Below, piece by piece: positions 1-64,000 of a DNA stretch of 64,000 nt. Position 1 is the first letter of the stretch. Every line of letters starts with the position of its first letter. The translations under genes and the position numbers were made by a program. Source of the DNA: Cymbidium sinense. Taxonomy: Eukaryota; Streptophyta; Magnoliopsida; Asparagales; Orchidaceae. The stretch covers positions 17,453,908-17,517,907 of the forward strand of contig CM038222.1 in the NCBI GenBank assembly GCA_021442155.1, read 5' to 3'. The notes beneath the pieces were generated by a model. It was not told where the DNA came from. It was given only the letters and a program-made list of their open reading frames with translations, and made no database searches.

Positions 1-1129
1 TGGGCTTCAGCCAAACCTTCCTTCTCCTGCGGCTCAACCATGGATTTTAGATCCTTTTCTTGTATGGAGGTACTTTCCACTACCTTCCTATGTAGGCTAG
101 TGCTACTTTGGTCAATGGGAGGAATAGTCTTGGTTGGGTCCAAGACATGCACTAACTTAGGCTAACTGACATCGACTGTAATAGGATGAACTGGAGGCTT
201 ATTTCGAGCACGACCGCCACTAATAAGTCCATGGCATGTGCCATCTTATCAATCTACTCATCTTTCTACCATAACTGAAGTCAGAGGTATTGGGTTGATT
301 CTGTGGTATCCTCCTGATCAACCTCACCACCTTCCATGGCTTTTTTTCCCTAAGGAGAGATCCTCTTGTGTTGACCATGCAGACTCCAGCTGAATCTCCT
401 AACAAGACATCCTCATCAAGGTCGAAACTGACCTTCTCCTTAGCTGACAAAGTGTACCCCAAGATCTCCATCTTCTTCACGAAATAATGTGCAACTATCT
501 CATCTAAAGAACGGTCCATCTGAGTAGGTATAAATAGTTTAGGCTGACTGGTATGATCGCTATCATGCACTGAGAGGAACTAGACCTATCCTGTCACTAA
601 GGAGTCAATCTTGTGCAGCCTATACTCACTAAATGAATGATACTGCTAATTGATACTGGCTGTGATAGGGGTAACAATCCTTGGATGATCCTCTACCACT
701 ACTGCAACTGAATTGTCATCTAGAATATCTTTGATAATTGTCACCATCTCCACATCCGGCTGTTTGGGTGGAGTTAGTGAAGGAACGACCACGATGCTCC
801 AGGGTCGCCACTCCTTTCGCACTACCACTAGGGCAGAAGGTCGAGCAGGAGAGCTTGGCCTTACCATAATGGGTGGTGTAGGAGGGGTAGGATCCCTTGA
901 CCATAGCCGGATCACCAACGGGGTGCGCTTTTCCCCGGATGTGGCCTTCATGGCCTTAGATGGAATGGTAGATGCTAAAACCTACACTAGTGAAGGTGGA
1001 CGATCGATAGAGTGGTGGGGGTGGAAACACCACCGACTCTATGTGCACAGGAACTGCCCTCCTATGGTGGCTAGTCCTACTGAGAAGAATACCATTAGTA
1101 TGGTCGGCACGGGTAGTGCGCCGAGCTAG
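1..1129 (-). pseudogene. Decayed coding fragment, unidentified
   Basis: I do not recognise this gene. On the minus strand one frame runs from about 951 down to 220 with only three stops (near 644, 591 and 585), giving two open stretches, 951-646 and 570-220. The upstream part is rich in Pro and Ser, with a PTPPTPP stretch. The downstream part is charged and contains SFDLDEDVLLGDSAG. Frame shifts near 960 and 225 allow the reading to continue towards both ends, so the original protein was longer than this fragment. The base composition is balanced, unlike the adjacent array, and the switch at 1129/1130 is abrupt. An ORF1/gag-like region of a retroelement is possible, but I see no zinc knuckle, protease or reverse transcriptase motif. 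The element or gene continues beyond the left edge of the window. Confidence 0.35.
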
Positions 1130-1666
1130 GAAATCAAACTAAAATAAACTAAACTAAATTAAAATAAATTTAACCTAAACCTAAATTTAAAATAAACTAA
1201 ACATAACATAAAACCTAAATATAAATAAATAAAATAAAAAAATAAAAAATAAAATAAAACCTATAATAAAACTTAAACCTATACCTAAAAAATAAAATAA
1301 AAATATATACCTAAACCTAAAATAAAAAATAAAACCTAAACCTAAAAAAAAACAAAAACTAAAAAAATAAAACCATAAAGCTAAAATACTAAACCTAAAC
1401 TAACCCTAATCCCTAAACTCAAAACCCTAAACCCTAAAGCTAACATTAATCCCAAATCCTAAATCTTGAACCCTAACTAAACCTTAAAACCTAAACCCAC
1501 AAATACCTAAACCATAAACCATATCATAACCCTAAACCCTAAACCAAACCTCTAAAACCCTAAACCCTAAACCCTAATCCCTAAACCCTAAACCTAAACC
1601 AAAAGTAACTAAATAAATTAAAATAATAAACTGAAAACCTAAAACCTAATAAACCTAACCCCTAAT

Positions 1667-2151
1667 AATGGGTAGAACCTTGATGGAAGGAACATCACCA
1701 TCAACCAGGCTCAGCCTAGATTTGGCAGTGGAGATGAAGGCGGAGGCAGCGGTTATCGTAATGGTGGTGGGGGATCTGGAGGTGCTGCTGGATATGGTGG
1801 TGGTGGCCGAAGAATTGGTGATTATGGAGGCGGGAGGAGGGACAGAGGTTACAGCCGTGGTGGTGATGGAGGGAGAGATCGGGGATATGATGGTGGATCC
1901 CGCTACTTGAGAGGCTGGGGGGGTTCTGATGGGATCCAGAGAAACTAAAGAATGGCCAGTCTGATCTACTGCTTATGGAACTATGTCTTTATAGTAAAGA
2001 CGATTCTAGTTATCTAGGGTTTTTGTTTTGCCCTATGCATGCTCATTTTTTATCTATGTTATTGCTTGTGTCTTAGAAAACTTGGTGTGTCACTTGGTTG
2101 ATGAAATCGAAGAAAAGAAATGTTGAATCTGAATTTATTTTATGTTAAAAA
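1667..2151 (+). pseudogene. GRP gene 3' fragment, copy 1
   Basis: This is the 3' part of a plant glycine-rich RNA-binding protein gene of the GRP7/GRP8 type. Such proteins have an N-terminal RRM and a Gly-rich tail and act in RNA processing. The frame starting at AAT 1667 reads NG*NLDGRNITINQAQPR, the last strand of the RRM. A tail of GGG, YGGGG, RRDRGY and GGSRY motifs follows, ending at TAA 1946-1948, 93 codons later. The only internal defect is a TAG at codon 3, where the ancestor had CAG (Gln). The 3' UTR homology (TCTAGGGTTTTTG, TTGATGAAAT, then TTAAAAA) runs to about 2151. The first two thirds of the RRM and any promoter are absent, so no function is expected. Telomere-like repeats flank it on both sides. 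Confidence 0.85.
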
Positions 2152-4174
2152 GAACCCAACTACCCTAAACCCTAAACTAAAACTTGACTTAAACTTAAAA
2201 ACCCTAAATCCATGCCTTAAAACCCAAACCATAAACCCTAAATCCTAAACCATAAACCCTTCCTAAACCCCCTACCTACCCTAAACCCACTAAACCTTAA
2301 ACCACCATAACCACCCAACTCACCCTTTACTACCACACCCTAAACCCTAAATGTTAAACCCAACCTAAACCCCTGACCACTCCAAACCATAAACCCTAAA
2401 CCTTAACTCCCTAAACCCCTTGGCAGTGAGCCCTAAACCCTAAACCCTAAACCCTAAAATCCTAAAAACCTAAACCAAAACTAAATAAAGCCTAAAATTA
2501 AAATAAATAAAAAAACCTTAACCTAAATAAAATAAAATATAAAATAAAGTAAAACCTAAATTTAATGTGTGGTGACCTAAAAATAAAATAATAAATAATA
2601 AAAACTAAAATAAAATAAATAAACCTAAACTAAAAATAATAAAGAATAAAATAAATAAAATAAAATAAAATAAACCTAAAATAAAATAAAATAAAATTAA
2701 AAAAACATAAACCTAAAATAAACTTAAAAATAAAACCTAAAATAAATAAAACTAAATTGAAACCCTAAATTAAATAAAACCTTAACCTAAAAAAAATATA
2801 AACAAAACCTAAATTAAAATAACATAAATAAACTATAAGGTAAATAAATAAATAAATAAAACCATACCTTGGGTTAATTTTAAAAAAGCTAACTCTAAAC
2901 CTTAAACCCAAAATACTAAACGCTAAACCCTAAACCCTAAACTAACCTAACACTAAAACCCTAAACCACAAACCTAAATCTAAACCTAAACTAAATAAAA
3001 TCTAAAAATAAAATATATAAAACACCTAAACCTAAATAAAATAAAATAAAAAAAAACTAAACTAAAACCTAAACCTAAACCTAAAAATAAAATAAAATAA
3101 ATTAGTAACAATAAACTAAAATAAAATAAATAAAAACCAAAACAAAACTAAAAAATAAAATAAACCTAAGAATAAAAAATCTAACTAAAATAAAAACTAA
3201 ATGTAAAATGAACCTCAGTAAATAAAACTAAATAAAACCTAAACCTAAAATTAAAACCTTGAATAAATAAAAAAAATAAAACTTAAATAAACTAAAAAAA
3301 ACCTAAAACTAAAATAAAAATAAAATAAACAAATTAAAATAAACCTAAACCCAAACTTAAATAAACTAAACCAAAATAAATAAAACTGGAACCTAAACCT
3401 AAATTAACTAAAATAAAATAAACTAAAAATCAACCTAAACTGAAAAAAAAATAAACAAAAAATAAAAATCTAATAACAAAATGTAAAAAAATTAAATAAA
3501 AACCTAAACCTAAACCTAAAAATTAAAAATAAAACCTCAACTTAAATAAAAAAACTCAACCACAAAATATACTAAAATAAAATAAAAATAAAAATAAATA
3601 AAATAAATGAATTAAACCTCTGGGTTTACTTAATTAAAACCCAAAACCCAAAACCCTAAACCCTAAATAAATCCAAAACCTAAAAACCCTGAGCCTAATG
3701 ACCACAACCCTCAGGCTAAACTCTATAACCACAAACTAAACCTAAACCCTGACCCCAAAATCCTGACTAGCCTTGAACCACACAAACCCACAAACCCTAA
3801 TTTTAAACCCTAAATGGCCTTAAACCTTAGGCCAAACTAACCTAGGCCACAAACACTGTAAACATAAAAATCTTGGACCCTAAATCCTAAATCCACCTGG
3901 TAACCTGACCTTGAACCTCACCCTAAACCCTGAGCTACTAATTAAAATAAACTGAGCCCTGATACACTAAACCCACAACTAAAACCCTAAACCCTAAAAT
4001 AAACCTGACAAACCCTAAACCCTAAAAGAATAAACCATAAAACCCTAAACCTAAACCTTAAACTCTAAACCCTAAACTTAAACCCTAACCATAAACCCAA
4101 AACCCTACTTAAAGTAATTAAATAAATTAAAAAATAAACCTAAACTCTAAAACCTAAAAAACATAAACCTTAAG

Positions 4175-4668
4175 AATGGGTAGAACCTTGACGGTAGGAA
4201 CATCACGGTTAACCAAGCTTAGTCTAGATCTTGTGATGGAGGTGAAGGCGGAGACGATGATTATCGCAGTGATGGTCGGGGATCTGGAGGTGCAGGTGGA
4301 TATGGAGGTGGTGGTCAGAGCAGTGGTAGTTATGGAGGCAGGAAGAGTGACGAAGGTTACAATCGTGGTGGTGGGGGAGGAAGAGATAGGAGATATGATG
4401 GTGGATCCTAATATTGGAGAAGTTGGGGGGGGGGGGGTTCTAATGGGAATTGGAGAAACTTAAGAATGGCCAATCCGATCTGCTACTTATGTAACTATGT
4501 CTTTACCATATAGATAGTTCTAGTTATCAAGGGTTTTTGATTTACTCTATGCATGCTCTTTTTTATCTATCTCATTACTTGTGCCTTAGAAAACTTTGTG
4601 TGTTACTTGTTTGATGAAATTGAAAAGAAGAAATGTTAAATATTTATTTATTCTCTGTTAAAAATAAA
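4175..4668 (+). pseudogene. GRP gene 3' fragment, copy 2
   Basis: This fragment has the same extent as the copy at 1667. It begins at AG|AATGGG and reads NG*NLDGRNITVNQA*SRS, followed by the Gly-rich tail. It shares the codon-3 TAG with copy 1, so those two probably descend from one mutated copy. It has a second TAG at codon 16. A stop directly after GYDGGS-like sequence (DGGS*) is followed by a run of 13 G at 4425-4437 that shifts the frame. The terminal part (SNGNWRN) is readable only in another frame, and its stop codon has become TTA. The 3' UTR is recognisable to the terminal TCTGTTAAAAA near 4668. It cannot encode a functional protein. Confidence 0.83.
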
Positions 4669-5221
4669 ACTAAAAACTCTAAACCCTAAACTAAAACCTA
4701 AATCCTAGACCTAAAACCTAAACCTTAAACCATAAACCCTAATCACTAAAAACCCTAAACCCTAAAGCCTAATCCCCAAACCATAAACCTTAAAACCCTA
4801 AACCCTAAACCATAAAACCTAAACCCTAAAACCTAAACCCTAGACCTTAAAGCCTAAACCTCAAACCTTAAACCTTAAACCCTAGACCCTTAGCTAACCC
4901 TAAACCCTAAACCCTAAACCTTAAACCCTAAAAAGCTAAAAACCTAAACCTAAACCAAATAAAACCTAAAAATAAAATAAATAAAAAAACTTAAACCAAA
5001 ATTAAATAAAAAATAAAATGAAATAACAAATAAAATAAAATAAAAACCTAAACTAAAACCTAAACCTAAACCTAAACCTAATACTTAAAAAATAAAATAT
5101 AAAATAAGAACTAAATTAAGATATAATAAATAAAAAACCTAAAATAAACTAAAATATATAAAACCTACAACAACAACAATAAGCCTTTAACCCACTACAT
5201 GGGGTCAGTTACATGAATCCT

Positions 5222-7080
5222 TCATCTCCATTGTGTTCTATTATGTGTCAAATTCTCATTTACTTCAAGTATACTAAGGTCAATTTTTATACATATTAAC
5301 CATGTCTTTTTAGGTCTAGCTCTACCTTTCTTAACATAAGGCAAATCTAATGCAGCTACTCTCTTAACCGGGTCATTGGACGGCCGACACTTTATTTGGC
5401 CAAACCATCTAATGTGACTCTCTCTAATCTTTTCTGCCACTGCAGATACTCCAAATATTTCTCGAACATACTCATTTCACCTTCTATTTCTAATTGTAAA
5501 GCAACTCATCCACCTGAGCATCCTCATCACTGCAACACTTAACTTGGTCTCATGCTTCTCTTTTATTGGCAAACATTTGCACCATAAATCATTATAGGTC
5601 TTACCACCATCTTATAAAATTTTCTCTTAAGTTTAAGCAGTACTTTTCTATCACACAACAGGCCAGATGCATTCCTCCACATCAACCATCCAACTTGAAT
5701 TTTGCTAATAACATTTCCATTTATTTCACCATCATTTTGAATAATATAGCCTAAAAATTTGAATCGCTCACTCTTTTTAATGAGTTGTTCACCTAATGTC
5801 ACAATACTACCACTATAACTTCTACAACTAAAATTACTCTCCATATATTCAATTTTAGATCTACTTAAATAAAAACCTTTAGACTCTAAGGTTGACCTTC
5901 ATAATTCAAGTTTCGATTGGACTCCCTCTCTAGTCTTATCAATAATAAGAATGTCATAAGTAAAAAGCATACACCAAGGTACATCTTCTTATAAATGCCT
6001 AGTAAGAACATCCATAACTAAAACAAAAGGATAAGGGCTTAAAGCTAATCCTTGATGTAATCCAACTGAAATAGGAAAATATTTTGTCAATCGTCCTTAT
6101 GTTTGGACACAAGTAATAGCTTTAGTATACATATCCATAATGACTTGAATATAACCAATGTTAACTCCTATTTTCTATAACTCTCCAAAGAACATCTCTT
6201 GAAACTTTGTCATAAGATTTTTCTAAATAAATAAATATCATATGTAGATCCTCTTTGTTTTCTATATAATTCTTAATCAAACCTCTTAACAAATGTTTAA
6301 CATCCATAGTAGATTTAATTGGCACAAAACCAAACTGATTGTGAGAAACTTTTATACCACATCGTAACTTATGCTCAATTATACTCTCCCATAATTTTAA
6401 TGTGTGACACATTAACTTAATTCCCCTATGATTTGCACATTCTTATGCACCACCTTTACTCCTAAATATAGGAATCAACAAACTCTTTTTCCACTCATCT
6501 AGCATATTTTTAGTCTTTAAAATAACATTAAAAAGATTTGTAAGCCAAGAAATTCCTTGATCTCCTAAACATTTCCACACTTCTATTGGAATATGATCAG
6601 GTCCTAATGTTTTTCCACATTTCATTTTCCTGAAAGCTTCTTTAACTTCAGATTTACTAATACGATGATAAAAAAATTATTTATTTTTGTTTAAGGTATT
6701 AAGGTTGCAAAAATCAATCATATTTTCAGATCTTCCATTGAAAAGTTTGTCAAAATACCTCATCCACCTATTTTCAATATCCTTTTATAAGAAAACTTCT
6801 CCTATCTCTTTGGTTAGCTAACTTATAAATACATCTTTCACCTTATTTGGTATCTAATCTATTATTTAAATCACTAAAAGCCAAATTTTTTGCATCATAA
6901 ATTGCTTTCTTAGAATCTCTACATGCCACTTTATATTTTTTCCAATTCTTCGAGTTTTTACATTTAAACCAAGTTTTATAACAACACGTCTTATTTTTTA
7001 TTTTTTCTTGCACATTTTGACTCCACCATAAACTATTTTTATTAAAAGAAGCTTTTCCTTTTGATTCTCCAAGAACATTT
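5222..7080 (-). pseudogene. RTE LINE copy A reverse transcriptase region, broken
   Basis: This is the reverse transcriptase and C-terminal part of the element. In order it shows a pre-RT segment (7088-6843, ending NNRLDTK), the RT start (KCGKTLGPDHIPIEVWK at about 6625-6570), the RT core with QFGFVPIKSTMD and YLEKSYDKV (6412-6161), then the active-site region. The active site reads FTYD at 5953-5964 where the family has FADD, so the first catalytic Asp is lost. Downstream are the thumb-like piece with IQVGWLMWRNASG (5844-5563) and the C-terminal HIRWFGQIK and RARPKKTWL motifs (5440-5222). Stops and shifts separate the pieces, and about 50 bp is missing near 6795. Confidence 0.8.
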
Positions 7081-8149
7081 TTAGGCACTTGCTACTTTTT
7101 CCCACATAACATTAGCTTCCTTATGAACATCCCAAATTCTAATCTCTTGTAACTTGCTCTTAAAAATATTTTTATTAGTGTTCTTTAAGTGTCCCCATCC
7201 AATCCTAGGATAATAATTTGATTTATGTTTCATCTTCCAATCTTTCATCTTAAAATCTAAGACTAATAATCGATGATTGTTATTTAAACTTTCACTTGGA
7301 ATGACCTTACAATCTTTACAATCTAAACAATCTATTTTTCTTATCAGAAAATAATCAATATGTGTTTTACTAGATCCATTTTTATAAGTAATAATATGAT
7401 AATCTCTTTTCTTAAATAAAGTATTAGCAACTACAAAGTCATAGGCTAAAGTAAAATCTAATATAGTCCTACCTTCTTCATTAGGCACTCCAAATCCATA
7501 ACCACCATGAATACTTTTAAAATCTTCTACCACTCTACCAACATGACCATTTAAATCTCCTCCAATAAATACTTTTTCTTCAAGTGGTATGTTCTGTATT
7601 AATCCTTCAAATTCATTCCAAAAATTTTCTTTTGAGCTTACATCCAAACCTACTTGAGGAGCATAAACACTTATAACATTAATAATCTTAGTATCAATAA
7701 TAATTTTAAAGCTATAATTCTATCTGCATATTAATATTTATAACATTATCCTTCAAACTTTTATCTATAATCACACCTATGTTATTTCTAATTTGACTTC
7801 TACCTGAATACCAAAGTTTAAAACCTAAACTATCAAACTCCTTTGCTTTCTCCCTAACCAATTTAGTTTCTTGAACATATAAAATATTTATCTTTCTATG
7901 AACCATAATATTTATTAATTACTTTAGTTAACCTGTAAGAGTACCTATATTCCAAGTTCCAAACCTAATTCTAGTTTCATGGACTAACCTCTTTGCCCCC
8001 ATCCATCCATAATATGGTAACCCTTGCTTATTTAACACTGCACCTGGACATCGATGCAGCGGCCCTTGCACATTTTCACTATATTTAGGCCATAGAGCAT
8101 CGTTTCCAAGGGACGCCTTAGTACTAGTAGAATGTTTTAAAGGATTCAT
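7081..8149 (-). pseudogene. RTE LINE copy A endonuclease region, broken
   Basis: This is the N-terminal part of the RTE ORF, an endonuclease that nicks target DNA for target-primed reverse transcription. The open piece 8149-7928 ends with FGTWNIGTLTG, the usual start of the endonuclease fold (catalytic Asn). The piece 7906-7712 carries VQETKL (catalytic Glu) and GVIIDKSLKDNV. The piece 7647-7081 carries GGDLNGHVG (catalytic Asp and Asn), IDYFLIRK and NNHRLLVLD, which keeps the terminal His. The catalytic residues look mostly preserved, but at least two frame breaks separate the three pieces, so the protein cannot be made as a unit. Confidence 0.8.
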
Positions 8150-11100
8150 GTCATGATAATTTCAGCAAGTTTTACATAAATAAAATAAAAACTAAACCTA
8201 AAATAAAAACTAAATTAAAGCATAAACTAAAAAATAAACCTAAAAATAAATAAAAAATAATATCTTAACCTAAAATAAAAATAAAATAAACCTAAAACTA
8301 AACTAAAGTAAACTAAACTAAAATAAACTAAACTAAAATAAATAAAACCAAAACTTAAGCCTAAAATAAACTAAACCTAAACCATAAATATAATAAAGTA
8401 AACTAAAAATAATCCTAAACATAAACTAAAAAATAAAACCTAAAAATAAACCTAAAATAAAAATCTAAAACCTCAACCTATAAAAACAAAATAAAAACCT
8501 AAACCAAAACCTAGAATTAAAAATTAAAACCTAAACCTAAAAAATAAAATAAAAATAAAACTAAACCTAAATCGAAATTTAAACCTAGAAAAAACTAAAG
8601 AACAAAACCTAAACTAAAATAAATAAACCTAAAATAAATAAACTAAACTAAATATTAATAAAAATACAGAATAAAATAAATTAAAATAAATATAAAATAA
8701 ACTAGATAAATTAAATAAACCTAAACCTACGAGTTTACTTAATTTTTTTTTAAAAAAAAATGTTAACGCTCAACCCTAAACCCTTATACTAACCCTAAAC
8801 CCTGAACCCTAAACTACTAAACCCTAAACCCTAAATCTTAAAACCATAAACCATAAACCCTAAACTATAAACCCTAAACCCTTAACCCTAAAACCAAAAC
8901 CCTAAACCCTAAACCATAAACCCAAAACACCAAAAAAAGCTAAACCTAAACTAAATAAAACCAAAAATAAAATAAATTAAAAACCTAAACATAAATAAAA
9001 TAAATAAAATTAAATAAAATAAAAACCTAAACTAAAACCTAAACCTAAACCTAAACATAAAAATAAAATAAATGAAAAAAAACTAAACTAAAATAAAATA
9101 AATAAAAACCTAAACTAAACTAAAAAAATAAAATAAAACTAAATAAAATCAAAACTAAATGTAAAATTAAAATAAAATAAACCTAAAATAAAATAAAATA
9201 AAATAAAACTAAATAAAAACCTAACCCTATAAAATAAACCTAAAAATTAAACGTAAAAAAAAACCTAAACCCAAAACTAAAAAAGCCTAAACCTAAAATA
9301 AACAAAATAAAATAAATTTAAACCTAAACTAAAATAAATTAAACTAAGATAAATGAAACTTAAACCTAAACTTGAATTAAACTAAACCTGAACCCTAAAT
9401 TAAATAAAATAAATTAAATTAAAAATAAACTTAAACCTAAACTAAAAAATAAACATTAAAAATAAACCTAAAATAATAACCTAAAACCTAAACCTAAAAA
9501 AATAAAATAAAAACCTCAACCTAAACCTAAAAAATAAAACAAAAGTGAAAAATAAGCACAAATCTTAACTTAAAAAATAAACTAAAATTAAAAATCTAAA
9601 CTAAAATAAATAAACCTAAAATAAATAAATTAAACTAACTAAAAAAAATAAACATAAATAAAAATATCAAATAAACTAAAATAAATAAAAAAATAAACTA
9701 AATAAACCAAAACATATCAGTTTACTTAATTTAAAAAAAAACCCCTAAACCCTAAACCCTAAAACTAATCTTAAACCCTAAAATCTAAACCTAGAACCTT
9801 AAACCCTAAACTTTAAAGCTTAAAACCTACAACCCTAAACCATCAAAACCTAAAAACCTTAACCTAAACTAAAAAAAAATAGAAAATGAAAATAAATAAA
9901 AAAACCAAAACCTAAATTAAAAAAAAAAATCGTAAACTAAAACATAAACCTAAACCTAAACCTAAACGTAAAATAAAAAAAAAATTAAAACTAAAGAAAA
10001 ATAAAATAAATAAAAACCTAAACTAAACTAAAAAATATTATAAACCTAAAATAAATTAAAATAAAATAAATACTAAATAAAAACATAAACTTAAAAAATA
10101 ATTCTAAAAATAAAACCTAAAAATAAATAAAAAATTATTCCTAAACCCTAAACTAAAAAAATCTAAACCTAAAATAAATAAAATAAAATAAATATAAACC
10201 TAAACAAAAAAAATTAAAATAAAGTAAATAAAACCTAAACCTAAACCTAAAAGAAACTGAACCTAAACCTTAAACTAAGTTAGATAAATTAAACTAAAGA
10301 TAAACCTAAACCTAACTTAAAAAATAAAACATAAAAATAAACCTATAATAAAAACCTAAAACCTAAACCTAAAAAAATAAAATAAAATCTAAACGTAAAC
10401 TTACAAATAAAAAAAACATAAACCTAAAAACAAAATAAAAATAATACTAAACTAAAAAAAAACTAAGCCTAAACCTAAACCTAAAAAAGAAACTAAAATA
10501 AAAAAACCTAAACTAAAATAAATAAACCAAAAATAAATAAACTAAACTAAATAAAAAAAACAAACCTAAATAAAAATAAAAATTAAAATAAACTAGATAA
10601 ATTAAATAAATCGAAACCTATGAGTTTACTTAATTAAAAAAGAAGAACTTTAACCCTAAACCCTAAACCCTAAAACTCACCATAAACCCTAAACCTTGAA
10701 CCCTAAACCCTAAACCCTAATCCCTAAGCCCTAATCCTTAAAACCCTAAATCCTAAACCCTAAAACATAAACCCTAAACCCCAAACCATAAATCCTAAAA
10801 ACCTAAAAACCTCAACCTAAACTAAATAAAATAAAAAAATAAAATAAAATTAAAACCTAAACTAAAACATAAACTTTAACCTAAACATAAACCTAAACCT
10901 AAATGTAAATATATGTAAAAATAAAAATAAAAACCTAAACTAAACTAAAAAATAAAATAAACCTAAAAATAAAAAATCTAATAAAAAAATTAACATAAAA
11001 TATAAATAAAATAAACCTAAAAGAAAATAAAATAAAAAATAAATAAAACTTAAAATGAAAAACAAACCTAAAAACAAAACATAAAAATAAATAAAAAATA

Positions 11101-14100
11101 AAACCTAAACCCTATATTAAAAAAAAAACTAAACCCAAAACAAACTAAATAAAATAAACCTAAAAAAAACTAAATAAACTAAATAAATAAACCTAAACCT
11201 AAACCAAACTAAAATTAAAATAAAAAACTAAAATAAACCTAAAAAAATAAAATAATCCAAGAATAAAACCAAAACGTAAACCTAAAAATAAAATAAAACT
11301 TCAACCTAAACTAAACATAAAAAAAATAAACCTAAAAAAATAAACTCAAATAAAAAATAAGCATAAACCTAAACTTAAAAAATAAACTAAAACAAAAAAT
11401 AAATACTAAAATAAATAAAACTAAAATAAATAAACTAAAAAAATAAAATTAAAAAATAAACATTAATAAATAAAATAAAATAAAATAAAAAATAAAAAAT
11501 AAACTAAATAAACTAAATAAACCTAAACCTATCAGTTTACTTAATTTTTTTAGGAAAAACCCTAAACTCTTAACCCTAAACCCTAAATTCTAAATCCTAA
11601 ACCCTAAACCCTAAGCTCTAAACCTAACCCTCAACCTAAACCCACACCTAAAACCTACTAAACCCTAAACCCACCCTAAAACCCCACAACCCTAAATCTA
11701 ACCTAACCCACCTAAATCCACAAACCCCACCCTAAGCCACTCCTAAATCCACAAACCAAAAAAAACCTAAACAAAATAAAACAAAAACTAAATTAAATAA
11801 AAAAACCTAAACATAAATTAAATAAAAACTTAAATTAAAGCCTAAACCTAAACCAAAACCAAAATGTAAAAATAAAATAAAATAAAAAATAAATACTAAA
11901 TTAAAATTACATAAAATTAAAACCTAAACTAAATTAAAAAAATTAAATAAACCTAAAATTAAACACCTAAATAAAATAAAAACTAAACGTAAAATAAAAA
12001 TAAAGTTAACTTAAAATAAAATAAAAAGAAAACTAAATAAAACCTAAACCTAAAAAATAAACCTAGAAATAAATAAAAAAAATAAAACCCTAAAATAAAA
12101 ACAAAAAAAAAATAAAAGAAAACTAATAAACTTGAACTAAAATAAACTGAAATAAATTAAATAAATCCTAAAACAAAATAAAATAAACCTAAACCCTAAA
12201 CTAAATAAAATAAAATAAACTAAACATAAACCTAAACCTAAACTAAAATATTAAAGCTATAAATAAACATAAAATAAAAACCTAAAACAAACCTAAAAAA
12301 ATAAAATAAAACTTCAACCTAAACTTAAAAATAAAAATATAACCTAAACCTAAAAATAAAATAAAAATAAAACCAAACAAAATAAGCATTAACCTAAACC
12401 TAAAAAATAAACTAAAATAGAAAAACAAAATTAAAATATATTTAAATGAAGAAAATAAAATAAACTAAAATAAATAAAAAATAAACTAAATAAACCTAAA
12501 CCTATCGGTTTACTTAATTTTAAAAAAAAGACCCTAAACCATAAACCCTAAACCCTAAAACTAAAACCCTAAATTAAAAAACCCTACAAAACCCTAAACC
12601 CATCTAAAATATAAACAAAACCTAAACCTAAACCCAAAATTAAAAAAATATAAACAAAAAAAAAGCTATACCTAAATAAAATAAAAACCTAAACTAAAGC
12701 ATAAACTTAAACCTATATGCAAAAATAAAATTAAAAAAATATGAACTAAAATAAATTAAATAGAAACCTAAATTAAACTAAAATAAATAAATTAACCTAA
12801 AATAAAACAAAATAAAAACTAAATAAAAACCTAATCCTAAGAAATAAATCTCAAAATAAAATAAAAAAACACATGAAAATAAAACCTAAACCCTAAATTA
12901 AAGAAAAAAGCTAAACCTAAAATAAACAAAATAAAATAAACCTAAACTTGAACAAAAATAAACTAAACTAAAATAAATAAAACCTGAATGTAAACCTAAA
13001 ATAAACTGAACCTAAACCATAAATTAAATAGTATAAAATAAACTAAAAATAAACCTAAAGCTAACATAATAAATAAAACTAAAAAATTAACTTAAAATAA
13101 AAACTTAAAAACCTAAACCTAAAAAACTAAAATAAAAACCTAAACATAAACCTAAATATGAAAAATAAAATCTAAACCTAAAAAATAAAATAAAAATCAT
13201 ACTAAATGAAAAATTAAGCATAAACTTAAATCAAAAAAGTAAACTAAAATAAAAAAACCAAAACTAAAATAAATAAACCTAAAATAAAGAAACTAAACTT
13301 AAATAAATAAATAATATAACTAAATAAATTATAAATAAATAAACTAAAATAAATAAAAAACTAAACCTTGGGTTCATAATTAAAAAAAGTACCTATGCAT
13401 AAACCCTAAACCCAAAATCCTAAACCCTAAATCCTAAACCCTAAACCCTAAATCCTAAATCCTAAACCCTAAACCTACAACCCTGAACTTTAAATTCTAA
13501 AAAACCTTAAACCCAAAACCCAAAATCATAAAAACCTGACCTACTAAACCCTAAACCTAAACCCTAAACCCTAAAACCCAAACCTACAACCCTAAACCCT
13601 AAACCCTAAACCAGAAACCTTAACTCTAAAAACTAAAAAACCTAAACCTAAACTAAATAAATCCAAAAAAAATTAATAAATAGAAAACCTAAGCCTAAAT
13701 AAAATAAATAAAATAAAATAAAATAAAAACCAAAGCATAAAATAAACCTAAACTAAAAAAATAATAAAAATAATAAAAACTAACCTAAAATAAACTAAAT
13801 AAAAACTTAAACTAAACCAAAAAAAATAAAATTGACCTAAAAATAAATAATCTAAATAAAATAAAAACTAAACATAGAATAAAGTAAAATAAACCTAAAA
13901 TAAAATAAAATAAATACTTAATAAATACCTAAACTTAAAAAATAAACCTAAAAATGAAACCTAAAAATAGGTAAAAAATAAAATTTAAACCCTAAACTCA
14001 AAAAAATAAAATAAAATAAACCTAAACCTACACTAAAATAAATTAAACTAAAAAAATAATACCTAAAACTAAACCTAAAATAAACTAAACCTAAACCAAA

Positions 14101-16876
14101 ACTTAAACCCTAAATAAAATAAAATAAATTAAAAATAATACTAAACTTAAAAAAATAAAATAAAAACCTAAACTTAAACCTAAAATAAAAAAATAAAAAA
14201 AAAAAATAAATAAAACTAAAATTAAATCTAAAAAAAATAAACTAAAATAAATAACCAAAGTTAAAATAAATAAACCTTAAATAATTAAACTAAATAACAA
14301 TAAAAAATAAACCTAAATAAAAATAAAAAATAAAATAAACTAAAATAAATAAAAAATAAACTTAATAAACTAAATAAACCTAAACATACAGATTTACTTA
14401 AGTTAAAAAAAAACCCCTAAACCCTAAACCATAAACCCTAAATCCTAAAACTAACCTTGAACCCTAAAACCTAAATCTACAACCCTAAATCGTAAACCCT
14501 AAACCCTATACTTGAAACCCCAAAAAACCCTAAACCCTAAACCCTAAAACTTAAATGCTAATCCTAAAATCACAAACCCTAAACCCTAAACCATAAACCC
14601 TAACCCTAAACCCTAAATCCTAATCCCTAAACTCAAATAAAAAATTAAACCTAAACCCTAAACTTAAAAAAAAACTTAAACCTAAAATAAATTAAAGTAA
14701 ACTAAACCTAATCTAAAATAAAGTAAACTAAAGTAAACCTAAAACCTAAACATAAACTTAAACTTAAAATAAAAATAAATAAAATGAACTAAAATAATCC
14801 TAAACATAAAAAAAATAAAATAAAACCTAAACTAAACTAAATAAAAAAAATAAAACCTAAACTTAAAGAATAAACAAAAATAAAACTACACTAAATAATA
14901 AAACTAAGCATAAACCTAAACATAAACCTAAAAAACACACAAAAATAAAAAACCAAAACTAAAATAAATAAACCTTAAATAATTAAACTAAACTAAATAG
15001 AAATTAAAAATAAACTGAAATAAAAATAAAAAAAATAAAACAAACTAAAATAAATAAAAAATAAACTAAATAAACTAAATAAATCTAAACATATTGATTT
15101 AATTAATTTTTTAAAAAAACTATAAACCCTATACCCTAAACCTTAAATCCTAAACCCTAAACACTAAACCAGTGAGCCAAAACTAACTAAAACCTACTAA
15201 AACCCTACCAATAACCCTAAAAATCCTTAAACCCTAAATTCTAAATCTTAAACCCAAAATGCTAAACTCTAAATCCTAAGCTACCACCTAAACCCCAGGC
15301 CAGATCCCCTGAGCTAAACCCTAAAACCCTAAAATACTAAACTAACCCTGAACCCACAAACCCTAGAAATCCTAAACCCTAAAGACTAAATGACCCTAAA
15401 AACCCTAAACCCTAAACCCTATACCTGACCCTAAAACCCAAAAAGCTACTAAAAACCAACTAAATAAAAATAAAATAAATAAAAAAGCTAAACCTAAATA
15501 AAATAAAATAAAAATCAAAACTAAAACCTAAACCTAAACCTAAAAATAAAATAAAACAAAAAATAAAAATAAACTAAAATAAGATAAATAAAAACCTAAA
15601 CTAAACTAAAAAATAAAATAAACCTAAGAATAAGAACCTAAATAAAATAATAACTAAACATAAGATGAAAATAAAATAAACTTAAAATAAAATAAAATAA
15701 AAACTAAATAAAAACCTGAACCTAAAAAAATAAACCTAAAATAAATAAAAAATAAAAACTAATCCTTAAACTAAAAAAAACTCAAACCTTAAAATAAAAA
15801 TAAAATAAACAAAATTAAATAAACCAAAACCTAAACTAAAATAAAATAAACTAAAATAAATAAAACCTAAACCTAATTTTAAAATAAACTAAACCTAAAC
15901 CTAATCCTAAACTAATTAAAGTAAAATTATTTAAAATAAACATTAACATAAACTTAAAAATAAAACTTAAAAGTAAACCTAGAATAATAACATAAAACCT
16001 AAACCTAAAAATGCAAAATAAAAACTTAAACCTAAACCTAAAAATAAAAAATAAAACCTAAACCTAAATAATAAAATAAAAATAAAACTAAACTAAAAAG
16101 TTTGCATTAACGTAAACTAAAACCTAATAAAGAAACTAAAATAAAAAACTTAAACTAAAATAAATAAACCTAAAATAAATAATCTAAATTAAATAAAAAT
16201 AAAAATAAAGCTAAATGAAAGTAAATCATAAAATAAACTAAAATAAACATAAAATAAACTAAATAAAAAAAATCAAATAAACTAAAATAAGTAAAAAAAT
16301 AAACTAAAAAAGTTAAATAAACCTAAACCTACTGATTACTTAATTTAAAATATAAACCCAACACCCTAAACTAAACCAACCTTAAAAGTAACCTAAACCC
16401 TTTAAACCTACACCCTAAACCCTAAACCCTAAACCCTAAACATTAAACCCTAATCCTTACCCTAAACCCGATATCATACCCAAACCCTAAACCATAACTA
16501 AATCTTTAACCTACCCTACTAACACAAACCACAAACCTAAACCCTACTAAACCATAACTGCACAATGCCTAAACTACTCAAATCCTAAACCCTAAACCCT
16601 AGACCCTCAAAAACCTAAATCCTAAAGCTTAAACTTTAAACCCGAAATCCAAAACCCTAAATCATAACCCTAAACCCTAAACTTTAAAACCCTAAATCAT
16701 AAAACCCTAAACCCTAAACCCTAACCCTAAACCTTAAACCCTAAAAGCATAAACCCTAAAACCCTAAACCTTAAAGCCTAAAGCCTAAACCCCAAACCCC
16801 AATCTTAAACTTAAATTAATTAAACAAATTAAAAAATAAACTTAAACCCTAAAACCTATTAAACTTAAAACCTAAG

Positions 16877-17340
16877 AATGGGCAGGACCTTGATGGCAGG
16901 AACATCACCATCAATTAGTCTCAATCTAGATCTAGTGGTGGAGGCGAAGGCCGAGGTGGTGGTTATCATAGTAGTGGAGGGGGATCTAGAGGTGCTACTC
17001 GATATGGAGGTGGTGGTTGGAGCATTGGTGGTTTTGGAGGCAGGAGGAGCGACGAATATTACAGCCGTGGTGGTGGCGGAAGGAGAGATCGGTGATATGA
17101 AGGTGGCTGGGGTGGTCCTGATGGGAATTAGAGAAATTAAAGAATGGTTGATCAGATCTGCTACTTATGCAACCGTGTCTTTATAGTAGAGACAGTTCTA
17201 GTTTTCTAAGGTTTTTAATTTTCTCTATGTTTGCTCATTTTTTATCAATTTCGTTGAGTGTGTCTTAGAAAACTTGGTGTGTTACTTGGTTGATCAAATC
17301 AAAAAAATGAAATGTAGAAAATAAATTTTTCTCTATTAAA
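16877..17340 (+). pseudogene. GRP gene 3' fragment, copy 3
   Basis: This begins at AG|AATGGG like the other copies. The frame reads NGQDLDGRNITIN*SQSRS, then the Gly-rich tail (YGGGG, GGRRSDEYY, SRGGGG), a TGA inside the DRGYDGG-like motif, a loss of about six codons, and a final DGN*RN before TAA at about 17140. The TAG at codon 14 and the TAG replacing Trp in GNWRN are both shared with copy 4, so copies 3 and 4 form a subfamily. The UTR reads CTAAGGTTTTTA in place of CTAGGGTTTTTG and is recognisable to about 17340. It sits between telomere-like blocks 16355-16800 and 17341-17605, with anchor B at 17611. Confidence 0.83.
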
Positions 17341-20300
17341 CAAACACTAAAAACCATAAAACCTAAACCAAAACCTAAACCCTTGACCTAAAACCTAAAC
17401 CCTAAACCCTAAACCCTTAACCCTAAAAACCCTTAACTGAAAAATTTAAACCCTAAACCCTAAACCCTAAAATGCTAAACCCTAAACCCTAAACCCTAAA
17501 ACCTAAACCCTAAACCCTAAACCATAAACCTTAAACCCTAAACCCTAAACCCCAAACCTAAAACCCTCAACTAACCCTAAACCTTAAATCTTAAACCCTA
17601 AACCATAAAAAGCTAAAAACTTAAACATAAACTAAATAAAACATTAAAATATAATAAATAAACAAACCTAAACCAAAATAAAATAAAAACCTAAACTAAA
17701 ACCTAAACCTAAACCTAAAACTAAAAAGAAAATAAAATACAAAATAAAAATTATACTAAAATAAAATAAATAAAAACCTAAAGTAAATTAAAAAAATAAA
17801 AAAACATAAATAAAATAAAAACTAAAACTAAAATAAAAATAAAGTAAAACAAAAACTAAATAAAAATGATACCTAAAAAATAAACATAAAAATAAAACCT
17901 AATAATAAATAAGAAATAAAACATAAACCCAAACAAAAAAACCTAAACCTAAAATAAAAATAAAATAAACCTAAACCTAAACTAAAATAAATAAAACCCA
18001 AACTTAAACCAAAAATAAATTAAATCTAAACCTAAACCTAAACTCTAAATAAAATAAAATAAATTAAAAAAAAACCTAAACTTAAACTAAAAAATAAAGC
18101 CTAAAAAAAATCTAAGGAAAAAAATCCCTAAAACCTAAACCTAAAAAAATAAAACCTAAACTTAAACATAAAAATAAAAAATAAAACTTAAACTTATATA
18201 ATAAAGTAAAAAAAACTAAACTAAAAAATAAACCTAAACCTAAACTTAAATATATAAAATAAACAAAAATTAAAAGCTTAAACTAAAATGAATAAACTAA
18301 ACTAAATAAAAATTAAAATTAAAATAAAGTAAAACAACTAAATAATAAACTAAATAAAATAAATAAACTTAAACCTATGAGTTTACTTAATTTACAAAAA
18401 AATTAACAAAAAATCCCTCACCCAAAACCCTGAACCGTGAACCTTAAACCTACAACACCTACACCCTAAACCTTAAAACCCTAAACCCTAAACACTAAAC
18501 CCTAAATAGTGAACCCTAAACCCTAAAGCCTAAAACATACAAACCTAAACCCTAAACCAAAACCCTATACCCTAAGCCCTAAAAACCTAAAAATATAAAC
18601 TTAAACTAAATAAAACATAAAATAAATAAATAAACCTAAACCTAAGTAAAATAAAGTAACAAAATAAAATAAAAACCTAAACTAAAACCTAAACTTGAAC
18701 CTAAATCTAAACCTAAAAGATAAATTAAAACATAATAAAAAATTAAAACTAAACTAAAATAAAATAAATAAAAACCTAAACTAAACTAAAAAATAAACAT
18801 AAAATAAAATAAAATAAAATAAAAACTAAATAATAACTTAAACCTCATAAAATAAACCAAAAAATAAAACCTAAAAATAAATTAGAAATAAAACATAAAC
18901 CATAAACAAACAAAAAACCTAAACTGAAAAATAAATAAAATAAAATAAACATACACCTAAACTAAAACAAACTAAACTAAAATAAATAAAACTTAAACCT
19001 AAACCTAAAATAAGCTAAACCTAAACTTTAAACTAAATAAAATAAAATAAACTAAGAAAAACCTAAACCTGAACTAAAAAATAAAATTTAAAATTAAACC
19101 TAAAATAAAATCCTAAAACCAATACCTAAAAAAATTAAATAAAAACTTAAACCTAAACCTAAATATTTAAAAATAAAACATAAACCTAAAAAATAAAATA
19201 AAAAGAAAATGAGACTAAAAAGTAAGCATAAACAAAAACCTAAACTTAAAAAAATAAACTAAAATAAAAGACCTAAACTAAAATAAATAAACTAAACTAA
19301 ATAAAAATAAAAAATAAACCTAAAAAAATACAAAATAAAATAAACTAAATAAACCTAAACCTACCCCTTTACTTATTTAAAAATAAAATTAAACTCTAAA
19401 CCATACAAACTAAACCCTAAACCCTAAACCTACAACCCTAAACCCAAAACCCTAACCTAACCCTAACTCCCTCTCTAAACCACTAAAACCTGGACCCAAA
19501 TCTCTAAATCTCAACACCAGCTAAACCCTCCACTGCCTAAACCTGGGCCCTTAAACCTAAACCTTAAATCCTAAACCTCACAGGTACAAACTGAGCCTAA
19601 ATCCACTGACCCACCCTAATCCTAAACCCTAAACACTAAAACCTTAAACCCTAAAAGTATAAACCCTAAACACTATGCCCTAAAAGCCTAAAAACTTAAA
19701 CCTAAACTAAATAAAACCTAATAATAAAATAAATAAATAAATATAAACCTAAATAAAATATAATATAATAAAACCTAAACTAAAACCTTAACCTAAACCT
19801 AAAAATAAAATAAAATAAAAAATATAAATAAACTAAAATTAAATAAATAAAAACCTAAACTATACTAAAATATAAAATAAACCTAAAACTTAAAATCTAA
19901 ATAAAATAAAAATTAAACATAAAATAAATTTAAAATAAAATAAAATAAACCTAAACCTAAACTAAAATAATTAAAACCTAAACATAAACTAAAAATAAAC
20001 CTACACCTAAACTAAAAAATAAAAACTAAAAATAAACCAAAAATAAAACCTAAACCTTAAAGTAAAAAATAAAACCTAAACATAAAAAATAAATTAAAAA
20101 TAAAACTCAACTAAAAAATAAACCTAAACATAGACCTAAACCAAAAAAAAAACTAATATTAAAAACCAAAACTAAAGTAAATAATCTAAACTAAATAAAA
20201 AGAAAAAATAGAAGTAAATAAAAATTAAAAATAAAATAAACTAAAATAAATAAACAAAACAAAATAAACCTAAACCTGCCAATTTACTTAATTTAAAAAA

Positions 20301-21218
20301 ACTACCCCACCCTAACTCTAAACCACAAACCTAAACCCTAAATCTTAAACCTTAAATCCTAAACCCTAAATCTTAAAACTAACCCTAAACCCTAAACTCT
20401 AAACCCTTTAAACCCTAAAGCCTAATAATGACGCTACCTAAACTTTAAACCCTAAACCCTAAACCCAAACCCACAGATCATAAACTCAACCCTACCACAA
20501 AACCTAAACCCTAAAGCCTAAACCCTAAACCCCACCTAGCTAACCCTAAACCATATCTCTAAACCTTAAACCTCAAAACCTTAAATGCTCCTAAACACTA
20601 AATCTAAAACCCTAAACCCTAAAGCACCCTAAACCATAAACCTAAACCTAAACTAAATACTTAATAATAAGATAATAAAACCTGCACCTAAATATAAAAT
20701 AAAATAAAATAAAATAAAATGTAAACTAAAATTAAACCTAACCAATAAAATAAAATAAATAACAAAAATAAAATAAATAAAATCCTAAACTAAATAAAAA
20801 AAGATAAAATAAACCAAAGAATAAAAAAACTAAATAAAATAAAAACTAAACATAAAATAAAAACATAATAAACCTAAACCTACTAATATACTTAATTTTT
20901 TTTTAAAAAAAAGCTAAACACTAAAACTAACCCTAAACCCTAAACCCTATGACTACAACCCTAAACCCTAAACCCTAAAATCCTAAACCCTAAACCCTAA
21001 ACCTTAGACCTTAAACCCTAAACCCTAAACGCTAAAACCCTAAGCCCTAAACCCTAAAACCTACAACACTAAAATCTAAACTCTAAACCCTAAACCCAAA
21101 ACTCTAAACCCTAAAAGCTACTAAACCATAAACCTCAAACCCTAAACCCTAAAGCCTAAACCCTAAACCCTAAACTTACCATAATCCTTAAAACCCTAAA
21201 TTAGCCCTAAACTCTAAG

Positions 21219-21705
21219 AATGTGTTGAACCTTGATGGCAAGAACATCACCATAAAATAGGCTTAGTCTAAATCTGGCGGTGGAGGCGAAGGCGAAGGCT
21301 GTGGTTATCATAGTGGTGGTGGGGCATTCAGAGGTGCTGGTGGGTATGGAGGCGGTGGTCGGAGTAGTGGTGGTTATGGAGGCAGGAGGAGCAACGGAGG
21401 CTACAACCATGGTGGTGGCCGAGGGAGATATTGAGGATATGATGGAGGATCCTGCTACTCAAGAGGCGGGGGTGGTTCTGATGGGAACTAGAGAAACTAA
21501 AAAATGATAGATCTGATCTGCTGCTTATGGAACTGTGTCTTTAAAGTAGAGACAGTTCAACTTATCTAGGGTTTTTTATTTTCCTTATGGGTGCTCAATT
21601 TTGATATATATCATCACGTGTCTTAGAAAATTTAGGGTGCTACTTGGTCGATGAAATGAGAAAGAAGAAATATTGAATCTGAATTTTTTCTCCCTTAAAA
21701 AAATA
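21219..21705 (+). pseudogene. GRP gene 3' fragment, copy 4
   Basis: The frame from AAT 21219 reads NVLNLDGKNITIK*A*SKS, then an otherwise well kept Gly-rich tail (YGGGGRSSGGYGG, NGGYNHGGGRG), a TGA within the RGYDGG motif, and GGSDGN*RN to TAA at 21498-21500. The codon-14 TAG and the TAG for Trp near the end are shared with copy 3. Unlike most other copies it lacks the upstream AGTAACTAAATAAATT flank. CTAGGGTTTTT of the UTR starts near 21566, and UTR homology ends at the A-run near 21700. Anchor B follows at 21877. The unit is then cut by the 22360 junction. Confidence 0.82.
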
Positions 21706-22359
21706 AAATAAAACTCTAAACCCTAAACCATAAACCCTAATCCCTAAACTACAACATAAACCCTAAACCTAAACCCTAAACTCTAAACCCTAAACACTAA
21801 AGCCCAAACCATAATCCTTAAACCTTAAAACCTAAACTAGTCCTAAACCCTAAACCCTCAACTCTAAACCCTAAAGAGCTAAAGGCCTAAACCTAAACTA
21901 AATAAAAAAACTTAAAGAAAAATAAATTTAAAAAATAAAATAAAATAAAAATATAAACTGAAACCTAAACACAAACCTAAGCCTCAACATAAACCTCATC
22001 CTAAAATGAAAATAAAAAAATAAAATCTAAACTAAAATAAAATAAATAAAAAACTTAACTAAACTAAAAAATAGAAAACCTAAATAAAATAAAATATAAA
22101 CCTAAAATAAAAAAAATAAACCTAAAATAAAATAAAATAAAATAATAAACTAAATAAAAACCTAAACCTAAAAAATAAACCTAAAAATAAATAATAAATT
22201 AAACCTAAACCCTAAACTAAAAATAAATAAATCTAAAATAAAAATAAAATAACCCTAAACCTAAATAAAATAAGTAAAACCTAAACCTAAACCTAAACCT
22301 AAACTAAATAAAATAAAATAGACTAAAACTAAACCATAACCTAAACTAAAAAAATGAAT

Positions 22360-22890
22360 GACGGGAATTAATCAATCTGACCAAAAAATTCCAGAAAGCT
22401 TCAAGCTATGGAAGAAAGAACGAATATTCTCCAAAGTAGGATGACGTAAAGCGAACTTACCCACCAATGAATATTCGCAAGCCTTTTCACAACCAGATCA
22501 GAACACATTATTGTGAGCATGCCCCGAAAGGAAGTCAAAATAAGGTCGAGACTCACCAAGACAGCTACATAAGACATCCTTGAATGATTTCAAATCCAAT
22601 GATGGATTTATGCCAGAAACTCCCATAGAGCCAGAATCCATATTGGGAGTAGCCATATTAATAGGAATTCCCCATGGGGAAGCATAAATTATAGCCATAA
22701 TCAACAAGGGTGCATAATGGGAGCAGCTAAATCCCATCAAGCTCACCCAATTGGACGCAACAATCAAATTTTCCACAAAAAAATCATAAAGGGGATGCGC
22801 CTCTGCAAGGGAAACAAAATTCGCTAGAGCACCAAAATAGTGAAGGAGAGAGAAGATGCTCGAACAAATAGGTTTTTGTTTAAAGATTGA
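22360..22890 (-). pseudogene. L1-type LINE ORF1 start, inverted fragment
   Basis: Read on the minus strand this is the 5' end of a plant L1-type LINE: a short leader (about 22890-22780), then an open frame from 22776 to 22498 with LKSFKDVL. After one TGA (22496-22494 region) comes SLVGKFALRHPTLENIRSFF followed by SLKLSGIFW. The last part is the beginning of a DUF4283 domain, typical of ORF1 in plant L1 LINEs. The related element at 57062 shows the same order (IKSFKDALSG, then SFFHNLKLLG). The fragment points away from the reverse transcriptase that starts next to it at about 22896, which looks like a 5' inversion. ORF1 is cut inside DUF4283. Confidence 0.65.
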
Positions 22891-22895
22891 GTATC

Positions 22896-25376
22896 TTGCT
22901 CCCTAAAATTATCTCCCCCAATCTAATTAGTTTTGTTAAAGGTTGATCCATTACTGATAATGTTCTATTAGCCCAATAGATGATTCATGATTTAAATGCC
23001 AAAGTTCGAGGTGGTAACCTACTTTTTAAGCTTGACATTTCAAAAGCCTATGATAATATTGGTTGGGTTTTCCTTTATAAAATTTTGTCTTTATTTTGGT
23101 TTTCTAATCAAGTTGTTACTTTAATTAAGAATGGGATTGAGAAATCTTGGTTTTATACTCTCTTTGATGGTGAAGTGAATGGATTTTTCTCCTCTTCTCA
23201 TGGGTTAAGGCAAGGTGACCTTCTTTCTCTTACTATTTTCATTATTGTTAGGGAATATCTCTCTAGATGTCTTGAGCATATGTTTAGTAGAATGCCTCAC
23301 ATGTTCTATAGAACCATTGGTGGGTTTTCCATTTCTCATCTTAGTTTTGCTGATAATTTCATTATATTTTGCAATTCCTTGACTCATCACATTAAAAAAT
23401 TATGTAAGTTCTTAAATCACTTTGGTAGGGAGAGTGGCTTGAATATTAATCATGATAAAAGTTATTTTATTACTATCTCTTCTATCTCCTTATCTAAGAT
23501 CAATGTTATCAGGAATATTACGGGCTTCTTTCATCAAAATCTCCCTATCAAATACCTAGGGACTCCCTTATATAGAGGCATGAAAAGATCTTCTTTACTT
23601 GATGAAGTTATTCAAAAAATTAATAAGAAAATCTCTTCTTGGGAATTTCATTTACTCTCCTTTGGTGTTAGAGTTAACTTGATGAAAAGTACCCTTTGCT
23701 CTGTGCCTATTTATCTCTTGTCTACTATTGTCCATACTCATTATATTATTTAAAAGATTAATAGACTTTTTAACAACTTTTTTTGGGGGTCTAATACATC
23801 TACCAAAAGATTACATTGGGCTAGCTAGCATAATTGTTGTGGTACCAACAATGAAGGTGGCTTGGGTTGCAAAACCTTAGAGGATTCTATTAATTATTTT
23901 TTGTATAAAATGTGGTGGAACTTTAGAAATAAAGATAGCTATTAGTCAAAGTTTATGTATGCTAATTATTGTTAGGGAAAACACCCCCTCCTTTGTGTTT
24001 TTAAATGTTGGGATTCTCCTACCCGGAGAAAGATTTTTAATATAAAATGGAGTGCTGAGAATTTAATTTCTTGGGGTATCAATTATTGTTTCTCCATTTT
24101 TGGCAAGGCAACTAGCTTGGTCAAGGCTCTATTGATGCCTTTGTGTTTATAAATCTTGGGGTATCAATTATGGTTCTTTAGGTTCATCAATTACTTATTA
24201 ATAATAATTGGGATGTGACTCAATCGAATAACCTTGTCCCTAATGTGATCATTAAAAAATTTCTCAAAATTTTCCCTCGCCCTAATGAACCCGTCCAAAT
24301 TCTTTTCAAAATCTATTCTTCTGGAGATTTTGTTTCTAAGGATGTTTTATAGTTTATCAGACTTAAATATCAAGATTCTTTGGTTTTTACCAAAATATGG
24401 AATAATAGTGTCCCCAATTCATTTTCGGTCTTAACTTAGTGCATTCTTAAGCATTATATCCCTGTGGATGTTACTCTTTTAAAAAAATGATTCCACCTCC
24501 CCTCTAAATGTCATTGTTGTTATCATATTGAAAGTGTGGATCATGTTTTTATGAATGGCCCTATTGCTATTAGATTGTGGAACTAGTATGATAATGTTTT
24601 TAATACCTTCCATTTTAATGGCTCACTTTCTATTATGCAACTTCTTGAAGCATGTTTCTCTCATACTTCTAAGGGTCATGTTAAAATTGTCTTAGCTATT
24701 ACTATTCTTTGGTATATTTCGATGGATAGAAATGTTTTAGAGCACCGTAATATTCCTATGAATTATAATTATATCATTGCTACATCCAAATATAAAATTT
24801 TCTCTCTTTTTAAAGCCAATCATCTTACTCCAATTTCAAAGGGTACCAGTCTATGGCCTTGAAATTTGGGATTAACCTTCCTACTTGTAATGTTTCTTCC
24901 AACCAAAAAAGTATCTATTGGATTAAACCTAATCATAATTACATCAAGGTTAACACTGATGGCTTTATCTCTAATGGTTATTATGGTTGTGGTGGAATTT
25001 TAAGAGATCATGGTGGAAAGGTAATTTTTGCTTTTGCTACCCCTTCAGATCCTTGTTCTATTTTATTTTCTGAACTTAAAGGCATTCATGTCACCATTTC
25101 CATTTGTCTATAAAGAGATTTTCCTGAGATCTAGTTTGAAGTTGATGTTCTCCTTCTTTTAGATTTACTTAAGTCTGACTTTCATGGCAATGCTGAAGTG
25201 TTTATTGCTTAATCGTACTAGGAGTCTTCTTGCTAATCTAGATTTTCAAATTTATCATATCTATAGAGAAGGCAACTCTTGTGCAAATTTTCTTGCTAAC
25301 TTGGGGGCCAAGTCTTTAAATTTACAAATGTTTTCTAATGAAGATCTTCCTTTTTTTATTAAGGTGTCTTATTAAT
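22896..25376 (+). pseudogene. L1-type LINE ORF2, RT to RNase H, broken
   Basis: This is the 3' part of ORF2 of a plant L1 LINE. It starts inside the RT fingers (SFVKG, ITDNVLLAQ) and has an open piece 22980-23753 with LFKLDISKAYDNI, HGLRQGDLLS, SHLSFADNFIIF, GLNINHDKSYF and IKYLGTPLY. The active-site motif is FADN at 23346-23357, where the family has FADD, so the second catalytic Asp is gone. A zf-RVT-like segment follows (SKCHCC, then VDHVF, near 24505-24555). Last is RNase H (IKVNTDGFIS near 24945; YREGNSCANFLANLGA near 25265), where the final catalytic Asp is also replaced by Asn. At least eight stops or shifts lie between. The endonuclease and the start of RT are missing. Confidence 0.85.
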
Positions 25377-26840
25377 CTAGATAAAACTGGGTTACCTAAT
25401 CTTAGAAGCTTTTAGCTCTTCCTTCCTTCGTTGAGGTTTTGGATTACTCTGTGTGGATACTTTTTCTTGGTTTTGGATATTTCCTCTGCTAGTTTGGATT
25501 TGAGTTTTGTCTTTTCCTAAACCTAATTTTAAACTCTAGTATGAATTCTTCTTATTTTTTGGATTGGTTGGGGTTATATTTCATTCCTTTGGTTTTTCTA
25601 CATTAGTTTTTGGTTTTTGGTTTATTTTATCTCCATTCCTAGTGGAAATCGAGTTTGCAGTAGGTGGAGGCAGTTTGCCTATCTTTTGGTTTTGTGGTTA
25701 TCTCTTTATATTTGTTCCTTGTTATGGTGGAATTAGGTTATTTTGTTAATGGGAAGGGTTTTCTCCCTAGCTTTATTATTCTCCTATGTGTTTTTTTTGG
25801 CTTTGGTTATTTAATGGTTGGGTTTTTGTACAGCCTAATTTATTTGGTTTGGGTTTGTGAGTTTGCAGGTTGCTGGTGAAATCTGGATGTGGGTATTATC
25901 CCTTCTTGGGTTGTCTTATTCTTTCTAGAATTATTATCAACTTTTGGTTCTGGTTCTCTTTTTTGGTGGTTATTTTATTGAGTTTTTCTAGGGTGGTTGC
26001 TTTGCGGTTGGATGGCCCGTCGCCTACTTATTTCTTACTATTTAGGGTGGTTCTTCCAGGTGCTTTTGTCTGCCCCTTTTCTCACAAGTTGATCCCTTCT
26101 CCCCTGCTTCTGCTATTTGAGGTGTGGGATTCTAGGGTGGGGATTGCTCATCCAATAGTAGTTTTTGGTAGTCGTGTTTTTGTGGCTATTGCTCCTGCTG
26201 CTATGATGGGCTTGGTGACTTTGAGGGTTGTTTAATGATTATTGTAGCTTGGAAAACTTTTTTTTGTGGCTCTTTACCCTTACTTTGTTTCTACTTTAGT
26301 TGGTTTTGAGGATATATGTCTCTGGTTTGTTGTATCCTCTAGTTATGAGTTTATCCTCCTCCTGTATTACTGAGGTTTTGGTTATGGGTTTTTTTCTGAA
26401 GTGGTCAACTAATGACTCCTAGTCAGCTATTATTAGGCCTTGGGTAATGGTGATTATGCTCGATCACTATTGTACTACTATTTTTATCATTTGGCTTATT
26501 TTTTGTACTACTAGGATTCTTATTATTCTATCTTTGGTTGTTGTCTCTAGATTTCTAGATTGGAATTTTATTTCTTTTGATTGGGATTGGTGGCTGCTAT
26601 CTGTTTCTACCTCCCTAAGTATCTTTGATGTTTGTGGCATGATGACTATTGTTGGGCTTTGTACTGATGGTTCTAGGATTGTTGATTTGGATCTTTTATT
26701 GTTGAGGTGGTTTGCTTTGAGGCTTTCCTGGCTAGCTGTATGAATTGGTTATTCTGGCTGGCTGGTTGGGCTAGTTGATGGAGTCTTTATTTTGGCAAAA
26801 TTTTTGTGCTCCTTTGGTGACTGTGCTGGGAAACTGGTAC
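25377..26840 (+). other. T/G-rich 3' tail of the L1-type LINE, no gene
   Basis: This is low-complexity sequence dominated by T and G (TTTTGG, GGTTATT, GGGTGGTT). It follows directly on the RNase H end of the LINE. The second L1-type LINE has a similar T/G-rich stretch at the same place (62709-63310), so I read it as 3' UTR. Several hydrophobic reading frames cross it, but they look like translations of T-rich DNA and show no domain. The right boundary at about 26840 is set by the start of the tandem repeat. No poly(A) end was found, so part of this stretch may belong to another element. Confidence 0.5.
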
Positions 26841-26850
26841 GTATATCAGC

Positions 26851-28590
26851 CTTGACCTACCTCAGTTTATAAATCTAAAGGGATAATCTATCGGATGTAG
26901 GGTGGAGCTAGCCAACCAAAGGGGTTTCCTTTTGATGAGCAACGACTATGCTAGGAAAAAGGCATAGTAGACTTACATTTTCTAGAGCGATGAACAACTG
27001 CTAGGGTACCAGTTGGATGCACAACAAATCAAACTTGACCTAGGGCGACTATGAGTGAATGACACAGGGGACTTATTTTAACTCAAAAGTAGTCAAGGTT
27101 AATGTTATCTTAATTTCTTATGATTTGATATGTTTTCTTTGGTTTAGTTTGATTTTGAATTGAGGGCATATCCGCTGGGAATGTGAGCTCGATCAAATTT
27201 GATAGATTTAATTTATGGACCATGTCGATGTGTGATGGACCCATTGAGAAAGGGCTATATTAGACTTGTCCTTTCTCAGATTTATAAATCCAAAGGGATA
27301 GTCTACTAGCTGATGGGTAGAGCTAGCCAACCTAAGGGGTTTCCTATCGGTGTGTTACGGTTGTGCTAGGAAGAGGGTGTAGTAGACTTACATCTTCTAA
27401 ATAAGGGAACAATTTCTAAGGGTGAACTGTTGGAAGAAAAAAAAATCATACCAGACTTAGGGGCAACTATTGAGTGAATATCGCTAGGTACTTATATCAA
27501 CTAAGGAGTAGTTAGGCGATTCCTATAGGGAGTTCTGTTGACACTACCCTAAAGATGGGATACCTACTTGAAAAAAGGTAATGCTAGGGGTATTCTCTTA
27601 ATCCGTAAGTGAATATATATATTTTATTTATATGTTTGCATAGACTTTATTGGTGTGCGAGGAACCACACTGAGAAGGGGCTATGTTGGCCTTGACTTGT
27701 CTCAGATTTATTGGACCATGGAAGAATCTTCACATCCATAAGATGGATTCACCAACCACGGGGGTGGTTACTAGGAAAGGGGAACTATCCAATCCGATAG
27801 TAACCTGGGTAGTGTCTAAATGGGGTCACAAAGGACGTGATTTTAATATAGTGCCCACAGAGGAGGTGTTACTAGGGGCATTATCTTGAGCCCAAGAAAA
27901 GAAAGCCTATAGATGTACAGTGTCCAACTTAAGGGGAAAGCATAGTAGACTTTCATCTACCATGAGTGGTGTATCCTAAGGTGCAAGAACCAACTAACCT
28001 AAGGTGTATCCATTAACATGAGTGGTGTATCCATTAGCATAGTGAGAACCAACCAACCTAAGGTTCCCGTCGGTATGCACCAATCAATTTGGATAGAAAG
28101 AATGTAGGCTTACAACATCCCAAGTGGAACTGATCATCGAGATAGTCTATCATCGGTAGGACATATGCTATCTGACCTAGAGCGACTACTAAGTAGGGAG
28201 CCTTAAGGAAGGACTAGACCTAGATTTCAAGCATCCAAGAGGGAAGGAGTCGCAAGGGGACTTATCCTAAACATCAAATATACTCGACCCAATCAATGCA
28301 CGAAGGCTAATCCTAGAAGAAAGTGTAGCAGACTCACATCTTCTTAAACGAAGCCAACATGAGGTAACTTACGGGCCACACATTAAGGCTTACCAAACTA
28401 ACAAGGTGCTCATCGGTGTGTAGTGGCCAAATAAGGAAGGAATGTGTAGTAGACTTACATCCTCCAAAGAAATAAGACCACTAGGCTAACACACAAATAG
28501 GGTTGCTTGTCACCCTGACCTAGTGCAGCTACTAAGTGAGTCCACTAGGGATGTTATCTCAACTCAGAGTAGCCCGAGACAAAAAAAAAA
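26851..28590 (+). repeat. Diverged tandem repeat, period about 415-425 bp
   Basis: The phrase CTTGACCTACCTCAGTTTAT at 26851 recurs in diverged form at 27265 and 27691, intervals of 414 and 426 bp. Two more phrases track the period. GTAGTAGACTTACATCTTC-like sequence occurs at 26963 and 27378, and again in decayed form at 27941, 28102, 28323 and 28444. GACCTAGGGCGACTA-like sequence occurs at 27039, 27455, 28176 and 28518. The first two units align well. After 27690 the order is more scrambled and unit lengths vary. There is no credible gene. It abuts the 3' side of the minus-strand gypsy pol fragment, where Tat/Ogre-type elements often carry tandem repeats in the 3' untranslated region, so it may belong to that element. 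Confidence 0.7.
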
Positions 28591-28593
28591 TAT

Positions 28594-29005
28594 GTGTTTG
28601 ACATTGGTCACATTGTCTAGCCATATTCATGTACTCTTTGATCATCGACGGTCAGTAGTATCCTAGTCTCTTGATCATGGCTTTCATCTTCATACCAGAT
28701 TAGTTGGCTACACATCATCCTGAGTGTACCTCAATCACGATCTTATGGTCTTGTTGCTTTCCTAAACAATGTAACCACATATGATTGAAAGTCTGTCGGT
28801 ATAAGGCACCATCAACAAGAGCATTAGAAAGTGCTCTCTAGTTCATCTGATGGCCTTCGAACTTCTCTTGAGATAGTTTTCCTTTATTTAGGTAATCCAT
28901 GAATGGTTTCCTCCAATCTAAATCCTCATCCTTCTTGGCAATGGCAACCTCCCCTTCAAGGGAGTACTTTTTGATGAGTTTAATATCCATAATGATGACC
29001 CTTTA
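28594..29005 (-). pseudogene. Gypsy pol: integrase zinc-binding region, truncated
   Basis: On the minus strand this encodes the spacer before integrase and the integrase H2C2 zinc-binding domain of a Ty3/gypsy element. The order is DWRKPFMDYLNKGKLSQEKF, ALVDGALYRQTF, then EVHSG, SGMKMKAMIKRLGYY, MARQCDQCQ. Stops replace a few residues, for example the Trp of the GYYWP motif. The catalytic core of integrase (D,D35E) should follow at lower coordinates. Instead the sequence runs into an A-rich stretch and the tandem repeat at 28590, so the core is lost here. The spacer style fits the Tat lineage. Confidence 0.75.
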
Positions 29006-29546
29006 TTATCTTCAAAGAATAAGGATTTTTTTTTCATTATAAGTCAATACCATTATTTCAAATGCAAGAATTAGTTAAAGCAACCTCCAAAATGAACATC
29101 ATAGAATGTTAGTATGGATGTTTGGTAAAATAAAAATAAATAAATATATATATTAAAAGGCACCTAATGGAAATATGACAATAGAAAATTGAAGGATAGT
29201 TTGAACAAATATAAAAGAGAGCTAAAGCTTGATCAGGAATGGATTAATATTTAAAATTTTATTGGTACTTAAACACAACAAAAGCTAATATAATGGTAAT
29301 GGTTAATAATAAATACTTGTTGGTTGAGGTATGGAAGCAATCCTCTACATTGAATTCTCTAACAAAAGAATATGACACTCTCAAGTTTAGATGCTTGAAG
29401 CAAAGCAAAACATGCAAATAAATCACTACACAATTAAGTGGGCAATGAAAATATCTTCTACCATTTTTTAGGCATTCAGAAGAGAAGCAAGCATCATATT
29501 TAGATTAATCTCATCAGTTTTTTCCAAGTAGAAAAAAAAAAGAAGT
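29006..29546. other. AT-rich interruption within gypsy pol, no gene
   Basis: About 540 bp of AT-rich DNA lies between the minus-strand integrase spacer (ends about 29005) and the RNase-H-like domain (begins about 29548). It starts at a T-run near 29027-29036 and ends at an A-run near 29531-29541, as seen on the + strand. I see no reading frame or terminal repeats in it. It may be an old small insertion or a decayed inter-domain spacer. Confidence 0.4.
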
Positions 29547-29547
29547 T

Positions 29548-30030
29548 GCAGTTCTCTTACGGTTATGGCCTCCCTCTAGGATGGACCTTTATTGATATGG
29601 ACTCATCCTACGGACATGCCAACTCCTTGGCAAGCTTGGTTAAAGCATACCCTATGATGTTCTCTTCCTAAGGAATTTTATAATTAATAACCTCTAGGAT
29701 TTAGGCTAACAACTTCATAGTGTTCTTGTGGTAGTGATGGAGCTTGGGCTACATAACCTTATGGGACCCAGCAATTTGGTTGATAACTAGTTGAGAATCA
29801 TCGAAGATGTTGATGTTCTCAATGCTTAGATTGACGGCTAACTCTAGACCATCAATCAGAGTCTCATATTCAGCTTCATTGTTGGTTCAAGGATTGAATA
29901 GTTGATATGAGAATCTAATTACATCATAATTCAGAGTTAAGAGAACTATTCCTACTCCTTCCTTTCTTAGAATAATAGATTGTAGTTCTTCTCCTTTTAA
30001 GAAGAAGCCTTACCATTAAAGTACATCTCC
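29548..30030 (-). pseudogene. Gypsy pol: additional RNase-H-like domain (Tat type)
   Basis: The minus strand reads GFFLKGEEL, then GVGIVLLTLNYDVI, a stop, TNNEAEYETLIDGLELAVNL, INIFDDSQLVINQIAGSHKV and LTKLAKELA. NNEAEYE-LI-GLELA and the DSQLVINQI strand are hallmarks of the second, archaeal-type RNase H found in Tat-lineage Ty3/gypsy elements of plants, which lies between the ordinary RNase H and integrase. The Glu and Asp of the active site are visible. Five or more stop codons interrupt it. Its position between RT/RNase H (30213-30934) and the integrase spacer fits that order. Confidence 0.75.
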
Positions 30031-30212
30031 CAGTGGTGAATGTTAGTATCTCCTAAGTTCATGATTTGTTCATTGGGGAGATCATCCCTATGCGGGGAGT
30101 CAGCAGAAAGTGGGTGTATTGCTAAAAAATCCACTAGTGCTTGGCCTTTCACTGTACGAAGAGGTACGAAGGTAATGTCAAACTGTCAGAGGATCATGGA
30201 CTGTCATGCCAA

Positions 30213-30960
30213 CTATTTGGATAGCATCGATCGTGTCATGAGATACTGTAGTGGATTGATCCTTGATATTAAGTTCACCATATGAGGGATCATGTAGTGT
30301 TGTAGCTTTTGGGATGCTAAGATTAAAGCTAGGCAATGCTTCTCAATGGATGGATAATTAGCCTTAGCAGAGAATAGACGATGGCTAAGGTAAGCAGAGA
30401 ATAGACGATGGCTAAGGTAGTAGAGTTCATTTTTCTTCCCTTCATCATTAGCTTGGGCCAACAAAGGCATGACCTTATAGCAATAGATTTTGATCGGGGT
30501 TCTAGAAGTAGTGTTTCTTTCATCTTTAGGGGCCATCTTTATTTGGTTATATTCAGATGAGACATCCATGAAATAGAAGACTGCATGAGATGAGGCAATA
30601 TCACCATCACTCAGGGTAGTGGAAATGAATCTTTTGGACATGCCTTACTTAAATCCCAAAAATCAATGCATATGTGAATTTGGTCATTTTTTTTCTTAAT
30701 TAGGATGACACAAGCTAACTAATTAGGCTATTTTTCTTCCTGAATGAACCCAGCATTGATCAGTTTCTTGACTTCAGAAATGAAATGTTGTTTAATGTCT
30801 AATCGCATGAGTCTAAGAGCTTTCTTGATAGAGTTAGCAGAAGGATCTATTATTAGTTTATGGATTTCTATGTCAGGAGCCAATCTAAGAATCTCTTCAT
30901 AACTCCATGTAAAGCAGTCCTTAAACTCAGTCAAGTCGTTGGTTTCAATTTAATTCAATA
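30213..30960 (-). pseudogene. Gypsy pol: RT and RNase H with internal deletion
   Basis: The minus strand begins with the N-terminal part of a Tat-like reverse transcriptase: EFKDCFTWSYEEI, APDIEIHKL, VKKLINAGFI (30934-30728). A gap with stops follows, then the piece 30641-30213. That piece opens with RT (FMDVSSEYNQIKMAPKDE, CYKVMP), but then jumps directly to RNase H (NELYYLSHRLFSA, YPSIEKHCLALILASQKLQH). Everything between, including the YxDD active site, is deleted in frame at about 30465. Within RNase H a 27-bp direct tandem duplication (30366-30392 and 30393-30419) repeats the LSHRLFSA part without shifting the frame. The enzyme is dead. Confidence 0.8.
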
Positions 30961-30970
30961 AAAAATTGAT

Positions 30971-32290
30971 CTATGTCAGGCGTGGATCTTCTTCAATTCC
31001 TAAGTTTATTTCCTTGAGTTCATCGATGGTTGACTTGATCTCTTCTTTAAACTTTGGCAGTGCATCTTTGACTTTAAAATCATATGGATCATCTAAAGTT
31101 TCTAAGAATAGTTCCTCATATGAATTAATGTGATTTGAAAAGAACCTATCAGATTCCAAATAATTGGTGATGACTAAGCAATAATCATCATCATCGACTG
31201 GACCCACTATATCGAATCCTAGTCTCGATCTTGTTTAAGAGCTTTGCATTTGTTCTTCTATATTCTTTTGAAGTTGTCTGACTTGTTCTTCGACCAAGTA
31301 TGTGGGATTAACCCTTTCTTTCCTAAATTATAAACACAAGGCAACTACCCATCAAAAGGTAATTTATTGAATATTTATATGAATCATCCTCAAGTTTTAC
31401 ATCAACTTCTTGACTTGAGGATGATGCCCCCAGAAAGAACCTCTGAGTCTTCACACCTATGGATGACTTAGGGGCATCCTTAACTACCAAACCCTCAGCT
31501 TTTTGACTGGAAAGTTGGGTTAGAGTTAAGGTTCCCAATTGATGCCTAACTATTTCACATCTAGACTTGGATACACTTATGCTTCGCTGTGGAACCCGGT
31601 CTTCATTACTATATAGCTCAAGTGTCACCTTGAAGGGAATCTACTGTTGAGAAGAGCCGGTTGGTGTGCTAACCATATAATACTGATCCACTCTAAATTC
31701 TAAGACTATATGGATAACAAGTGTACTCCTGATAGCTGCGACATATCTTCTATTTGGTGGCCAATAATGAGGTTTTCCACTCGAGGACTGCCTCCAAACT
31801 GGCCTGTTCTCTACCTGGTGGAGTTTAGGTCGTCCTACCCATATATTCAAATGGAGTAACGAACTGTGTGTGGATTCTAATGTCAAGCTCCACTTCCTCC
31901 TCCAAGTCTATTTTCGCTCCCTTTTATTTTCTTTTTCATTTTCTCGTTTCTTTTCTTTTTCATTTTTTCTTTCTTTTTATTTTTTTTTATTTTTTTATTT
32001 TTAAGCATTGGCCAAGTTCATGAGAATAAACTTATTGATTTTAAGGGAGGTAGTAAGCCACATTCTCATATATGCAGACCTCGTGAACTCTAAATGCTTG
32101 AGATTTCCTTCAGCACAGTAGACGATCTCACTTCTCGCAAACTTCATACACAGATATAGAAAGGATGGAACTATATTGTTCTGATGCAACCATGGTCTCC
32201 CATGCAAAGCATTGAAAGATGTATCTGAGTCTATAATGTGAAACTTGGCTTCAGTCTTCCAATCATCTATCTCCAAGGGCAACACTATGG
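30971..32290 (-). pseudogene. Gypsy pol: protease remnant and protease-RT linker
   Basis: The piece 32285-32001 carries TEAKFHIIDSDTSFNALHGR followed by PWLHQNNIVPS. This is the C-terminal half of the retropepsin region of Tat-like gypsy elements, where FxVID..SYN.LLGRPWLH.. is typical. The catalytic DTG end is not visible upstream. The piece 31207-30971 ends in LKEINLGIEEDPRLT, the usual linker just before the RT. Two further open pieces (31886-31641 and 31628-31323) lie between and are not recognisable. All are on the minus strand in element order. A T/C-rich run at about 31910-32005 separates the protease remnant from the next piece. I see no gag region or LTR upstream. Confidence 0.65.
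31910..32005. repeat. Polypyrimidine tract
   Basis: This is a run of about 95 bp almost entirely T and C on the + strand, with TTTTC and TTTCTTT steps ending in long T-runs. On the coding (minus) strand of the gypsy element it is an A/G-rich insert between protease and linker. It is probably a microsatellite expansion. Confidence 0.7.
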
Positions 32291-32589
32291 AGGCTAAGGC
32301 TTGTTGATCTCACTTTTGGAGTGCAGATTCAATCTTCCCATCTTAGACTTAGGAGTATTCTAGACACTAAGACTTCCTTTGTCATAAGACACTTCTAACA
32401 ATTAGGTAAACATCTAAACTAAGCCTAAAGACTTAGAAGGGTTAACCATAGAATTAGGTTATGCCTTTGGGATTTAGATAATCCAACTACCCTATAGCCC
32501 AAATCCAATCCATGTTCACCTTCTCAAACCAAACCTCAAGTTCAATTAAAACATGAAATTCAAATCCAAATCCAAATCCAAGCCCAAAT

Positions 32590-33110
32590 TCCAAAACCTA
32601 ATGATTGAAGCCCATGATCAAATCCAAACTTGAAAACCTTCCTAAGTCATATGACCTATCCCATAAACTTAGCCAAATCTTAATCCAAATCAATCCAAAA
32701 TCAATTGATTTTCTCATAATAAATTTATATCTTCAATCATCTTACTAAATATAAATCAAATCAACATTTAAATGATCAAAACTAAATCAAACTAAATCAA
32801 ATCAAATCAAAACCCTTCCCAAGAGATATGACTTATCCCATGGACTTAGCCAAATCTTAATCCAAATCAAGTCAAACTAAATTAATTTTCTCAAAATCAA
32901 TCATATTTTCAATCACCTTCAAAACTTTAAATGAAATATACATTTAAATCATCAAAACTAAGTCAAACAAAATAAAAATCCAAACCTAAGCCACATGACC
33001 CAACTCAATGGATTTAGCCAAATTCCTTCATTCCAAAACCCAAATTCAATTGATTTTTTCATGAATGAATCACACCTTCAATCATATTCATAATTATAAA
33101 TGAAATTTTC
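32590..33110 (+). repeat. Tandem repeat of about 170-180 bp, three units
   Basis: The phrase CCCATAAACTTAGCCAAATC and its variants occur at about 32654, 32837 and 33010, each after GACCTATCC-, GACTTATCC- or GACCCAACTC-like sequence. Each is followed by AATCAATTGATTTTCTCA- or AATTAATTTTCTCA-like sequence and then by TTTTCAATCA. The spacing is about 183 and 173 bp. AAATCAAATC and AAATCCAAATCC microsatellite steps fill the joints. It is non-coding. It lies upstream (in minus-strand terms) of the gypsy protease remnant and could be part of that element's 5' region. Confidence 0.55.
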
Positions 33111-36100
33111 AATCATCAAGCCAAACAAAAATCAACCCAAGTCAAACCCAACTTAACCCTTTTGACTTGAAATATTCAGATGAACCAACCCATTTGAACC
33201 CAACACAATTGCAATTGAATTTATATATCAATCCCAAATTTGTATATGAACTCAACTAAATCAAACTCAACCCAAAATCAAGCCAACTAACGATTGGTCC
33301 ACTTGACCCAAAGTGGCAAATTTGACCTATTTGAGCCAAGTTCTAATCCTGCCCAAATTGGATTGAACCAAGCCGATCATAATCGCCCATCATGATTGTT
33401 GATCACCCTAGGTTGATCAATTGTCATAAATTGGGTCAAACCAAGTCAACTTGGTCATTTGACCAAGTAAACCCCTTAACCCATATGAACCAAACTAGCC
33501 AAATTGTAACTAAACCAAATCCAATGATTCATACCAAATCAAAATAAATATTTGAATATGACTTGACCGTCAATTGAGTCAAACCAAATCCAATTATCCA
33601 TCTTGAACCAAGTTAACCCCACATTGACCTAAAAGACAATTTGGGTCAAATCAAAATATAAATCAAATAGTTTGCAACTAATAGCTCTAGTTCATTCAAA
33701 ATTGATTGTTGAACTTAACCAAAGCCATGATTGGACCCAATTGATCCCAATTGACATACTTACCCCAAATTGACCTAAAGTTTCAAGTTGGCCTATATCA
33801 AAACCAAATCCAAATTAATTGAAACTAAAGCCTACAATCATCTTCAATTAGTCAACTAAATCTAAACCAATACCCAACCCAAGCCAATTTGGCCAATTTG
33901 GTCAAATTGGTCAACTTAATCCATTTGACCTAAATGAATTCAAATGAGCCAAAATCAAATCTAAGTTAAACTAAACCAAATCAATATAAATGAAAAATCC
34001 CAAATGATCATATGAACTTGACCCAACCCTTAGTTTGACCAATTTGACCAATTGGTCAACATGACCCAACCTAACCCAATTTGACCTAAATGAGTCAAAT
34101 TGAGCCAAACCTAACCAAATCAACTCCAATTGACTTGAAATTTGGGCTTGGCTCATTCTAAATTTTCCCAAATCAAATACAATGCCAAATGATCATTCTA
34201 CCCTTGGGTCAAGGGAATCACAAGAGATAAATCACCCATGTAAGTGGTCATTTCTATTCCTTGGCCACTTGGTACACTCCCAATGGTCCACTAGGCACCT
34301 AGGACACTGCCTAACCTAACCCAAGGGGTGATTGGGTCGACCATGACCCACAAGAGGTGAAATCACTTCACCCTTCCCTTTAAAGCATTTGAAACCCATA
34401 GGACACCAATGATTCCTCTTTGACAGCCACATCCACACCTTCAACCAACCAAGCCGAGCCAACTCACCTCCTCCATGCCACCAAGGACTCCCTGAGATGG
34501 TCAGATGACCACTAGAAGACAAACCTGATCCCACCATCCGATCAAGATGAAGGGAGGTATACGCCCCCTCATTTTCACTCAAACACACACAAAAATCATT
34601 CCTTAGAGCCCTAGTAAACCAAGTTGACTTGCTGGAGCCATTCCTTAAGCTCCCAAGCATGTTCCTCGATCGAGAAATGCCATTCTCATCCATCTCGAAT
34701 TAAGACACTCCCATTTTTGACCTAACTTCCCCATTTCTCCATCAAACTCAAATTAACATTGTGTGTACCTTCCCTAGGCCTCATCGAGTAAGAACAAATC
34801 ATCTCCTAAGCTTTTTGAGCATCGAAGGTGGGACTTTGAACAAAGATGAGCTCCGAATCATCAATTCATGGCCTTCTAAGCGAACATCAAGGAATTGATC
34901 CAATTACTGCTCAATAGTGCTTCATTTCCATTTGATGAAGCTTCCTCAATCCTTTGAGCCACAGTCTTGAGCTCCGATGAGGTTTGCATCCAAAACTGAT
35001 CCTTAGGCAAAAATGGGTTAGAGATTTTTAAAGAAAACTTGCATCTCGTGTGATCTTGACCATTGGGTCCCCTCTGATTCATATTGTGAAGGTGTGGACT
35101 CCTTTTGAAGTTGATCCGGGCTCGGGTAAGCTTGGATCAAGTGATCAATGGAGAACAGACTCTATTCTCCCTTACTCTTCTAATGTTAGATCACGCATAG
35201 TCCGTTCTGTGTGATCAAAATGTACGATCGTGATTAGTTACACTAGATCGATCTAATTTAATCCTACTAAGCTGTGGGATTAATCAAAGCCATCCAATCT
35301 TAGATCGGACGGTAGATGAGAAAGCGCGTCCACCACCGCCACGTTGGCACCGAGTCGGATAATTTTTAAGTAGCCAATCCCGCAGTGCCATGTGGCCAAT
35401 ATGATTAAGCTTTAATTAGGCTTAATTAATCATTTTAATGGCTGAAACTTCTAAAAATCATAAAAAATATAAAGAAATAAAACAAATGCAAAAAATACTC
35501 ATTTAAAAGGTATTTTAATGGAGAGTTAATTGAAAATGTTCTTAACTTATTTTGAGCAGTAATTAATATTTAATTAAGGTTTAAGTACAAAATTTACTAG
35601 CTTAATTACTCCTTAATTACTTGAGTAATTAATCCCAAATTTTGTGGGTTAATTTAATGGGATGACCTCTTCCTCCCATGATTTTATTTGGATTTATTGC
35701 TCACTTAATTAGGAAAATTGACTGACTAAACCTTAAATACACTTTTAAATTAATTAATGAATAATTAATCCCATGAACAATAATAAATTGGTTAATTAAG
35801 TTTATTAATCATTATTCAATTATAAGTGAACTAAGGAATATGGTTGGGACTGCATTCCCTAAGTTCATTTCACCATTTTTTAGAATGAAATTAATCAAGA
35901 TTAAATAATTAATTAAATCCCTTAATCAAATTGAGATCATAATCACATCTTAATTAAATCATGAGGTAGATCATTAGGTGTTTAATAACATAAAGGAGTT
36001 TAATGAAATTAACTATAAGAGTAATTAATTAAGTCCTTTAATCTAATTAACTATTAATCATGAGCCAATCGAATTAGGCCCCTTTTATTTCCTAGGATCA

Positions 36101-36827
36101 TTGCAAGTTTATTTTCCTTGAATATCATGTTGGCTCATAATTATATAGTTAATTACTTGAAGGTGACATAGGTAAGCATAATAAATTCATCTAATTAAGG
36201 GTTCAACTTAGTAAACCCAAAAAATTAACTTAATTATATTTCCTTAAATTAAATCAAATCAATAATGTGGGAATGGGTTTAAAAAACCAAGAGATGATTT
36301 CTCTTCTCCTCTTTAAATCAAATCAAATCCAAAACTTAATTAATAAAGAAGCTTTGGTTTGATTTAAATAATCTTATTTGATTTGATTGTCCTTAAGAAC
36401 TATTTTGGTTGAATGAATCACATGCTTATATTTGATTGTCCTATTTCCAATAATGTCAAATTTGATATGCCATTTGAATCAGTGCATCCATCTTTTCAAA
36501 ATCAAGTAAAAGTAAATTCATTTCCTTTATGTAAGCTTACATGTGTTGATTTAATTTATTATATTCATGGCTATTATCACTATTAAATCCAAATATATTT
36601 TTCAAAAGTTTATAAATGGATAATAATATGTGTTATGATGCAAGTTATAAATGCATAAGAAATGCATGTGCTTATAGCTTAAGTGTATGAATGTTGAGTT
36701 CTCTTTTCTTTATTCATGTGTTGATTTATATAAGATTGAATGGAAATGGGTATATAGTCTGGACATCTCAGGAACACGAGTCTTTAGCTAGCCCCAAGGA
36801 GGTCCTTTGATTACCTAACTTCCCGGG
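33111..36827. other. Unassigned AT-rich DNA, no recognisable gene
   Basis: From 33111 to about 34200 the sequence is a degenerate mix of CAAATT, TTGACC and CCAAAT words, for example TTTGACCAATTTGACCAATT near 34036. From 34200 to 35400 composition is more balanced. Two short minus-strand open stretches (34693-34316 and 35082-34876) resemble no family I know. From 35400 to 36820 it is AT-rich with many TTAATTAA words. Because it lies between the gypsy pol remnant and the array edge, it may be the 5' UTR or LTR of that element. I could not find a matching second LTR near 22.4-28.6 kb. The right edge at about 36827 is a sharp switch into a GRP 3' UTR tail. Confidence 0.4.
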
Positions 36828-36893
36828 TTTGTTACTTAGTTGATGAAATAGAAAATAAGAAATGTTGAATATGAATTTGTTCTCTGTCAAAAA
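36828..36893 (+). pseudogene. GRP 3' UTR tail only, copy 8
   Basis: The text GTTACTTAGTTGATGAAAT, then AAATGTTGAATATGAATT and TCTCTGTCAAAAAAA, matches the last 65 bp of the 3' UTR seen in the seven longer GRP fragments. The coding part and the first part of the UTR are missing. The left edge coincides with the right end of the 14.5-kb insertion compartment. Telomere-like repeats follow on the right, as they do after every GRP copy. Confidence 0.8.
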
Positions 36894-38690
36894 AATATCA
36901 AAAATCCTAAACCCTAAACACTAATACCTACAATCCTAAATCCTAAACCCTAAATATTAAACCCTAAACCATAAACCCTAAACCCTAAAAACCTAAAAAC
37001 AAAAACCTAAACTAAATTAAATCTAAAAATAAAATAAATAAATAAATCTAAGCCTAAATAAAATAATAAATAAATAAAAACCTAAACTAAAAACTAAACC
37101 TAAAAAAATAAAAAAAATAAAAACTAAATAAAAACTAAGTAACTAAAAATTAAAACTAAATTTAAAAATAAAATAAACCTAAAAATAAAAAGCTTAAATT
37201 AAATAAAAAATAAATGTAAAATAAAAATAAAATAAACATCAAATAAAATAAAATAAAAACTAAATAAAAACATAAACCTAAAAAATAAACCAACAAATAA
37301 ATAAAAAATAAAACCTAAACCCTAAGCTAAAAAAAATTAAACCTAAAATAAATAAATTGTAATAAACATAAACCAAAACTAAAATAAACAAAACTAAATT
37401 AAATAAAACTTAAAACTAAACCTAAACCCTAAACTAAATAAAATAAAATAAACTAAAAATAAACTTAAACTTAATCTAAAATAAAAACCTAAAAGTTAAC
37501 CTAAAATAAAAACCTAAAACCTAAACCTAAAATAATAAAATAAAAACCTAAAGATAAACCTAAAAATAAAATAAAACAAAAAAATAAACATAAACCAAAA
37601 ACCTAAACCTAAAAAATAAAATAAAATAAAAAAATCTAAACTAAAATAAATAATCTTAAAATAAATAAACTAAATTAAATAAAAATAAAAAAATAAACTA
37701 AAATAATATTAAAAAATAAAAAAAACTAAATAAACTAAGTAAACCTAAACCTATTAGTTTACTTAATTAAGAAAACCCATAAACTCTAAATCCTAAACCC
37801 TAAACCCTAAACCTTGAACCTACAACCCTAAACTAAAAACCCAAAACCCTAAAAAACCTAAAACCCTAAACCTTAAACCCTAAACCCTAAACTAAACCTA
37901 AACCCAAACCCTAAGCCCTAAAAACCCAAAACCCTAAAGCCTAAAGCCTAAAAACCTAAACCTAAACTAATTTAAACCTAAAAATAAAATAAATAATTAA
38001 ACCTAAACCAAAACCTAAACTTAAAAATAAAATAAATAAATAAACCTAAACCTAATATAATAAAAAATAAAAAAAAATCAAATCCTAAATTAAAACCTAA
38101 GCCTAAACCTAAAAATAAAATAAACTAATAAAAATAAACTAAAATAAAATAAATAAAAGCCTAACTAAGCTAAAAAATAAAATAAACCTAAAAACTTAAA
38201 TAAAAAAAAACTAAATGTAAAATAAAAATAAAATAAACCTAAATTATAATAAAATAAAATTAAAAAAAACCTAAAATATAATAAAATAAAAATTAAAAAA
38301 CCTAAACTTGAAAAATAAATAAAAAATAAAACCAAACCCCAAAACTAAATAAAAACCAAAACCTAAAATAACAATAAAATAAACAAAATAAAATAAGCTT
38401 AAACCTAAACTAAAATAAATTAAACTAAAATAAATAAAACCTAAATATAAACTAAATAAACTAAAAAAAAACTAAAAAATGAAACCTTTAAAAAAAACCT
38501 AAAAAACACCTAAAACCTAAACCTAAAGAAATAAAATAAAAACCTTAACCTAAACCTAAAAGATAAACTAAAATAAAAAACTTAAAATGAAATATATAAA
38601 CCTAAGATAAATAAACTAAATTAAATAAAAAATAAAAAACTAAAATAAATAAAAAATTATGTAAATAATCTAAATAAACATAAACCTACC

Positions 38691-40336
38691 AATTTACTTA
38701 ATTTTAAATAAAAAAATAACCTAATCCCTAAACCCTAAACCCTAAGCCCTAACAGAATACCCTAAACCCTTAAAGCATGAATCTTAAAACCCAAGAGAAA
38801 ACCCTAAACCCTAAACCCTAACCCTAAACCCTAAACCCTAAACCCCAAATCCTAAACCTTAACCTAAAGCAACTAAATAAATTTAAAAAGTAAAAATAAA
38901 CTAAAACTTTAACCCTAAGAATTGGCAGAACCTTGATGATAAGAATATCACTGTCAACCAAGCTCAGTCTAGATCTGGCAGTGGAGACGAAGGCAGAGGT
39001 GGTAGTTTTCACAATGATGGTGGGGAATCTGGAGGTGCTGGTCGACATGGAGGTGGTGGTTACAGTAGTGGTGGTTATGGAGGCAGGAGGAGTGACGAAG
39101 GTTACAACTGTGGTGGTGGTGGAGGGAAAGATCGAGGATATGATGGTGGATCCTGCTATTCGAGAGGCCGGGGTGGTTCTGATGGAAACAAGAGAAAATG
39201 AAGAACAACCGATCCGATCTGCTACTTTAGGAACTGTCTTTACAATAAAGATAGTTCTAGTTATCTAGGGTTTTTGATTTCCTCTTTTTTGATCTATGTC
39301 ATCATTTATGTCTTAAATAACTTGGTGTGTTACTTGGTTTAATAAATTGAAAAGAAGAAAGGTTAAATATGAATTTTTTCTCTGTTAAAAAAAATAAAAA
39401 CACTAATCCTTAAACCAAAACCTGAATCCTAAACCAAAAACCTAAACCCTAAACCCTAAACCCTAAACCCTAAACCCTATACTTCAAATCCTATACCTTA
39501 AACCCTAAATCCAAAAAAAAAACACTAAACCTTAAACTGTAAAAAGCTAAAAAGCAAAACTTAAACTAAATGAAACCTAAAAACAAATAAATAAAAAAAC
39601 CTAAACCAAAAAATAATATAAAAAAAATAAAAACATAAACTAAAACTTAAACCTAAACCTAAACCTAAAAAGAAAATGAAATAAGAAATAAAAATTAAAC
39701 TAAAATAAAATAAATAAAAACCTAAACTAAACTAGAAAATAAAAAACCTAAATAATATTAAAACTTAACTTAAAATAAAAATAAAATAAACCTAAAGTAA
39801 AATAAAATAAAAACTAAATGAAAACCTAAACCTAAAAATAAAACCTAAAAATGAATAAAAAATAAAATCAAAACCCAAAACTAAAAAAAAGCTAAACATA
39901 AAATAAAAATAAAATAAACCTAAACATACACTAAAATTAACTAAATTAAAATAAATAAAATCTAAACCTAAAATAAACTAAACCTAAACTAACTAAAATA
40001 AAATAAACTAAAAATAAACCTAAACCTAAACTAAAAAATGAAACCTAAAAGTAAAAATAAAATAAAAACCTAAAACCTAAACCTAAAAAAAATAAAAAAA
40101 ATAAAAACCTAAACCTAAAAATAAAAATAAAAAATAAAACCTAAACCTAAAAGATAAAATATAAATAAACCTAAATTAAAAAATTAACCTAAACCTAAAA
40201 AATAAACTAAAATAAATAAACCTAAAATAAATAAACTAAACTAAATAAAAAAATTAAAATAAACCTAAATCAAAATAAATAAAATAAAATAAACTAAAAT
40301 AAATAAAAAATAAACTAAATAAACTTAAACCTACCA
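38691..40336 (+). repeat. Representative GRP-bearing satellite unit, 1646 bp
   Basis: This unit shows the order of parts clearly: variant anchor A (38691), telomere-like block (38725-38860), the conserved flank CAACTAAATAAATTT (38869), the GRP fragment (38920-39392), a second telomere-like block (39395-39540), anchor B (39545) and a body to the next anchor A at 40337. Plain units lack the GRP piece and one telomere block and measure about 1.0 kb. Confidence 0.75.
38920..39392 (+). pseudogene. GRP gene 3' fragment, copy 5, frame intact
   Basis: This is the best preserved copy. From AAT 38920 to TGA 39199-39201 the frame is open for 93 sense codons: NWQNLDDKNITVNQAQSRSG, then DEGRGGSFHNDGGESGG, YSSGGYGGRRSDEGYN, GGGGGKDRGYDGG and RGRGGSDGNKRK. 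The first 17 residues are the last strand of the RRM and the rest is the Gly-rich tail of a GRP7/8-type protein. It still lacks the RNP1 and RNP2 motifs and any start codon in frame, so it should not be functional. It begins at AG|AAT like the others. The UTR carries CTAGGGTTTTTG near 39263 and ends at TCTGTTAAAAAAAA near 39392. Confidence 0.85.
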
Positions 40337-41435
40337 GTTTACTTAATTTTAAAAAATTAATAAAATAAATAAATAAAACCCTAACCCAAAAGCCTAAATA
40401 AATACCAAACTAAACTAAATTAAACTAAACCTAACCTAAATCAAACTAAATATAAACTAAATAACTAAAACTAACCTAAACTAACTAAAACTAAACTAAA
40501 ACTAAACTAAATTAACCTAAAAAACCTAAATAAACTAACTAAACCTTAAAACCCCAAAACCTAAACCCTAAAGCTAAACCCTAAAACCCTAAACCTAACC
40601 TAAAACCCTAAAGAAAAACTAAACCCTAAACCCTAAACCCTAATCATAAATCCTAAACCCTAAACCCTAAAAACCTCAAAACTTAAACCTAAACTAATTA
40701 AAACCTAAAATAAAATAAATAAAAAAACTTAAGCCCAAATAAACCAAAATAACTGAAAAACCTAAACTAGAACTTGAACCTAAATCAAAAAATAAAAAAT
40801 AAACTAAAATAAAATAAAAAATAAACTAAATAAAACTAGAAAATAAAATAAATTTAAGAATAATAAACCTAAATAAAATAAAATAAAAACATAAAATAAA
40901 AAAGAAAATTAACCTAAAATAAAATCAAATAAAAACTAAATAAAAATTTAAACCTAAAAATTGAATCTGAAAATAAATAAAAATAAAACCTAAACCCTAA
41001 ACAAAAAAAACCTAAGCCTAAAATAAAATAAAGAATAAAATAAAATAAAACTAAACCTAAACTAAAATAAAATAAATTAAAATAAATAAAAGCTAAAACT
41101 AAACCTAAAATAAACTTAAACTAAATAAAATAAAATAAATTAAAAAATAAACCTAAACCTAAAAAAAAAAATAAAACATAAAAATCAACCTAAAATAAAA
41201 TCCTAAAACTTGAACCTAAAAATATAAAATAAAAACCTAATCCTAATTCAAAAATAAAAAATAAAACCTAAACCTAAAAAATAAAATATAAAAAAAACTC
41301 AACTAAAAAATAAACCTAAACTAAAATAAACAAACCTATAATAAATAAACTAAACTAGAAAGAAATAAAAGTATACATAAATAAAAATATAAAGTAGAAT
41401 AAACTAAAATAAATAAAAATAAACTATATAAACAA

Positions 41436-41478
41436 AAGAAGAAATGTTGAATTTGAATTTATTTTATGTTAAAAAAAT
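41436..41478 (+). pseudogene. GRP 3' UTR tail only, copy 9
   Basis: GAAGAAATGTTGAATTTGAA followed by TTTATTTTATGTTAAAAAAA matches the extreme 3' end of the GRP UTR. It is joined directly to the end of a satellite body (AAATAAAAATAAACTATATA), with no anchor A, first telomere block or GRP coding part. This is what a deletion or unequal exchange between a plain unit and a GRP unit would leave. A telomere-like block follows it. Confidence 0.75.
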
Positions 41479-43161
41479 AAAAAACCCTAAACCCTAAACT
41501 AAAAAGTGAACCCTAAACCTAAAACCTAAGCCCTAAACCCTAAACCCTAAACACTAAAACATAAACCCTAAAACCCTAATTTCTAAACCCTAAGCCATAA
41601 AACTTAAACACTAAAACTTAAACCCTAAACCTAAAAAAAATAAATCCTTACCCTAAACCCCAAACCCTGAGCCCTAAACCCCAAACCCTAAGCCCTAAAC
41701 CCTAAACCCTAAAAAGCTTAAAACCTAAACCTAAACTTAAAAAAGACCTAAAAATAAAATAATTTAAAAAATATAAACCAAAATAAAATAGTAAAATAAA
41801 ATTAAATAAAAAAACAAACTAAAACTGAAATATAAACCTAAACTTAAAAAGAAAATAAAAAAACTAAATAAAATATAATAAATAAAAACCTAAACTAAAT
41901 TAAAAAATTAAAAACCTAAATAAAATAAAAATTGAACACAAAATAAAAATAAAATAAACCTAAAATAAAATAAACTAAAAACTAAAAAAAACCTAAACCT
42001 AAATATTAAACATAAAAATATAACCTAGAAATAAATAAAAAATAAAACCAAAACCCTAAACTAAAAAAAACACAACACCTAAAATAAAAATAAAATAAAT
42101 CTAAACCTACACTAAAATAAACTAAGCTAAAATAAATAAAACCTAAACCTGAACCTACAATAAACTAAATCAAAACCAAAACCTAAACTAAATAGAATAA
42201 AATAAACTAAAAATAAACAGAAACCTAAACTATAAAAGAAAACCTAAAAATACACCTAAAATAAAAACATAAAAACTAAACCTTGCAGAAATAAATATAA
42301 AACCTAAACCTAAACTTAGAAATAAAAAAACAAACCTATAAACCCTAAAACTTAAACCCTAAAAACCTTAAACCCTAAATACCCTAAACCCTAAAAACCC
42401 TAAACCCTAAACCCTAAACCCTAAACCCTAAACACTAAAACCCTAATCCCTAAACCCTAAACCCTAAACCTTAAACGCTAAACCCTAAACCATAAAACCT
42501 ACAACCTCACAAACCTAAACCCTAAACCCTAAACCGTAAACCCTAAAGCTTAAAGCTACAAAAATAAAATAAAAAAATAAACCGAAACCTAAAGAATAAA
42601 TAAAAATAAAACTAAACTAAAAAATAAACTTAAACTTAAACCTAAAAAAATAATCTAAAATAAAACCTAAATTAAATAAATGAACATAAAATAAATTAAA
42701 TAAACTAAATAAAAATAAAAATAGACCTAAATTAAAATGAAAATAGACCTAAATTAAAACACAAAATAAAATGAACAAAATAAACCTAAACCTACGAGTT
42801 TACTTAATTTAAAAAAAAACAAAAAAAAATAAAAATTTTAAAAAAAACCATAACCCTATACCCTAAACCTTAAAACTATTCCTAAACCCTAAACTTTGAA
42901 CCCTAAACCTTCAACCCTAAACCCTAAAACCCTAAACCCTAAACCCCAAACTATAAACCCTAAACCTAAACCCTAAACCCTAAACCATAAACCGTAGACC
43001 CTAAAAACTAAAAAACCTAAACATAAACTAAATAAAGCCTAAAAATAAAATTAAAAAAATAAACCTAAAAATAAATTAAAAAATCCTGAACCCTACAACA
43101 ACAACAATAACAAGCCTTAATCCCACTAGGTGGGGTCGGCTACATGAATCCTTCGTCTCCA

Positions 43162-45074
43162 TTATGTCCTATTATGTGTCAAATTCTCATTTAATTCAGG
43201 TATACTAAGATCATATTTTATACATCTTAACCAAGTATTTTTAGGTCCACCTCTACATATTTTAACATAAGGTAAATCTAATGCATCTACTCTCCTAATT
43301 GGGTCATCAGATGACTGACGCTTTATGTGGCCAAACCATCTAAGGTGACTCTCCCTAATCTTATCTACCACAGGAGCTACTCCATCTTTTTCCCAAACAT
43401 ACTCATTTTGCATTCTATCTCTAAGAGTAGAGCCACTCATCCACCTAAGCATCCTCATCTCAGTAACACTTAACTTAGTCTTATGCTTCTCTTTCATTGA
43501 CCAACATTATGCACCATAAGTCATTGTAGGTCTTACCACCATCTTATAAAATTTTCCTTAAGTTTAAGTGGAACTTTTCTATCACATAATAGGCCAGATG
43601 CATTCCTCCACTTCAACCATCCAACTTGAATTCTACTAATAACATCTCCATTTGTTTCACCATGATTTTGAACAATAGAGACTAAATATCTAAATCGTTC
43701 ACTCTTATTAATGACTTGTTCACCTAATGTGACAACACTACCACTAGAACTTCTACAACTAAAATTACACTCCATATATTCAATTTTAGATATACTTAAA
43801 CGAAAACCTTTAGACTATAAAGTTGACCTCCATGATTCAAGTTTTTGTTGGACTCCCTCTCTAGTCTTATCAATAAGAAGAATGTCACCAGCAAATTGCA
43901 TACACCAAGGTACATCTTCTTGTAAATGCCTCGTAAGAACATTTATAACTAAAGTAAAAAAGATAAGGGCTTAAAGCTGATCCTTGATGTAATCCAACTA
44001 AAATAGGAAAATATTTTGTCAATCCTCCTTGTGTTTGGACACAAGTAACAGCTCTAGTATACATATCCTTAATGACTTGAATATAACCAATATTAACTCC
44101 TTTCTATTCTAGAACTCTCCAAAGAACATCTCTTGAAACTTTATCATAAGCTTTCTCTAAATCAATAAATATCATATGTAGATCCTCCTTATTTTTTCTA
44201 TGCTTCTCCATCAAACCTCTTAACAAATGTATAGCATCCATAGGAGATCTACCTGGCAAGAAACCAAACTGATTGTGAGAAACTTCTATATCACATCACA
44301 ACCTATGCTAAATTAATCTCTCCCATAATTTTAATGCATGGAATATTAACTTAATTCCTCTATAATTTGCACACTCTTATGCATCACCTTTATTTTTAAA
44401 TATAGGAACCAACAAACTCTTTCTCTCTCATCTGGCAACTTTTTAGTCTTTAAAATAACATTAAAAAGATTTGTAAGACAAGAAATTCCTTGATCTCCTA
44501 AACATTTCCACACTTCTATTGGAATATTATCCGGTCCTACTGCTTTTCCACATTTCATTTTCTTTAAAGCTTCACTAACTTCAGATTTACTAAAATGATG
44601 ATAAAAATGAAATTCTCTTTTTTTGTTTATGGTATTAAGGTTACTAAAAAAAATCATACTTTCAGATCCTTCATTAAAAAGTTTATCAAAATACCTCATC
44701 CACCTTTTTTTAATATCCTTTTCTATGAAAAGCACTTTATTATTTTTATCCTTAATACACCTCACTTGAACTATGTCTTTACTTCTTCTATCTCTTTGGT
44801 TGGCTAACTTATACATACATCTTTCACCTTCTTTGGTATCTAATCTATTGTATAAATCACTAAAAGCTAAATTTTTTGCATCATATATTGCTTTCTTAGA
44901 ATCTCTATATGCCACTTTATATCTTTCCCAATTCTCTGAGTTTTTACATCAAAACCAAGCTTTATAATAATGCTTCTTATTTCTTATCTTTTCTTGCACA
45001 CTCTGGCTCCACAACCAACTATTCTTATTAAAATAAGTTTTTCCTTTTGATTCTCCAAGCACATCTTTAGCAAC
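43162..45074 (-). pseudogene. RTE LINE copy B reverse transcriptase region, broken
   Basis: The long open piece 44915-44346 carries the pre-RT segment and RT start (LAFSDLYNRLDTKEGER, RWMRYFDKLFNEG, KCGKAVGPDNIPIEVWK). Next come frames with the QFGF and EKAYDK core (about 44290-44100). The active site at 43884-43895 reads FAGD where the family has FADD, so the first catalytic Asp is Gly. The C-terminal pieces are 43775-43533 (VGWLKWRNASGLLCDRK) and 43497-43162 (EMRMLRWMSG, HLRWFGHIKRQ, GGPKNTWLRCIKYDL). Several stops and shifts separate these parts. The element cannot move by itself. Confidence 0.8.
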
Positions 45075-46100
45075 TTATTTAATTTCACTTGTTATTTTTT
45101 CCCACATAACGTTAGCTTCCTTATGAACTTCCCAAATTCTAATCTCGGGTAGCTTGCTCTTAAAAATATTTTTATTTATGTTCTTTAAGTGCCCCCATCT
45201 AATCCTAGGACAATAATTTGGTTTATTTATTCTCTTACAACATTTCATATTAAAATTTAGTACTAACAATTGATGGTGGGTACATAAAATTTCACTTGGA
45301 ATGACCTTACAATCTTTACAATCTAAACGATCTATTTTTCTTATCAGAAAATAATCAATCTGTATTTTACTAGATCCATTTTTATAAGTAATAATATGTT
45401 CATCTCTTTTCTTAAAAAAATTATTAGCAACTACAAAATCATAAGCTAAGGAAAAATCTAATATAATCTTACCTTTTTCATTAGTCACTCCAAATCTATA
45501 ACCACCATTAATACTTTTAAAATCTTCTACCACTCTACCAACATGTCCATTTAAATCTCCTCCAATAAATACTTTTTCTTTAAGAGGTATCTTTTGTATT
45601 AATCCCTCTAATTCATTCCAAAATTTTTCTTTTGAGCTTACCTCCAAACCTACTTGAGGAGCATAGACACTTATAACATTGATAATCTTAATAACAATAA
45701 TAATCTTTAAAGCTATAATTCTATCTCCACATCTATTAATATTTATAACATTATCCTTCAAACTTTTATCTATAATCACACTTACACCATTTCTTGTTCC
45801 ACTTTTACCTGAATACCAAAGTTTAAAACCTAAATTATCAATCTCCTTGGCCTTCTCCCCAACCCTTTAGTTTCTTGAACAGATAAAATATTCGTCTTTC
45901 TATGAACTGTAATATCTATTAATTCCATTAATTTACCTATAAGAGTACCTATATTCCAAGATTCTAACCTAATTCTAGTTTCATGGACTAACTTCTTTGC
46001 CCACATCCGTCAATAATGTGAAAACCCTTGCTTATTTAACATTGCACCCGAGCACCGATGCAGCTCTAGCACATTTTTAACTGTATTCAAGCCATACAGC
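45075..46100 (-). pseudogene. RTE LINE copy B endonuclease region, broken
   Basis: The open piece 45779-45075 covers most of the endonuclease: MIIDKSLKDNVININRCGDR, ISVYAPQVG, EKVFIGGDLNGHVG, IDYFLIRKIDRLDCKD and HHQLLVLNF. The upstream part, about 46100-45780, is in other frames and includes the VQETK region. The catalytic GGDLN is intact and the terminal His is kept. The Asp normally found three to four residues after it is Asn in LLVLNF. The neighbouring RT lies downstream on the same strand. Loss of a single frame makes a complete protein impossible. Confidence 0.8.
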
Positions 46101-49100
46101 ACGTCACTTCCACGGGACGCCCTAGCATTAACACAATGATTTAAAGGATTCATGTCATGATTATTTCGACAAGATAAATAAAACCTAAACCCTAATCTAA
46201 AAAAAATAAACCTAAAATAAACAAAATAAAATAAGCATAAGCCTAAAATAAAATCAACTAAAGCAAAATAGATAAAATTTCAACTAAATTAGCTAAATAA
46301 AATAAAATATACTAAAAATAAACCTATACTTAAACAAAAAAATAATACCAAAAAATAAACCTAAAATGAAAACCTAAAACCTAAACCTAAAAATAAAAAT
46401 AAAACCTAAACTTAAAAAAATAAAATAAAAATAAAACTGAACTAAAAAATAAACATAAACCTAAACCTAATCGAAGAAAATAAGCTAAAATAAAAAACCT
46501 AAACTAAAAAATAAACTAAAATAAAAAACCTAAATAAAAATAAATAAACCTAAAGTAAATAAACTAAACTAAATAAAATTTTAAAATAAAACTAAATAAA
46601 CATAAAAAATAAAATAAACCAAAATAAATAAAAAATAAACTAAACAAACCTAAACCTATCGGTTTACTTAAGTTAAAAAAAAAACTCCTAAACCCTAAAA
46701 CCCAAACCCTAAACCTTAAACCCTTAACCATAAATGCTAAAACTAACCCAAATCACTAAACCCTAAACCTACAATCCTAAAAAACCCTAAACCCAAACTG
46801 ATCCTAAAACCTAAACTGTAAACCCTAAGCCTAAACTTAACCCTAGCCTAAACCTTAAACCCTAAACCTTAAACCCAAAACTAATCTTAAACCCTAAAGC
46901 TTAAACCCTAAACCTCAAATACTAAATCATAAACTAACCCTAAAACCTAAGCTAAACCTAAAGCCTAAACCTTAAACACTAAACCATAAACCCTAAATCC
47001 TAAATTGCAAAAATCTTAAACCTTAAACCCTAAACCCTGATCCCTAAAACCCTAATCGCTAAACCCTAAACCCTAAATCCTAAACCATAAACCCTAAACC
47101 TTAACCACTAAACATAAAAAAACCATAAACCCTAAAAAGCTAAAAACCTAAACCTAAACTAAATAAAACCTAAAAATAAATAAATAAAAAAATCTAAACA
47201 AAAATAATATAAAAAATAAAATAAAATAAAAACATAAATTTAAACTTAATCCTAAACCTAAACCAAAACCTAAAACTAAAAACAAAATAAAATAAAAAAT
47301 CAAAACTAAAGTAAAATAAAATAAATAATAACCTAAACTAAATTAAAAAATAAATAACCTAAATAAAATTAAAAACTAAACCTAAAATAGAAATAAAAAA
47401 AACCTAAAATAAAATAAAATAAAAATTAAATAAAAATCTAAGCCTAAACAACAAACCTAAAATTAAATAAAAAATAAAACCTAAACACTAAACTAAAAAA
47501 ATCCTAAACTTAAAATAAAAATAAAATAAACCTAAAACTAAACTAAACTAGAATAAATAAATCCTAAACCAAAACCTAAATAAACAAAACCTAAACCTAA
47601 ACTAAATAAAATAAAATAAACTAATAATAAACCTAAACCTAAACTGTAAAAAACCTAAAAATAAACCTAAAATAAAAACCTAAAACTTAAACCTAAAAAA
47701 TTAAAATAAAAACATAAACCTGAACCTAAAAATTAAAATTAAAATAAAACTAAACTAAAAAATAAACCTAAACCTAAACCTAAACATGAAAATCCTAAAT
47801 TAAAATAAATAAACCTAAAATAAATAAACTAAGCTAATTAAATAGAAAAATAAACCAAACTTAAAATAAAAAAACTAAAATAAATAAAAAAAACTAAATA
47901 AACCTAAACTTATAAGTTTACTTAATTTAAATAAATAAAAAAATTAAGAAATATTTAAAAATTTTTAAAAATAAATTCTAACCCTAAACCCTAAAATAAT
48001 CCCTAAACACTAAACTCTAAAGCCTAAACCCTAACCCCTAAACCCTAAAACCCTAAACCCTAAACCCTAAACCTTAAAACCTACAATCCTAAACCCTAAA
48101 CCCTAAACCCAAAACCATAAAAACCTAAAAACCTATACCTAAACTAAATAAAACCTAAAAATAAAATAAATAAAAAACCTAAACCTAAATAGAATAAAAT
48201 AAAAATAAAAACCTAAACCTAAACCTAAAAATAAAATAAAAAATAAAAAATAAAAACTAAACTCAAATAAAATAAATAAAAACTTAAACTAAACTGAAAC
48301 ATATAATAAACCTAAAAATAAAAAAAAACATAAATAAAATAATAACTAAATGTAAAATAAAAATAAAATAAAACTAAAATAAAATAAAATAAAAATAAAA
48401 TAAAAGCCTAAGCCTAAAAAATAAACTAAAAAATAAAACCTAAAAATAAATAAAAAATAAAATTTAAATCCAAAACAAAAAATAAACCTAAACCTAAATT
48501 AAAATAAGCTAAACTAAAATAAATAAAACCTAAACCTAGACCTAAAATAAACTAAACCTAAACCCTAAACTAGTTAAAATAAAATAAACTAAATATAAAC
48601 CTATACATAAACTAAAAAATAAAACCTAAAATGAACCTAAAATCAAAAGCTAAAAGCTAAACCTAAATAAATAAAATAAAAACCTAAACTTAAAATAAAA
48701 AAATAGAACCTAAACCTAAAAAAAGGAAATAAAAATAAAACTAAACTAAGAAATAAACATAAACCAAAACCTAAATGAAAAAAAAAATAAACTAAAATAA
48801 AATATCTTAACTAAAATAAAAAACCTAAAATAAATAAACAAAACTAAATAAAAATGACAAATAAACCTAAATAAAAATAAAAAGTTAAATTAAATTAAAT
48901 TAACAAAAAATAAACTAAATAAACATAAACTTGCCAGTTTACTTAATTTAAAAGAAAAAAAATGCTAAAACCTGAACCTTAAACCCAATGCCTTAAATCC
49001 TAAGCCATAAACCCTAAACCCTAAACCCTAAGACTAACCCTAAACCTTAAACACTAAACCTACAACCCTAAACTTACAACCCTAAACCCGAAACACTAAA

Positions 49101-49963
49101 CCCTAAACTTTAAACTATAAACTAACACTAAACTCTAAACCCTAAATCCTAAACCCTAAGCCATAAACCATAAACCCTAAAAACTTAAAAACCTAAACCT
49201 AAACTAAATAAAACCTAAAAGTAAAATAAATAAATAAAAACTTGAACCTAAATAAAATAATAAAATTAAAAAAATAAAACCTACAATAAAACTTGTACCT
49301 AAACCTAAACTTAAAAATAAAATAAAATAAAAAATATAAACTAAAGTAAAATAAAATAAATAAAAACCAAAACTAAACTAAAAAAATAAAATAAACCTAA
49401 AAATAAAACACTTAAATATAATAAAAACTAAACATAAAACAAAAAAATAAACTTAAAAGAACCTAAACATAAAAAAACTTAAACCCTAAACTAAAAATAA
49501 AAATCCAAAACCAAAAATAAATAAAATAAAATAAACCTAAACGTAAACTAAAATAAACTAAAGTAAATAAAATCTAAAACTAAACCTAAATTAAAGTAAA
49601 CTTAAATCCCAAACTAAATAAAATAAAATATACTAAAAATAAACCTATACTTAAACTAAAAAATAAAACCAAAAAATAAACATAAAAAACCTAAAACCTA
49701 AACCTCTGAATAAAAAATAAAACCTAAACCTAAAAAATAAACTAAAAATAAAACTAAACTAAAAAGTAAAAATAAACCTAAACCTAAACCAAGAAAATAA
49801 ACTAAAATTAAAAATTGAACCAAAAAAATAAGCTAAAATAAAAAACCTAAACTAAAATAAATAAACTAAACTAAATAAAATTAAAAAATATTCCTAAATA
49901 AAAATAAAAAATTAAACAAACTAAAATAAATAAAAAATAAACTAACAAAACCTAAACCAATCA

Positions 49964-51030
49964 GTTTACTTAATTAGAAAAAACCCTAAATCCTAACCCT
50001 GAAAAACCTAAACCCTAAATACTAAACCTTATACCCTAAGCCTTAAACCCTAAAACTAACCTCAAATCCTAAACCTTAAACTTACAACCCTAATCCTTAA
50101 ACCCTAAAAGACCCTAAACTCTAAACCCTAAACCATAAACCCTAAAACTTAAACCCTAAACCTTAAACCCTAAAACTTAAACCCTAAACCCTAGTCTTTA
50201 AACCCTAAACCCTAAACCCTAAAGAGCTAAAAACATAAACCTAAACTAAATAAAACCTAGAAATAAAATAAATAAAAAAACCTAAACCAAAATAAAATAA
50301 AAGCTAACACATAAACTTAAACCTAAACCTAAACCTAAGCCTAAAAGGAAAATAAAATAATAAATAAAAACTAAGTTAAAATAAAATAAACACAAACCTA
50401 AAGTAATCTAAAAAATAAAAACCCTAAATAAAATTAAAACTAAACTTAAAATAAAAATTAAATAAACCTAAAATAAAATAAAATAAAAATTATATAAAAA
50501 CCTCAACATAAAAAATAAACCAAAAAAATAAAAACCTAATCTTAAAATAAAAATAAAATAAACCTAAACCTAAACATAAAATAAAGCAAACTGAACTAAA
50601 ATAAATAAAATCTAAACCTAAACTAAAAATAAACTAAACCTAAACCTAAACCCGAACTTAATAAAATAAAAAAAACTAAAAATAAACCAAAACCTAAACT
50701 AAAAAATAAAACCTAATAATAAACTAAAAATAAAATCCTAAAACCTTAACCTAAAAAATCAAATCAAAATCAAAACCTAAACCTAAAAATAAAAAATAAA
50801 ACCTAAACTTAAAAAATAAAATAAAAATATAACTCAACTAAAAAATAAACCTAAACCAAAACCTAAAAAAATAAACTAAAATAAAAAACCTAAACTAAAA
50901 TAAATAAACCTAAAATAAGTACACTAAACTTAATTAAAACAAAAATGAACATAAATAAAAATAAAAAATAAAATAAACTAAATTAAATAGAAAAATAAAC
51001 TAAATAATCTAAATAAACCTAAACCTACTA
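49964..51030 (+). repeat. Representative plain satellite unit, 1067 bp
   Basis: Anchor A lies at 49964-49975, then a telomere-like block to about 50220 with the variant CTTACAACCCTAAT at 50081, anchor B at 50225, and the AAATAAA/CCTAAA body to 51030. The body contains phrases that recur in order in other units, such as AAAACTAAATAAAAACCTAA early and AAATAAGCATAAACCTAAAC-like text late. The + strand of this unit contains almost no G. Confidence 0.75.
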
Positions 51031-52343
51031 GTTTACTTAATTTAAAAAAAAATACTAAACCCTAATCCATAAGCTACCCATAAACCCTAAGCCCTAAACC
51101 CCAAAAACCCTAAACTATAAAGCCAAAACACTAAACTCTTAACCGTAAATCTTAAACCTATCCCTAAACCCTAATCCCTAAACCCTAAAACCCTAAACTC
51201 TAAAAATTTTAAACCTTAAAACCAAAACCATAAAAACCTAAAAACCTAAACCTAAACTAAATAAAACCTAAAAATATAAAATATAAAAAAAAATCTAAAC
51301 TTAAATATAATAATAAAATGAAATAAAATAGAAACCCAAACTAAAACTAAAATGTAAACCTAAACTTAAAAATAAAATAAAATAAACTAATCAAAATAAA
51401 TTATAATAAAATAAATAATAACATAAACAAAATAAAATAAAATAAAATAAACCTAAGAATAAAAGACCTAAATAAAAAAATTTGAACATAAAATAAAAAT
51501 AAAATAAACCTAAGATAAAATAAAATAAAAACTAAATAAAAAATTTAAACCTAAAAAGTATAACCTAAAAATAAAACCTAAAAATAAATAAAAAATAAAA
51601 CCTAAACTTTAAACTATAAAAAAACCTAAACCAAAAATAAAAAAATAATAATAAAATATTCCTAGACCTAAACTAAAATAAATAAAACCTAAACCTAAAC
51701 CTAAGCCTAAAGCTAAACTAAATAAAATAAAATAAACTAAAAATAAATATAAACTAAAAAAAAAACTTAAAAACAAACCTATAATAAAAACCTAAAACCT
51801 AAAATTAAATAAATAAAATAAAAATGTAAACCTAAACCTAAAAATTAAAATTAAAACCTAAACTTAAAAAATAAAAATAAAAAACTCTATAAAAATTAAC
51901 CTTATCCTAAACCTAAACCTAAAAAAGAAACTAAAATAAAAGTTAAACAAAAATTAAGAAACCTAAAATAAATAAACTAAATAAAAATAAAAAATTAACC
52001 TAAATAAAAATAAAAAATAAAGTAAACTAAAATAAATAAAAAATAAACTAAATATACTAAATAAACCTAAACCTACCAGTTTACTTAATTTTTTTTAAAA
52101 AAAACTTAAATTCTAAATCCTAATCCCTAATCCTTAAACCCCAAACCCAAAATACTAAAAAACTTAAACCTTAAATCCTAAACCATAACCTTAAACCCTA
52201 AAAACCTAAACCCTAAGCTCTAAACCCTAAACCCTAACTCTAAACCCTAAACCCAAAACCCTAAACCCTAAACCGAAATGTAAAGTAACTAAATAAATTA
52301 AAAAATAAACCTAAACCAAATAAACCTAAACATAAACCCTAGG

Positions 52344-52838
52344 AATGGCCAAAACCTTGACATCAAAAACATCACCGTCAACCAGGCTCACTCTATATCT
52401 AGTAGTGGAGGCAATGGTAGACGTGGCAGTTATCGTAGTGGTGGTGGTTGATTTGGAGGTGCTGGTGGATATGGAGGTGGTGGATGGAGCAGTGGTGGTT
52501 ATGTAGGCGGGAGGGGTGACAGAGGTTACAACTGTGGTGGAGGTAGAGGCAAAGATCGGGGATATAATGGTGGATCCCGCTACTCGAGAGGTTGGGGTGG
52601 TTCTGATGGGAACTGGAAAAACTGAAGAATGGCCAATCCGATCTACTACTTATGGAATTTTATCTTTTTAATAGAGACAATTCTAGTTATCTAGGGTTTT
52701 TTATTTGCTCTATGCGTGCTCATTTTTTATCTATGTCATCGCTTGTGCCTTTGAGAACTTAGTGTGTTACTTGGTTGATGAAATTAAAAAGAAGAAATGA
52801 TGAATCTAAATTTGTTCTCTATTAGAAAAAACTACAAA
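52344..52838 (+). pseudogene. GRP gene 3' fragment, copy 6
   Basis: The frame from AAT 52344 reads NGQNLDIKNITVNQAHSISS, then GNGRRGSYRSGGG, one TGA, FGGAGGYGGGGWSSGGY, RGDRGYNCGGGRGKDRGYNGG and GWGGSDGNWKN to TGA at 52623-52625. The premature TGA stands where other copies have GGA or GGG. It keeps the Gln at codon 3 and the Trp near the end, so it is free of the stops that mark copies 1-2 and 3-4. The usual flank AAGTAACTAAATAAATTAAA lies upstream (about 52276). The UTR runs to about 52838. The next unit also bears a GRP fragment. Confidence 0.84.
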
Positions 52839-54032
52839 CCCTAAAAATAAAAATAAATATAATAAAATCCTAACCCTAAACCATAAACCCTAACATTAAC
52901 CCTAAACCCTAAACCCTAAGCACTAAACCTGAACCCTAAACCTTAAACCTAAATGTTAAACCATAAACATTAAACCCTAAAAACCCTAAATCATAGACCC
53001 TAAGCCCTTAACCATAAAACCCTAAACCATAAACCCTAAATCATAAAACCTAAACCCTAAACCCTAAACCATAAACCCTAAATTAATAAAACCTAAGCCT
53101 AAACTAAATAAAATTATAAAAAACATAAACCAAAATAGAATAATAAAATAAAATAAAATAAAATAGAAACTATAATCGAAACTTAAACCTAAACCTAAAA
53201 AAAACTAATAATAAAATAAAATAAATAAAAACCTAATCTAAATTAAAAAAAATAAAAAACCTAAATAAAATAAAAAGTAAAACTAAAATAAAAATAAATT
53301 AAACATGAAATAAAATAAAATAAAAACTAAATAAAAACTTAATCCTAAAAAGTAAACCTAACAATAAAACCTAAAAAAAAAAAAAAAGAAAACCTAAATC
53401 ATGAACTACAAAAAAACCTAAACCTAAAATAAAAATAAAATAAATAAATTAAAAAAACATAAATCTAAAGTAAAATAAATTGAACTAAAATAAATAAAAC
53501 CTAAACCTAAACTAAAAAAAATTAAATAAACTAAAAGTAAACGTAAACTACCTAAAAATAAATCAAAAGTAAAAACCTAAAACTTAAACCTAAAAAAATA
53601 AAATAAAAACCTAAAACTAAAAATAAACTAAAATAAAAAATCTAAACTAAAATAAAAAACTAAACTAAATAAAAATAAAAATAAACCTAAATAAAAATAA
53701 AATATAAACTAAATATACTAAATAAACATAAACGTACGAGTTTAATTAATTTAAAAAAAAAGACCCTTAAACCTTAAATCCTAAACCCTAAACCCTAAAC
53801 CCCAAACCCAAAACCCAAAACCTACAACCCTAAACTCTAAACCCTAAAAAACCCTTAACTCTAAACCCTAAACCCTAACCATAAATAATAAAACCCTAAA
53901 ACCTAAGCCCTAAATCATAAACATTAACCCTAAACCCTAAACCCAAAACCCCAAACCCTAAACCTAAACCTAAAGTAACTAAATAAATTAGAAAATAAAC
54001 TTAAACCTTATAAACCTAAACATAAACATTAA

Positions 54033-54520
54033 GATGGGAAAAAACCTTTACTGCAAGAACATCACCATCAAACAGGCTCAGTCTAGATCTGGCAATGGAG
54101 GCAAAGGCAAAGGTGGAAATTATCGCAATGGTGGTTGGGGATCTAGAGGTACTGGTGGATATGGAGGTGGTGGTCGAAGCAGGGATGGTTATGAAAGCGG
54201 GAGGAGTGATGGAGGTTACAACTATGGTAGTGGTAGAGGGGAGATCGGGGATATGATGGTGGTTCCGCTACTTGAGAGGTCGAGATGGTTTTGATGGGAA
54301 CCGGAGAAACTAAAGAACGATTGATCTGATCTGCTGCTTATGGAACAGTGTCTTTACAGTAGAGAATCTTCTAGTTATCTAGGGTGTTTGATTTGTTCTA
54401 TGCAAGCTCATTTTTTGTCTATGTCATCACTTGTGTCTTAGAGAACTAAGTGTGTTAATTAGTTGATGAAATGAAAAAGAAGAAATGTTGAAATTTAATT
54501 TGTTCTCTATTAAAAAAACC
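54033..54520 (+). pseudogene. GRP gene 3' fragment, copy 7
   Basis: The fragment starts at AG|ATGGG with one A missing relative to the AATGGG of other copies. The GRP frame is MGKNLYCKNITIKQAQSRSG, then GGNYRNGGWGSRGTGGYGGG and GYNYGSGRG. A one-base loss within the GRDRGYDGG motif near 54240 shifts the frame, and the rest (GSDGNRRN) is read in another frame. The ATG at 54034 is in the GRP frame by chance of the deletion, giving an 86-codon open frame. That frame lacks the RRM core and ends out of frame, so I do not treat it as a gene. The UTR variant is CTAGGGTGTTTG near 54380. Confidence 0.83.
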
Positions 54521-57081
54521 CTGAACCCTAAACCAAAACTTTAACCCTAAACATAAAACTTAAACCCTACACACTAAAAACTAAAAAAATAACCCTACCC
54601 CAAATGCAAAACCCTAACACTAACCCTAAATCCTAAACTTGAACCCTAAAACTGAACCCTAAACCTAAAACTTAAACCCTAAACCCTAAACTTTAAACCC
54701 TAAACCCTAAATTAACCCTAAACTCTAAACCTTAAACCCTAAACCCTAAAAAGCTAAAAACCTACACCAAAATTAAATAAAATCTAAAAAAAAAATAAAT
54801 AAAATAAGCTAAAATAAAATGAAAATAAAATAGAAAATAAAATAAAAACATAAACTAAAAGTTAAACCTAAACCTAAACCTAAACCTAAACCTTAACCTA
54901 AACTTAAACTTAAACCTAAACTTAAAAAGAAAAGAAAATAAAAAATAAAAACTAAATTAAAATAAAATGAATAAAAACATAAACTAAACTAAAAAATAAA
55001 AACCTAAATAAAATAAAAATTAAACCGAAAATAAAATAAAATTAAAATAAACCTAAATAAAATAAAATAAAATAAAAACTAAATAAAAACCTAAACCTAA
55101 AAAAAAAATCTAAAAAAAAATAAAAAATAAAACTTGAACCCTATACTAAAAAGAACATAAACCTAAAATAAATATAAAATAAACCTAAACCAAAACTAAA
55201 CTAAAACAAATAAAACATAAACTTAAACCTAAAATAAACTAAACTTAAACTTAAACCTAAACTAAATAAAATAAAATAAAATAAAAACTAACCTAAATCT
55301 AAACTAAAAAAATAGAACCTAAAATAAACCTTAAATAAAAAATTAAAACCTAAATCAAGAAAATAAAATAAAAACCTAAACCAAAACTTAAAAATAAATT
55401 AAAACCTAAACCTAAATAATAATAAAAAATTAAACATAAAAAATAAACCTAAACCTAAACTTAAACCTAAAAAATAAACTAAAATAAAAAACCTAAAATA
55501 AAATAAATAAACTTAAAAGAAATAAACAAAACTAAATTGAAATAAAAATAAACCTAAATAAAAGTACAATATAAACTAAATATACTTGAACCTTCTAGTT
55601 TACTTAATTTAAAAAATAAAAAAATGTAAAAAACAATATAAAAAACCCTAATCCTAAACCCTAAACCCTAAATCTTAATCCTACAACCCTAAACCCTAAA
55701 CCTACCCTAAAACCCTAAATCCTAAACACAAAACCCTAAACCCTAAACCCTAAACTCGAAACCATAAACCATAAATCCTAAAAACTTGAAAACCTTAAAA
55801 CCTAAACCTAAACTAAATAAAACATAAAAATAAAATAAATAAATAAATCTAAACCAAATCAAAATAAAAAATAAAATGAAATAAAAACCTAAACTAAAAC
55901 CTAAACCTAAACCCAAACCTAAACATAAACCTAAAAATAAAAAAAATAAAACTAAAATAAAATAAAATAAATAAAAACCTAAACTAAACTAAAAAATAAA
56001 TAAAGCTAAAAATAAAAATCCTAAATAAAATTAAACCCAAGCATAAAAAAAATAAAATAAACCTAAAATAAAATATAATAATAACTAAATAAAAACTTAA
56101 ACCTAAAAAATAAACCTAAAAATAAATAAAAAATAAAACCTAAACCCTAAACTAAAAAAAACCTAATCCAAAAACAAACTTAATCCTAAACTAAAATACG
56201 CTAAAATAAAATAAAGAAAACCTAAAATAAACTAAAGCTAAACCCTAAAATAAATAAAATAAAATAAACAAAAAATAAACCTAAACTAAAAAATAAAACC
56301 TAGAAATAAACCTAAAATAAAAACCTAAAATCTAAGCCTAAGAAAAAAAAATAAAACCCTAAACCTAAAACTAAAAATAAAAAATAAAACCTAAACCTCA
56401 AAATAAAATAAAAATAAAAATAAACTAAAAAATAAACCTAAATCTAAACCTAAAAAATAAACTAAAATAAAAGGCCTAAACTAAAATAAATAAACCTAAA
56501 ATAAATAATCAAAATAAAATAAAAATACAAATAACCTAAATAAAACATATAAAATAAAATAAACTAAAATAAATAAAAATAAATTAAATAAACCTAAACC
56601 TACTTATTTACTTAATTTTTTTTAAAAAAACCTAAACCCTAAATCCTAAACCCTAAACCCTAAACTTAACACCTAAACATACAACCCTAAATCATAAATG
56701 CTAAACCCTAAACACTAAAGTTGAAACCCTAAACTAACCCTAAAGCTTAAACTTTAAACCCTAAACCCTAAAGCTAAACTCTAAACCTTAAACCCTAAAC
56801 CCTAAACCCTAACCCTAAACTCTAAATGCTAAGTTGTATACCCTAAACCATAAATCGTAAAACCTAAACATTAAACCCTAAACCCTAAACTCTAAACTGT
56901 AAACCCTAAACCATAAAACCTAACCTAAATGCACCCCTCCTCATTCTCCCCTGTGACACTGGTGATTTTTTCCCATTCATCGATGCATTCCCATCTCACA
57001 TTTTTGGTGGATCCTTCATCATTCTCAATTATTTTCTGGATCCTTTTCAATCTCTAGCCACTTGCATGATGTGTCTCTTGT

Positions 57082-58594
57082 GAATATGGCTGCAGTGACC
57101 TCAAACTCGCAAATTACATTTCCTAATTTGGATGATCTGGCTAGGGCATCCAATTTTTTGGGGATTCTTGAACCCAATGCCATTCATGCTATTAAATCCT
57201 TTAAGGATGCACTTTCTGGTAAGAGCTCTATCTCTTCTGACTCGATGAATTTGATTTTAACTTCTTTTCAAGATATGCCTGCGATCATGTGATCAGATCT
57301 TGATGTCGAAAAGCTTGCAAAACCTTTCAAATTGATTTTGGTTGAAAATTTTTCTTTACACTAGTTGAATTTGGACAAGATATGATCATTTTTTCATAAC
57401 CTTAAACTTTTGGGTCCTTTCCTTATTCGCTTGATTGATCTATAACATATTCTGATTCAACATACGAATGATTTGGATTATTCAAGGGGTTTCTCATGTC
57501 GATCTTATTTTTTCATTATCTATCAAATGTGTTTATTAAATTGGTCTTCCCTTTTCGATATAACAGAGGAATCTCCTACTGTTCTTGTGTGGTTAGCTCA
57601 TCCAAATATGAGAATCCATTATGTTACCCATGAAGTTTTATTTATTATCGGGGCTCTTTTATGTTGTCCTCTCTAAATCAATCAGGTGAATGCTGTGAGA
57701 TCCCATCCCTCTATTGCTCAAATATTAGTTGAACTTGACATATCTAAAAAACATCATAAGGAGGTCTCGAATGAATCTGAAAAGTTTTGTTATTTACAAA
57801 AAGTCAAATTTGAAATGATTTTGATTATCTGTTCCCATTGGAAGATTCATGATCATGAAATTTCAGAGTGTTTTGTTCTTCACCTGCAACTTAAAAAGAA
57901 AATTTTGAATGATCCTATCTCTAAATTTGCTTCTGATAAAGTTAATAAAACTATTTTTGTACCTAAAAAAACTTAAATGTTTATATTAGGTTGGATTCTT
58001 TGGAATCTTATGATGTTACTAAAATTGCTGATTCTACTTCTCATTCTGACAATGACAAAGGTATTGTTAATGTTGAAAAAGATGGTCTGCCCAAAAACCT
58101 TTCTTTATAGGAAAATATGCCTATTATGGCAAATTCAAAATTCAAAGAGGCTGAAAAAATGATGATTCACTCTCTAAAGATTCCATTCATGCTTCTTTTC
58201 CAACATTAATTGATGAGAATGAGGATTTTAATGATAACTTGAATGATAATTTGAATGTGGATAAAATTCTTGAGCAAAATAATGATTTTGACATTGGTAA
58301 TTGTGCTTTGAATGGTATAATTTCTTTTTCGTCCCCTAATTCCAAGATTAATCTTCATTCTAATCCCACTTTTCAACAAAATGTTGATTTGGAAGAGGGG
58401 GAGTTGTGATTAGAGATGTTCTTACTGATCCTTATACTATTAATAATATTCCTAATCAATCTCTATCCGAAGGTGACACTTTGGATAAAAACATAAAATT
58501 TCAAACTGTCTTTAGAAAGAAAACTAAAAAATCTATGATGCAACCTCCTAATCTTGTTAGATCTACTAGATCTGAACCGTCTTCACATAAATGA
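57082..58594 (+). pseudogene. L1-type LINE ORF1, broken
   Basis: This is the nucleic-acid-binding ORF1 of the LINE. It opens with NMAAVTSNSQITFPNLDDL and IKSFKDALSG (57062-57290). DUF4283 follows across several frames (VEKLAKPFKLILVENFS, SFFHNLKLLGP, HVLIQHTNDLDYSRGFS-like, LVWLAHPNMRIHYVTHEVLF; about 57300-57670). Next is VRSHPSIAQILVELDISKKH with a zinc knuckle remnant ICSHWKIHDHEISECF near 57826, in which the second Cys has become Trp. The rest to about 58594 is a low-complexity Asp/Asn/Ser-rich linker ending KSMMQPPNLVRSTRSEPSS. At least six stops or shifts are present. The role in the family is to bind the element RNA. Confidence 0.72.
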
Positions 58595-58682
58595 TGTGTT
58601 GTTTCAATTTTTGGCTTAGGAGAGGATTTTTCTTATTCTCTCTCTTTATTTTTATTCTTTAATTTCCTTTTATAATTTATTT

Positions 58683-61600
58683 ATGTTTAATTCTCTTATT
58701 TGGAATGTTAGATGGATTAGTACCCTCACTATTCATAATCATATTAGAAATCTCTATAGAATTAATAATATCTCTTTACTTATTATTATTGAACCTCGTG
58801 TACATGTTGATAAAATCAATCATGTTGTTAGAGTGCTTGGTTTCAAAAAATTTTTCTCTACCATCAGTAATAAAATTTGGTTCTTTTGTAATAGCTTCTT
58901 AAATGTTTTAATTTTAGATGATCTGCAACAAGTGGTCAATGCTAAAATTTCTTTTGGTAATTCTTGTGTTCTAGGCTCTTTTGTTTATGCTTCTTGCAAT
59001 AGAGCTGGTCAGAATGTTCTTTGGGAGAATTTGTGAAGTTTTGCTCTTTTTATTAACAAACATTGGTTAGTTGGGGGTGATTTCAACACTATTATGTATT
59101 ATTTAGAAAGAAGGGGTGGTTGCCCTCCTAATATTTATTATATGGAGGAATTTTTTAATATGATTCTTGATTACAATCTTATTTACATTGAATTATACTT
59201 AACAAAACTCTAAGCTCTCGTAACATTTAGATAAAATTCTTTTCAACTCTCATTGGATTATTCAATGGCCTCTTACCTTTGTTAACCATTTGAGTAGAAC
59301 TTTATTTGACCATGCCCCACTTTTTGTTTTTATTAAAGAAATCTCTAAAAGATTAAACACCTTGCCCTCTTTCATATTTCAAAATATGTGGATTCAGCAT
59401 CTGGATTTTCTTAAAGTTGTGGCCATTAATTGGATTTCCCCATTACACCTTTATAATTCAATTAAGGGAATGAATAGATTATTGTTTAAGCTTAAAAGGC
59501 TCAAACAAAATCCAGTTTTATTGAACAAACATTATTTTAAAAATCTTTTTGCTAATATAAAAAATATGGAACTTTTTATTTGTGATCTTGAAAATGTTGT
59601 TTTGACTAACTCTTCTAAGCTTACGGATTTGAATGAAGCTAAAGAAAAACTTTTCAATTATTAAAATATGGAAGAGACCTAATGGTGGCAAAAAGTTGCT
59701 AGTAAATATATTGCTGATGAGGATAGAAATACTAGGTATTTTCATGCTTTATTTAATAAAAAGAGAGCTTTAAATTATATCCAAAAAATTAAAAATGATA
59801 ATTGAGATTGGATCACTGATATTAATGTTATTAAAGATTCTGTTATTAACCATTTTAGAAATATGCTTAATAAAATCCACTCTTATTAAGCTATTTCTAG
59901 TTCACATTTGATCCCCTCTATTATTACCAATGATGACAGTCATTGGCTTCCTAGGTTGCCTACTGAAGATGAGATTGGTAAAGTTCTCAATAGAATGAAC
60001 ATTGATTTTTTTGCTAGTCCGGAGGGTTATACTACTTAATTTTTTCAAAATTGTTGGTCTATTATTAAGCATGACTTAATTGATGATATTATTTATTTCT
60101 TTATTAATAATCTTCTCCCTAAATATTTTTCAAGAATTTCCATTATTTTTATACCTAAAATAGATAATCCAGATTCTTGGAGTGATTTCATACCTATTAG
60201 TCTTTGAACTTTTTTTAATAAATTGAATTCTAAAATTCTTGCTAATAGACTTAGTCCTTTACTTAACAAAATTATCTCTCAACCAAAGTGGTTTTGTTAG
60301 AGGGAGATTAATATCTGATAACATTCTTCTTTCTCAAGAGCTTATTCATGATTTGGATGTTCCAACTATAGATGGTAACATCCTTTTTAAATTAAATATT
60401 TCTAAAGCCTTTGATAATATATCTTCGGATTTCCTTTTAAATATCCTACATTTATTTGGTTTCCCTAAAAATTTCATTCACCTTATTAAAAATGTATTAA
60501 TAATGTTTGGTTTTCTATTCTTCTTAATGGTGAAGCTTTAAGCTTCTTTCCTTCTTCTCATGGTTTGAGATAAGGAGTTAATTTTTCCACTTCTTTGTTT
60601 ATTATTGATTTGGAATACCTTCCTAGGTTGTACTTTAGAACTCTTGGTGGTATCCCTATTTCTCATCTTAGATTTGTTGATGATTTCATTATCTTTTGTA
60701 ATGCTTGTTTTCATCATATCAAAAGACTTAAGAGATTTTTAAATAATTTTGATAGAGAAATTGGTCTTTCTATAAATGAAAGCAAGAGCTACTTTATTAC
60801 CTCCTCTAAAATTTCTAATGATAAAATCAATCATATCTTGAGAATCACTAACTTTAAACACCACAACTCCCTAGTAAATATCTGGGTACTCTTTTCAAAG
60901 GTCAAAAAAGATCCCATCTTTATGATGAGCTCATCCAAAAATTTTCTAATAAAATTTCAATGTGTGAATTTCACTTACTTTCTTTTCGTGGCAGGTTTAC
61001 TTTGCATAAGAGTACTCTTAATTTGATGCTTTTATATCTTATTCAAACCATTATCCTAACTAATTCAATCTTAAATAGAATTGATCGTCTCCTTAATAAA
61101 TTTTTTTGGGGCTCTAATAATTCAGTTAAATGGATGCGTTGGACTTCTTGGCATAAATGTTGTGGTCCTCTAGGTGAAGGTGGGCTTGGCTGCAAACCTA
61201 TTTGTGAAGCTATTACTGCCTTCTCCCATAAACTCTGGTGGAATTTTAGAAAAAAAAGATAGGCCCTAGGTTAATTTTATTATAACTAAATACTACGAGG
61301 GTAAGCACCCTCTAATCTGTACTTATAAAGTTGGTGACTCCCCGGTTTGGATAAGGCTTTGCAATATTAAATGGGAGGCTAAATCTTTGATATCTTGGAG
61401 TATAAATTCAAGATCTTCTTTCTTTTGGCAAAATGACTGGATTGGTGGTGGTTTTAGTGATTATTTTTTATTTACACATTCTACTGCTACTACTAAAGTT
61501 AACTCCTTTTAGCCTAATAACCAATTGAATGATAGTAAACTTAATGAAGTTATTCCTATCTCTCTTTTGGATGAATTTAGTGATATTACTATCCTTTCCA

Positions 61601-62708
61601 ATAAACCTGATCAAATTCTTGTTAAGTTGTCTTATAATGGTGATTTTATTCTTAAAGAGGCTTGGAATTATATTAGAGATGCTCATATTTCTTCTAACGT
61701 ATTTATTAAACTTTGGAATGATATCATCCCTATCTCTTATTTTGTCCTTGGAGAATTTGAAAGAACTTCATTCATGTTGATTCCTTGCTCTGAGATAAAA
61801 GATTTCATTTTCCTTCCAAATGTTATTGTTATTTTCATATTAAAAATGGAAATCATGTTACTGTCAATGGTACTATTGCCCCCAAATTATGGATTTGGTA
61901 TGATGATCTTTTTAATACTAATCATTTCCATGGCTTTCTTTCTTTATATCAACTACTTGAAGCCTATTTTCAAAAAAATGTGAAAGGTCATATCCAAGTT
62001 TTAATTGCCATTACCCTTATTTGGTTCATATGGATGGATAGAAATGATGCTAAATATCATGGTATTCCTATGAATCATAAAAGGATTGCTAGAACCAAAG
62101 AAAAAAATTCATGCATTATTTAATGCTAATTTAATTTGTAAAACACATTTTAGAGGTTTCAAATTTATGGCCAAAAAATTGGATCTTTACTTGCTTGAGA
62201 TCACCTTCTGTAAAGAAGATTGAATTATATATTGGATAAAACCTCACAATAATATTATTAGAATTAATACTGATGGCTCTGTCTCTCAGAATACACTTAG
62301 TTATGGTGATATTTTTAGGGATTTAAAAGGTAATGTCATTTGTGCTTTTGCTTATCCTCTTAAAGCTTGTTCTATTATTTATGCTGAATTAATGGTTGTA
62401 AATAAAGCTATTGATATTTGTTTGCAAAAAGGTTTTTAATATTTGGATTGAAGTTGATGCTCTTTTAGTCATTGACAAGCTGACATCCACTAAGATGGGG
62501 AATGTAGATTTATTCTATCTTCTTAATCATACTAGAACACTCCTCTCTCAAGTAAAATTTGGCAAGAAAGAAATGCCTGTGTAGATTTTCTAGCTAATCT
62601 AGGTGCTGAATTAAACTATCGCACTCTTTATGATCATTTTAATTTACTTAGACAATTTAAAGGCTTAGTTAATCTAGATAACACTGGATTACCTTATCTT
62701 AAAAATTA
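58683..62708 (+). pseudogene. L1-type LINE ORF2, broken
   Basis: The endonuclease part starts with SLIWNVRWIS and SLLIIIEPRVHVDK (58683-59036), then WLVGGDFNTI near 59067 and RTLFDHAPLFVFIKE near 59293, where the family has SDHAP. A linker to RT spans 59290-59664. RT follows with FVRGRLISDNILLSQE (about 60293), LFKLNISKAFDN, SHLRFVDDFIIF with FVDD at 60673-60684 (both catalytic Asp kept) and LSINESKSYF. A zf-RVT-like segment lies near 61700-61880 and RNase H near 62230-62640 (IRINTDGSVS, WIEVDALLVIDKL, CVDFLANLGA). The end is VNLDNTGLPYLKN before TAA about 62708. There are many stops and shifts. Confidence 0.82.
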
Positions 62709-63310
62709 ATTTTGCTTCATGTTTTTAGGTTTTCTATGTTTTTCTTTGTGTGCATTTTCATTTTGCTGCATTCTTCTGGCTAGTTCACTCTCTTGTCTGG
62801 TTTGTGTTGCAATATTTGGGAGATCTCCTTGAGGTGGTTGTTGGTTGTTCAGACACTATTATTAGAGAGGTTTTCTCATTGGTTGACTATTTTATTTAAG
62901 GATCTGAATGTCAACAATTTCTTCAAGTGCTGCCTTAAACTTGTGGTGGCCTCCTTTTGGGTTATGCCTCTACCTACTTTTGGCTTTTTTCCTTTTCTTA
63001 ATTTTCTTTGGTATTTCCTCTTATTTTGGTTAGCCTTTTATTTACTTAGGATGGTTTTTTTGCTACTAATTTGGTCCTGGTGGGTGTTGTTGTTTGCTAC
63101 AACCCTCTATGTGGCTGTCTTGGGTGGCTATATTTTATGGCTATTGTTTATCTTTTTACTCTTGAGTTTGTGCTGGGCCTTTTGGTGATTTTTTTCATCA
63201 GATTAGTTTTTGGCTTGGTGGCTATGTCCTTAAAATCACTCCCTAAAGAGACTAGATCATGTAAAGGGCATGCTTCAAATGACCTAAATCTAATGCTTTA
63301 AAAAATTTTA
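62709..63310 (+). other. T/G-rich 3' tail of the L1-type LINE, no gene
   Basis: This is low-complexity T/G-rich sequence after the ORF2 stop, like the tail at 25377-26840. The hydrophobic frames it holds reflect T-rich composition. It ends near an A/T-rich stretch (AAAAAATTTTATTTTATTTT) at about 63300-63322 that may be the decayed 3' end. Confidence 0.5.
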
Positions 63311-64000
63311 TTTTATTTTTATTTTGGAAAATTATTTTGATTCAACCTAATAGGATTTATATGACTAATGCATGTGAAAGAAGGTTATTGGCCAAAATCA
63401 GCGAGAAGGGAGGAGGTGAGTTTCTATAATGGCTCTCAAAGGTCAAGCCAAGTTTCTCTAGCAAAGGTTGATGCCCTCCAATCAAGAGTGAAATAAGATG
63501 CATTTGTGCATGATATTATAAAAGAAATGCTTATCCAACTAACAGGTTGCTAATTCTTTTATCTTGATTTTAAACCTAAGCTTTAGGTGAGGTTATGAAT
63601 TGCTTTAATTTTTATTTTTGAGTTGTTAAGTTGGGTAAAATATTTATTTTTCCCTAAAGAGCTTAATCCATATCCAGGCCATACATAAATGAAGAAAAAA
63701 ACTAGGAAAAGCATGCCACTTAATGCACAAGCTAAACAAATCAATAACCAATTTATAAAGCTAATCACAAAAAGAATAAAAGGCCATTGTGGTCGGGCAC
63801 TACCCACAAACCCAAAAATATAAAATGTGGGTAGCCAAGCTCTACCCTTATACAACCCCGATTACAAATGAATTAAATTACAATTAAGCAAGGAATTCAT
63901 TGTTATAGGGCTCTTCAAGCTTTATTTCATCTTTCTTTATTATTTCTTTCTTCTTCTTTTCTTCTTTGGTTCTATCTTTTGGATGGTTGTAGATGCTCCA
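63311..64000. other. Unassigned DNA at the right edge
   Basis: No recognisable gene. A minus-strand open stretch of 90 codons (63855-63583) is hydrophobic, but it has no family resemblance and no visible promoter. Its composition resembles the T-rich tails of the LINEs read from the other side. The last 100 bp is T/C-rich (TTTCTTCTTCTTTTC). The region is no longer telomere-like, so the array does not continue here. Confidence 0.4.

What the first reader, a model, noticed from the sequence alone, without database searches (positions are those of the whole stretch)
1667..54520. A GRP gene 3' fragment captured by the telomeric satellite and spread with it (seven copies)
Seen: fragments at 1667, 4175, 16877, 21219, 38920, 52344 and 54033. 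All are on the plus strand, start at the same codon of the RRM end (NGQNLDGRNITVNQAQSR), carry the whole Gly-rich tail and end at the same UTR A-run. Each lies inside a telomere-like block between anchor A and anchor B. Known: GRP7/8-type proteins have an RRM plus a Gly-rich tail. Inference: one capture event, followed by amplification of a compound unit of 1.65-2.1 kb. I know of no described satellite of this composition.
Basis: partly seen in the sequence, partly recalled or inferred. Interest (0 to 1): 0.87.

Follow-up and report, generated by a model that had tools for sequence, protein, structure and literature searches.

The report
Gene tail carried in telomere-like satellite
In what looks like an orchid genome, the tail end of one ordinary RNA-binding-protein gene was caught once inside telomere-like repeat DNA and has since been copied to many places, at least partly as a passenger in a larger block with retroelement pieces.

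Summary
One capture is strongly supported. With 117 gene bases added before and 113 after the fragment, none of the 39 other full copies scored crosses either breakpoint; only the intact gene on contig C13 runs through. All 40 copies tested have telomere-type motifs on both sides. 'Spread by the satellite' is incomplete. The 20 best relatives of the first window copy also share non-satellite flanks: a Ty3/gypsy-type element joined to the array at one junction (19 of 20) and an RTE-type LINE on the other side. Their two GRP copies form two clades that exclude the window's five other copies. 14 of 40 best hits of the first copy have a best RTE hit 4.5-6.1 kb downstream, same orientation (0.011 pairs expected). 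Best reading: one capture, amplification within a ~0.94-kb-period array, then dispersal of an array piece in a composite block. LTRs, block ends and target-site duplications were not found, so the mover is inferred. Interesting variant of known satellite-retroelement traffic.

The parts
1667..2147 (+). GRP 3' fragment, class A (next to the gag side)
4175..4660 (+). GRP 3' fragment, class B (next to the LINE)
16877..17338 (+). GRP 3' fragment in the array; 11 other places at 82-85% identity
21219..21692 (+). GRP 3' fragment in the array
36826..36887 (+). truncated GRP tail abutting a gypsy-type element
38920..39387 (+). GRP 3' fragment in the array, frame unbroken
41430..41470 (+). truncated GRP tail in the array
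52344..52826 (+). GRP 3' fragment in the array
54033..54512 (+). GRP 3' fragment in the array, first bases degraded
1131..5164 (.). telomere-like/A-rich array with GRP classes A and B
8176..22358 (.). telomere-like/A-rich array, ~0.94 kb period
36888..43092 (.). telomere-like/A-rich array
46171..56930 (.). telomere-like/A-rich array
1..1130 (-). gag-side flank of a Ty3/gypsy-type element; shared junction with the array at about 1131
5165..8175 (-). RTE-type LINE no. 1; its 3' junction is shared with 9 of 20 loci by pattern, its 5' junction with the one locus extended
43093..46170 (-). RTE-type LINE no. 2, 85.7% identical to no. 1, other junctions
28597..36825 (-). second gypsy-type element (gypsy2), adjoining a truncated GRP tail

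Best explanation
The 3' end of a GRP messenger (last 18 residues of the RRM, the Gly-rich tail, 3' UTR) was inserted once into a telomere-like repeat cluster, most likely as a 5'-truncated retrocopy. The array, with a basic period of about 0.94 kb, multiplied some GRP-bearing clusters by ordinary satellite amplification, which gave several diverged GRP classes. An RTE-type LINE inserted into it. Later a piece of the array (class A - class B - LINE - more array) came to lie upstream of gag of a Ty3/gypsy-type element, and that composite was copied to many sites. GRP rides along as broken passenger DNA, antisense to the retroelements. Shown: one breakpoint pair, telomere-like flanks, shared junctions, clades, co-location. 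Inferred: the retrocopy step, the order of events, and that gypsy machinery did the copying.
For: Breakpoints: 38 of 39 other full copies start at query 117-118, one at 130, all 39 end at 596-608; only the gene spans 1-721. Consensus rows of classes A, B and array copies share a 6-bp, two 3-bp gaps and a 2-bp insertion against the gene. Telomere motifs on both sides in 40 of 40 copies; 4.7% of 2000 random single 300-bp non-array stretches have one. Gag|array junction in 19 of 20 loci and the window; array|LINE 3' junction in 9 of 20 loci by a strict pattern, the other 11 not inspected by it; LINE 5'|array junction in the one extended locus. A and B are clades, 100/97 and 99/96. 14 of 40 best hits of copy 1 have a best LINE hit 4,495-6,115 bp downstream in the same orientation; 0.011 pairs within 12 kb expected. 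RT 8.9e-18 and integrase zinc-binding domain 7.2e-7 in Ty3/gypsy order in L050.
Against: No LTR, primer-binding site, target-site duplication or block end was seen. L047 has array where the gag side should be. Segment distances among loci correlate only weakly (r 0.015-0.382, flawed for class B). Known satellite-bearing elements have the array downstream of gag-pol, here it is upstream of gag. The A-run (3-8 A) is short and lies in A-rich DNA, so it is weak evidence for a retrocopy; the intron lies outside the fragment and cannot test it.
Confidence: 0.6

Rival explanations
1. Element first: fragment and telomere-like repeats arose or were captured inside the gypsy-type element, and the long arrays expanded out of inserted elements.
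For: This direction was favoured for Lathyrus Ogre satellites (passages of PMC7004042). The 16877 class is also linked to LINE hits at 9.0-9.6 kb in three places, the window included.
Against: The five window array copies fall outside the A and B clades and are more diverged (0.792 among themselves against 0.889 and 0.873). But there are only five, all from one window, and the loci were chosen by likeness to copy 1.
Confidence: 0.2
2. The block spread by segmental duplication or re-insertion of circular DNA; the retroelements are old residents copied along.
For: No LTRs or duplications seen; block can exceed 20 kb; pairs of the 16877 class 40,323 bp apart near the window.
Against: Places far apart, both strands (23 of 40 on +), no two copy-1 hits within 60 kb, the same gag|array junction in 19 of 20 loci.
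Confidence: 0.17
3. Repeated independent insertions of GRP retrocopies into telomere-like DNA.
For: None found beyond the A-run at the 3' end.
Against: The same 5' breakpoint and shared indels.
Confidence: 0.02

Closest known systems
Tat/Ogre LTR retrotransposons with tandem repeats that also form long satellites (Vondrak et al. 2019, PMC7004042, passages read; Macas et al. 2009 seen only as cited there)
   Same: Array present both as a long satellite and inside dispersed Ty3/gypsy-type elements; pol-deleted versions; the same question of array-first or element-first.
   Different: There the array lies downstream of gag-pol; here upstream of gag, is telomere-like and holds a host-gene 3' end. 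LTRs were not found here.
Interstitial telomeric-like repeats of seed plants (review PMC8621592, passages read)
   Same: Telomere-like arrays away from chromosome ends, proposed to amplify like satellites; Dendrobium among the genera listed.
   Different: The passages seen mention no captured gene fragment and no retroelement carrier.
Processed (retro-)pseudogenes (recalled)
   Same: 5'-truncated, ends in an A-run, broken frames.
   Different: Copied on as part of a repeat block; intron loss cannot be tested.
Pack-MULEs and gene-capturing Helitrons (recalled)
   Same: A host exon carried to many sites as a passenger.
   Different: Ends of those transposons were neither sought nor seen; the carrier is an array with retroelement flanks.

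Membership tests
Satellite DNA | head-to-tail tandem organisation with a regular period | tested here: met
   ~0.94 kb period on 8176-16870; many self-matches in the same orientation
Interstitial telomeric-like repeat | CCCTAAA-type clusters inside a chromosome | tested here: met
   39 cluster segments in the window, window at 17.45 Mb of a 157.9 Mb contig
Ty3/gypsy LTR retrotransposon (flank) | RT upstream of integrase | tested here: met
   L050 minus strand: RVT_1 8.9e-18 at 5206-4730, then Integrase_H2C2 7.2e-7 at 3606-3316 and weak rve (0.0018, below cut-off) at 3174-2938
Ty3/gypsy LTR retrotransposon (flank) | two LTRs, primer-binding site, target-site duplication | tested here: inconclusive
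   none seen in 26 kb of one locus; block ends not reached
Tat/Ogre lineage | second (archaeal-type) RNase H | tested here: inconclusive
   a candidate stretch recognised by eye, L050:4341-4045, gave 0 Pfam families
Tat/Ogre lineage | tandem array downstream of gag-pol | tested here: not met
   the telomere-like array lies upstream of gag
RTE-type LINE | endonuclease plus RT, short-repeat 3' end | tested here: inconclusive
   PF14529 at 0.00028 and 0.0025, both below cut-off; two RT-region pieces not matched; CAA/TTG-repeat end seen; the name RTE is recalled
Processed pseudogene | no introns, poly(A), target-site duplication | tested here: inconclusive
   intron lies outside the fragment; A-run of 3-8 A; duplication cannot be told in a repeat

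The most novel reading that the evidence does not exclude
GRP lies antisense to the gypsy-type element and to the LINE, so transcripts of the block would join UUUAGGG-type RNA to antisense GRP. With very many copies this could be a genome-wide source of small RNAs against the host GRP messenger, tying a telomere-like satellite block to a host RNA-binding protein. The sequence allows it: 60 of 466 gene 21-mers occur exactly in at least one of only 40 copies, covering 232 of 486 bases. Nothing here shows transcription.
Probability: 0.06. Interest if true: 0.75.

Novelty: new variant of a known kind. Interest (0 to 1): 0.52.

Why it matters
A host-gene fragment with fixed breakpoints is an internal marker inside telomere-like satellite DNA, which is otherwise too simple to align. 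It makes the history of such DNA readable: units can be compared, and array-first told from element-first. The direction of traffic between satellites and retroelements is a question put in the literature (PMC7004042, passages), and this marker could decide it in a 3.5-Gb genome.

Tried and rejected
Independent insertions: rejected for the copies scored. Coding function: unlikely; 34 of 40 copies have an in-register stop, 16 a frameshift, 4 neither (two of these 4 lack their 5' part in the alignment), and the class A and B consensus rows have a stop as third codon. A regular 1.65-2.1 kb unit: not found. The L049 arrangement (gypsy2 integrase joined to a cut LINE) as part of the unit: rejected, 39 of 40 LINE hits stop at that joint. 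Structured RNA: no Rfam match at gathering score in the window. Relatives through predicted proteins: the antisense ORF 38827-39264 gave none of 54 candidates at E <= 1e-5, the ORF at the gag|array joint none of 7 at E <= 0.001. Segment-distance correlation: weak and flawed, not used. Not done because the genome search did not complete: classes of the copies at 21219, 38920, 52344, 54033; a genome-wide count of the left junction; searches across the joints at 36826 and 8175.

Rows dropped: of 49 GRP matches, 40 of at least 380 gene bases went into shorter ones did not. One search printed only matches of 120 or more, of 200 or more.

Papers: passages only of PMC7004042, PMC12940908, PMC11540329, PMC8633000 and PMC8621592; all others were seen as search listings. 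Paper searches: in an open-licence library.
Full report
WHAT IS THERE. The seven fragments are real: blastn with the first finds the other six at 76.4-81.3% identity, all on +. A scan with 41 sequences adds two truncated tails, 36826-36887 and 41430-41470. The arrays between are strongly strand-asymmetric: in the 16 bins of 500 bp from 8501 to 16500, G is 1-4% and A 52-69%. They alternate telomere-like clusters (CCCTAAA type) with A-rich stretches; on 8176-16870 the period is about 0.94 kb. Each of the seven fragments sits between two cluster segments (14 of 39 segments); 25 segments do not flank a full fragment, two of them beginning at the truncated tails.

THE DONOR GENE. In L009 it has an unbroken two-exon frame ending GGSDGNWRN (exons joined by me). 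The second-best two-part candidate, on C17, is 59% identical and gave no DNA match to the fragment. The best protein relatives are from orchids: Dendrobium chrysotoxum 94% over 51% of the query, Phalaenopsis equestris 92% over 53%. Seventeen contigs of 73-377 Mb were seen, numbered up to C20, the next one seen (C28) having 1.7 Mb. This fits Cymbidium (C. ensifolium: 20 pseudochromosomes, 3.62 Gb, passages of PMC8633000; C. sinense estimate 3.52 Gb, table in PMC11540329). Against it, C. ensifolium's longest is 236 Mb and here it is 377 Mb; the species stays an inference.

ONE CAPTURE. The fragment starts inside exon 2 (L009:1597, not at the intron) and ends at about L009:2086, after which the gene reads on and the copies read an A-run, 3-8 A in the seven window copies. 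Query L009:1480-2200 reaches 117 bases before the fragment and 113 after its furthest end. Of 40 candidates scored one is the gene (1-721) and 39 are copies: 38 start at query 117 or 118, one at 130, and all 39 end between 596 and 608. Two further short matches beside copies begin inside (242, 496) and end at 602. So no scored copy carries gene sequence beyond either end. The consensus rows of three groups share four indels against the gene. First-look candidates number 12,927, 11,181 and 12,741; these are word matches, not counted copies. Copies scored over most of their length lie at 119 different places (40 + 40 + 39, window copies included; lists compared), a lower bound. The best copy is 86% identical to the gene; by alignment columns 40 copies are 82-88%. 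The capture is therefore not recent; I claim no date.

NOT JUST A SATELLITE. The 20 best relatives of the first window copy were fetched with 9.0-9.5 kb each. They also align outside the array: L041 aligns over 9.3 kb or more with L040, L042, L045 and L048 at 82-83%, and with most others over long parts. The gag-side flank meets the array at one recognisable sequence (GGAAATC|AAACTAAAATAAAATAAAC and variants) in 19 of 20 loci and at window 1131; L047 has array there instead. On the other side the array meets the 3' end of an RTE-type LINE; a strict pattern finds this junction with like preceding sequence in 9 of 20 loci and at window 5168. The other 11 loci were not matched by the pattern and not inspected by it. 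The window's second LINE, at 43096, has another junction. Beyond the LINE's 5' end the array resumes with the same junction in the window (8175) and in the one locus extended for this (L051). The gag-side flank leads on the minus strand into RT and integrase; gag, protease and a second RNase H were recognised by eye only, and the gag pieces and the RNase H candidate gave no Pfam match. In L034 and L043 the gag side is joined directly to the 3' side, most of pol being absent (my reading of coordinates).

CLASSES AND ORDER. Forty copies of at least 380 gene bases and the gene give a tree with class A (next to gag, 21) and class B (next to the LINE, 14) as clades, 100/97 and 99/96. The five window array copies fall outside both; 17 of 38 inner branches are open. 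Mean identities: A 0.889, B 0.873, array copies 0.792, A-B 0.821, A-array 0.802, B-array 0.801. I read this as array copies first, two of them carried off together later. Against over-reading: five array copies, one window, loci chosen by likeness to copy 1. The copy at 16877 has 11 other places at 82-85%, the remaining 28 scored being 78-81%, so it too may belong to a dispersed class.

CO-LOCATION. 14 of the 40 best hits of copy 1 have one of the 40 best LINE hits 4,495-6,115 bp downstream in the same orientation; two more pairs lie at -7,467 and +15,483. Pairs within 12 kb expected by chance: 0.011. Within 60 kb there are 5 pairs of copy-1 and 16877-class hits and 6 pairs of LINE and 16877-class hits, all in the same orientation; three LINE pairs lie at 9,034, 9,413 and 9,595 bp, the last being the window. 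The moved block may thus exceed 20 kb. A comparison of distances between segments gave weak correlations (r 0.015-0.382; 34 to 963 of 2000 shuffles as high) and is flawed for class B, where loci lacking B were filled with other copies; I do not rest on it.

HOW IT LIKELY WORKS. A 5'-truncated GRP transcript inserted into telomere-like DNA; satellite amplification; then dispersal with retroelement flanks. The first step is inferred from truncation and a short A-run in A-rich DNA; the last from shared junctions, scattered places on both strands (23 of 40 on +) and pol-deleted versions. LTRs and target-site duplications were not found in the 26 kb read at one locus.

FUNCTION. The fragments look like passengers: 36 of 40 have an in-register stop or a frameshift, 4 have neither. 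They are antisense to the gypsy-type element and to the LINE.

KNOWN AND NEW. Tandem arrays inside Tat/Ogre elements, and the two directions of exchange with long satellites, are described (PMC7004042, passages). Ogre and Tat lineages are reported in another orchid genus (PMC12940908, passages). Here the array is upstream of gag, telomere-like, and holds a host gene's 3' end. In paper searches, of an open-licence library and seen as listings, I found no description of such a satellite.

Noticed in passing
whole genome, contigs C1 and C9: The best hits are enriched on C1 (13, 21 and 20 of 40 and 13 of 39; it is 10.7% of the genome) and, except for the gene query, on C9. This may partly reflect how the search ranks tied candidates.
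   Followed up: partly
window 22359-28000 and 57000-64000: Two L1-like LINE stretches on + (RT match 3.3e-21 at 22980-23750), 64% alike over 2.3 kb, both next to the arrays.
   Followed up: no
window 26842-28550: Internal repeats of about 250 bp, 75% alike, beside the end of gypsy2; possibly its own tandem 3' region.
   Followed up: no
window 32617-33161: Internal repeats 73-75% alike within gypsy2.
   Followed up: no
L033 1-2888: Pol sequence in this locus is joined to the gag side of the block, suggesting a chimeric or deleted element.
   Followed up: partly
L049 1424: A gypsy-type integrase region is joined to a cut LINE; private to this locus, 39 of 40 LINE hits stop there.
   Followed up: yes
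C9:17430461, outside the window on its left: A relative of the copy at 16877 lies 40,323 bp from it on the same strand, suggesting a still larger repeated unit here.
   Followed up: no
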